37,370 nucleotides of DNA, from positions 1-37,370 of the forward strand of contig CANQBX010000037.1 of the NCBI GenBank assembly GCA_947589095.1, given 5' to 3'. Source of the DNA: an uncultured Lachnospiraceae bacterium (GTDB lineage: Bacteria > Bacillota > Clostridia > Lachnospirales > Lachnospiraceae). Below, one piece after another: positions 1 through 37,370 of this stretch (positions are counted from its first letter, which is position 1; every line of letters begins with the position of its first letter). The notes below the pieces were generated by a model, which searched no databases, was not told the DNA's origin, and saw only the letters and a list, made by a program, of their open reading frames with translations. Position numbers and translations under genes: made by a program.

Positions 1-150
1 CCCTGTGGCGGAGGAGGCTCCATAATCCCCTGTGGCGGAGGAGGCTCCACAATTCCCTGTGGCGGAGGAGGCTCCTTTATACCCTGTGGCGGAGGAGGCT
101 CCACAATTCCCTGTGGCGGAGGAGGCTCCATAATCCCCTGTGGCGGTAGC
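1..150 (-). repeat. 27-bp tandem repeats, five full copies plus one partial
   Basis: Copies start at 1, 28, 55, 82, 109 and 136 (partial). Each has an invariant 21-base block coding GASSATG and a variable 6-base block. The variable blocks read ataatc, acaatt, tttata, acaatt, ataatc, coding DY, NC, YK, NC, DY. The repeats lie in frame inside the gene at 1-492 and continue out of the window. Confidence 0.95.
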
Positions 151-492
151 GTGACCGTGATCCTCATCTGATTTAGCCTCAACTTTTACCCTACTCAGAG
201 TAAAATCAATAGCCGCTTTAACCAGCCCAGCAATAGAAATTCTTGCCCCAATCTTAATATCAGTAGCACACACCTTACTATCTCCGGTATCCTTATCCAT
301 ATCACCAGATAACTCTACCTCATGAAAAACACTGGTATTAGGGCTGTAATAACTGAAACAGTCCAACGGATACTCACACGCATGAAAACCCTCCTCACAG
401 CAATCCGCTTTCTCAGTATGAAACTCTTTCCCCTCCTCATACTGAAACCCTCTACAGGTAAGATCCTTGTGAAATCCCTTAAAAGCTCTCAT
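1..492 (-). CDS. DUF7666-like phage protein with GASSATG repeats (3'-partial)
   Basis: The ATG at 490-492 follows AAAGGAG with good spacing. The reading frame stays open for 164 codons and leaves the window. The N-terminal part (MRAFKGFHKDL, then GFHACEYPLDCFSYY, then KVCATDIKIGARI) matches a family common in Firmicute phages that databases label DUF7666. It is followed by nonapeptide repeats GASSATG plus two variable residues. The function is unknown; such short hydrophobic-glycine repeats may fold as a beta-solenoid (inference). The gene is the first of its unit, behind promoter copy A. The family name is from memory and has not been checked by a search. Confidence 0.75.
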   Translation of the reverse strand, partial: MRAFKGFHKDLTCRGFQYEEGKEFHTEKADCCEEGFHACEYPLDCFSYYSPNTSVFHEVELSGDMDKDTGDSKVCATDIKIGARISIAGLVKAAIDFTLSRVKVEAKSDEDHGHATATGDYGASSATGNCGASSATGYKGASSATGNCGASSATGDYGASSATG

Positions 493-536
493 AAAATAAT
501 CTCCTTTTCTATAAGATTCTGAATTTTGTTGATAAC

Positions 537-568
537 TAACATAATCCTAAGAGTAAGGATTTTTTAGA
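537..568 (-). promoter_or_regulatory. Phage promoter-like element, copy A
   Basis: On the minus strand TCTAAA (563-568) is followed after exactly 16 bases by GATTA (542-546), within GATTATGTTA. It lies 44 bases before the start codon of the repeat protein and directly after an intrinsic terminator. Complementarity to the ribosome site is only about five pairs in this copy. Confidence 0.65.
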
Positions 569-575
569 AAGAAAA

Positions 576-608
576 TCAAAAAAACTAAGAGGGATTACTC
601 CCTCTTAG
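576..608 (-). terminator. Intrinsic terminator after the MazG-like gene
   Basis: A 10-bp perfect stem CTAAGAGGGA/TCCCTCTTAG with a 4-base loop is followed on the minus strand by seven T. The stop codon of the MazG-like gene lies in the loop. Confidence 0.9.
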
Positions 609-912
609 CGATCCGCTCCCTTGTCCGGTTTACCTTATAGAGCTTAATGCTCTGCAAATCCTCCTCCGGTATCTGGAGTAAATACTTAATCTGCTCCAGC
701 ATGATCTCTACATCTGCTATCTCCTCTTTGAGATTATCTAAGGCTACAGCTCTTTTCTCCTCTGCCACCGGCTCTCCCAACCTTGCTACAGCCCTCCGGT
801 ACTTATTCACCGCCTGTATCAGCTCAGCACACTCCTCCACAAGTTGATTACTCTGAGCCTCATACCCATAATACTTAGCATTTTCCTTATTCCTCTCTGA
901 AATACAGCACAT
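595..912 (-). CDS. MazG-like nucleotide pyrophosphohydrolase
   Basis: A 105-residue protein of the all-alpha MazG/dUTPase-2 type. The metal-binding pattern is visible as EECAELIQAVNKY (about residues 27-39) and later EEIADVEIMLEQ. MazG-type enzymes hydrolyse (d)NTPs to monophosphates, and phage versions may adjust nucleotide pools or lower alarmone levels; which applies here is not shown. The start follows AAAGAGGT at 912. It is the last gene before a strong terminator. Confidence 0.8.
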   Translation of the reverse strand: MCCISERNKENAKYYGYEAQSNQLVEECAELIQAVNKYRRAVARLGEPVAEEKRAVALDNLKEEIADVEIMLEQIKYLLQIPEEDLQSIKLYKVNRTRERIAKRE

Positions 913-918
913 ACCTCT

Positions 919-1209
919 TTATTTATCCTCCTCTTTTATTTTTAAGTGTACTGGATGCTCTCCTCTAAAAGAGAATTCTATCCATTTTCCCATAAAAGGA
1001 TAACCACTACAAAGCCGGATCGTATCAAACCAGAAATGAGCATTTCCTATCATTAAGGTACTGTAATTACAATACCACTCAATTTTTATAAGCTGATCCT
1101 CTATCATAAACTGGTATATCCTACTAAATCCATACTCATCAACCTCTACCCACTCTCCAGATATACCAACACTAGATAACTTTTTCTCTAGCTCCTCTTT
1201 ACTCATCAT
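919..1209 (-). CDS. Hypothetical phage protein, 96 aa
   Basis: No family recognised. The protein is acidic at the N terminus (MMSKEELEKKL) and rich in aromatic residues in the middle (IEWYCNYSTL, AHFWFDTIRL), suggesting a small folded beta-rich domain. The start has GGAGGG upstream. It sits between the MazG-like gene (6 bases) and a Cys-rich mini-gene. Confidence 0.6.
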   Translation of the reverse strand: MMSKEELEKKLSSVGISGEWVEVDEYGFSRIYQFMIEDQLIKIEWYCNYSTLMIGNAHFWFDTIRLCSGYPFMGKWIEFSFRGEHPVHLKIKEEDK

Positions 1210-1224
1210 ACCTTTATAACCCTC

Positions 1225-1362
1225 CTATCTCTCACACCATTCCTCACAGCTATCCCCATAGCTGGTATCCAGCCCATACATCTCACTAGCCTCACAAGTA
1301 CAGATAAATTCTCCTGTATCTCTATCCCTTTTACAATTCCCACAATTTCCACAGCACTCCAT
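1225..1362 (-). CDS. Small Cys-rich protein, 45 aa
   Basis: An ATG preceded by AGGAGGGAAATGTGCT opens a 45-codon frame. The product begins MECCGNCGNCKRDRDTGEF and contains eight cysteines (CC, CGNC, CTC and two near the C terminus), which suggests zinc binding. It lies in an otherwise empty gap between tightly packed genes, which supports it being real. Function unknown. Confidence 0.6.
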   Translation of the reverse strand: MECCGNCGNCKRDRDTGEFICTCEASEMYGLDTSYGDSCEEWCER

Positions 1363-1377
1363 AGCACATTTCCCTCC

Positions 1378-1542
1378 TTACTCATCTCCTACACTCTGAT
1401 TATAAATTTTACAAACCTTTTTAGCTTTCCTCTTATCTCCGATACTGCCGAAAACAGGTACATAAGGGTATCCTCTTTGGTGACAATACCAAGCACCGCT
1501 TTTCTCATCCTTTGATACCACATAAGGCTTTTCTTTCTTCAC
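1378..1542 (-). CDS. Small phage protein, 54 aa (GTG start)
   Basis: The GTG start overlaps the TGA of the upstream nuclease gene as GTGA, and AAGGAGG lies 8 bases before it, so translational coupling is likely. The product reads VKKEKPYVVSKDEKSG, then AWYCHQRGYPYVPVFGSIG, ending acidic. The central aromatic and glycine-rich part looks like a compact domain. No family recognised. Confidence 0.6.
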   Translation of the reverse strand: MKKEKPYVVSKDEKSGAWYCHQRGYPYVPVFGSIGDKRKAKKVCKIYNQSVGDE

Positions 1543-1973
1543 ACCAAATACCTCCTTATCAGCTTTCTTACACCGCTGGGAGTAAGATCCGGTAAATCAT
1601 TCACTAATGGATCCTCCAGCCCTCCTAAGGCATCCACAACCGCTCTAAGAGCCTCCCTACTCTTATACAGATCCTCCATAAGAGTATCCTCAATTATGTA
1701 ATATTCTTTATCCTCTCCAAAGGAAATAGCTAGAGCATAATCCTCTTTCCGCATACTGAGCGATTGCTCCTTAGCTTTCTCCAGCCATTCCTTTTTTACA
1801 GTAATACTCTTGCTGGGCTCCATCCTCGTCTTAGCCTCAATAAAGAGCTTACCGGCTATTACATCTCCCTTAAGAAAAGGAGTAGAGCCAGAGCCTACCA
1901 CCTTTCTACCTCCCATAGCCTTAGCTATTCTTTTCTCTTGCTGGCTACTCTTTTTCCTTGTGCTATACACCAT
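1539..1973 (-). CDS. Hjc/PD-(D/E)XK-type nuclease (putative Holliday junction resolvase)
   Basis: A 144-residue protein with the layout of small archaeal-Hjc-like resolvases: a basic N terminus, E14, the G-S-G-S turn (about 27-30), D37 in KGDV, and E46-x-K48 in FIEAKT. These are the expected metal-binding residues of the PD-(D/E)XK fold. It probably cuts branched DNA during phage replication or packaging, which is inference from fold and setting. The start follows GGGAGG. A general PD-(D/E)XK endonuclease is the alternative. Confidence 0.65.
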   Translation of the reverse strand: MVYSTRKKSSQQEKRIAKAMGGRKVVGSGSTPFLKGDVIAGKLFIEAKTRMEPSKSITVKKEWLEKAKEQSLSMRKEDYALAISFGEDKEYYIIEDTLMEDLYKSREALRAVVDALGGLEDPLVNDLPDLTPSGVRKLIRRYLV

Positions 1974-1984
1974 ACACTACCTCC

Positions 1985-2188
1985 CTATTTACTATCTGGA
2001 TATACGGGAAACATAGTACAACTTAAAGCCTTTATAAGCTCCTCTTTACTCAATCCCAAAATATACTCAGCTACTCTCTCCTTAGCCTTTTCTACTTCAA
2101 TAACCTCATCAAAAGTAACTCCTAATCTCATTTCAAATTTCTTAGCCATATCAATATAAGGTATGGGATTTATATACACATCAATCAC
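1985..2188 (-). CDS. Hypothetical phage protein, about 67 aa
   Basis: Small, mostly helical protein (FDEVIEVEKAKERVAEYIL, LSKEELIKALS). Only GTG starts are available. GTG at 2186-2188 lies about 10 bases after AGGAG; in-frame GTGs at 2197 and 2179 are alternatives. It overlaps the end of the upstream gene, so coupling is likely. No family recognised. Confidence 0.5.
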   Translation of the reverse strand: MIDVYINPIPYIDMAKKFEMRLGVTFDEVIEVEKAKERVAEYILGLSKEELIKALSCTMFPVYPDSK

Positions 2189-2834
2189 TCTCCTCACTCT
2201 CCTGTAACTTCACACCGCCATACTCCCAAAGATCTCTCTTAAGATCTTCTATATCAATCTCTCCATTCTGCCAGCGTGTATAATACTCCAGTACAAGCTC
2301 TGTAAATCTAGGAATCCTCTTAGCATAAGATTTCTGCCAGTAATGATCCATAAGTACCTCTAAAGGGAGGGTAAGCAAAAGGATCATAGCGGTATTTATT
2401 GCCTCATCTGTAGCCTCCTGCTTTATCCTCTTTAGATCCTCCTGTATCCGCTCTTTTACCAGAGCATCCAACTGATCCTTAGTAAGATTATAAGTAGCTG
2501 TTTTAGCCTTTACAGCCTCTCTCTCTCCAGCCTCCGCCTCTCTGCTCTGTTCAATATTTTCCCTCCTCCTATCTATAGCCTGTAATCTCATCTGCTTAAA
2601 TTGAGCCGCACACTTATTCTTAAAAATTCTATCCAGTGGAATCTCATCCAATAAACCAAAGCGGAAAACCATCTCCCTAACTTCCCACTCATACCCATCA
2701 ACAACCCTATACTCCTCATATCCCCTAAATCCTAAATGGTCATAACCCAGACTTCTCTTTTCTGGATGAGATAATTCTTTCCTAATAACGACATAAACAA
2801 CCTCACCTCTGTTATAAGGAATATTAACTCCCAT
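2181..2834 (-). CDS. Hypothetical phage protein with central coiled coil, 217 aa
   Basis: The N-terminal half is beta-like (GEVVYVVIRKELSH, GYEEYRVVDGYEWEV). The middle, about residues 95-150, is highly charged and helical, probably a coiled coil. The C terminus is helical with tryptophans. The ATG overlaps the upstream stop. No known family recognised; the position among small accessory genes says little about the role. Confidence 0.6.
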   Translation of the reverse strand: MGVNIPYNRGEVVYVVIRKELSHPEKRSLGYDHLGFRGYEEYRVVDGYEWEVREMVFRFGLLDEIPLDRIFKNKCAAQFKQMRLQAIDRRRENIEQSREAEAGEREAVKAKTATYNLTKDQLDALVKERIQEDLKRIKQEATDEAINTAMILLLTLPLEVLMDHYWQKSYAKRIPRFTELVLEYYTRWQNGEIDIEDLKRDLWEYGGVKLQESEESD

Positions 2835-3009
2835 GATATACCGCCCTCACTTTCCACTCTTTCAAAAACTGCTCTAAAGAGGAATAATACCTCTTAACTC
2901 CTCTAGTTGTTACAATCAGCTTATTATCCCTACACTTAGTAGAAATCTTGTAAACCCTACCACTCTGCAAAGAATCCTCATTGATCCCCAGATACTCCGC
3001 TTTTACCAT
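2824..3009 (-). CDS. Hypothetical phage protein, 61 aa
   Basis: The chosen ATG gives MVKAEYLGINEDSLQSGRVY; a longer frame from 3063 would lie inside the upstream nuclease gene. Alternating hydrophobic strands and a glycine turn (GRVYKISTK, NKLIVTTRG) resemble a small SH3/KOW-like barrel. It overlaps its neighbours on both sides, as is usual in this operon. Function unknown. Confidence 0.5.
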   Translation of the reverse strand: MVKAEYLGINEDSLQSGRVYKISTKCRDNKLIVTTRGVKRYYSSLEQFLKEWKVRAVYHGS

Positions 3010-3811
3010 CTGCACACTCCTTTTTAATCTTCTCCAGCTTAAAAACATCACGCCGCAAATCATCTAAAACACTATCCAGCTCTTTAGGATATGAGCCGCT
3101 AAGAGCTTTATCCAGATCCTCTAACCAATGCTCATTTTTATCCCATCTCCAGCCTAAAATACCATGATTAACAAGCACCTCTTTTACCTGTTTCCAGTTA
3201 TTTATATAGCTCTCCTCCTGCCTTAATCTTTCCAGCCGGAGATTAGCCTCCTCCACATCTTTAGCCAGCTTAGTACCCAGAGCACAGCCCACATACAGCT
3301 TATCTTTCTTATCTGCCAGATAATCCTTAGCATACTCAGCTCTATCCTCATAAAAAGGTATTCTGTCCTCCTCCAGCTTGCTAAAGATTATATACTTATA
3401 CAGTCCTACAGGCTCCTCTATCTGCCTATACAGGGCTTTCTTTACCGTCCTAAGCCCCTGTGTATCTGGATCATAATAAATAAGCCCAACACCCTCCGGT
3501 AACTCCTCTTTCTTCACCAGCCCCTTAGGTACTACAAAGAAAAACTCGTTACAATACTGTAAGTATAAATGCCACTTGTTATCATGCAAAAAATCATTTC
3601 TGCTTACTTTGATCTCATACCCTATAATATTAGGCTGTGTATAACTCTTAGTAATTGCCAACCCATCAAAAATAAGGAGCCCTTGCGGATCTGGGAAATA
3701 AGTGCTACAGGTTTTACACTCTGTTATAAAATAGCTCCTCCTAAATTCGTGCATCTTGCTAAGAGCTATTTTAATCTCAGTAGATGTAATCTTTCTCTTT
3801 TTCTCCTTCAT
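2978..3811 (-). CDS. MmcB-like PD-(D/E)XK nuclease
   Basis: 277 residues from the ATG at 3811; an upstream GTG at 3823 is too close to the AGGAGG. The N-terminal 120 residues match MmcB-type DNA repair nucleases: D49 in LLIFDGLAI, E66-x-K68 in IGYEIKVSRNDF, and an FFVVPKGLV strand with an ELPEGVGLIYYD segment. The remaining 150 residues are helical and charged. The gene is first behind promoter copy B. A role in repairing or processing phage DNA is inference. Confidence 0.7.
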   Translation of the reverse strand: MKEKKRKITSTEIKIALSKMHEFRRSYFITECKTCSTYFPDPQGLLIFDGLAITKSYTQPNIIGYEIKVSRNDFLHDNKWHLYLQYCNEFFFVVPKGLVKKEELPEGVGLIYYDPDTQGLRTVKKALYRQIEEPVGLYKYIIFSKLEEDRIPFYEDRAEYAKDYLADKKDKLYVGCALGTKLAKDVEEANLRLERLRQEESYINNWKQVKEVLVNHGILGWRWDKNEHWLEDLDKALSGSYPKELDSVLDDLRRDVFKLEKIKKECADGKSGVSGDQ

Positions 3812-3841
3812 GCTCCTATCCACCTCCTTTTAAGTGATACC

Positions 3842-3873
3842 TAACTTAATCACTAAAAGAGGGCTTTTTTAGA
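3842..3873 (-). promoter_or_regulatory. Phage promoter-like element, copy B, with SD-complementary arm
   Basis: TCTAAA (3868-3873), 16 bases, GATTA (3847-3851) inside GATTAAGTTA. It directly follows a terminator. The segment CCTCTTTTAGTGAT inside the element can pair with ATCACTTAAAAGGAGG, which holds the Shine-Dalgarno of the MmcB-like gene, with two single-base bulges. Confidence 0.7.
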
Positions 3874-3874
3874 C

Positions 3875-3904
3875 AAAAAAAAAAGAGGATCCGTTAGGAT
3901 CCTC
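3875..3904 (-). terminator. Intrinsic terminator
   Basis: Stem GAGGATCC/GGATCCTC with a 4-base loop, followed on the minus strand by ten T. It ends the operon that starts with the gene at 4796-5506. Promoter copy B begins one base further on. Confidence 0.92.
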
Positions 3905-3915
3905 AGCTCCAATAC

Positions 3916-4098
3916 CTACTCTGCTTTACATTCATTCCCCACCAGAAAAGCACATCTAAAACATTCTGGATAACCCTCATCCGGCTCATTCTCCAGAGTT
4001 ACAAAATTCATACCACGATCTATACACTCTTGATACCGGCTACACTCACTACACACCTTATCCCAAAAAATAGGACAATTACCGCACTCCTCCAGCAT
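3916..4098 (-). CDS. Small Cys-rich protein, 60 aa
   Basis: MLEECGNCPIFWDKVCSEC opens a short acidic protein with nine cysteines in CxxC-like spacings, including CFRCAFL and a C-terminal C. This suggests zinc or iron-sulfur binding. AAAGGAGGG lies upstream of the ATG. It is the last gene before a strong terminator. No family recognised. Confidence 0.6.
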   Translation of the reverse strand: MLEECGNCPIFWDKVCSECSRYQECIDRGMNFVTLENEPDEGYPECFRCAFLVGNECKAE

Positions 4099-4111
4099 AT
4101 CCTACCCTCCT

Positions 4112-4357
4112 TTATCCTCTTAAATACCGCTGTCTACAGACTTTACAAAAATACTCTGGATGAGGAAATAAAGCCTCTTTGCCTATATCGGTAGTTTCAT
4201 ACTGCTTAGGTACCATATAATACTTTCCACATAAACTCTTTCCATTTACATAGATATGTATCTTTGATCTAACACTAATAATATCACCCTTACCAAACAA
4301 TACGTCATCATGTACTGGCAACTGAAACTCTACCACATCATCCTTTTTAATCCGCAT
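4112..4357 (-). CDS. Hypothetical phage protein, 81 aa
   Basis: Beta-rich small protein (MRIKKDDVVEFQL, GDIISVRSKIHIYVNGKSL) ending with a CKVCRQRY motif. A third cysteine at CGKYY may join a metal site. The ATG follows GGAGG with 7-base spacing and lies just after the upstream stop. Function unknown. Confidence 0.55.
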   Translation of the reverse strand: MRIKKDDVVEFQLPVHDDVLFGKGDIISVRSKIHIYVNGKSLCGKYYMVPKQYETTDIGKEALFPHPEYFCKVCRQRYLRG

Positions 4358-4361
4358 ATAA

Positions 4362-4793
4362 TCACCTCCTACACTCCTCCATAAGAAATTTACTCCATGC
4401 TATAGCATCATCCTCTCCCCTTAACATACATACAGTATCCTTATATGGAATCTGAGCTATATCCTGCTTTCCCTCTGTAGTGAGCCCTCTCCGCTCATAC
4501 TTTCTCTCTACGTTTTGTAAGTGATGCCGGTACTGGTGGAGAAAAGCCTCCAGATCCGGCTCAGTAAGATAGATCTCACCAGTTTCCGGCACATAGCTAT
4601 TATCCCTTACCCAAACAGTAATAACCGGTATAGATACCATATACAAATCTGATAAGGTAGTATCCAGCTCCCTCAGAGCCTCCAGAGCTCCTATTCTATC
4701 CATAGGTAATACAAATCCCTTTAACGCATCTAAAGCCTTACAATCCTTACCAAAAAGGCTCTTATACAGCTCCACTCTATCATCTATCCTCAT
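4362..4793 (-). CDS. Hypothetical phage protein, 143 aa
   Basis: The centre has a strand and a histidine-rich helix (YLTEPDLEAFLHQYRHHLQN), preceded by VSIPVITVWVRDN and followed by a basic stretch and an acidic tail. I recall similar sequences in Firmicute phages and plasmids but no assigned function. It starts with ATG after GGAGG and sits between two genes with gaps under 5 bases. Confidence 0.55.
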   Translation of the reverse strand: MRIDDRVELYKSLFGKDCKALDALKGFVLPMDRIGALEALRELDTTLSDLYMVSIPVITVWVRDNSYVPETGEIYLTEPDLEAFLHQYRHHLQNVERKYERRGLTTEGKQDIAQIPYKDTVCMLRGEDDAIAWSKFLMEECRR

Positions 4794-4795
4794 CT

Positions 4796-5506
4796 CTATT
4801 CCTCCTTAGATTTATACTCATCCGGTATATCTTCCTTACATAAATGAGCAAAACTCTTTAGCCAATTCTTAGCTCCCTTATAGGTAGTTTTGTTTAACAT
4901 ATTCCACCCTTTCTCTCCTTGCTCATAATAATCAACCTGTACTAATACACTTCTCCATACAGCATCAAAACTAACATCATTAGCATTATTTCTATAAGAA
5001 TTTACTTTTATACTTTCTAGCCTCTCCAATGCTAACCTCACAGGCTCCTCATCAATAGAAAAACTATACCTCTCCTGCATTTCCTTTATCCTATTAACCT
5101 CAATCTCATAATCTTCCCTTTTCTTCATAAATACCTCAGCCAACCCAGCACACTCCTTTTTCCTATAGTAATTTACAATACTATCATAAACAGATAAAAT
5201 CCCACTAGAATCCTCTCCACTATCCGTTGCCGCAAGTATAATTAACTCAAATACAAACTCTTTAACAATCTCCCCATATTTCTCAGACAATTTCAGATAA
5301 GAATTTAAGCTATTTAATGCCTGAGTATATAGTTTCTGCTCTATCTGCACATAAGCTACTCTATACAGCTCTAATAACTCTTTTCTCCTACTCTCTAAAA
5401 TAACACTTGCCCTCTCTCCATCCTCTGTAAATTCTTCCATTTTCTTTTCCAGCTCTTTATTAGAAAGAGAATCTAAGTCTACTCCTTTAGATTTATTCCA
5501 AAACAT
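4796..5506 (-). CDS. Hypothetical helical (TPR-like) phage protein, 236 aa
   Basis: Almost wholly alpha-helical and acidic. Paired helices such as YVQIEQKLYTQALNSLNSYL resemble tetratricopeptide repeats, which mediate protein contacts. No enzyme motif is visible. It is the first gene of a four-gene operon ending at 3916, with its own sigma-A-like promoter and a hairpin at its ribosome site. Function unknown. Confidence 0.6.
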   Translation of the reverse strand: MFWNKSKGVDLDSLSNKELEKKMEEFTEDGERASVILESRRKELLELYRVAYVQIEQKLYTQALNSLNSYLKLSEKYGEIVKEFVFELIILAATDSGEDSSGILSVYDSIVNYYRKKECAGLAEVFMKKREDYEIEVNRIKEMQERYSFSIDEEPVRLALERLESIKVNSYRNNANDVSFDAVWRSVLVQVDYYEQGEKGWNMLNKTTYKGAKNWLKSFAHLCKEDIPDEYKSKEE

Positions 5507-5508
5507 AT

Positions 5509-5541
5509 TATAATTACCTCCTCACTTTTAAGGTAATTATA
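5509..5541 (-). repeat. Inverted repeat enclosing a Shine-Dalgarno
   Basis: Arms TATAATTACC (5509-5518) and GGTAATTATA (5532-5541) are 10-bp perfect with a 13-base loop. The loop and distal arm hold the GAGGAGG of the 4796-5506 gene. In mRNA this could restrict ribosome access; as DNA it could be an operator. Confidence 0.65.
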
Positions 5542-5559
5542 TCATTATTCTTAAAAAAT

Positions 5560-5589
5560 TCTATACCATATACAATTATCAAAGTACAA
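5560..5589 (-). promoter_or_regulatory. Putative sigma-A-type promoter
   Basis: TTGTAC (5584-5589), 18-base spacer, TATAGA (5560-5565) on the minus strand, upstream of the 4796-5506 gene and directly after a terminator-like hairpin. Both boxes are imperfect. Confidence 0.45.
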
Positions 5590-5596
5590 TCTATAT

Positions 5597-5656
5597 AAAA
5601 GAGGCGGCACTGTCCCTCTCTGCCGATGGGCTCCCATGACAGCCTCTATAGGCTGT
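5597..5656 (-). terminator. Terminator with two extra upstream stem-loops
   Basis: Minus strand order: ACAGCCT/AGGCTGT (5639-5656), ATGGG/CCCAT (5626-5637), then AGAGG/CCTCT (5600-5619) followed by TTTT. The last is a weak intrinsic terminator ending the 7320-5683 operon. The first two stems are perfect and may protect the 3' end or belong to a small RNA. Confidence 0.55.
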
Positions 5657-5682
5657 TTCGATCTATGCCCTGTAGATCATCA

Positions 5683-5856
5683 TCAGATGGGATTTACTCT
5701 AGTAATATCCAAATTCTCAAATAGTGATCTCCCTACTATGAATACAGTACCATACTTAAGATCTCTATATACTACCTGTACCTCATTAGCTGAAAGGATC
5801 TGCACCTCTCTGCCGTTTCTATTACCTCTGAAAACCATATCCCTCTCTATATCCAC
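5683..5856 (-). CDS. Hypothetical phage protein, 57 aa
   Basis: The GTG at 5854-5856 lies 8 bases after AGGGAGG, a better start than the ATG at 5895, which would overlap the upstream gene further. The protein VDIERDMVFRGNRNGREVQ and onwards is beta-like and ends with NLDITRVNPI. No family recognised. Last gene of its operon. Confidence 0.5.
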   Translation of the reverse strand: MDIERDMVFRGNRNGREVQILSANEVQVVYRDLKYGTVFIVGRSLFENLDITRVNPI

Positions 5857-5870
5857 ACCTCTCACCTCCC

Positions 5871-6155
5871 TTAATGCCTTGCATTGTAAGCCCACACATA
5901 ATCCTTAATCAACTGGCTATCCTCATAAGTGGCATACACCATACCGCCAATTACATGAGCCTCAAAAGCCTCCATAGCCCTCTCTACCCTATCCAGATCC
6001 TCATACTCCGCTTTCCCCTCATAAATGCTATTCATGATCCGATCATGAGCATTATAGAGCTTGTGTTGATTTTCCTCCCAGCTACATACCGGATATAACT
6101 TTTTCCCCTCTTTATTTCTGTATAACGGTAACTGCCTTGCCCGTCCTGCCATCAT
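5871..6155 (-). CDS. Hypothetical phage protein, 94 aa
   Basis: Basic N terminus (MMAGRARQLPLYRN), then GKKLYPVCSWEENQHKLYN and two helices with acidic faces. The segment KKLYPVCSWEENQHKLY recurs, as I recall, in small proteins of Firmicute phages with no known role. Two adjacent ATGs are possible starts. It follows the upstream gene by one base. Confidence 0.55.
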   Translation of the reverse strand: MMAGRARQLPLYRNKEGKKLYPVCSWEENQHKLYNAHDRIMNSIYEGKAEYEDLDRVERAMEAFEAHVIGGMVYATYEDSQLIKDYVWAYNARH

Positions 6156-6156
6156 C

Positions 6157-6372
6157 TCACTTTACCTCCTCAAAATATTTGTATAATACACAATCATTAG
6201 AATTAAGCCGCATCTTTAGAGCCTCTTGCTCTGTATCATACCAGATTACATCTGGATCATCTATCTCACCTACTCTATGAAGCCCATAAGCATCATCACG
6301 AAACGCATAAAAGGAAACCTTTGCCTCAGTACCTATCATATTCACCTCAGCCACACAATACTTATATCCCAT
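6157..6372 (-). CDS. Hypothetical phage protein, 71 aa
   Basis: Short beta-alpha protein (YCVAEVNMIGTEAKVSFYAF, then VIWYDTEQEALKMRLNSND). Its ATG overlaps the upstream TAA as TAATG, so reinitiation is likely. No family recognised. Confidence 0.55.
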   Translation of the reverse strand: MGYKYCVAEVNMIGTEAKVSFYAFRDDAYGLHRVGEIDDPDVIWYDTEQEALKMRLNSNDCVLYKYFEEVK

Positions 6373-6596
6373 TATAACCTTACCTCCGCTATATTGTAAT
6401 TTCTGGAGTACCGGATCCTACAACCTAACCTCTCACACAAGATCTCTACTGTATAGCTCTCATCTCCCAGCCCCAGCTTTACACTCCCCTTTCTGAGGAG
6501 ATAAAGTATTGTATTTGCCTCTCTGAGCTTTCCCTCCCTCACAAGCCTCCTATGCTCATCCATGAGCTTATATCTCCTTATCTTCTTCTCCAGCAT
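6372..6596 (-). CDS. Hypothetical phage protein, 74 aa
   Basis: The start at 6596 (MLEKKIRRYKLMDEH) is supported by GAGGAGGTGG 8 bases upstream and by closeness to the upstream stop; a longer frame to 6644 would overlap the previous gene. Helical, basic N-terminal half, and a C-terminal half with GCRIRYSRNYNIAEV. Function unknown. Confidence 0.55.
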   Translation of the reverse strand: MLEKKIRRYKLMDEHRRLVREGKLREANTILYLLRKGSVKLGLGDESYTVEILCERLGCRIRYSRNYNIAEVRL

Positions 6597-6597
6597 C

Positions 6598-7320
6598 TTA
6601 AACCACCTCCTCATAATCCAGATCCCACTCAAACTCATTACCATCTATCCAGCTCCAGCCATTCTCTTTACAAAAACTCTCCGCCTCTGCCTCTGTTTCA
6701 AACTCAATAAAATCCTGCTTTACTGTACCGGCTTTCAGATAAACTTGATACCTTTTACTCATCTCCTGCAACTCCTCCTTTGTGTAGATATACCTCTTAT
6801 ACTTTTCGATCTGCTCCCATACCTGCTCCTGCTCTGAAACAGATAAGCTAGTGTAAATCCAATCAATGATATTACCTCTAAGAGTGCGGTAAGGATCCTC
6901 CTCTGTTTTCAGTAACTCGTCAATTTCCTCCGCTACTTCCTCTTTAGTAGCAAACCCTCTCATAATATAAGAGTAAACAATTACCATCTTTGCTCTCTTA
7001 TTGCTCTCTGCTCTATCCATAACTTTCTCCTCTCTATCTACCAGCTCAATTTTAGTGTTAAGTGATAACCAGTAAAATACTCTACCATCCTCAGTTACTA
7101 AAAATTCTTTGTGGAGATTACTATTATCTTCTTTCAGATCGTAAGCTCTACACTTCACAACCTCGCCACTAAGGTACTCATACTCCTCATCACTTTCCAG
7201 CTCTGCATTTTCCTCTAAGTAAGCGATAAACTGAGAAACTGTTAACTCATCCATGAGCTTTTCTGTGGATCTCATAAATCTTACCCTGTACCTGTTATCA
7301 TCCTGTTTTGCATACTTCAT
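6598..7320 (-). CDS. Hypothetical acidic phage protein, 240 aa
   Basis: First gene of an operon with a near-perfect sigma-A promoter. Strongly acidic, with many E and D clusters. The first 100 residues are mixed alpha/beta, the middle is helical (SNKRAKMVIVYSYIMRGFAT), and the end contains a possible small beta domain (YQVYLKAGTVKQDF...). No enzyme motif is recognised. High acidity plus strong expression would fit a DNA-mimic or anti-host protein, but this is speculation. Confidence 0.6.
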   Translation of the reverse strand: MKYAKQDDNRYRVRFMRSTEKLMDELTVSQFIAYLEENAELESDEEYEYLSGEVVKCRAYDLKEDNSNLHKEFLVTEDGRVFYWLSLNTKIELVDREEKVMDRAESNKRAKMVIVYSYIMRGFATKEEVAEEIDELLKTEEDPYRTLRGNIIDWIYTSLSVSEQEQVWEQIEKYKRYIYTKEELQEMSKRYQVYLKAGTVKQDFIEFETEAEAESFCKENGWSWIDGNEFEWDLDYEEVV

Positions 7321-7366
7321 AGCTCTTATCTCCTTTCAGTTTGTATCTCGTTGCGTTTTTTATTTT

Positions 7367-7395
7367 ATTATATACCCCCTATATAACAATGTCAA
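7367..7395 (-). promoter_or_regulatory. Consensus sigma-A promoter
   Basis: TTGACA (7390-7395), 17-base spacer, TATAAT (7367-7372) on the minus strand: both boxes match the consensus exactly. It drives the 7320-5683 operon of unknown genes. It should be recognised by host RNA polymerase without phage factors. Confidence 0.92.
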
Positions 7396-7422
7396 GCATT
7401 TTTTATATAACTCCTATATAAA
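7368..7422. promoter_or_regulatory. Two dyad operators over the promoter
   Basis: TTATATA-ccccc-TATATAA (7368-7386) covers the -10 and most of the spacer. TTTATATA-actcc-TATATAAA (7402-7422) lies just upstream of the -35. Centres are 35 bp apart, both have 5-base loops, and minus-strand cores are GGGGG and GGAGT. They look like operators for an unknown dimeric regulator that would silence a perfect promoter. Confidence 0.65.
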
Positions 7423-7426
7423 TTTT

Positions 7427-7451
7427 GGGGAGAGCCTTTACAGCTCTCCCA
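7427..7451 (-). terminator. Hairpin after the RecA-like gene
   Basis: GGGAGAGC/GCTCTCCC stem just past the RecA-like stop codon. There is no T tract on either strand, so termination would be weak or factor-dependent. Confidence 0.4.
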
Positions 7452-7454
7452 TTC

Positions 7455-8462
7455 TTACACTGTTGCCTCATATACTTGCTTTCTCAGATAATCCAGCTCA
7501 TCCAGATCATTATAATAAAATTCCTGTACTCCGCTAAATCCCTGTAATTTCTGCTCTGTACCATCACTCTTAGTAACCTTATACCAAGCTCCGCTCTGTA
7601 CGATAATCCCCAACACCAGCCCTAGATCTAAGGTATCCTTTATCTCATCCACTCCAGAGCTGTAGTTAAGAGTATAGGTAGCCAGCCGCCTATCATTTCT
7701 GGTAACTTTGTTTTTCTCCATCTTCACCATTACCAGATTACCCACCGGATTAGCATATCCTCCGCTTACCTCTTTATACTTCTCATCCAGCAAGGATCCC
7801 TTTGTAAACCAAAGTATTTGACTACAGGCATGAGCTAGAGCTGTACCACATGGGATCTTAAACGGCTTATAGGGATTTCCTATATTTTCCCTTATCTGAT
7901 TTACCGCCACAAAGGTACACTCATGCTTTTTACAGAGAGGTACCACCTTATCACAAAAGGCTTTCATGAGAGCACTGTTACCTCCATAAGATTTCTCATC
8001 CAGCCCTTTCTCACATACGCTCTTAGGCTGTATAAAGGGTACACTATCCAGAACCACCAGCCCTATCCTCCCAGAGCGGATATACTCTAAGATCATATCT
8101 AACAACTGCTCTCCATACTCACTCTCCGGCTGGATAAGGATCACTCTGCTCCAATCTACCCCCAAAGTTTCTCCCCACTCCTTATCCAGAGTATTCTCCG
8201 CATCCAGATACACCACATACCGCTCCTTATACTTAAGTTGATAATTAGCGATAATATCAAGAGCTGTAGTAGTTTTGCCGCTCTGAGGTAGCCCCACCAG
8301 CTCTATCATCCTCCCAACCGGTACTCCCCCTCTGGTAAGATAATTCATCTGAGGAGAGGTATATGGGATAAACTCTATACTCTTAAGATCTGAGGCTTTC
8401 CTTATAATCTCTGTTTTATACTTCTTATTTACCTCAGCTATGAGGGTATCAATCTCCGCCAT
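7455..8462 (-). CDS. RecA-like (UvsX-type) recombinase
   Basis: 335 residues from the second of two adjacent ATGs after GGGAGG. Walker A is GLPQSGKT (57-64) and Walker B IGLVVLDS (about 133-140). A VVYLDAENTLD strand and a VNQIRENIG segment, as in RecA loop 1, are present. It should form ATP-dependent filaments on ssDNA for strand exchange, serving recombination-dependent replication or repair. It closes the recombination cluster with the RecU-like and Cas4-like nucleases upstream. Clearly divergent from host RecA. Confidence 0.9.
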   Translation of the reverse strand: MAEIDTLIAEVNKKYKTEIIRKASDLKSIEFIPYTSPQMNYLTRGGVPVGRMIELVGLPQSGKTTTALDIIANYQLKYKERYVVYLDAENTLDKEWGETLGVDWSRVILIQPESEYGEQLLDMILEYIRSGRIGLVVLDSVPFIQPKSVCEKGLDEKSYGGNSALMKAFCDKVVPLCKKHECTFVAVNQIRENIGNPYKPFKIPCGTALAHACSQILWFTKGSLLDEKYKEVSGGYANPVGNLVMVKMEKNKVTRNDRRLATYTLNYSSGVDEIKDTLDLGLVLGIIVQSGAWYKVTKSDGTEQKLQGFSGVQEFYYNDLDELDYLRKQVYEATV

Positions 8463-8709
8463 CATCCTTACCTCCCAACTCTTGTAAGATCTCTCCGGTA
8501 GTTTTCCAGAGCTCCATATCTTCATCTGTAATACCCAAATTGTAATCAATCTTTACAGGATTTCTTACCAGTGCAATATCTACAGTTTCATGCTCTGTAG
8601 GCATAAACATTACCGCCCCATCATTACATATAAACACTGTTTCTCCGGTAATCTCTATACCCCTATTCTCCAGCTCCCCTAAAAAGGCACTTATCTTATC
8701 CTCTAACAT
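8449..8709 (-). CDS. Hypothetical phage protein, 86 aa
   Basis: Acidic small protein (MLEDKISAFLGELENRGIEI, then TVFICNDGAVMFMP, tail GGKDDGGD). It overlaps the start of the RecA-like gene, so the two are probably translationally coupled and may act together (inference). AGGAGG precedes the ATG. No family recognised. Confidence 0.55.
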   Translation of the reverse strand: MLEDKISAFLGELENRGIEITGETVFICNDGAVMFMPTEHETVDIALVRNPVKIDYNLGITDEDMELWKTTGEILQELGGKDDGGD

Positions 8710-8718
8710 AATTACCTC

Positions 8719-9141
8719 CTACTGCCACTTACTACAGTAAAAACTCTCTGGATCTGCTATATTTACCGCCTCTGTTTCAACATCCATCTCTAACCGCTCT
8801 TGATACAGCCTAGAGATAGCCTCATCCAACCTCTCCTTTAATTCAAAATCATTATAGGCTAATAAATGCTCCTCAAATAAATTCCTTGCCTCAATCCTCT
8901 TAGCCTTTGATACCTTGCACTGTATCAGTAGATCATCCATAGCTTTCATGAGCTTTTCCGGCTTAGAGCTATTCAGAGTTTCCTCTATCACCTCCGATAA
9001 GCCACCATCCTCCGCCACTGTATATACATCCAAAGTATGTACCGGCTTAAACACTCCCAGAGTACAGCAACCTTTTACATAGTGCTTACAGAATTTACAA
9101 GTATGATACATACCACCAACATCCCACTCATCACTCATCAT
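8719..9141 (-). CDS. Zinc-binding-like hypothetical protein, 140 aa
   Basis: The N terminus has CKFCKHYVKGCC and the C terminus has DPESFYCSKWQ. Such split cysteine sets are typical of small metal-stabilised phage proteins. The middle is helical. Two adjacent ATGs after GGAGG are possible starts (9141 or 9138). The start overlaps the upstream gene. Function unknown; the position between RecU/Cas4-like and RecA-like genes suggests DNA metabolism. Confidence 0.55.
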   Translation of the reverse strand: MMSDEWDVGGMYHTCKFCKHYVKGCCTLGVFKPVHTLDVYTVAEDGGLSEVIEETLNSSKPEKLMKAMDDLLIQCKVSKAKRIEARNLFEEHLLAYNDFELKERLDEAISRLYQERLEMDVETEAVNIADPESFYCSKWQ

Positions 9142-9679
9142 CCTCAGCCTCCTCTCTGATATATTTATCCTTACTAAACCTATCCAGATCCACCTCAGCT
9201 ATCCTCTTACTAAGAGATTTCTTTAATCCGCTGTAGATCTTCTCAGCCATCTCCAACTTTACCTTAAGGGTACTATAAGCTCTCTTATAGATAGCCGCCA
9301 CCAGAGCCTTATCCTCTGTAATCTTCTCCGCCCTTGCTTTCTTCTCCGGCACCGTACCACTCACTTTAAGTAGAGCCTCATTCATAGCCACCTTATTATC
9401 ATTAGCGGCAAGATCCGCTTGCATCCCCAGCTCCTCTACCCTCTGACCGGCATAATACATAAGAGCCGGTATCTTTACACAGTAATACTCTATCTCACTA
9501 TCTGTAATATCCTCTATGGAGTTTTCTCCAATACTATCCATAATCATATTAAGCTCAGAGATAGCACTATCCAGCTCATTACTGTACTCCTCTATAAGCT
9601 GATTAGACAGCCTTATTACCGGAGTGCTCTCCTCCTGTACCTCTTTAATGAGCTTACTAAGCCTCTCACTATTCGCCAT
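9131..9679 (-). CDS. Hypothetical helical phage protein, 182 aa
   Basis: The start MANSERLSKLIKEV is preceded by GGAGGAGAGTGAGG; the longer frame upstream lies inside the next gene. Nearly all helix with coiled-coil character (about 20-60 and 100-160), lysine-rich at the end. It may be an accessory factor of the recombination cluster, based on position only. No family recognised. Confidence 0.55.
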   Translation of the reverse strand: MANSERLSKLIKEVQEESTPVIRLSNQLIEEYSNELDSAISELNMIMDSIGENSIEDITDSEIEYYCVKIPALMYYAGQRVEELGMQADLAANDNKVAMNEALLKVSGTVPEKKARAEKITEDKALVAAIYKRAYSTLKVKLEMAEKIYSGLKKSLSKRIAEVDLDRFSKDKYIREEAEDDE

Positions 9680-9938
9680 CCTCACTCTCCTCCTGTTTAC
9701 TAAGCTCCTCTCTAGCCACCTTAATAAAAGCATGAAGATCATCAATCCTCCTATCCCATGCCTCCAGCTCTTTTTTAGCTCTCTGATAAGTCCATAAAAG
9801 AAAACTTCTCTTTGTAAAGTTTTCCTCTTTTTCTCTAAGCTCTTTCTCCGCCTTATCAATAGCCTCCCGAAGATCTCCAGAATAGGTAAACCTCCGCCCA
9901 TTTTTGATATGCTTTATAGAAAAATTACTCTTTGCCAT
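9669..9938 (-). CDS. Hypothetical coiled-coil phage protein, 89 aa
   Basis: MAKSNFSIKHIKNGRRFTY is followed by a long charged helix (REAIDKAEKELREKEENF...) and an acidic tail. The ATG at 9938 has GAGGAG 9 bases upstream; a TTG at 9947 is the alternative. Both ends overlap neighbours. Function unknown. Confidence 0.55.
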   Translation of the reverse strand: MAKSNFSIKHIKNGRRFTYSGDLREAIDKAEKELREKEENFTKRSFLLWTYQRAKKELEAWDRRIDDLHAFIKVAREELSKQEESEDGE

Positions 9939-10308
9939 CTTTTCCAACTCCTCTAATCCTAAAGTAAGTATCCACTTTTTGACCGTTACGCTGTTTCTCC
10001 TCCTCTGTTTTTCCTACCACACTCCACCAACTAGCCACTCTGGAAAACTCAAAGAGAGAAAAGCACTCCTCAAAACTTAGGTTTAGTGCTCTCTGCACTT
10101 TCTCACATTCTACCCACTTCCCAGATACCAGATCCTTAATAACACCTCTAATCTCATCCAGATCATACACAGGTAACTCATCCAAACAAGTAGCGATCTC
10201 AGCGGAAAAACTACCCTTACTCCATTTACTAACCCCAAAAGCCATATTAAACTTATCACACACATTCTTTATAGCTTTATAGGCACTCTCCTTACTTATC
10301 ATATCCAT
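9925..10308 (-). CDS. Hypothetical phage protein, 127 aa
   Basis: The start MDMISKESAYKAIKN is supported by GGAGG at 8 bases. The protein is helical with W-rich parts (FSRVASWWSVVGKTEEEK) and a basic end. It overlaps the RecU-like gene upstream and is probably coupled to it. No family recognised. Confidence 0.55.
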   Translation of the reverse strand: MDMISKESAYKAIKNVCDKFNMAFGVSKWSKGSFSAEIATCLDELPVYDLDEIRGVIKDLVSGKWVECEKVQRALNLSFEECFSLFEFSRVASWWSVVGKTEEEKQRNGQKVDTYFRIRGVGKDGKE

Positions 10309-10777
10309 CCGGCATACCTCCATAATATCTCTGTAACCATACTCCTAAATCATAGGAGTATCTTACTCTTTTTTTATGCTGAGCTATCCTCACACCATTC
10401 ATCCGGCACCACTCTACAGGGATACTCTTTCTCTCAGTAGAATTAACATAGCGGATCATATCCTGCACTGTAATATAGTAAGTTTCCTCCAGATCCCTAA
10501 AGTTAATGATAAATCCACCATATACTCCCTTAGTTAGTACCGCCCTTGCCATACCCTGTATCTGATTAGGGCGGATCTTTTCTATAGGGAGGCTCTTACC
10601 CTTATGAGTTTTAAGCTCTAAGAGGAAAAGGAGAGGATACTTATATAGCCGGTAATCCGCTGGATTACTTACACCATGAAATCCAGCGGTATCATCCTTA
10701 TATCTTTCTATGTAAAAATCCTTTGGAAAAGATTGCTTTATCTCCTCCTCAAAAATCTTACCTATACCCTTACTCAC
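10292..10777 (-). CDS. RecU-like Holliday junction resolvase
   Basis: 161 residues from a GTG placed 8 bases after GGAGG. The RecU-type core is visible: D41 in NPADYRLY, E54-x-K56 in FLLELKTHKG, then SLPIEKIRPNQIQGM, equivalent to the PL...HQ segment of RecU. RecU enzymes cut four-way junctions symmetrically and can modulate RecA. It lies between the Cas4-like nuclease and the RecA-like gene. Catalytic residues appear intact. Confidence 0.8.
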   Translation of the reverse strand: MSKGIGKIFEEEIKQSFPKDFYIERYKDDTAGFHGVSNPADYRLYKYPLLFLLELKTHKGKSLPIEKIRPNQIQGMARAVLTKGVYGGFIINFRDLEETYYITVQDMIRYVNSTERKSIPVEWCRMNGVRIAQHKKRVRYSYDLGVWLQRYYGGMPDGYDK

Positions 10778-10798
10778 CAGCCACACCTCCATCCAGCA

Positions 10799-11992
10799 TT
10801 ACCAATCCCTCCTAGCATCTATAGCCTCCATATCCGCCTCATGCTCTATCTGTGCCTTATATGCCGCCTCCTGTTTCTGGATAGCATTTTTAATCCTACC
10901 TGTAGATACTGTTTTATCCTCATTAACCTTAGAGGTAAACTTGCTGGGAGTAAACTTACACCCCTTTCTCCGATCTACATACATATCTCCATCTGCATCT
11001 ACACTACAGTAATAAGCTCCCCACCCCTCAGCTCCACAATGAGCACAGTTACCACATACTCTCCTAACCGGCTTATTAGCCTCTGCGGGCTCCATTTTAG
11101 GCTTTCTCTTCCTCTTTTCCTGCTTACCCTTATTACTCTTGCCCTGTGGCTTTTTATCGGATTTCTGTGGCTCCTGTGAGGCTTTTCTGGGATCTTTCCA
11201 CTTACCCTCCTCTACCAACTTACACTCCCTTTTATAATCACAGTAAGTACACTTATCCTCATCTTTCTCTGGAGGAGTACCGGCTTTAATTGCCTTATTT
11301 ACTCTGGCAATCTTACTAAGTACAATCTCTTTCATCTCATCAGTAATTTTCCAGAGATAAACCTTTTTACCGCAAAAGTTACGATCCTCATAAAAGAAAA
11401 GCACATAATCTATCCCAAGCCCCATACCATAACAAGTAGCTTGATATTTATGATCCATCTTTGGCTCAAACCGGTTAGAGTGCTGATAAGTGCTCTCTGT
11501 TTTGATCTCCAGTATCACATCTTTCCCCAGAAAGTTAATAACTCCATCCGGCTGGAAATAAATGCTCAGCTCATCATTTTTACACCTTGCCTCTGTATGA
11601 TCCTTATTCCATCCGACAAACTCAGTTTTAATACCTTTTTGATTAGCCTCTTTTACTACCTCCTCCAGATCCAGACAGGTAACACCCTCCATATCCTCTA
11701 CTAAATGCTGGATCCTTAAATGGCGATCTGTGCCACTGTTACAAATCTCCACTAAATTAGTATCTACATCATCTTTTACTCCAGTACCCCTACAATGTAC
11801 CCTCTGGAAAAAGAGCATCCGATCACACCCATACATAGAGCTAGGGCGGAAATAATCTTTAGGTACCGGCTGGCGTTCTCTCTCCTCCTGCCTCTTTACT
11901 GCCTCTTGATATTCCTTAATAAACTTATCCTCAAAAGATACATTAGCGGCATTTTTTCCCTGTGCTACCTTAATCAAACTGGCTAAACCCAT
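10799..11992 (-). CDS. Cas4/RecB-like iron-sulfur PD-(D/E)XK exonuclease with C-terminal zinc module
   Basis: 397 residues. C56 precedes the nuclease core and C248, C251 and C257 (CTYCDYKREC) follow it, the four-cysteine iron-sulfur arrangement of Cas4/AddB. Core residues are H91, D149, E162-x-K164 (ILEIKTES) and a QxxxY-like segment near 184-188. A Lys-rich linker (about 270-312) leads to a second Cys cluster (CGNCAHC...C...C). It probably resects DNA ends for recombination with the RecA-like protein. The start follows AGGAGG by 8 bases. Confidence 0.8.
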   Translation of the reverse strand: MGLASLIKVAQGKNAANVSFEDKFIKEYQEAVKRQEERERQPVPKDYFRPSSMYGCDRMLFFQRVHCRGTGVKDDVDTNLVEICNSGTDRHLRIQHLVEDMEGVTCLDLEEVVKEANQKGIKTEFVGWNKDHTEARCKNDELSIYFQPDGVINFLGKDVILEIKTESTYQHSNRFEPKMDHKYQATCYGMGLGIDYVLFFYEDRNFCGKKVYLWKITDEMKEIVLSKIARVNKAIKAGTPPEKDEDKCTYCDYKRECKLVEEGKWKDPRKASQEPQKSDKKPQGKSNKGKQEKRKRKPKMEPAEANKPVRRVCGNCAHCGAEGWGAYYCSVDADGDMYVDRRKGCKFTPSKFTSKVNEDKTVSTGRIKNAIQKQEAAYKAQIEHEADMEAIDARRDW

Positions 11993-12004
11993 TACCCACA
12001 CCTC

Positions 12005-12151
12005 CTAATATCCTAAAATAATCCCTAAAAAATAAAGGGAGAAGATTACCACCCACACAGAGAGGGCTCCTAAAAAATCTGCCACTGTATCCAATACCTC
12101 TCTATGCTTTCTGTAAAATCTTCTCCACCGTTTTCTTACTACTCTTACCAT
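12005..12151 (-). CDS. Small membrane protein, 48 aa
   Basis: The ATG lies behind AGGAGGGATACAGG. The product starts with a strongly basic stretch (MVRVVRKRWRRFYRKHREVL) and ends with a single hydrophobic helix (about 26-48: GALSVWVVIFSLYFLGII...). The layout predicts a one-pass membrane protein with a cytoplasmic basic head. It is the first gene behind promoter copy C. Function unknown. Confidence 0.6.
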   Translation of the reverse strand: MVRVVRKRWRRFYRKHREVLDTVADFLGALSVWVVIFSLYFLGIILGY

Positions 12152-12179
12152 CCTGTATCCCTCCTGTGATCTTGATACT

Positions 12180-12211
12180 AAACATAATCACAAAAGAGAT
12201 TTATTTTTAGA
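12180..12211 (-). promoter_or_regulatory. Phage promoter-like element, copy C
   Basis: TCTAAA (12206-12211), 16 bases, GATTA (12185-12189). It starts 7 bases after the stop codon of the methylase gene. TGTGAT within it can pair with ATCACA, and TCTC with GGAG of the downstream ribosome site, with a bulge. Confidence 0.65.
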
Positions 12212-12218
12212 GATCCAG

Positions 12219-12767
12219 TTATACCTCATTTCCCCAGCAATCCCATCCATCTACTACTTGCCTTGCAAATAACTCTATCTTATTAACCCCCCCACCCAGC
12301 AATTTTACAATTCTATCCCTTGTTTCCGCTGGCTTTTTACTATGCTCCTCAACATGAGAAATAATAATACTATGCACTCCGGCATCCACCCTCTTAGGCT
12401 TACCTCTCACACCTAAAAGGCATAATTCAGCATTTGCCCTAGTCCAGTTACCCATACCCCAAAAAAGGCTATCTGATTTCTTATTCTGCTTAATCCATGT
12501 AAAAGCACAAGTTTTATATTCAAATCCCCACGCTCTCATCACAGAAAAAGCCTCCTCCAAAAATGGCATTGTAACCCACATGAAAAGTACACAATCATCC
12601 TCTGCCAGCTCTTTTACAGGGAGCCTTTTAATATCTTCCAAATCCATTACATCATACTTACAACCAGCTCCACGATCCCCAGCTAACGCCTTATCCCTAT
12701 ATTTCCATGCTGGATCTGCATAAATGATCCCATACTTTTTATCAGTCCTAAAAATATCTACTTTCAA
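12219..12767 (-). CDS. MT-A70-family adenine methyltransferase
   Basis: 182 residues, TTG start behind AAAAGGAGG. The catalytic DPPW-type motif is present as DPAW (18-21) in GIIYADPAWKY. FMWVTMPFLEEAF and KPAETRDRIV match the family core. Phage members of this family methylate adenine N6 in DNA, usually to evade restriction; RNA targets are less likely. The gene is alone behind promoter copy D, whose inverted repeat covers its ribosome site. Confidence 0.85.
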   Translation of the reverse strand: MKVDIFRTDKKYGIIYADPAWKYRDKALAGDRGAGCKYDVMDLEDIKRLPVKELAEDDCVLFMWVTMPFLEEAFSVMRAWGFEYKTCAFTWIKQNKKSDSLFWGMGNWTRANAELCLLGVRGKPKRVDAGVHSIIISHVEEHSKKPAETRDRIVKLLGGGVNKIELFARQVVDGWDCWGNEV

Positions 12768-12774
12768 AGTAAAA

Positions 12775-12815
12775 CCTCCTTTTGTGATTTACTGGATCCT
12801 AATCACAAAAGGAGG
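12775..12815 (-). repeat. 15-bp perfect inverted repeat over a ribosome site
   Basis: Arms 12775-12789 and 12801-12815 with an 11-base loop. The minus-strand 3' arm AATCACAAAAGGAGG contains the Shine-Dalgarno of the methylase gene. The 5' arm lies in the spacer and -10 region of promoter copy D. Confidence 0.95.
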
Positions 12816-12826
12816 TAAGTTTTAGA
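12795..12826 (-). promoter_or_regulatory. Phage promoter-like element, copy D
   Basis: TCTAAA (12821-12826), 16 bases, GATTA (12800-12804). Transcription starting about seven bases past GATTA would begin close to the 3' arm of the inverted repeat, leaving out the anti-ribosome-site arm. Confidence 0.72.
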
Positions 12827-12828
12827 TA

Positions 12829-13236
12829 CTATCTATGAGGATATAACCAACTCCAGCCATTAGAAACCTCCGGCATTACCCTACCGCCCAGCCCAGCAAG
12901 AGGAACACTACCCACAGAGCTATATCCAAAATACTTTATAGGTACATCCTCACTCTCATAGATAATAGTACCGCCGCCTGTACTCCATCCTTTACTCTTT
13001 GCATACTCAATCTCTTTCTTAGTGCCTACACTATTCTCATATCCCCTCAGCACATAGATAGCATCACACTGATCTATCATAGCCTTATTGATCTCAAAAT
13101 AATCCTCTAAACCCTCTGGGAGAAAAGATGGATTAAGAGCAATATGCCCCAGATACCTCATCCTATCCTCCCCTCTCTTAAAATCCTCTTTGTACTTAAA
13201 TTTTCCGGTAATAGCACCAGCAATATAAACTTTCAT
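12829..13236 (-). CDS. DUF4406-like protein (deoxyribosyltransferase-like fold)
   Basis: 135 residues. MKVYIAGAITGKFKYKEDF and later YVLRGYENSVGTKKEIEYAK match DUF4406, a phage family related to nucleoside 2-deoxyribosyltransferases. It may alter nucleotides or nucleotide sugars, but the substrate is unknown. The C-terminal 40 residues are glycine- and serine-rich and outside the usual domain. It lies between the methylase and the small genes before the polymerase. Confidence 0.7.
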   Translation of the reverse strand: MKVYIAGAITGKFKYKEDFKRGEDRMRYLGHIALNPSFLPEGLEDYFEINKAMIDQCDAIYVLRGYENSVGTKKEIEYAKSKGWSTGGGTIIYESEDVPIKYFGYSSVGSVPLAGLGGRVMPEVSNGWSWLYPHR

Positions 13237-13247
13237 AACTCCTCCTT

Positions 13248-13412
13248 TTACACATTCTCCGGTAAGATTTCCACTACCTTAAAATGGTGTACTGTTTTCT
13301 CTCCATTCTTCTTTACCTGTACTCTCCTAACGGTACCAACCTCCAGAGGAGTAGTACAGTTATCCAAAATACGCTCTTTATTATCCTCTACATCCCACAC
13401 CTTATATCTCAT
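13248..13412 (-). CDS. Small phage protein, 54 aa
   Basis: ATG after AGGAGGAGCCGG. The product begins MRYKVWDVEDNKERILDN and continues with beta-like VGTVRRVQVKKNGEKTVHHF. It fills the gap between the DUF4406-like gene and the next mini-gene with 10- to 11-base spacing. No family recognised. Confidence 0.6.
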   Translation of the reverse strand: MRYKVWDVEDNKERILDNCTTPLEVGTVRRVQVKKNGEKTVHHFKVVEILPENV

Positions 13413-13422
13413 CCGGCTCCTC

Positions 13423-13557
13423 CTATTTCCAGTGCTTTAATACCAACTGCTCCTCCTCTGTAAGAGAGCTTTCTCCATAAAAATCCGCTCTAGCACAAAG
13501 CTCCTCATAATCATCCTCTGTATATTCCTTTAAGATCTCATCTATCCGGCTATCCAT
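13423..13557 (-). CDS. Small acidic phage protein, 44 aa
   Basis: ATG behind AGAGGAAT. The product begins MDSRIDEILKEYTEDDYEEL and ends EEEQLVLKHWK. It is acidic and helical. It directly follows the polymerase gene and might be an accessory of it, by position only. Confidence 0.55.
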   Translation of the reverse strand: MDSRIDEILKEYTEDDYEELCARADFYGESSLTEEEQLVLKHWK

Positions 13558-13566
13558 ATTCCTCTC

Positions 13567-15744
13567 TTATTCCTCCTCCAGAAATTCATCTGCTAAATTC
13601 TCTCCATACCAATAATCATTTACCTCAGCATCCACGCTCATAGGGAGATCTATGAGGCTATGCCCTACCCTTTTCATGGTATTTACTAAAAGATCCGCTC
13701 CAGCTTTCACATTCCGCTCCGGCACCTCCATAATAAGCTCATCATGCACTGTAATTAACATATGGCAATCCAGAGCCTTATACTGAGGATCCTTATACAG
13801 AGCAATCATAGAGAGTTTCATAATATCCGCACTAGAGCCCTGTATCACGCTGTTAAGGCTCTGCCTGTGAGCCTCTTGATATCGGTAATCATCATGATCT
13901 GATAACTGCATATCCGGCAATCTACGCTTTCTCCCACAGATAGTAGTTACATAACCGTACTCCTCAGCCATCTGCTCTACCTTAAGCCTAAGTTGCTGGA
14001 TCTTAGGAAAACTCTTGTAAAAGTTATCAATAAGCTCCTGCGCCCACTGAGCGGATCTATCAAACTGCTCTCCAATAGCCGCCGCTCCTCTTTCGTACAT
14101 AATCCCCAGCAACACACTTTTCATAGTGGTACGCCGCTCCTTACCAGCCGGATTAACTGAGCCATCTGGATAAAACTCTCTGCACTCCTCATAAGGGAGT
14201 TTATACACCTGTGATCCCATGATAGCATACAGATCTTTATCATGCCGGTAAGCATCCATCATAGCCTCATCTCCAGATACATAGGCTAACACTCTGGGCT
14301 CAATCTGAGAGAAATCTCCTCCCACCAACTTATACCCATCTCTAGCCCTAAAGATCTTGCGGATCCGTTTCTCATGGCTGGGAATATTCTGGAGATTTAC
14401 CTTAGTGATAGTATCAGAGCTACTAAATCTGCCAGTACGGGCTCCATACTGATTAAAGGTAGTATGTACTGCATTAGTCTTAGGCTCTTTCACCGCTGGA
14501 ATCTTGTCAATATAGGTACTAAGGAGCTTAGTACACTCTTTGTACCTCTGGTAATTATCCAGAAACTCTATAAACTTCTCTCCCTTTTTGGTACCGGCTT
14601 TCTTTGCCTTATTCCTATGTTGCTGGATAATCTTATCACCGGTACCTCTGGGCTCTTTTCTGGATACGCTCTTAAGCTGGAAAATATCATAAAATAAACA
14701 AGCCACTTGCTGAGGGCTGTTATAGTTGATCTTACAGGTACCCTTAGTAAGCCTCATAAGAGCGGAGTGCTCCTTTATATATCCCTCAAACTGAGCTACA
14801 TACTCATCACACTTAGCCTCTACCTCCTGCATCTCCTTAGTAAAAATCTCATGGAGCTCCTGTGCATAATCCTCTCTGATCTCTACCCCTCTAAGCTCCA
14901 TATCCATACACACATCCACCAAAGGCATCTCTATCTCCTTAAACACATAATAGAGCCTCCGGTAATCTTTTCTGGGATGATCCGACCTTAAAAACTGTTT
15001 CTGAAATTGATACAGAGCCCATGTCTTAAAGCCATCATTAGCTCCATAAATACTAAAGATCTCAATGGGAATATAATTACATGGAATACCCTCAAACAGA
15101 TCCCCAAAATCCTCATCTGATCCTTTCCCATCCAGAATATACTTGTTATACATAGGCTTAAGCCCATGCTTTTCATTTTCATTAAGCACCCATCCGGCTA
15201 AGTTGGTATCCCAGAAAATATTAGCTATCCTTGCTCCCCAATTCCAGAGGAGTACCTTTGCATCAAACTTTATATTATGATTGATAGTCTTAAGCTCTGG
15301 ATCCGTGAGGTAAGGGATCATAACCTCCTTACACTCCTCCTCTGTCATTTGACCGGCTACCCTCACATTATTAAGATCCGTATGATTAAAAGGCACATAA
15401 GCACTAGGGAGATCTGGATTATAAAGACAAATACCCACCAAAATATCATTAAATATATCCAATCCGGTAGTTTCCACATCCAGCACATACTCCCCATAGC
15501 CCTTTACATAAGTATCCATAAACTTCTTTAGCCGCTCTGGAGTACGGATAACCTCTATCTCCCCCTCTGCTTTTAACCTACCACTCTTTACAAGCTCTCC
15601 GATCACATCCAGAGCCTTAAGTAGAGTATTCTGATTACGCTTTACAGAGATATTACATACCTTTTTATGAGCCAACCTAGAGCTAATATCATCTAAGCTA
15701 ACATCCTCTCTCCCCATATTCAGATCCACCTTTTCTCTTTCCAT
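13567..15744 (-). CDS. Family A DNA polymerase with 3'-5' exonuclease
   Basis: 725 residues, lacking the 5'-3' nuclease of Pol I, like other phage replicative enzymes. The proofreading domain shows D89 and E91 (LDVETTGLD), NHNIKFDAK (about 155-163) and a YGANDGF Exo III-like segment. Polymerase motifs are A (D477 in GGDFSQIEPRVL), B (R537...K542, ending LLGIMYERG) and C (HDEL, 667-670). It should be the phage replicase, with primase, helicase and ssDNA-binding protein nearby. Confidence 0.95.
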   Translation of the reverse strand: MEREKVDLNMGREDVSLDDISSRLAHKKVCNISVKRNQNTLLKALDVIGELVKSGRLKAEGEIEVIRTPERLKKFMDTYVKGYGEYVLDVETTGLDIFNDILVGICLYNPDLPSAYVPFNHTDLNNVRVAGQMTEEECKEVMIPYLTDPELKTINHNIKFDAKVLLWNWGARIANIFWDTNLAGWVLNENEKHGLKPMYNKYILDGKGSDEDFGDLFEGIPCNYIPIEIFSIYGANDGFKTWALYQFQKQFLRSDHPRKDYRRLYYVFKEIEMPLVDVCMDMELRGVEIREDYAQELHEIFTKEMQEVEAKCDEYVAQFEGYIKEHSALMRLTKGTCKINYNSPQQVACLFYDIFQLKSVSRKEPRGTGDKIIQQHRNKAKKAGTKKGEKFIEFLDNYQRYKECTKLLSTYIDKIPAVKEPKTNAVHTTFNQYGARTGRFSSSDTITKVNLQNIPSHEKRIRKIFRARDGYKLVGGDFSQIEPRVLAYVSGDEAMMDAYRHDKDLYAIMGSQVYKLPYEECREFYPDGSVNPAGKERRTTMKSVLLGIMYERGAAAIGEQFDRSAQWAQELIDNFYKSFPKIQQLRLKVEQMAEEYGYVTTICGRKRRLPDMQLSDHDDYRYQEAHRQSLNSVIQGSSADIMKLSMIALYKDPQYKALDCHMLITVHDELIMEVPERNVKAGADLLVNTMKRVGHSLIDLPMSVDAEVNDYWYGENLADEFLEEE

Positions 15745-15813
15745 CCTGCATATCCTCCTTTATGAGAAAAGGGAGGCTATATTTCCTCGCCTCCCCCTAC
15801 TCTTTCTGCCTCT

Positions 15814-16461
15814 CTAAAATACCCTACTTGCTCCTACACCGCTGGAATCTTCCCGATCTCCGCCGCTGTTATTGTTTCCCTTACTAAGCTGGAGCCGCCC
15901 CTCTATAGCCTTAATCTGATCCTCCCTATCCAGATCCAAGATAAGCGATCCTACTAAATTCTGAGGCTCCGGTACATTCCGCTCACTCTTATCCTTAGGG
16001 AAATACTGGTATGTTGTTTTCAGAGATCCCTTAGCTCCAGATCTGCGGATTTTGATATCCCTCTGAGTAAGATCTCCATACTCCGCCGTAAGCCCTAACA
16101 TCTGCTTAATATCCGTAAGCCCACGCTCCCAGAGCTGTACCTGTTTATCCTTGTCCTTTTCATCCAGATTTATCATCTGGAGAAACATCCTCAAAGAGGG
16201 CTTATTACCAGCCTTACAGAGCTCACAAGCCTCTCCCTTACAGAGTACAGTCCGATCACGCCCAGATCCATCCACATCCAGCTTGTGTACCTCAAAGATA
16301 GGAAAATCATACTTAGGCTCCTGTGTACCCTCCTCTACCCCGATCTGCCCCTTATGGAGCAATCTCACAGTAGCGGTATCACCATCATCCTTAAGCTGAA
16401 ACCATCCTGTTTTAGTAAAGCCTCCGTTATCGTACTTATCCAGTAATGCCTGTAATCCCAT
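15814..16461 (-). CDS. Phage ssDNA-binding protein (gp32-like)
   Basis: 215 residues. The central part has a cysteine set C74, C79, C82 (CKGEACELCK), followed by KPSLRMFLQMINLDEKD, the pattern of zinc-containing gp32-like phage proteins. The C-terminal tail is flexible and polar (NNNSGGDREDSSG). It should coat ssDNA at the fork and work with the polymerase encoded next. The start has GGAGGATATAGGAT upstream. Confidence 0.8.
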   Translation of the reverse strand: MGLQALLDKYDNGGFTKTGWFQLKDDGDTATVRLLHKGQIGVEEGTQEPKYDFPIFEVHKLDVDGSGRDRTVLCKGEACELCKAGNKPSLRMFLQMINLDEKDKDKQVQLWERGLTDIKQMLGLTAEYGDLTQRDIKIRRSGAKGSLKTTYQYFPKDKSERNVPEPQNLVGSLILDLDREDQIKAIEGRLQLSKGNNNSGGDREDSSGVGASRVF

Positions 16462-16501
16462 ATCCTATATCCTCCTTTATTTATGATTGAGATCCTTTTA
16501 T

Positions 16502-16660
16502 TTACAGCAACATAGCCTTTACAGCCCCTACCATGCTGTTAATGGCAAATTGCCTATTAACACTCTTTCCCACCAGCACATCAGCCTTATGCTCCTCACG
16601 TTTTACCAGCACAATAGCCTTACCCTGTAGGATTGCCAGAAACACTCTTAAACCTCTCAT
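16502..16660 (-). CDS. Small phage protein, 52 aa
   Basis: MRGLRVFLAILQGKAIVLVK continues with REEHKADVLVGKSVNRQFAI and a short helix. GAGGAGAGG lies 10 bases before the ATG. It is first behind promoter copy E and directly upstream of the ssDNA-binding protein gene. Function unknown. Confidence 0.55.
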   Translation of the reverse strand: MRGLRVFLAILQGKAIVLVKREEHKADVLVGKSVNRQFAINSMVGAVKAMLL

Positions 16661-16691
16661 TTACCATCCTCTCCTCTGTTTTCGTGATACC

Positions 16692-16723
16692 TAACTTAAT
16701 CAGTTACCGGAGATTTTTTTAGA
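16692..16723 (-). promoter_or_regulatory. Phage promoter-like element, copy E
   Basis: TCTAAA (16718-16723), 16 bases, GATTA (16697-16701) inside GATTAAGTTAGGTATCAC. The stop codon of the sigma-factor gene is the TAA within TCTAAA. TCTCC in the spacer matches GGAGA at the downstream ribosome site. Confidence 0.7.
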
Positions 16724-17318
16724 CAGCCACACCAGCAAAAACAAACTTTTTACGAATACTCTTAAAATAGTAATTTGCTGTAGCCGGAGTACACTTAAGA
16801 GCCTTTGCTACCTCTCCCTTAGATCCTCCTGCCATAAGCACATTTACCGCCACTTGCTCCTTATCATTGAGATTTAAGGATCTAAGGAGATCCCAAAACT
16901 CTACAGAGCTAATATCCTCCAGCTCTACGGTAAAGGAGCTATCCAGCTCTGTACCGCCCTCCCTATTTATCTCCACCAAACTCTCATAGCTAACAGGAGT
17001 AGAGCCGGTATAGCGTTTCTGCCTAGTTGCCTCATTGTATAAGCGGTTTAAGTGCTGGCGTACATATACCTTAAGGAGATTAGAAAACTTAAGATCCATG
17101 CTGGGATCAAAATCCTCAATAGCCCTAAGCATGGGTATGTAACTCTCACTCACCAGATCCTCTCTCTCAGCATTAGGAATACTGCTTAAATAACTGGATA
17201 CCAGAATGTTAATCAATCCGGTATTTTGAGTGATAAGCTCCTCCAGATACCTCTCATCTCTGCTCTCCCTATACAGCACCACTAATTCCTCATTTGTCCT
17301 TTTAATTCCTGTAATCAT
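16719..17318 (-). CDS. Phage sigma-70-family RNA polymerase sigma factor
   Basis: 199 residues. Region 2 (about 27-95) reads LITQNTGLINILVSSYL, EDLVSESYIPMLRAIEDFDP and KFSNLLKVYVRQHLNRL, matching core-binding and -10 recognition helices. Region 4 (about 148-195) is LNDKEQVAVNVLMAGGSKG followed by the helix-turn-helix EVAKALKCTPATANYYFKS. It should direct host RNA polymerase to phage promoters. It lies in the operon driven from the repressor-controlled promoter, and its stop lies in promoter copy E. The likely targets are copies A-H (inference). Confidence 0.85.
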   Translation of the reverse strand: MITGIKRTNEELVVLYRESRDERYLEELITQNTGLINILVSSYLSSIPNAEREDLVSESYIPMLRAIEDFDPSMDLKFSNLLKVYVRQHLNRLYNEATRQKRYTGSTPVSYESLVEINREGGTELDSSFTVELEDISSVEFWDLLRSLNLNDKEQVAVNVLMAGGSKGEVAKALKCTPATANYYFKSIRKKFVFAGVAV

Positions 17319-17334
17319 CCTGTATAATCCTCCT

Positions 17335-18360
17335 TTAATATCCTGTTAGGTAATCAACCCACCTATCTCCATACTGCTTTACAAGATCGTTAATATCTTT
17401 CAGATCCGTATCCCAGCGGAGATTAGTAAACCTAAATCCTTTTGGTATCAGCATCCGCTTTATCTGTACGGCTCCTTTTCTACCAGCCTCATCATTATCT
17501 GTAGCCAGCACATACCGCCTAAATGGAGCCCTCTCCAGCTCTCTACACTGTGCATCTGAAATATGAGAGCCCATGATAGCCACCGCATACAGCCCATAAG
17601 TAACAAGGCTTAGAGCATCAATCTCACTCTCTGTTATCCAGATCTCACTATCTGGAGTAGCTACTCCCTGTGAAAAATGCCCATTACACAGCTCCCAGAG
17701 CCCGAACACTAAAGAGCTTTTATCAATGTCCTTTGCGTTGTAAAAATGCTTTCCGGCTAAGCTCCTGCCTTTGTAAAACACCACTCTCCCCTCCGTATCT
17801 CTCACCGGAAAGAGCACTGTTTTATCTACCGGATCATAGCCCAGCTTGTAAGCATCCAAAATCCAATTAGCTAACCGCCTTTTATGTAGGTACTCACAAG
17901 CCTCAAAGCTATTTAGGAGCTCTCTGTTATACCGCTCTACCTCCTCCTCATCCATGTAGGAGGATTTCTGAGCTTGTCCTCTGTAAAGATTGAGATCCAA
18001 AGGCTCCCTCTCCGCCGCTGAGTAGTTGTACCGCCCTACCAGCCACCTATAACCAGCTAAGCTATTCTCCAGCCCCAGCACATCCGCCACAAACTGAGGT
18101 AGATCCGCTGTATAGCCACAGGTATAACAGTGGACGGTACCAGCCTCATATTTCTTATCCCTAAGCACCTTTTCCTTAAGGAGCACCCCGCAGGAGGGCT
18201 TATTTTCTTTTCCGCCCTTATGAAAAGGACAGGTAATCATGAGATCCGATCCGGTATTATTGATTTCTTTTAGGAGCCCTGTACCGTAAAGCTGGAGCTT
18301 TATATCCTTAATCACTTGCTCCACTGTGGCTACTACCGGTACCCCCCAGATCGTTATCAT
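17335..18360 (-). CDS. DnaG-type primase (zinc finger plus TOPRIM)
   Basis: 341 residues. The CHC2-like zinc finger uses C44, H47, C78 and C81 (CPFH...CYTC). The TOPRIM core has E244 (ITESEIDALSL) and the DND triad at 288-290 (ATDNDEAGRKG). There is no C-terminal helicase-binding domain or fused helicase; the helicase is a separate gene at 20417-21748. The ATG overlaps the upstream TGA as ATGA. It synthesises RNA primers for the phage fork. Confidence 0.92.
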   Translation of the reverse strand: MITIWGVPVVATVEQVIKDIKLQLYGTGLLKEINNTGSDLMITCPFHKGGKENKPSCGVLLKEKVLRDKKYEAGTVHCYTCGYTADLPQFVADVLGLENSLAGYRWLVGRYNYSAAEREPLDLNLYRGQAQKSSYMDEEEVERYNRELLNSFEACEYLHKRRLANWILDAYKLGYDPVDKTVLFPVRDTEGRVVFYKGRSLAGKHFYNAKDIDKSSLVFGLWELCNGHFSQGVATPDSEIWITESEIDALSLVTYGLYAVAIMGSHISDAQCRELERAPFRRYVLATDNDEAGRKGAVQIKRMLIPKGFRFTNLRWDTDLKDINDLVKQYGDRWVDYLTGY

Positions 18361-18746
18361 TTCTTAGCTCCCTTTTTAGGAGCTGTGAGCTTAAGCATCA
18401 CTACCTCCTGCACATTCAAGCACTCAGAGAGTACAGCCTGTGGTAAGCTACCAGCCTCTACCGCCAACAGGGTAGCATCCTCATCCACTACCTCCTTAAA
18501 CCGGATACAATTATTCAGCTTGCGATCATGGAGCTCCTGTAACAGCCTCTCCTCATCCATGCTCTTACGCTCCTGCACAATCCGCTCAAATAAGTAGCCC
18601 TGTGCATCCGTGTAATCCTTAACACCAGCCTCCGCCATAGCATCCTTAAGGAGCTTTTTGTACTTATCCTCCTCTTTTTTTGCCTGTTCAAAGGCTAACT
18701 TTTTGGCTTTATAAGCCTCATACAATTCCTCCAGTTTCATAGCCAT
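18357..18746 (-). CDS. Hypothetical coiled-coil phage protein, 129 aa
   Basis: First gene of the operon from the repressor-controlled promoter. The first 45 residues form a lysine/glutamate-rich coiled coil (KLEELYEAYKAKKLAFEQAK). The rest contains YLFERIVQERKSMDEERLL and a basic tail. It resembles small early phage proteins sometimes called nuclease inhibitors, but I cannot assign it. AAGGAGGTAGCGGTA precedes the ATG. Confidence 0.6.
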   Translation of the reverse strand: MAMKLEELYEAYKAKKLAFEQAKKEEDKYKKLLKDAMAEAGVKDYTDAQGYLFERIVQERKSMDEERLLQELHDRKLNNCIRFKEVVDEDATLLAVEAGSLPQAVLSECLNVQEVVMLKLTAPKKGAKK

Positions 18747-18782
18747 TACCGCTACCTCCTTAAATTGGTTTTTATCTCAAAC

Positions 18783-18949
18783 TACTGTTTAACAGTAGCC
18801 TAAGGGCAAAAAATATTGAGAGTACCCCATTTTATAGGTGCCCCTACTGTTTAACAGTATATCACGCTCAGTTTCCATCTGTCAATATAAAATTCTGTTA
18901 AACAGTATTTTCATTAAATTTATCTTTACTTTTCTACTGTTATACTGTA
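18783..18949. promoter_or_regulatory. Repressor operator array (four sites)
   Basis: O1 18783-18797 and O2 18845-18859 are both TACTGTTTAACAGTA. O3 18893-18907 is TTCTGTTAAACAGTA. O4 18935-18949 is a degenerate TACTGTTATACTGTA. O2 overlaps the -10 of the leftward promoter, O3 sits upstream of its -35, and O4 fills the spacer of the rightward repressor promoter. This is the layout of a CI-type switch with autoregulation. Confidence 0.88.
18856..18885 (-). promoter_or_regulatory. Leftward early promoter
   Basis: TTGACA (18880-18885), 18-base spacer, TATACT (18856-18861). It drives the 18746-16719 operon (coiled-coil protein, primase, sigma factor) and is blocked when O2 is occupied. Confidence 0.82.
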
Positions 18950-18953
18950 TAAT
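18925..18953 (+). promoter_or_regulatory. Repressor promoter
   Basis: TTTACT (18925-18930), 17-base spacer, TATAAT (18948-18953). The repressor ATG is 33 bases further on. O4 lies in the spacer. Confidence 0.75.
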
Positions 18954-18985
18954 TCTATTATCCTTTCAAGAGAGGAGGTGAGAAA

Positions 18986-19333
18986 ATGAGCACTAAATCC
19001 TCTCTACTGGATAGCTTTACAAAAGCCTTAAGTTACTATATCTCGGTATCTGGAAAGACTAAGAAAGAGATAGCGGAGGCAATAGGAGTACCGCCCACAA
19101 CTTTCTCCTCATGGAGTAACGGCAAACATCTCCCAGATATGGATAAACTGCAAAACTTAGCAGAATACCTAAACGCCCCAATAACACACTTTTTCGATTT
19201 TTCCAGCAAGCCGGAGCCACCAGATCCTATATTGGATGAGCTCATAGAGGCTTACAAACAGCTACCCAATGAGGATAAGCTCTTAGTGAGGGCACTAACA
19301 CTACGGATCCTACAGCTACAGGAAAGTAAATAA
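18986..19333 (+). CDS. CI-type XRE repressor without peptidase domain
   Basis: 115 residues, the only convincing plus-strand phage gene. The helix-turn-helix (about 22-63) reads GKTKKEIAEAIGVPPTTFSSW...LQNLAEYLNAP. A proline-rich linker (SKPEPPDP) leads to a C-terminal helix pair, probably for dimer formation. There is no LexA-like serine protease domain, so induction cannot occur by RecA-driven self-cleavage. It should bind the TACTGTTTAACAGTA sites upstream and keep the phage dormant. The start follows GAGAGGAGGTGA. Confidence 0.88.
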   Translation: MSTKSSLLDSFTKALSYYISVSGKTKKEIAEAIGVPPTTFSSWSNGKHLPDMDKLQNLAEYLNAPITHFFDFSSKPEPPDPILDELIEAYKQLPNEDKLLVRALTLRILQLQESK

Positions 19334-19347
19334 CCCTCACACCACCG

Positions 19348-19379
19348 GAGCCCTGTACCACCAATACAGGGCTCTTTTT
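19348..19379 (+). terminator. Intrinsic terminator of the repressor gene
   Basis: 10-bp stem GAGCCCTGTA/TACAGGGCTC with a 7-base loop followed by TTTTT. It separates the repressor from the convergent XRE gene. Confidence 0.92.
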
Positions 19380-19382
19380 CTA

Positions 19383-19658
19383 TCAAAAGAGCGGTATCCC
19401 CTCACCATCCTCCAGCTTTCTATCTTTCAGAGGTACCCTGTTTCCCTCTTTAGTAAAATCCATATAAGCCAGAGGCACCATGAAAAGCTCACTAAGTTTC
19501 TGAGCACTCTCCATCTTAGGAGCTGTATTACCATTCTCCCAATCTACTACTGTTTTCTCAGATACCCCCACCAGCTTAGATACCTCTTTCTGGGTATATC
19601 CGGCATTTACTCTACAGGCTGAGATCCGCCATTTCCGGCTAAAAAAATTCAGATCCAT
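19383..19658 (-). CDS. XRE-family regulator (Cro- or antirepressor-like)
   Basis: 91 residues. The N-terminal HTH is MDLNFFSRKWRISACRVNAG, then YTQKEVSKLVGVSEKTVVDWENG, a typical XRE motif, ending with a loose C terminus. Its start overlaps the TAA of the Rha-like gene (TAATG). It converges on the repressor gene. It may act as a second regulator of the switch; the target is not visible. Confidence 0.8.
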   Translation of the reverse strand: MDLNFFSRKWRISACRVNAGYTQKEVSKLVGVSEKTVVDWENGNTAPKMESAQKLSELFMVPLAYMDFTKEGNRVPLKDRKLEDGEGIPLF

Positions 19659-20137
19659 TAAGCTCTCCCCCTATCCTCCATAAATTCCTTAAACTCCTCC
19701 TCAGTAATGAGAGTTTTTACAGTAGGTACCATAACCTCTACTTTCTCCGCCTTAAGGATACCTTTCTCTATGTACCGCCTCACTGATCTCTCATTCATCC
19801 CAAGAGCCTCCGCTACCTCCTGCACTGTGTATCTCTTAGGCTCCGGCTCCACCATGATTACCGGCTCCTGCACCGGCTCTACCTTTTCTCCAAACAGAGG
19901 TAGATACTGATCCTTAAAAGCGGTACTCTTTGCCCCGATAATCCGCCCAGCGATAAGATCACATCCGGCTAAGGTAATCCCATAGGAATTTTTAGCCCTA
20001 CCCTCTGCCATGCCCTCTACAAAATACTTAGGAGCATCCTCTCCCAGATCTGTAGCCAGCTTTTTAATCGCTCTTACAAAATTATCATGCCTCCGCCCCA
20101 GCATCTCCGCTACCTGTTTACTACTAAGCATCTGCAT
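19658..20137 (-). CDS. Rha-like regulator with C-terminal helix-turn-helix
   Basis: 159 residues. The N-terminal half resembles the phage Rha family: LSSKQVAEMLGRRHDNFVRA, then KNSYGITLAGCDLIAGRI with a final FGE. After a proline/glutamate linker there is an excisionase/MerR-type HTH (YTVQEVAEALGMNERSVRRY...). Rha proteins are phage regulators that affect growth in hosts lacking certain nucleoid factors. The fusion of the two DNA-binding parts is unusual. It is first behind promoter copy F. Confidence 0.75.
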   Translation of the reverse strand: MQMLSSKQVAEMLGRRHDNFVRAIKKLATDLGEDAPKYFVEGMAEGRAKNSYGITLAGCDLIAGRIIGAKSTAFKDQYLPLFGEKVEPVQEPVIMVEPEPKRYTVQEVAEALGMNERSVRRYIEKGILKAEKVEVMVPTVKTLITEEEFKEFMEDRGRA

Positions 20138-20145
20138 ATAAAAAA

Positions 20146-20199
20146 CCTCCTTTTGTTTTCGTTAAAACAACCTAATCACAAAAGGAGGTAATTTTTAGA
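20146..20199 (-). promoter_or_regulatory. Phage promoter-like element, copy F, with SD-complementary arm
   Basis: TCTAAA (20194-20199), 16 bases, GATTA (20173-20177) inside GATTAGGTTG. The arm CCTCCTTTTGT in the spacer pairs perfectly (11 bp, 21-base loop) with ACAAAAGGAGG at 20146-20156, the ribosome site of the Rha-like gene. Confidence 0.72.
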
Positions 20200-20208
20200 G
20201 AGCTTTTA

Positions 20209-20427
20209 TTAAGTTTTACTTTTATCCTCAATTCTATAGCTACAGGCATTATTAAGAGGCTCACGATCCAGCACCACATTTCCCTCTAGGAGAGAGCTCA
20301 TTAGAATCTGAAAAAGCTCTAATTTCTCCTTACTCAGCCTAATACTATACATATCCCCATCATCCAAAATAAACACAGGATAAAACTTACCCCTATTAGC
20401 CAGATTTTCACCATCCTTAAAAGCCAT
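20209..20427 (-). CDS. Hypothetical phage protein, 72 aa
   Basis: The start MAFKDGENLANRGKFYPVFI is preferred over a Lys-rich extension to 20469, which would be encoded within the helicase gene's end. Beta-rich. A possible role with the helicase is suggested only by the overlap. Promoter copy F follows its stop codon. Confidence 0.55.
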   Translation of the reverse strand: MAFKDGENLANRGKFYPVFILDDGDMYSIRLSKEKLELFQILMSSLLEGNVVLDREPLNNACSYRIEDKSKT

Positions 20428-21748
20428 AATCCTTAGTACCTCCACTCTCCTCTTTTTCTTCTTTTCCATCCGGCTCAGTTTCCTCTTGCGGATTATCCTT
20501 AATCAGAGGATCCAGATATCCGGTATTTATATCCCACACCATAAGGATCTCTTTGTTATTGATCCCATACCTATTTTTCTTGATTGAGATCTTAAGAGTA
20601 CCATCTATCACACTAAGAGAAAGTACCCTTGTAGCATTTTGCCCTACCCCATCACTCTCCGCTAAATCATGGAGCTCTGGGCTCTGCCCCTTTTTCCGGT
20701 TTTTAACCGCCTCCCTGTTAGCCTGTGCCAAGAGGAGTACCGGCTTTTTAAGCCTCTTGCTCATAAGGAATAGATCCTCTGAGATATTGTTATAGGCTAT
20801 TCTGGGTATATCGGCTTTCCGCTTATCACTCATAAGAGAGAGCTGATCTATAATAATCATATCCGCCCCATGCTTTTTAGCCAGTGCCTCTACCTCATCC
20901 ACATTAGGCTTTCTCCCACTAAAATCATCTGGAGTAACCACAATAAAACCGCTTTTCTGGGAGAGCTGGCTTATATAATTCTCATAATCCTCCTCCAGAT
21001 AACTACCTCCATCCGTTTCCGGCTTTTTCCCCAAAGTACCGGCACCATTAAGGAGCCCCGCATTAGAAAAATGCTTATTGAGAGTATCAAACCTAAAACC
21101 AATCATCTCCCTACTCATCTCACCGGAGTAAAAGAGGATCTTATAACCCATATTCCAAGCGATAGTAGGAAAATACTCACCTATCCAGCTCTTACCTACG
21201 TTTGTTCTTCCGGTAATTACCACCAGCTCCTCTCCCCAGAGCCAGCCATTAGTAAGCTCATCCAGCTTAGGGATCCCTGTAGGTATGCCAATCAACCCCT
21301 TTACCTCACACCGCTTTTTATACTCTGCCAGCCTATCCTTAGCATTAGTGATAATATCATATCCATCCTTATTAGCGTTTACCGGTACCTCCCTTGTAAG
21401 GTTTTCCAGCTCCTCCTTTATGTACTCAATGGCTTTAAGGCTATCCTCCCTTACTAAGTCCGCTGTAGTCTGGATCACCGGTACCAGCTTAGTATAGATA
21501 TATGCCTCTTTGAGTTTCATGATAAGATAATCTGTGCTCTCAGTTACATCCAACATCTGAAAATCCTTAAACTTACTGAGAAAAGTAAGTTTATCCGGCA
21601 TCTGCCTGTATTGGCTGTAATGATCCAGTATAAAGGTTATCTCCTCCTTACAGGTAAGGAACATCTCAGCGGTAATACTATTAGAGTGCAATATCTCCAG
21701 ATCTGGAGCATCCAGCAACTTACAAATAATACTCTGCTCAATCATCAT
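20417..21748 (-). CDS. DnaB-like replicative helicase
   Basis: 443 residues. The N-terminal helical domain (1-120) is of DnaB type. The RecA-like ATPase has Walker A GRTNVGKS (180-187), GYKILFYSGEMS (motif H1a), Walker B MIIIDQLSLM, and VLLLAQANRE. The C-terminal tail is acidic. It should form the hexameric fork helicase, loaded by the DnaC-like protein encoded just upstream. Two adjacent ATGs; the first overlaps the loader's stop codon. Confidence 0.92.
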   Translation of the reverse strand: MMIEQSIICKLLDAPDLEILHSNSITAEMFLTCKEEITFILDHYSQYRQMPDKLTFLSKFKDFQMLDVTESTDYLIMKLKEAYIYTKLVPVIQTTADLVREDSLKAIEYIKEELENLTREVPVNANKDGYDIITNAKDRLAEYKKRCEVKGLIGIPTGIPKLDELTNGWLWGEELVVITGRTNVGKSWIGEYFPTIAWNMGYKILFYSGEMSREMIGFRFDTLNKHFSNAGLLNGAGTLGKKPETDGGSYLEEDYENYISQLSQKSGFIVVTPDDFSGRKPNVDEVEALAKKHGADMIIIDQLSLMSDKRKADIPRIAYNNISEDLFLMSKRLKKPVLLLAQANREAVKNRKKGQSPELHDLAESDGVGQNATRVLSLSVIDGTLKISIKKNRYGINNKEILMVWDINTGYLDPLIKDNPQEETEPDGKEEKEESGGTKDYGF

Positions 21749-22413
21749 AATACCGCCCCTCTCTTATCCATCCCCAAAAGGTTAACCTCTGTAACAGATC
21801 CTTTAATCCTGCTACTGATCCGATCATCCCCCAGCTTATCAGCCAGCCCCTTAAGGGATAAGTTACTTGTGTAAATAGTGCAAAGCCCATTAGCAGATCT
21901 GGTATTGATGATACTAACTATCCGCTCCCTTACCCATTCGGTAACTCTTTCCGCCCCTATATCATCCACGATAAGGAGCCTACAGATCTTAACCATCTCC
22001 AACTCCTCCTCAAATTCTGGAGTAGAGCTGTTATAACTATTTCTAAGATCATCCAGAAAAGTAGGTAAATAAATATACAGCCCCTCATTTTCTAAACCAG
22101 AGCTAAAGGCTATCTTACGGAAATAATACCCCATGATCTTACAAGCCCAGCTTGTTTTACCATTTCCAGTATTCTCTCCCCAGATATACAGCCCCTCTCC
22201 TCTGGCTACATGATCCACAATATTCTCCTTAAAATCATTAAGAGCTATAAAGCTCTGCATATCTTCCTTTTCCGGTATCAGATCCATCTTGTATTGATAC
22301 TTAACCGGTATCCGGCTAAGAGAGTACAGAGCTCTTAGCACCCTGTACCCTCCACAAAGCTCACTACAGGAGGCTCTATCTTTCTTACAGTAATCCTCCG
22401 CATAACACCGCAT
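21745..22413 (-). CDS. DnaC/IstB-like helicase loader ATPase
   Basis: 222 residues. Walker A GENTGNGKT (79-87), Walker B RLLIVDDIGAE, sensor IYTSNLS and an arginine-finger-like RISSRIKG make it a DnaC/DnaI-type AAA+ ATPase. The N terminus has four cysteines (3, 9, 16, 20) that could bind zinc, as in DnaI. It lies between the initiator and the helicase genes, the usual order initiator-loader-helicase. Confidence 0.9.
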   Translation of the reverse strand: MRCYAEDYCKKDRASCSELCGGYRVLRALYSLSRIPVKYQYKMDLIPEKEDMQSFIALNDFKENIVDHVARGEGLYIWGENTGNGKTSWACKIMGYYFRKIAFSSGLENEGLYIYLPTFLDDLRNSYNSSTPEFEEELEMVKICRLLIVDDIGAERVTEWVRERIVSIINTRSANGLCTIYTSNLSLKGLADKLGDDRISSRIKGSVTEVNLLGMDKRGAVL

Positions 22414-22429
22414 ATCCTTTTATCCCTCC

Positions 22430-23200
22430 TTAAAATTTCACATAAGATCCATCTGGATTAGTAGCCAGTTTGCCAGTATCCACCGGAATACTAACCGCCT
22501 CTTTCTTAACATAAGCATTTTTCCCAGATTTCTTTAGAGGGTATATATCTTTCCATCCTTGCTCTATACTCTGATCTACCATAGCCATAGCTAAAGCCGG
22601 ATCACTACCAGCATTATCCCTAAGGATAGTAGCCCACCTTTCCAAAGTCCTAAATTGAAACTTTATATTTCTCCCCTTACACACCCCTACAAATTTTACT
22701 AAGGCATCTGAGATATACTTATTCTCTGGAGCATTAAAAACCTCTTTATAAGATTTTTTTGAGGTATCTCTGGGAGCTTGCTCCTCTTTTCCTTTTGGAA
22801 AAGATTTTTCTGTATTTTTACTCTCTGTATTATTGAGTAAACTTTTTTTATTCGCACCGGATAAAATTTTTTTACTCGTTTCATCCTCAGCGGATAAAAT
22901 TTTTTTACTCGCTCTAATGGCTATATAACTGTTATAAATAATGGCTCCTTTAGTGGTACTACTCTTAGTGAGGAGCCCTTGCTCTACCAGATTATCCAGA
23001 GTATTTATAACTGTTGGTCTGGATACCCCTCCCAGCCATTCACAAAGGTAATCTACAGATCCGGTAAAAGCTGTGTTAGCTGTCTGAGAAAATCCGTAGA
23101 TAATAGCATAGAGCATAAGAGCATTACCCTTTAGCCCCAGCTCTGTTATCATCCAGCCTTGCACACAAAAATAATTATCTTCCTTGATTTTTATGCTCAT
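22430..23200 (-). CDS. Winged-helix replication initiator (DnaD/O-like)
   Basis: 256 residues; ATG at 23200 behind GGGAGG. The N-terminal winged helix (about 1-95) reads VQGWMITELGLKGNALMLYA...VDYLCEWLGGVSRPTVINTLDNL. A polar linker holds SKKILS twice, coded by near-identical DNA repeats, and a Lys/Ser-rich part. The C-terminal domain (about 150-225) resembles the helicase-loading region of phage initiators. It should mark the phage origin and recruit the loader and helicase encoded next. Confidence 0.8.
   Translation of the reverse strand: MSIKIKEDNYFCVQGWMITELGLKGNALMLYAIIYGFSQTANTAFTGSVDYLCEWLGGVSRPTVINTLDNLVEQGLLTKSSTTKGAIIYNSYIAIRASKKILSAEDETSKKILSGANKKSLLNNTESKNTEKSFPKGKEEQAPRDTSKKSYKEVFNAPENKYISDALVKFVGVCKGRNIKFQFRTLERWATILRDNAGSDPALAMAMVDQSIEQGWKDIYPLKKSGKNAYVKKEAVSIPVDTGKLATNPDGSYVKF
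22835..22911. repeat. Direct repeats in the initiator gene, possible origin iterons
   Basis: Two identical 21-bp repeats (22858-22878 and 22891-22911, core TAAAATTTTTTTACTCG) are 33 bp apart. A third diverged copy (22835-22854, TAAACTTTTTTTATTCG) lies 24 bp before the first. The region is very AT-rich and lies in the linker-coding part of the initiator gene, as the lambda origin lies in gene O. Confidence 0.5.
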
Positions 23201-23264
23201 CCAGCACACCTCCCAATAAGGAAAGAGGAGAAAGATAAACCTCCCCCTCCTCCTATAGATTTAC

Positions 23265-23480
23265 TTACTCCATTTCAGAGATCACTTTTTCGATATTATC
23301 ACATACCTCATCAAACGCCTGTTTAATAATAGCTTGCCTCTGAGAGGGAGAGGTACCTCCATCAATCATAATATTCATCCGTACAGTAGGCTTACACCAG
23401 ATACCGCTCTTATTCTGTACGCTCATCCCCAGCTCTACCTCTACCTGTGCTACCCTTGCGGTAAATTCACTCTTTGCCAT
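23265..23480 (-). CDS. Hypothetical phage protein, 71 aa
   Basis: MAKSEFTARVAQVEVELGMS leads into IWCKPTVRMNIMIDGGTSPS and a C-terminal helix. Beta-sheet pairing is likely in the first 45 residues. GGAGGATACAGATC precedes the ATG, which lies inside the end of the upstream mini-gene. No family recognised. Confidence 0.6.
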   Translation of the reverse strand: MAKSEFTARVAQVEVELGMSVQNKSGIWCKPTVRMNIMIDGGTSPSQRQAIIKQAFDEVCDNIEKVISEME

Positions 23481-23643
23481 GATCTGTATCCTCCAACTCT
23501 TTTAGATTCTTTTCTCGCCTTGCCAGCCGCTTATTTAGATCCGGTACTGAGCACCCAAATTTCCTAGCAATTACCTTTTTATGAATTAGGGTACCCTCAT
23601 TCTTCTGTTTCTGCCGTTTCAACTTTCTGCCGATACTGCTCAT
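23467..23643 (-). CDS. Small basic phage protein, 58 aa
   Basis: MSSIGRKLKRQKQKNEGTLI continues with HKKVIARKFGCSVPDLNKRL, a possible helix-turn-helix, and a charged end. GGAGGATAAAA precedes the ATG. It overlaps the genes on both sides in other frames (47 and 14 bases), which lowers confidence a little. DNA or RNA binding is plausible from its charge. Confidence 0.55.
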   Translation of the reverse strand: MSSIGRKLKRQKQKNEGTLIHKKVIARKFGCSVPDLNKRLARREKNLKELEDTDHGKE

Positions 23644-23905
23644 TTTTATCCTCCTCCATATCCTCTACATGATACCAAGTTTCCTCCCCCGTATCAATTT
23701 CTGTAGTAACCGGCTGAGGATCAATAATAACAGTAACATTACAGCAACTACTCTCAAAAGTAGGTAATCCAGAGCCATAACCATAGTTACTCCCTACCTT
23801 TGTACCCAGCATAGTAGAAATAATATCACTTAATGATTTACCATTCACCTCCAGCCCATAACCAGCATCCTTAACTTTTGCATTACTAAAGCTCAACTTA
23901 AACAT
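23597..23905 (-). CDS. Hypothetical acidic phage protein, 102 aa
   Basis: The start MFKLSFSNAKVKDAGYGLEV is supported by AAAGGAG at 8 bases. A glycine/tyrosine-rich turn (GSNYGYGSG) and a CC pair are followed by beta strands and a strongly acidic tail. It is the first gene of the replication operon behind promoter copy G. Function unknown. Confidence 0.6.
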   Translation of the reverse strand: MFKLSFSNAKVKDAGYGLEVNGKSLSDIISTMLGTKVGSNYGYGSGLPTFESSCCNVTVIIDPQPVTTEIDTGEETWYHVEDMEEDKNEQYRQKVETAETEE

Positions 23906-23952
23906 CTTGCAATCTCCTTTCATTTTTGGTAGTTTTCCTACCGTTGATACTC

Positions 23953-23984
23953 TAACCTAATCAGCAACGATCCATTTTTTTAGA
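23953..23984 (-). promoter_or_regulatory. Phage promoter-like element, copy G
   Basis: TCTAAA (23979-23984), 16 bases, GATTA (23958-23962) inside GATTAGGTTAGAGTATCAAC. It lies after a terminator and drives the operon that holds the initiator, loader and helicase. CGTTG/CAACG around the -10 forms a small dyad; the ribosome site is not paired here. Confidence 0.7.
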
Positions 23985-24004
23985 TACTCCTCACAAGTTA
24001 GGAC

Positions 24005-24035
24005 AAAAAAAAGAGGAGCCTTTTACAGCTCCTCT
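24005..24035 (-). terminator. Intrinsic terminator
   Basis: 8-bp stem AGAGGAGC/GCTCCTCT with an 8-base loop followed on the minus strand by eight T. It ends the MerR-like gene and insulates promoter copy G. Confidence 0.92.
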
Positions 24036-24054
24036 AAACCACTCACTATTAGGA

Positions 24055-24282
24055 TTATTCCTTGTGCCGTTCTTTCACAGATTTACCAGCATACCGCTGT
24101 ATAAGCTCCAGCTCCTCCTCAGTCCAATATCGGTAATCATTTTCATCCCTTACAGAGCTAGGTATTTTTCCAGCATCCTCCCAGAGGCGGATAGTCTGAG
24201 TAGATACACCACATAAACTAGCAACCTCTTTCCGGCTATATACTCTTTTCCCTGTTTCCTCATCTATAGTAATTACTCTCAT
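24055..24282 (-). CDS. MerR/excisionase-like DNA-binding protein
   Basis: 75 residues. The HTH reads YSRKEVASLCGVSTQTIRLW, then EDAGKIPSSVRDENDYRYWT, the classic MerR/Xis winged motif. Its small size suits an excisionase or a regulator. It has its own sigma-A promoter and terminator, so it is expressed independently of its neighbours. An excisionase role would fit its closeness to the attachment site. Confidence 0.8.
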   Translation of the reverse strand: MRVITIDEETGKRVYSRKEVASLCGVSTQTIRLWEDAGKIPSSVRDENDYRYWTEEELELIQRYAGKSVKERHKE

Positions 24283-24303
24283 AAAATCACGCTCCTCCAG
24301 CTC

Positions 24304-24333
24304 ATTATACTATATACTCTCTCAAAGTTTCAA
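24304..24333 (-). promoter_or_regulatory. Sigma-A promoter of the MerR-like gene
   Basis: TTGAAA (24328-24333), 18-base spacer, TATAAT (24304-24309). It lies over the end of the helicase gene upstream. The ATG is 22 bases past the -10. Confidence 0.8.
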
Positions 24334-25995
24334 GAGTTTCTTAAGTATAGTTTGTACATCCGTTTTTCTTCCCTTGCCATCTACCACTCTCTCAAAAAGC
24401 TCCTTATTTTCTATCAAATACTCCTCTACACCCTCATCTATGGATCCCTTAGCCACTAAGGAGATAACATTTACTGTACCGGCTGTACCTATTCTGTGTG
24501 CTCTATCCTCAGCCTGCTCATTTTCTCCACTATTCCACAACTTATCCACAAAGAACACATAAGAGGCTTTATTGAGAGTTAAGCCGGTACCCATAGCTCC
24601 AATAGTACCTATAGCCAATTTACACTCTGGATCTGTCTGGAAACGTTCTACCGCTTTCTGCCGATCCTCTGGAGATACCTTACCGGTAATGTAAATAGGA
24701 TTATACTCCCTCAGAGCCTCCAGATAGATAGAAGTAATGCTTTCCCACTGAGAAAAGATAATAGCCTTATATCCATTAGGTATAATCTCCTCATCCAGCA
24801 TATCCTTTACCCTATCCAGTTTAGGATTATCCTCAGTGAAAAGCCCTCCGGTAAGCTGTCTAAGCCTCAGAGTACAGCTTAGAGGATCCACACTGGTAAG
24901 AATATCCTCCAGATTATTTATAATCCCCTGTTTAATCTCCCTGTAGATAAGTTGCTGTTTTCTGGTAAGCTCTACATACTCTGTACTATGCACCTTAGGC
25001 GGCAAATCCAGTACCTCCTCTTTTTTTCGCCGGAGCATTACCTTATTTAACTCAGCATTGAGGCTATCTAAATTCTTATGCCCCACTACTTGATATCCGC
25101 CATATCCGCCCATGATACAATAGGTATTTCTAAAACTGTAAAAGCTCCTCTTTTCCACTCCCAGCCATGTAAGGATATTCCATAGATCCTCTGCCTTATT
25201 CATGGGAGTACCGGATAACCCTATCCGTATAGGCGTTTTCAGTGTTCTAAGGGCTTTTCCTTGCTGGCTGGATCCGTTCTTAGCCTTGTGGATCTCATCC
25301 ACAATAACAGCTCCTATATAGCCATCTTTAATACCCACATAGAGAGCATCCTGTATTTTCTCATTTCTAAGGCTTTCTATGTTAATGATACCAAAATACT
25401 CAGCCCCTGTGTACCAATCATTTATCTGAGCCACCCTAATATCCATAGTCCTACCGTCAATCATAGCCGCCTTTTCCTTAGAATGAGTGGCAATCTCTTT
25501 TTCCCAATTATACTTAACTGAGTTAACTCCGCATACAATAAGAGTTTTTACCAGCTCTCTCTTTCTGGCTACTGTAATATCAATGCTCTCCTTAGTCTTT
25601 CCTAAGCCTTGCTCATCACCAATAAGGAGCCGATCTCTTTCCATGCCATAATTAAAAGCCTCGATCTGGTGAGGGAGAGGAGCTGTGGTAAAGGAAAAAT
25701 TTACTACCGGCTTGATCCCCTTAAGCCTTTTCTCTGTAGCCTCCCTTTTATCCTCTATCTCCTGTGATCTAAGGGCTCCTATCAGCCTATCCTCAGCACT
25801 AATATTATTAAGCCCTACTTTCTCCACAAGATTAGGGAGTTCAAAGCTGGGTATCTCCCATGCTCTATCATCCGGCAAATACCTCCGCTGAGCCAGCTCC
25901 TTTACCTTTGCTACTGTAACCGGATCATACCTAAATGAGAGCTTGTAGGCATCCTCAAAGTATGTACCCTTTCCTATTTTTTCTACCTTAATCAT
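24322..25995 (-). CDS. SNF2-family DNA helicase/translocase
   Basis: 557 residues from the ATG at 25995 (AGGAGG, 7 bases). An N-terminal HARP-like part (YKLSFRYDPVTVAKV...DRAWEIP) resembles the annealing-helicase family. Motif I is DEQGLGKT (127-134), motif II DEIH (233-236), motif III GLSGTP, motif VI AEDRAHRIG. Phage members probably remodel forks or displace proteins. It is the first phage gene from the right junction and has promoter copy H. Confidence 0.9.
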   Translation of the reverse strand: MIKVEKIGKGTYFEDAYKLSFRYDPVTVAKVKELAQRRYLPDDRAWEIPSFELPNLVEKVGLNNISAEDRLIGALRSQEIEDKREATEKRLKGIKPVVNFSFTTAPLPHQIEAFNYGMERDRLLIGDEQGLGKTKESIDITVARKRELVKTLIVCGVNSVKYNWEKEIATHSKEKAAMIDGRTMDIRVAQINDWYTGAEYFGIINIESLRNEKIQDALYVGIKDGYIGAVIVDEIHKAKNGSSQQGKALRTLKTPIRIGLSGTPMNKAEDLWNILTWLGVEKRSFYSFRNTYCIMGGYGGYQVVGHKNLDSLNAELNKVMLRRKKEEVLDLPPKVHSTEYVELTRKQQLIYREIKQGIINNLEDILTSVDPLSCTLRLRQLTGGLFTEDNPKLDRVKDMLDEEIIPNGYKAIIFSQWESITSIYLEALREYNPIYITGKVSPEDRQKAVERFQTDPECKLAIGTIGAMGTGLTLNKASYVFFVDKLWNSGENEQAEDRAHRIGTAGTVNVISLVAKGSIDEGVEEYLIENKELFERVVDGKGRKTDVQTILKKLLKL

Positions 25996-26002
25996 AAAGA
26001 TA

Positions 26003-26054
26003 CCTCCTGTGATTGATTTAATTAACCTAATCACAGGAGGCTCTTATATTTAGA
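26003..26054 (-). promoter_or_regulatory. Phage promoter-like element, copy H, with SD-complementary arm
   Basis: TCTAAA (26049-26054), 16 bases, GATTA (26028-26032) inside GATTAGGTTA. CCTCCTGTGATT in the spacer/-10 pairs perfectly (12 bp, 14-base loop) with AATCACAGGAGG, which holds the ribosome site of the SNF2 gene. Confidence 0.75.
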
Positions 26055-26139
26055 TATCCCCTATATAATTTTAAGCCGCCAACTGCACATAAAGCCCTAT
26101 TTCTTTATTCCAGTGCCGGTAATTTGCTAAATGATAGAT

Positions 26140-26176
26140 TGTTTTTTCAGTTTCTATCTTGCACCATTAGGCCCCA
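26140..26176. other. Phage-host junction (putative att site)
   Basis: Host-like sequence coding IGVLGPNGA ends at about 26,160, where Walker A would continue GKS/T. The frame instead adds one Arg and stops. The codons CCT AAT GGT GCA at the edge are AT-ending, unlike the host gene, so the shared core may be within CCTAATGGTGC. The partner site lies outside the window. Confidence 0.65.
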
Positions 26177-27317
26177 GCACGCCGATCTTCTGACCCCTGC
26201 GGACACGCAGCCCCATTTCCAGAAGCGGCCTGTCATAGCCGATCTTCAAATGCTCCGCCTCCAGCACCCACCTGCTGCCGGCCACGTCCGGCGTGATCGG
26301 CCCGGTAAAAATATGGACATCGTCCGTCTCCGGCTTCTCTATAAGCGCCGTTCGCTCCAGGATCTTCTTTCTGGAACGGGCGAAGGCCGCCTTGGCCGGC
26401 TTATTCTTAAACCGCTCGATCAGTTCCGTAAGCCGCCTGATCTCCGCCTGCTGCTGTTCATATACCTTCTGCTGCAGACGAATCCGTTTCACCTTCTCCT
26501 GCCGGTAAGCGGTATAATTACCTGGATACCGCCTAAGACGGCTGCCGGAGAGTTCATAGACCACATCCGCCGTCCGGTCCAGGAAGAACCGGTCGTGACT
26601 GACCATGACGATGGCGCCCGGATAGCTGCGGATATAGTTCTCCAGCCATTCCACGGACGCAAGATCCAGATGGTTCGTAGGCTCGTCCAGAAGCAGGATA
26701 TCCGGCTTTTCAAGCAGCAGCCGGATCATCATGATCTTCGTCTGTTCGCCGCCCGAGAAATCACCGAGGCGGCGGCATTTGTCCGACTTTTCAAAACCGA
26801 AACCGGTAAAAAGCCGGTCATATTCCTTCTCGTAATCGTAGCGCTCACGGGAATAAATATCCGCTGCCGCCGCCAATTCTGTCCCGTGAGAATCCGGGTC
26901 TGCGTTACCGGCTGAGCCAGATCTTCGGGAATCCTCATCTTCCTTCCCGACTGAACCAGATCTTCGGGAATCCGCGTCCGCAGACCCGGTCAGCACAAAA
27001 CTGCCGATATCCGCATCTCTCCCCGGGCAGCCCGCAAGCAGCAGTTCTTCCACTGTCCTCTCCCGGTCGTCGGGGTCCGCCTGCTGGTGCAGAACGCCGA
27101 TGCTCAGCCGTCTGGAAGTATAGATCCCCGGCGTCATCCGCTTATCGTCCCGATCCAATTCCAGTTCTCCCGCCAGAAGGCGCAGAAGGGTCGTCTTGCC
27201 GGCGCCGTTGCGTCCGACTACGGCAATCTTTTCATTTCCTTTTATCTCAAAACTGATGTGGGACAGAACCGTTTCACCGCCCAGGGATACGGTTCCGTCT
27301 GTGATCTGATATAACAT
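26154..27317 (-). pseudogene. ABC-F ATPase gene truncated by the prophage
   Basis: The first 387 residues of an ABC-F protein (ribosome-associated ATPases, some of which protect against antibiotics). Walker A1 GRNGAGKTT (35-43), signature FSGGEQTK, Walker B ILLLDEPTNHLD and the interdomain linker are intact. The second ATPase domain stops at GPNGA. Full-length members have about 500 residues or more. A Ser/Arg/Gly-rich insert with repeats sits in the first ATPase domain. The ATG at 27317 follows AAGGTGG. The truncated protein is probably inactive. Confidence 0.9.
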
Positions 27318-27518
27318 GAAAACCACCTTATCCGTTTGCGCACCGTCCGCGCAGGCACTGCCTTCATCCGTATTACACGTTCACATGCAGTGTAGCACAC
27401 TTTTTCTGATTCTTCCACAACTCGTCCGCATTTTACTCATAATCGGGCCGGTTTCTGCGCATATTAAGCATCAAGGCAGCGCCGCTGCCAAATGATCACG
27501 AAACAGGAGGTACTACCC

Positions 27519-27692
27519 ATGAGCCCAAAAGAACTGGCGTATATTGAAGACGCCCTGAGCCACGAAAGCTTTCTGAAGAACCAGTGCACCGACGCGGTCC
27601 GCAACCTGCAGGATCCGGAACTTAAATCCTGCGTGGAGGAGATACAGCAGAAGCACCAGCAGATATTTAACGATTTCTACAGCCTGATCTGA
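27519..27692 (+). CDS. Small CotF-like/spore-associated protein, 57 aa
   Basis: The start MSPKELAYIEDALSHESFLK is chosen from AGGAGG with 8-base spacing; an in-frame ATG at 27492 has no good site. The acidic helical pattern and the following CotF-like gene suggest a small coat or coat-associated protein. It is the first gene of a two-gene operon. Confidence 0.65.
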   Translation: MSPKELAYIEDALSHESFLKNQCTDAVRNLQDPELKSCVEEIQQKHQQIFNDFYSLI

Positions 27693-27705
27693 GGAGGGAA
27701 CGGAC

Positions 27706-27954
27706 ATGGATGACAAATGTATCATGGAAAATCTGCTCTTGACCACCAAGGGCGTATGCGATCTGTACCTGCATGGAACCATCGAATCTTCGACTCAGAA
27801 CGTACACCAGACCTTTGACCGCGCGCTGGGCGACAGCCTGTGCATGCAGGATGACATCTACCGGAAAATGTCGTCAAAAGGATGGTATTCCACGGAAAAC
27901 GCGGAGATGGAGAAGATCCAGAAAGTGAAGAACCAGTACGCGGGACAGCAGTAA
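27706..27954 (+). CDS. CotF-family spore coat protein
   Basis: 82 residues. MDDKCIMENLLLTTKGVCDL followed by HGTIESSTQNVHQTF and a QDDIYRKMSSKGWYS segment is typical of short CotF-domain proteins in Clostridia, which belong to the spore coat. It follows the previous gene by 13 bases with GGAGGG. It supports a spore-forming host. Confidence 0.8.
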   Translation: MDDKCIMENLLLTTKGVCDLYLHGTIESSTQNVHQTFDRALGDSLCMQDDIYRKMSSKGWYSTENAEMEKIQKVKNQYAGQQ

Positions 27955-27984
27955 ACGGAAATGATCCGCCGGGGATCCCCGAAA

Positions 27985-28015
27985 AAGGAGCGGGAATGAA
28001 ATGTTTCCGCTCCTT
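27985..28015. terminator. Bidirectional terminator
   Basis: Stem AAGGAGCGG/CCGCTCCTT between convergent genes. On the minus strand it is followed by TTTTTC, and on the plus strand a T-rich stretch follows about 14 bases later. Confidence 0.7.
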
Positions 28016-28024
28016 CCCATATCA

Positions 28025-29074
28025 TTATTTTTTCGCGGAATCTTTTGCGGGAAGCTGCGCGAGTATGACGGCCGCGAAAACGCAAACGCAGCCCAGAAGC
28101 TCGCGGCCGGAAAGCCGCTGCCGCAGAATCACCCAGCCGGCCAGCAGCGAAAAGACCGACTCCAGGCTCATAAGAAGAGACGCCACCGTAGGGTCTGTGT
28201 CCTTCTGGGCGACGATCTGAAGCGTGTAGGCGACGCCGCAGGAAAGAACGCCCGCATAAAGGATCGGAGATGCCGCGGCAAGGACAGCGGACATACGCGG
28301 CTCCTCGAAAAGGAACGCGAGTACCGCCGACAAAACTCCGGCAGTCAGGAACTGAACGCTGGAGATCAGGATCCCGCTGGATCCCGGCGAGACCCGGTCA
28401 ATGACCAGAATGTGGACGGTAAAGCTCAGCGCGCAGAAGAACAGGAAGATATCGCCGCGATTCACCGTAAAGCTTTCCGTGACGCACATCAGATACATGC
28501 CGGCGGTGGCCAGCGCCACGCCGGTCCAGACCGGCTTCGGCACCCGTTTCCCCATGAAAATGCCGCAGACCGGGACTAGAACAATATAGAGGGCCGTGAT
28601 GAATCCGCTCTTGCCGACCGTAGTCATGGAAATGCCGATCTGCTGGAAGCTGCTTGCCACGAAGAGGACAACGCCGCAGGCCAGGCCGCCTTTCACGCCG
28701 TCCATGATACGGCGGCGCCGGATATCCTGGAACGCACCGTCGGTTTGATGTACGTTTTCATTTCGTAAATTCCGATCCGTTACTTCCGGAAGGCTGCCGT
28801 CGATTCGGCGCACGTTTCCATTCGATAAATACTGATCCGCTCCTTCCGGCAGACTGCCGCTCCGGTCATGCCGGCCGGTAGAACCGACAGCCTCTCTCCG
28901 AACCACGAAAACGGCCGCCGGCGCCAGCGCCAGACCGCCTAGGAGAAAGCGGCACATGTTAAATGTGAACGCACCTACATAATCCATTCCCACACTCTGC
29001 GCCACGAATGCGGTTCCCCATATAAACGCTGTCAGAAGCAGCAGAAAATTGCTGCGCATTCTCTTCGCTCTCAT
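28025..29074 (-). CDS. EamA/DMT-family transporter with repeat insert
   Basis: 349 residues with about ten hydrophobic helices in two EamA repeats (NFLLLLTAFIWGTAFVAQS opens the first; TVHILVIDRVSPG lies in the second). It is a metabolite exporter of unknown substrate. Residues 73-112 are two 20-residue tandem repeats (GSLPE...DG) in a loop that is short in other members. The ATG overlaps the apbE stop as ATGA, so the two genes are co-translated. Confidence 0.85.
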   Translation of the reverse strand: MRAKRMRSNFLLLLTAFIWGTAFVAQSVGMDYVGAFTFNMCRFLLGGLALAPAAVFVVRREAVGSTGRHDRSGSLPEGADQYLSNGNVRRIDGSLPEVTDRNLRNENVHQTDGAFQDIRRRRIMDGVKGGLACGVVLFVASSFQQIGISMTTVGKSGFITALYIVLVPVCGIFMGKRVPKPVWTGVALATAGMYLMCVTESFTVNRGDIFLFFCALSFTVHILVIDRVSPGSSGILISSVQFLTAGVLSAVLAFLFEEPRMSAVLAAASPILYAGVLSCGVAYTLQIVAQKDTDPTVASLLMSLESVFSLLAGWVILRQRLSGRELLGCVCVFAAVILAQLPAKDSAKK

Positions 29075-30201
29075 TGCTCATACGCGGCAAAGCCGCTGCT
29101 CCTTTCTTCTGTCCCGTCCGGATAGATCCAGAGGGCTTCCACGCCGTCCAGGCTTTCGATCAGCTCCAGCCCGTCGCCGATTTCCATATTAAATACCGCC
29201 GTAGACAGACCGTCCGCCAGACCGGAATCCTCACAGAGGATCGTGACCGACGCGTACCGATCCCATGGCATCAGAAGATCCGGGTGAATGATATGGTGAT
29301 ATCTGACGCCGCAGGCCTCGTAATACCGCTGATAGGTTCCGCTCGTTACCAGCGAGCAGTCCGCGATCCCCACCGTATGCAGATACGCCTCCCGGCTGTC
29401 CGTGTCCGGATTCTGTACGCCTACGGACCACGGTTCGCCGGGATCCGCCGCTCCGAACCGAAGGAACCCGCCCCCTGGGTCCGACGGCTTCCGGCCAACT
29501 GTTCGAACATTGCCGCCCACGTTCAGCATAAAGCATGTAAGTCCGTCTGCCTGCAGCTGACGGCACACCATTTCCGTGGCGTAACCCTTCGCCACAGCCC
29601 CCGCGTCGAGACGCATCTTAGGATCCGCCAGATAAACGGCGGACGCCTCCCGGTCGATCTTCAGATCCGCGATATCCGTGTGCGCGGCGGCTTCTTTGAG
29701 CAGTTCCATCGGCGGAACCTTCGCCTGCGCCGGATCGGCGAGCGCCGCTTCCCGGTAGTCATGCCATATAGACAGGACGCTTCCCATGGCGATATTGACG
29801 GCTCCGTCAGTCAATTTGCAGAGACCGGCCGCTTCTTCCAGGAGTCCGATCAGCCTTTCATCCACCTGTACCGGCGCAGCGCCGGCGTTGTCATTGACCG
29901 TTTTTATATTATTGATTCCCTCATAATCATTATAGATATCGCTGAGACGGTGATAAATAACCATCTCCTCGTGCATCTCCTCCGCGAAGCGGTTAAATTC
30001 CTCCTCATCGGACGCGTACGCAGTGAAGACCGTCACAGTATCAAACAGGTCGAAGTACTGGGCGCTGTACCGGTTAAGCCGCTGCCCGCCGCCGGCCCCG
30101 CACGCGGACAGGCATGCAGACAGAAGAATGCAAATGAGCAAAGCGAAACAAACGGCCGCGGCGTAATGCCGGACCGCCTTCAAACCAGTACCCGCATTCA
30201 T
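29071..30201 (-). CDS. apbE: ApbE-family FAD:protein FMN transferase (lipoprotein)
   Basis: 376 residues from ATG 30201. A signal peptide (AAAVCFALLICILLSAC) ends in a lipobox, so it is anchored outside the membrane. Family motifs are visible: LDAGAVAKGYA, MLNVGGNVRTVG and YHHIIHPDL. ApbE attaches FMN to threonines of partner proteins such as Rnf/Nqr subunits or extracellular reductases. The frame extends to 30372 without a stop, so a longer N terminus is possible, but it looks unlike a protein start and carries repeats. Confidence 0.85.
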   Translation of the reverse strand: MNAGTGLKAVRHYAAAVCFALLICILLSACLSACGAGGGQRLNRYSAQYFDLFDTVTVFTAYASDEEEFNRFAEEMHEEMVIYHRLSDIYNDYEGINNIKTVNDNAGAAPVQVDERLIGLLEEAAGLCKLTDGAVNIAMGSVLSIWHDYREAALADPAQAKVPPMELLKEAAAHTDIADLKIDREASAVYLADPKMRLDAGAVAKGYATEMVCRQLQADGLTCFMLNVGGNVRTVGRKPSDPGGGFLRFGAADPGEPWSVGVQNPDTDSREAYLHTVGIADCSLVTSGTYQRYYEACGVRYHHIIHPDLLMPWDRYASVTILCEDSGLADGLSTAVFNMEIGDGLELIESLDGVEALWIYPDGTEERSSGFAAYEQ

Positions 30202-30243
30202 GACCTTCGTACCCGCTGCGTCCAACTGCGTTGTATTTCCATG

Positions 30244-30272
30244 CAAGCAAGGCGCCAGTGACGCCTTGCTTG
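30244..30272 (-). repeat. 11-bp inverted repeat before apbE
   Basis: CAAGCAAGGCG/CGCCTTGCTTG with a 7-base loop, 43 bases upstream of the apbE ATG. There is no T tract. It could be a leader hairpin or an operator. Confidence 0.7.
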
Positions 30273-30377
30273 TATTCTCATCTGATTTTATCTTTCTCAC
30301 TGCCCGTAGATCCACCGCTCTGTCCTCTCGAAGCTCTTCCGCCCGCCCGGCCGGCTGCCGGCTGGCTTCCACCTTTC

Positions 30378-30452
30378 AGCATGTTCCCGGCTGCCAGCCC
30401 GATGTCACTTCTTAGCATGTTCCCGGCTGTCTTCCGCTCCCTTGCATGTTCC
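30378..30452. repeat. Direct repeats upstream of apbE
   Basis: AGCATGTTCCCGGCTG occurs at 30378-30393 and 30414-30429, with a partial GCATGTTCC at 30444-30452. The remaining 30,202-30,585 stretch holds the inverted repeat and an AT-rich promoter area but no convincing gene. Confidence 0.7.
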
Positions 30453-30585
30453 TGATCGTCCGGTCTCATTTCTCCGAAAACCCGGCAGAAATCAGTCTAT
30501 CACATCCCTCTATTCATTTCAACCGCTTCTTATATTTCAAACTTTCTTAATATTTCAGGAAATTATTAACATTTTCGAAACACCC

Positions 30586-30614
30586 TTGTATACAAACTTC
30601 ATCCGTGCTATAAT
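30586..30614 (+). promoter_or_regulatory. Sigma-A promoter of the PAP2 gene
   Basis: TTGTAT (30586-30591), 17-base spacer, TATAAT (30609-30614), 39 bases before the ATG at 30653. Confidence 0.75.
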
Positions 30615-30652
30615 GTGCGTTTAGAGATAAAACTTTGATGAAGGTGGGGGTC

Positions 30653-31309
30653 ATGAAAGAACTGATCAAAAAGTACAGGCATGCCTGGGTGGCCGTTTAT
30701 TTCCTGCTCTATGGTCCGTGGTTTATCTGGCTGGAACAGACGGTGACCCGGGATTTTCATGTGATACACACGGCGCTTGACGATATGATTCCGTTCTGCG
30801 AATATTTCATCGTGCCGTACCTGCTGTGGTTCGTGTATATGTTCGGAACCGTGTTCTATTTCTTCTTTAAGAATACGAGGGATTTCTACCGGGTGTGCAC
30901 TTACCTGTTTGTCGGAATGACGGTCTGCCTGATGATCTGCACCGTCTTCCACAACGGCACAGACATGCGGCCGGCGATCGATCCGGGTAAGAACGTGTTC
31001 ACCTGGCTGGTATCGGTGCTGCAGAAGGTTGATACCTCGACCAATATCTTCCCGAGCATCCATGTATTCGACTCTGTAGTCATGCATGTTGCCGTGATGA
31101 AGAGCGAGGACCTGAAGAAGCATCCGTATTTCCAGAAACTGTCGCTGGTACTCTGCATCCTGATCTGCGCTTCGACGGTATTCTTAAAGCAGCATTCCGT
31201 CGTAGACGTAATGGGCGCGCTGGTCCTGGCGTATCTCCTCTATCCGATGGCCTACGGTTCTTCCTACGCCGCCGAAGGCAGAAGATACCGCCGCAAAGCG
31301 CTTGGCTGA
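30653..31309 (+). CDS. PAP2-family membrane phosphatase-like protein
   Basis: 218 residues with about six hydrophobic helices. The PAP2 active-site layout is partly visible: FPSIHVFDSVV (motif 2-like, with the histidine) and STVFLKQHSVVDVMGAL (motif 3-like, with His and Asp). Such enzymes remove phosphate from lipids or transfer head groups, as in phosphatidylinositol-phosphate or inositol lipid synthesis. The start is the ATG behind AAGGTGGGGGTC; ATGs at 30635 and 30638 are alternatives. Confidence 0.8.
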   Translation: MKELIKKYRHAWVAVYFLLYGPWFIWLEQTVTRDFHVIHTALDDMIPFCEYFIVPYLLWFVYMFGTVFYFFFKNTRDFYRVCTYLFVGMTVCLMICTVFHNGTDMRPAIDPGKNVFTWLVSVLQKVDTSTNIFPSIHVFDSVVMHVAVMKSEDLKKHPYFQKLSLVLCILICASTVFLKQHSVVDVMGALVLAYLLYPMAYGSSYAAEGRRYRRKALG

Positions 31310-31362
31310 GGACAGACATGCGGAAAGCGCGGTCAGTGCATTTCCGCGTACTGATGCAAAGA

Positions 31363-31406
31363 AACCCCTTCCTTCGGTATTACAGCCGAAGAGAAGGGGT
31401 TTTTAT
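31363..31406. terminator. Terminator between PAP2 and galT
   Basis: AACCCCTTC/GAAGGGGTT with an inner TTCGG/CCGAA stem, followed on the plus strand by TTTTTATTATT. It probably serves the PAP2 gene and may also stop galT transcripts. Confidence 0.85.
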
Positions 31407-31426
31407 TATTAACAGAAGTTACCAAA

Positions 31427-31590
31427 TTATTTCGCACCGATCATTCTCTGCTGATTCAGGACATAACCGCTCCATTTTTCACTCAGTTCATAAGCTTCAT
31501 CCGCGGCATCAGCCAATCCGGCACACTCTTCTGCCGCTACCACGTCAGCAGCGCGTAAATCCCACCGATGTCAGGAACCGTTCGAACGCC
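31427..31590 (-). pseudogene. Orphan protein-like fragment downstream of galT
   Basis: In the frame next to galT, an open stretch of about 54 codons ends in TAA at 31427-31429. The final 26 residues before the stop include AYELSEKWSGYVLNQQRMIG, which looks like a real protein C terminus. There is no ATG; a GTG at DVVAAEECAG lacks a ribosome site. It may be the remnant of a lost gene or a frameshifted end. Low confidence. Confidence 0.3.
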
Positions 31591-33185
31591 TCCCTGCCCT
31601 CTTCGGTGCATTTATAGACGCCCGCGTCCTCCAGTACCTTCTCAAATACCAGGCCCACCTCGTTCTTCAGGATCTCCTGCACGTTCTCCGCCGTGATCTT
31701 CTCATACTTCGGCGCGAATTCCTTCACCCAGTCCGCATGCTTGGCAATGGTCTCCTCCGACGCCACATCCTTCCCGGCAACCAGATACTCACCCAGAAGC
31801 GCCAGCTCGTCCTTAAGCCTTGCCGGCAGCACCGCCAGACCCATAACTTCGATCAGGCCGATATTCTCCTTCTTGATGTGGTGCAGGTTCTGGTGCGGAT
31901 GGTAGACGCCCAGCGGGAACTCTTCCGTCGTGATATTGTTGCGCAGCACCAGATCCAGCTCGTATTTGCCTCCGGCCTTTCTGGCGATCGGCGTGATCGT
32001 GTTGTGAGGCTCCCCATCCGTCTCCGCGTAGACAAAGGCCGCCTCGTCCGTATAAGCCCGCCACGCCGCCAGGACCTCCGTCGCCAGCTCCACGAGCCGG
32101 TCCGAATCGCCGGCCCGCAGACGCAGCACCGACATGGGCCAGTAGACGATCCCGGCTTCCACATCCTCATAGCCCGCCTTCGCATACAGCCGCTCCATCG
32201 GTGCCTTCGCCATCGCAAACGTATAATGCCCGCCCTGGAAATGATCGTGGCTTAAAATGGAACCGCCCACGATGGGCAGATCCGCGTTGGAACCCAGGAA
32301 ATAGTGGGGGAACAGCTTCACAAAATCAAACAGCTTCTGGAACGCCGCCTTCTCGATCTTCATCGGCACATGACGGCCGTTAAAGACGATGCAGTGCTCA
32401 TTATAGTAGACATAGGGCGAATACTGGAAGCCCCATTGGCTGCCGTTGATCATAACCGGAATGATCCGGTGATTGTCGCGGGCCGGATGGTTGACGCGGC
32501 CGGCGTAGCCCACGTTCTCCATGCACAAAAGGCACTTGGGATAGCCGCTCTGCTTCGCCAGCTTGGCCGCGGCGATGGCCTTCGGATCCTTCTCCGGCTT
32601 GGACAGGTTCACCGTGATATCCAGATCGCCGTATTTGGTCTTCGTCACCCACTTCATATCCTTGCAGACGCGGTAGCGGCGGATGTAATCGGAATCCTGG
32701 CTCAGCTTGTAGAAATAATCCGTCGCCTCCTCCGCCGAATGGTCATACTTTTTCCAGAAGGTATCCACTACCTCATGGGGCATCGGCATCAGACAGTTCA
32801 TTAGTTTTGTATCAAATAAATCCCGGTAGGTAACGGTGTTCTCCTTTAATGCACCGGTCTCGGCGGCATAGTCCAGAAGTTCGGACAGTGTCGCCTCCAG
32901 ATCCGCATAGTAGGGATGTCCGGCTGCTCCGGCCGGATCCGCCGGCTTTGTCTCTGCCGCGCTGACGGCTCCAGCCGCGCTCCCAGTTTCTACTGTACCG
33001 CCCGCTTCGGCCATACTGCCGCCGCTGACTTCCGTTCCTCTGCCCGCTCCCGCCGGCGGTTCCTCATATTCATCCATCTGCATCTGCTCCAGTATCCGGT
33101 TCGTCGCATAGATGCGGTCCACCTCCTGAATCAGCCCCGCATCAATTCCATACTGTACCAGCTTCGCGATCGCTTCGTATACCAT
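31545..33185 (-). CDS. galT: UDP-glucose--hexose-1-phosphate uridylyltransferase, class II
   Basis: 546 residues from ATG 33185 (GAGGAGG, 7 bases). The catalytic HDHFQGGHYTF motif, DLFDTKLMNCLMP and GRVNHPARDNHR are typical of the Firmicute class II GalT, which exchanges UMP between UDP-glucose and galactose-1-phosphate in the Leloir pathway. An Ala/Gly-rich insert lies at about residues 43-88. No galK or galE is nearby in the window. Confidence 0.95.
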   Translation of the reverse strand: MVYEAIAKLVQYGIDAGLIQEVDRIYATNRILEQMQMDEYEEPPAGAGRGTEVSGGSMAEAGGTVETGSAAGAVSAAETKPADPAGAAGHPYYADLEATLSELLDYAAETGALKENTVTYRDLFDTKLMNCLMPMPHEVVDTFWKKYDHSAEEATDYFYKLSQDSDYIRRYRVCKDMKWVTKTKYGDLDITVNLSKPEKDPKAIAAAKLAKQSGYPKCLLCMENVGYAGRVNHPARDNHRIIPVMINGSQWGFQYSPYVYYNEHCIVFNGRHVPMKIEKAAFQKLFDFVKLFPHYFLGSNADLPIVGGSILSHDHFQGGHYTFAMAKAPMERLYAKAGYEDVEAGIVYWPMSVLRLRAGDSDRLVELATEVLAAWRAYTDEAAFVYAETDGEPHNTITPIARKAGGKYELDLVLRNNITTEEFPLGVYHPHQNLHHIKKENIGLIEVMGLAVLPARLKDELALLGEYLVAGKDVASEETIAKHADWVKEFAPKYEKITAENVQEILKNEVGLVFEKVLEDAGVYKCTEEGREAFERFLTSVGFTRC

Positions 33186-33363
33186 ACCTGTTCCTCCTCT
33201 TCCCGCCGGCATTGTCGGCATTATATCTGCATTTTCTATATATTACTGACAATTTACCATTACGTCTGTATTCCATCTTTGACGTACGATCTCTGTCGCT
33301 TCAGATCACAAATCCGCTGAAAAACCGTATCTCCGGCAAAATCATCCGCAGCGCCATACATTC

Positions 33364-33909
33364 TCACATATTCTTCCTTACATTTCCGGTCCCCCGCAGA
33401 AGACCCTGCACCGCCTTCCGGATCCGCGCCGTCACCAACCCGCCCAGAAGCCCGATCACCGCCCCGGCGATGCAGCCGGAGGCCATCAGAAACGGCAGAT
33501 AATAGAATACTCCCGCCGTCTGTGTCACCAGCGCCGCCACCGCCAGCTGTCCGATGTTATGGCCCACGCCGCCGATCACGCTGACGCCGGTCTGGTCAAA
33601 CCATCCCCGTTTCTTCACGAAGACCATCAGAAGAAGGCTCAACGCGCCGCCTGCCAGGCCATACATCATGCTGAACGTATTGCTGAATGTAAAGCCCACC
33701 AGCACGATCCGCAGAAGCGACACCGCCGCGGTTCCAGCCACGCCCACAGTGTAAAGCCCCACAACGGTCACCAGATTCGCCAGCCCCAGCTTGACGCCGG
33801 GGATCGGAACCGGCAGCGGCAGGATGGCTTCCAGATAACTCAGGATAAACGCCAGGCCGATCAGCATTCCGTAGACCGCCGTCTTCGCCGTAGCATTTCG
33901 CAGGTTCAT
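33364..33909 (-). CDS. Gx-transporter family membrane protein (heptaprenyl diphosphate synthase component I-like)
   Basis: 181 residues, almost all membrane helices. MLIGLAFILSYLEAILPLPV, PGVKLGLANLVTVVGLYTVG and GGVGHNIGQLAVAALV match the Gx transporter family, which is often encoded near apbE and resembles ECF-type substrate-binding components. The substrate is unknown. The ATG at 33909 is 6 bases after GGGAGG; an ATG 2 codons earlier is too close to it. Confidence 0.82.
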   Translation of the reverse strand: MNLRNATAKTAVYGMLIGLAFILSYLEAILPLPVPIPGVKLGLANLVTVVGLYTVGVAGTAAVSLLRIVLVGFTFSNTFSMMYGLAGGALSLLLMVFVKKRGWFDQTGVSVIGGVGHNIGQLAVAALVTQTAGVFYYLPFLMASGCIAGAVIGLLGGLVTARIRKAVQGLLRGTGNVRKNM

Positions 33910-34042
33910 CTCCATCCTCCCATCACGTGACTTTCTCATCCGCTTTCCCTATCTTACCACAATCCGGACCTTCGCGCAAGAAATCCACGCGGCTTTCAGA
34001 CATTTTGTTCCCGCCAGGATAACCAATGGAGAATAATCTTCA

Positions 34043-34071
34043 TTGACAAAAGGAAAAAATCGTTGTATGCT
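34043..34071 (+). promoter_or_regulatory. Promoter of the T-box/metG unit
   Basis: TTGACA (34043-34048), 17-base spacer, TATGCT (34066-34071). Confidence 0.82.
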
Positions 34072-34077
34072 TTACAA

Positions 34078-34376
34078 AAATATTGCGAAAGGCTATGAAG
34101 AGAAGAGTAAGCAGTTAGATATGTCACAGAGAGTCTGATCAGGTGAAAACAGACACAAAAGGAGCTGCTGAAAATGGTCTCAGAGCCTCGTACCGAAGCT
34201 GCTGCGCCAAGGCTACGACGGATGCACCCGTTACAGTGACAGACTATCGATGAATCATTTCTCATCCGTAGTTGATAAGGCTTATACCGTGAGGTATAGG
34301 TAAATTTAGGGTGGTAACACGAAGCGTCTGCTCTCGTCCCTGAAAAAGAAATTTTTCAGAGAGGAGGGCTTTTTTA
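34078..34376 (+). ncRNA. T-box riboswitch (methionine)
   Basis: A leader of about 300 bases before a methionyl-tRNA synthetase gene. The T-box core reads TAGGGTGGTAACACG (34307-34321). The likely specifier codon is ATG at 34174-34176 in GCTGAAAATGGTCTC. The terminator is CTGAAAAA/TTTTTCAG with flanking CTC/GAG pairs and a T tract at 34370-34375. Uncharged tRNA-Met should favour the antiterminator and raise expression. The stem I details are inferred from position. Confidence 0.85.
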
Positions 34377-34452
34377 TTGCAAAAAATGGAACGATTTATA
34401 AGGTCGTAAAAAGCTAAGTTATCACCATAAATGAAGAAATGAGGTATGTAAA

Positions 34453-36078
34453 ATGAGAACTATTTTAATTGGCGGCGCATGGCCGTATGCAAATGGTTCA
34501 TTGCATATAGGTCACATAGCCGCATTATTGCCCGGAGATGTACTGGCCAGGTACCACAGGGCTATTGGAGATCATGTATATTTCGTATCAGGAAGTGACT
34601 GTCATGGAACTCCGGTAGCGCTCCGGGCCAAACAGGAGAAGAAAAGTCCGCAGGAAATCAGTGATTTTTATCATGAAGAATTCGTAGATTGTTTTAACAG
34701 GCTGGGTTTTCGTTATGATGTATATACAAAGACATCTTCGGATGAGCATAAAGAATTCGTGAGGGAATTTCATAAAAAAATGTATGACAGCCGCTATGTC
34801 TACGAAAAAGAGGTTCCACAAACATATTGTAAAAATTGTAATCTCTTTTTGGCCGACCGCTTCGTGCTGGGGAAATGCCCCAAATGTGGAAAAGACACCA
34901 GAGGAGATCAATGTGATGCCTGTGGTACAATACTCGAACCGGAGGGTCTTGCAGAACCAATCTGTGCAGTATGCGGAAAGCCTATAAGCTTTAAAAATTC
35001 CAGGCATTTGTATCTCGCTGTTACAAAATTACAGGCCGAACTGCGGGCACTGGTCGACCATCACCCGGAATGGCGGAAAAACGCCATCGCCTTTACGACG
35101 AAATATATCGAGGATGGCTTAAGAGACCGTGCCCTGACAAGAGATTTGGAATGGGGAATAAAGGTTCCCAAAGAGGGTTACGAAAACAAAACCATATATA
35201 TATGGGCAGAAAATGTGTTGGGATATTTATCCGCGAGTAAAACAGCCGTCGAATTAAGAGGTGCTGATTTTCAGGAACTCTGGGGGAAAGAAGCGAAACA
35301 TTATTATGTGCATGGCAAAGATAACATTCCGTTTCACACCATTATTTTACCGTCGCTTTTGCTGGCGAATGGTGAAAACTGGCATTTGCCGGACCAGATT
35401 GTGTCAAGCGAATATCTGACCTTAGAAGGGAGGAAAATATCTACCAGTCAAAATTATGCGATCTGGGTGAAGGATCTGTTGGAACATTATGAAGCAGATT
35501 CCATTCGTTACTTTTTCCTGGCAAATGGGCCGGAAAAGAAGGATGCCGATTTTTCATGGAGAGAATATGTTCATAGTCATAATGGGGAATTGCTTGGGGC
35601 ATACGGAAATTTTGTGAATCGTTCGCTGACGTTTATCGTAAACTATTTTGACGGGATTGTACCGCAGGGAATCGATAATCCGTCAATAAACAAGCGGATA
35701 GAGGAATTGTTTGTTTCCGTTGGCAGGCAGATCGAGAACGGGGCTTTCAAGGATGCAATTTCGGAAATATTCAAGTTTATAAGAAGCGCAAATAAATTTT
35801 TTGATACCGAACAGCCCTGGATTACCAGAACCACTGATAAGAGGCTATGTGAAAATACACTTTATCAGTGTGTTCAGATCATTGCCAATCTGGCGGTCCT
35901 GCTATCTCCTTTTTTACCCTTTTCATCAGAGAAGGTGTGCAAATGGCTGGGAATCAATAATAAATGGGAAAAGCATTCTGTTTCAGCCGGGTACTTGCTT
36001 CCTGAAGTGGAGCTTTTGTTTCAAAGAATTGATAAAAAGGTTATAGAAACGGAAACGGAAAAGCTAAAGGCTCCGTAA
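34453..36078 (+). CDS. metG: Methionyl-tRNA synthetase (short, four-CxxC type)
   Basis: 541 residues. The HIGH motif is at 18-21 and the KMSKS loop appears as KISTS (GRKISTSQN). Four CxxC knuckles (CKNC, CPKC, CDAC, CAVC) indicate the two-zinc form. The C-terminal tRNA-binding (EMAP-like) domain of the common 650-residue Clostridia enzyme is absent. The gene is visibly more AT-rich than its neighbours. This fits the MetRS2 type, which some bacteria keep as an extra, inhibitor-tolerant copy and probably gained by transfer (inference). Confidence 0.93.
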   Translation: MRTILIGGAWPYANGSLHIGHIAALLPGDVLARYHRAIGDHVYFVSGSDCHGTPVALRAKQEKKSPQEISDFYHEEFVDCFNRLGFRYDVYTKTSSDEHKEFVREFHKKMYDSRYVYEKEVPQTYCKNCNLFLADRFVLGKCPKCGKDTRGDQCDACGTILEPEGLAEPICAVCGKPISFKNSRHLYLAVTKLQAELRALVDHHPEWRKNAIAFTTKYIEDGLRDRALTRDLEWGIKVPKEGYENKTIYIWAENVLGYLSASKTAVELRGADFQELWGKEAKHYYVHGKDNIPFHTIILPSLLLANGENWHLPDQIVSSEYLTLEGRKISTSQNYAIWVKDLLEHYEADSIRYFFLANGPEKKDADFSWREYVHSHNGELLGAYGNFVNRSLTFIVNYFDGIVPQGIDNPSINKRIEELFVSVGRQIENGAFKDAISEIFKFIRSANKFFDTEQPWITRTTDKRLCENTLYQCVQIIANLAVLLSPFLPFSSEKVCKWLGINNKWEKHSVSAGYLLPEVELLFQRIDKKVIETETEKLKAP

Positions 36079-36101
36079 CCCAAAAGGAGCGGCATTCCAT
36101 C

Positions 36102-36195
36102 GCCCCTCGGTCGAGCAGAGGGCTTCCCGGTTTTATTTGCCAGTCATAAGCAGAGGCGCCGCTTAATCATCTGTTTCTGATGATTTTGCGACGCC
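36102..36195 (+). other. Structured intergenic region after metG
   Basis: GCCCCTC/GAGGGC followed by TTTTATTT (36102-36138) is a weak terminator. A second hairpin, AATCATC/GATGATT with outer CGC/GCG and GGCG/CGCC pairs (36155-36195), has no T tract. I see no gene between 36,079 and 36,262. Confidence 0.4.
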
Positions 36196-36262
36196 CCCTG
36201 CAAAAAAATTCGTTCTTTTTATTCATGCGTTTATCCTGAGAAATGAACTGCTCCCGGCAGTC

Positions 36263-37159
36263 TTACGCTTTTTTAAGGAATCCCACCCCGAGAGGATAAG
36301 GCCCGGTGTGGACGGCGATCGTAGCGCCGATCTGATACATCTGGATCTGATCCACATCCAGGATCCCGCGGAATTTCTCTCGGATCCTCGCCAGAAATTC
36401 TTCCGCTTCCTGAATGTCATACCCATATCCCACGTCCACGATATAGTCGGCCATATTCTCTCCGGCGGCCTGCAGAGATTTCACATGATTGTCCAGAAGA
36501 TTCACCACGGCATCCAGCGATTTTCTGCGGCTCCTCGACAGCCCTGACGGGAAGATTTCGCCTTCTTTCAGCGTAATCAGCGGCCGGATCCCCAGCACGG
36601 AAGCCGCGAGTCCGGATAGCTTCCCGATCCGTCCGCCATGCTTTAAGTAGTCCACATTTCCCACCGTGAAAAAGATCCTGCCCGTCTCCCGGATGCTCAA
36701 GAGCCGCTGTACGGCCTCCTCATAAGGCACGCCCTGCTCCTGCAGCTTTACCGCCTCCAGCACATACATGCCCTGCAGAACCGTGTTGATCGTGGAATCG
36801 ATGACCTCGATCTTCGCGTCCGGATAGGTCTCCAACAGAATGCTTCTGGCATTCATCGCCGCTTGGTAAGAACCGCTGAACTTTACGGTGATGCAAATGC
36901 AGATAATCGGGATGCCCTGTTTCACATATTTTTCAAATGAAGCGATAAAATCCTCGATCGACGGAAGGGAGGATTTGGGAAATACGACATTCTCCTTCTC
37001 CACCATCTCATCATAGAACTTGCGTATGGGCATTTCCTCTATCTCTTTATAATAGGTTTTCTCGTCAAAAGAGACGTAGAACGGAACCACCTCTACTCCC
37101 TTATCCTTCGCCAGCTGCTCCGGCAGATCGCAGGACCCGTCGCTGATGATCTGATACAT
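36263..37159 (-). CDS. DegV-family fatty-acid-binding protein
   Basis: 298 residues from ATG 37159 (GGGAGGGG upstream); a longer frame to 37210 has no site. YQIISDGSCDLP opens the protein. FPKSSLPSIEDF, ITVKFSGSYQAA and YLKHGGRIGKLSG are the family's fatty-acid-binding segments. DegV (FakB) proteins carry fatty acids for phosphorylation by FakA, feeding phospholipid synthesis. Confidence 0.92.
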   Translation of the reverse strand: MYQIISDGSCDLPEQLAKDKGVEVVPFYVSFDEKTYYKEIEEMPIRKFYDEMVEKENVVFPKSSLPSIEDFIASFEKYVKQGIPIICICITVKFSGSYQAAMNARSILLETYPDAKIEVIDSTINTVLQGMYVLEAVKLQEQGVPYEEAVQRLLSIRETGRIFFTVGNVDYLKHGGRIGKLSGLAASVLGIRPLITLKEGEIFPSGLSRSRRKSLDAVVNLLDNHVKSLQAAGENMADYIVDVGYGYDIQEAEEFLARIREKFRGILDVDQIQMYQIGATIAVHTGPYPLGVGFLKKA

Positions 37160-37218
37160 AAATTCCCCTCCCGCTTTCTTGTGTGATAAACCCTGTTGTT
37201 TAGTTTTCAATATTTTGG

Positions 37219-37256
37219 TATATAGTTTATTTTACTATATATTGCGGAATTTGCAA
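37219..37256 (-). promoter_or_regulatory. Promoter with palindromic operator before degV
   Basis: TTGCAA (37251-37256), 16-base spacer, TAAAAT (37229-37234). The -10 lies inside a perfect dyad TATATAGT-N7-ACTATATA (37219-37241), which looks like an operator. Confidence 0.6.
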
Positions 37257-37317
37257 GCTGTTTTATCATCTTTCTTTTCCGGCCGGGTTATGATACAATT
37301 CTTTAGGAAAGTATCAG

Positions 37318-37370
37318 ATTCAGGGCAGACAAAAAGAGCAGCCTGTATAGAAACTGAAGCTGCCCTGAAT
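37318..37370 (-). terminator. Inverted repeat/terminator at the right edge
   Basis: Outer arms ATTCAGGGCAG/CTGCCCTGAAT (11 bp). An inner GCAGC/GCTGC stem is followed on the minus strand by TCTTTTTG. It probably ends a minus-strand gene lying right of the window. Confidence 0.6.

Follow-up and report, generated by a model that had tools for sequence, protein, structure and literature searches.

The window, a 37,370-nucleotide contig of an uncultured Lachnospiraceae bacterium, carries eight copies of a two-box element in its phage arm. We consider it likely that these elements are the promoters of a phage sigma regulon, in which many gene starts are insulated by a terminator or by a Shine-Dalgarno (SD) hairpin. 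The reading with the best support is a class of promoters unlike those of the host sigma-A, and it draws this support from the fixed spacing of the motif, its strand bias and the switch of its second box with the type of the phage sigma factor. These properties were computed from the DNA, as was a complementarity of the spacers to the SD sequence that exceeds spacer-swap controls.

The initial annotation had listed eight TCTAAA-N16-GATTA elements, and all eight were recovered at their positions, all on the minus strand, compared with 0.19 expected by chance when gaps of 14 to 18 were searched. The same search returned nine matches in total, a number reached in 0 of 100 shuffles; the ninth lies on the plus strand at 24033, has an N14 gap and lacks the remaining motif. 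In the window copies, the first T of TCTAAA stands 59-79 nt from the start codon. The elements, named below by their higher coordinate, precede the following minus-strand genes: the SNF2 helicase gene with a likely start at 25995 (element 26016-26054), the replication operon (23946-23984), the Rha-like regulator gene 19658-20137 (20161-20199), a first gene at 16502-16660 followed by SSB (16685-16723), the MT-A70 methyltransferase gene 12219-12767 (12788-12826), an ORF at 12005-12151 followed by the Cas4-like exonuclease gene 10799-12001 (12173-12211), the MmcB-like gene within 2978-3823 with a likely start at 3811 (3835-3873), and a gene with a start near 492 that seemingly runs off the contig (530-568). 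The replication operon, SNF2 helicase, methylase and MmcB-like gene, which had been named as headed by elements, are all located downstream of copies. The intrinsic terminators reported before three copies are also present, directly upstream of 568 and 3873 and, with a stem at 24035-24012, upstream of 23984, where the U tract ends approximately 20 nt short of TCTAAA. The element 3873 has only modest SD pairing, and in the element 16723, which has neither a terminator nor a strong hairpin, the TCTAAA box shares bases with the stop codon of the sigma gene.

Conservation of the downstream part as GATTA-N-GTTA-N2-TATCA had been claimed for the whole family; this form is exact in three of the eight copies (568, 3873 and 16723) and has one mismatch in 12211, but the other four are looser. 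Among 97 non-redundant elements, the strong part of the motif is TCTAAA-N15-TGATTA-N-GTT(A), and TATCA is weaker. The statement that the boxes do not fit the host sigma-A was borne out by a scan for TTGACA-N16-18-TATAAT across 12000-27400 of the window: none of the six elements in this range, which leaves 568 and 3873 outside, coincides with a listed minus-strand site. In the 4.1-Mb genome, contigs C37 and C29 hold all six exact matches and all four with one mismatch, including one at 22538 that is inside a gene. When two mismatches were allowed, some matches occurred on other contigs, and with three mismatches the whole genome showed no excess over a reversed-pattern control (23 and 36 versus 31 and 40).

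Relatives of this phage supply many more copies of the motif. The spacing is constant in 83 of 83 matches from 24 partly overlapping loci. Occurrence in both orientations had been named as evidence against promoters, and all 80 matches at 19 loci fall on one strand, a count in which repeats from near-identical assemblies and two in-gene matches, dismissed as chance, are included. Clustering at 85% gave 97 non-redundant elements with this motif (class 1), of which 90 were analysed; five in-gene or lone matches were treated as chance occurrences and left out (window 22538, L083 2262, L112 3913, L116 3333 and L135 8911), and two were excluded for want of a start (L031 14030 and L115 4662). A search for a related DNA polymerase at E 1e-120 in 397 family-level and 392 order-level genomes found only the genome of the window itself.

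A gene for a sigma-70-family factor, the proposed reader of the elements, lies at 16719-17318 on the minus strand and was recognized by profile and PDB matches. All 12 aligned proteins match the Sigma70_r2 domain with E values no higher than 0.01, and in the window protein this region scores 23.7 bits, just below the 24-bit cut-off. The window protein matches phrog_351 with an E value of 5.8e-17, and the 60 PDB matches listed, of 83 in total, are all sigma factors. In region 4, the aligned proteins contain Sigma70_r4_2 in 4 of 12 cases and a GerE-type HTH in 11 of 12. A structure model of the window protein has a pTM of 0.48, with Foldseek TM-scores up to 0.43, and a tblastn search at 1e-5 against 50,697 phage records gave no match. 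By its region 2, the protein belongs to the sigma-70 family, and core RNA polymerase binding and initiation are predicted for it. Upstream of the primase and sigma operon is a sigma-A-like promoter, TTGACA-18-TATACT (11/12, with TG before the second box), at 18856-18885 on the minus strand. Four related palindromes of the TACTGTTTAACAGTA type at 18783-18949, probable repressor operators, stand around this promoter, and a divergent HTH_3 regulator gene at 18986-19333 on the plus strand encodes a probable repressor. The initial annotation mentions neither this sigma gene nor the SD hairpins.

Related loci connect the sigma factor with the elements. In loci whose sigma factor is at least 53% identical to that of the window (type A), class 1 occurs in 16 of 16 and class 2 in none; these 16 loci represent about 12 phages, because L046-L050, whose sigma genes are equal in identity, are probably the same phage in several copies. 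The three type B loci have a related DNA polymerase (74-77%), and all three carry class 2, in which the second box is replaced by GGTTATTACTC and the first box and spacing are kept; none carries class 1. Sigma factors of types B and C differ most from that of the window in regions 2.3-2.4, where 17-31% of residues are identical. Otherwise related phages with another sigma have another second box, and for this reason the elements are probably read by the phage's own sigma. The G047 phage, whose sigma is 69% identical in regions 2.3-2.4 and 29% in region 4, was predicted to keep GATTA with another -35 box. In a check of this prediction, contigs G047:C27 and G194:C111, from phages with more distant sigmas, yielded only single candidates (L155 1731, minus; L156 13848, plus) and no clear enriched word pair. 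The elements might instead be promoters or operators read by another factor, such as an alternative sigma of the host or an activator of the phage, and the sigma gene might only travel with them. The sigma, the polymerase and the elements are linked on one genome, and locus L040 retains an unchanged TCTAAA despite a changed region-4 helix, both of which fit such a factor. However, we find it unlikely, given that in all 19 type A and B loci the second box goes with the sigma type despite the relatedness of the polymerases and that, within the genome, copies with no more than one mismatch occur on contigs C37 and C29 only.

According to the explanation we propose, TCTAAA would act as the -35 box and TGATTA-N-GTTA as the -10 box with its extension, and both would be read by the host core RNA polymerase with the phage's own sigma factor. 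We infer that the sigma factor is made first after induction, because its gene sits behind a host-sigma-A-like promoter with probable repressor operators. It would then activate several individual genes as well as the replication operon and, on contig C29, operons with structural genes. Insulation would follow one of two routes, either a terminator ahead of the promoter or a hairpin formed between the promoter spacer as its 5′ arm and the SD sequence as its 3′ arm. Because the spacer pairs with the SD, read-through RNA would fold and hide the ribosome site, and RNA that starts in the loop without the 5′ arm would leave the site open and be translated.

Such pairing, with hairpin z-scores of -3.9 to -5.5, is present in four of the eight window copies, so that a stable structure would cover the SD in their read-through RNA as in leaders of the T4 gene e type. 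In the element 26054, CCTCCTGTGATT at 26040-26029 pairs with AATCACAGGAGG at 26014-26003, and the arms of the other three are 20189-20178 and 20156-20145 (element 20199), 12816-12801 and 12789-12774 (12826), and 12200-12186 and 12171-12157 (12211). The boxes coincide in part with the 5′ arm and the loop of the hairpin; the start site is assumed, and the hairpin results are insensitive to its placement from positions 27 to 37. An SD-opening gap of at least 8 kcal/mol is found in 34 of the 90 class-1 elements, 4 of 41 with a terminator versus 30 of 49 without, as scored by a second terminator detector that was written after the first was seen to miss terminators overlapping TCTAAATTTTT. One element, L045 14674, is followed by a duplicated SD and start, so that its score is probably wrong. 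For class 2 together with L038, with class-2 positions compiled by hand, the counts are 0 of 11 versus 7 of 9, and these seven hairpins belong to no more than two orthologous genes because L041 and L042 are close relatives. Neither insulator is found in 19 of the 90 elements. In the terminator group, too, long RNA is more strongly folded than short RNA (p 3e-8).

It is conceivable that the promoters are real but that their complementarity to the SD has no role and results as a by-product from spacers rich in C and T. Spacer positions 11-15 are indeed C/T-rich overall, the spacers of the SNF2 group are interchangeable (own no better than those of orthologues, 21/54), and the relation between terminators and hairpins, in which orthologous genes are not independent, is not significant when pooled into 24 orthologue groups (p 0.18). 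We nevertheless regard a by-product as quite unlikely. In 669 of 754 swaps, the own spacer did at least as well as a spacer taken from another hairpin element, and over all five groups it likewise equals or beats those of orthologues (p 1.4e-4), whereas elements behind terminators have no excess of complementarity over swaps (p 0.76). Moreover, the hairpin of the Rha-like gene is retained in three of three class-2 loci with other letters. The first reading that we considered was an RNA control element, either a riboswitch or a protein-bound translational operator, with a possible pseudoknot between UCUAA and a UUAGR loop and a stem that hides the SD. Folding over the SD far beyond shuffles in half of the window copies and conservation past GATTA speak for this reading, but approximately half of the copies have the boxes and spacing without a strong hairpin, the second box varies with the sigma type, and the UCUAA-UUAGR pairing breaks down in several copies. 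In addition, little RNA would reach the many copies that a terminator closely precedes. Rfam 15 covariance models at up to E 5 gave no match at the elements and two outside the phage arm. Therefore, we dropped the RNA element as very unlikely. A phage RNA polymerase as the reader was rejected, as none was found among the scanned proteins, a subset of the ORFs.

Protection from outside transcription is known in IS10/Tn10, in which transcripts that enter from outside fold so as to cover the ribosome site and those made from the element's own promoter leave it free; however, that case concerns a transposon, a host sigma-70 promoter and a single gene. In the T4 genes e, soc, 49 and I-TevI, a leader hides the SD in read-through RNA, and RNA from the gene's own promoter lacks the 5′ part of this leader; in gene e, late promoters lie within the 5′ strand of the structure (PMC3014915). 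The window elements share with these leaders an inhibitory read-through structure over the ribosome site, here from computed folding, but they belong to another phage and another sigma, and the design recurs at several gene families beside terminator-insulated copies. The parallel stops short of the early-late logic of T4, because the RNA from upstream may itself originate at promoters of this class. That a phage sigma factor has private promoters is already known from other phages (PMC9429907, PMC4331800). In the Firmicute phage SPO1, the sigma factors gp28 and gp34 drive later gene classes from middle and late promoters (PMC9429907), and a phage sigma driving a phage gene class is likewise predicted here. 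As described for phages phiEco32 and 7-11, a sigma factor has its own motif before phage operons, which for 7-11 was inferred by genome comparison (PMC4331800); that motif is TGATGT with TATA, in contrast to the rigid TCTAAA-N15-TGATTA pair in this temperate phage of Clostridia. The combination that characterizes phage sigma regulons of the SPO1 and phiEco32 kind, a phage-encoded sigma and a common private motif before phage genes, is found in the window. The initial annotation knew of no described promoter class of this form, and our literature search did not contradict it.

The promoter specificity of phage sigma factors is seldom readable from sequence. This prophage appears to carry a sigma factor and a matching promoter family, and several of the promoters double as a hairpin arm. 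Related phages with a different sigma type and a different -10 box at the same genes make the sigma-promoter code directly testable. A promoter that serves as a hairpin arm, known from a few T4 genes, appears to be a recurring building block here, and with such a compact part, translation would depend on the use of its own promoter. We see as much reason to believe as to doubt a broader proposal, in which most sigma-driven starts in the lineage need their own promoter for translation, through a terminator or an antisense-arm promoter, and in which sigma types have been exchanged and the -10 box rewritten genome-wide while the -35 box, spacing and insulators were kept at the same genes. If true, this exchange would be a natural experiment in sigma-promoter coevolution.

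The eight minus-strand copies of TCTAAA-N16-GATTA reported in the initial annotation (here named by position: 568, 3873, 12211, 12826, 16723, 20199, 23984 and 26054) were recovered by a pattern search of the window with the spacer exactly N16 in each and the coordinates unchanged. In total, nine TCTAAA-N(14-18)-GATTA matches occur against 0.19 expected, and the ninth, at 24033 on the plus strand, has an N14 spacer and lacks the rest of the motif. The exact form TCTAAA-N16-GATTANGTTA has six matches in the whole 4.1-Mb genome, five on the window contig (C37) and one on a second contig, C29. Four matches with one mismatch are confined to the same two contigs, and one of these (22538, within a gene) is taken as chance. 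When two mismatches are allowed, other contigs also yield matches, and at three the number is not above the control. The C29 elements are L033 2591 (no mismatch), L032 18708 (one mismatch) and, less surely, L032 10305 and L031 14030 (two mismatches each). C29 encodes an integrase, endolysin, tail, major head, portal and terminase, and from composition, gene content and the common motif we infer that C29 and C37 are parts of one prophage. C29 also carries a reverse transcriptase gene (phrog_1423, E 8.6e-121) adjoining a tail protein gene (L031 12347-13606 and 14136-15959, minus), possibly a diversity-generating retroelement; the host part of the window contig carries a T-box leader (34086-34344, plus; 100.7 bits).

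IMG/VR contains phage loci whose DNA polymerase shares 74-86% identity with that of the window, and further loci (74-80%) were found in assemblies of Blautia, Roseburia and uncultured Clostridia; an exact-motif scan of viral contigs yielded 38 stretches. Among 97 elements remaining after removal of duplicates, TCTAAA and TGATTA-N-GTT are near-invariant; of the extended motif GATTA-N-GTTA-N2-TATCA originally proposed, this part stands and TATCA is weaker. The spacing is identical in 83 of 83 matches from 24 partly overlapping loci, although gaps of 8-27 were permitted. Occurrence in both orientations, named at the outset as a refuting outcome, was not observed: all 80 matches to class 1 (TCTAAA-N15-TGATTA-N-GTT(A)) in 19 loci lie on a single strand, a count that includes two chance matches, repeats from near-identical assemblies, and two loci (L109, L132) whose orientation is not set by a gene. 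L156 (13848, plus) and L155 (1731, minus), from phages that carry more distant sigma factors, each have one element that combines a second box of the TGATTA type with TATAAA or GTAAAA instead of TCTAAA.

The minus-strand gene 16719-17318 has a match (E 5.8e-17) to phrog_351, a family of phage sigma factors. All 12 aligned proteins show sigma-70 region 2 at E 0.01, with the window protein itself scoring slightly below the Pfam cut-off. A profile search of PDB sequences gave 83 matches, and all 60 listed are sigma factors. The AlphaFold2 model (mean pLDDT 72.7, pTM 0.48) retrieved mainly sigma factors with Foldseek, at TM-scores up to 0.43. A tblastn search of 50,697 phage records with this protein found nothing at 1e-5.

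In a table of 31 loci, the second box is predicted by sigma type. Class 1 is present and class 2, in which the second box is changed, is absent in the 16 loci whose sigma is 53-100% identical to that of the window. Class 1 is absent from L041, L042 and L082, where the DNA polymerase is 74-77% identical to that of the window; the L041 and L042 sigmas are 39% identical to the window sigma, and that of L082, unmatched by the window sigma, is 67% identical to that of L042. Word-pair counting in L042 gave TTTGTCTAA-N17-GTTAT, and a scan with this pair found TCTAAA-N15-GGTTATTACTC four times in each of the three loci (at most two mismatches). L038 and L102, with a third sigma type, have neither class, L038 having one similar element downstream of its sigma gene; L053 and L054 (sigmas 40-41% identical) have neither in 3.5 kb. 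Identity of the second and third types to the window sigma is minimal in regions 2.3-2.4 (28-31% and 17%) and higher in region 4 (44% and 37%), which is consistent with a -10 that has changed and a -35 that has been retained. However, the region-4 helix is altered in L040 and TCTAAA is unchanged, which counts against this reading.

According to published excerpts, sigma promoters are described for phages 7-11 and phiEco32 (PMC4331800), gp28 and gp34 are named for SPO1 (PMC9429907), and Listeria phage promoters are close to sigma-A (PMC12282133); TCTAAA occurs once in PMC7438776, in a table of host promoters. No paper listed in our literature search, which covered few subscription journals, could be recognised as an account of the motif or its prophage sigma system. 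The sequence comparisons give good support to the view that these elements form a genuine promoter family, for which the regulon of a sigma factor encoded by the phage itself is the best explanation.

The late promoters of T4 gene e are described as lying in the DNA for the structure's 5′ strand (PMC3014915), and some of the genes here have similar hairpins. The spacer pairs with the Shine-Dalgarno (SD) sequence in copies 12211, 12826, 20199 and 26054 (z -3.9 to -5.5; 0 of 200 shuffles folding as well); folding of 568, 3873, 16723 and 23984 is not above shuffles. For 90 class-1 elements, the cost of freeing the SD was compared between read-through RNA and RNA that begins 33 nt beyond the first T of TCTAAA. 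The gap between the two is 8 kcal/mol or more in 3 of 35 elements with an upstream terminator vs 31 of 55 without (p 4e-6; first detector), or 4 of 41 vs 30 of 49 after the detector was corrected (p 3e-7), which leaves 37 elements with a terminator only, 30 with a hairpin only, 4 with both and 19 with neither. With the assumed start at 27 to 37, the counts are 3-4 of 39-41 and 29-31 of 49; in class 2 plus L038, they are 0 of 11 and 7 of 9. The long RNA is more folded than the short RNA in the terminator and non-terminator groups alike. TATCA (positions 34-38, counted from the first T of TCTAAA) is exact in 23 of 34 class-1 elements with a gap below 4 and in 9 of 34 with a gap of 8 or more. In L045 4059, L046 4482, L084 1713, L129 627 and L040 2802, the U tract of the terminator is apparently TCTAAATTTTT, which would make the -35 box part of the terminator.

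Because orthologues are not independent, the elements were pooled into 24 orthologue groups, and at this level terminator and hairpin show no significant relation (p 0.18). Of the 34 large gaps, 26 fall in five groups (Rha-like 10/10, SNF2 8/8, Dam-like 3/3, FYPTP 2/2 and MT-A70 3/5); a terminator was detected in none of their members, and several other groups have neither feature. When spacers were swapped among the 28 elements of these five groups, the element's own spacer equalled or beat those of other elements in 669 of 754 swaps. Own spacers were also equal to or better than those of orthologues overall (p 1.4e-4), clearly so in the Rha-like group (79/90) and with no clear advantage in the SNF2 group (21/54). 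The Rha-like hairpin is retained in three of three class-2 loci despite different letters. Hairpin gating resembling that of T4 gene e is a strong prediction for a subset of genes.

The sigma gene is preceded by the primase gene and 18357-18746, and upstream of these a sigma-A-like promoter (18885-18856) is covered and surrounded by four related palindromes (18783-18949), next to a divergent HTH_3 regulator gene (18986-19333). Together these probably form a lysogeny switch upstream of the primase-sigma operon that would control the sigma gene. Because sigma-A-like sites are not enriched as a class in this region (25 sites against 29.3 expected), this promoter rests on its own match and the palindromes. 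A MerR-family regulator gene (24055-24282, minus) lies directly downstream of another such site (24333-24304; 11/12 matches). With no minus-strand terminator listed from 20029 to 17108, there may be a feedback loop in which RNA from element 20199, reaching 18746 on the minus strand, could run antisense across the regulator gene into the sigma operon. The replication operon lies behind element 23984, itself a member of the proposed class, and RNA entering 20199 from upstream may therefore also be sigma-dependent. If so, the hairpins may serve to uncouple neighbouring genes rather than to separate early from late expression.
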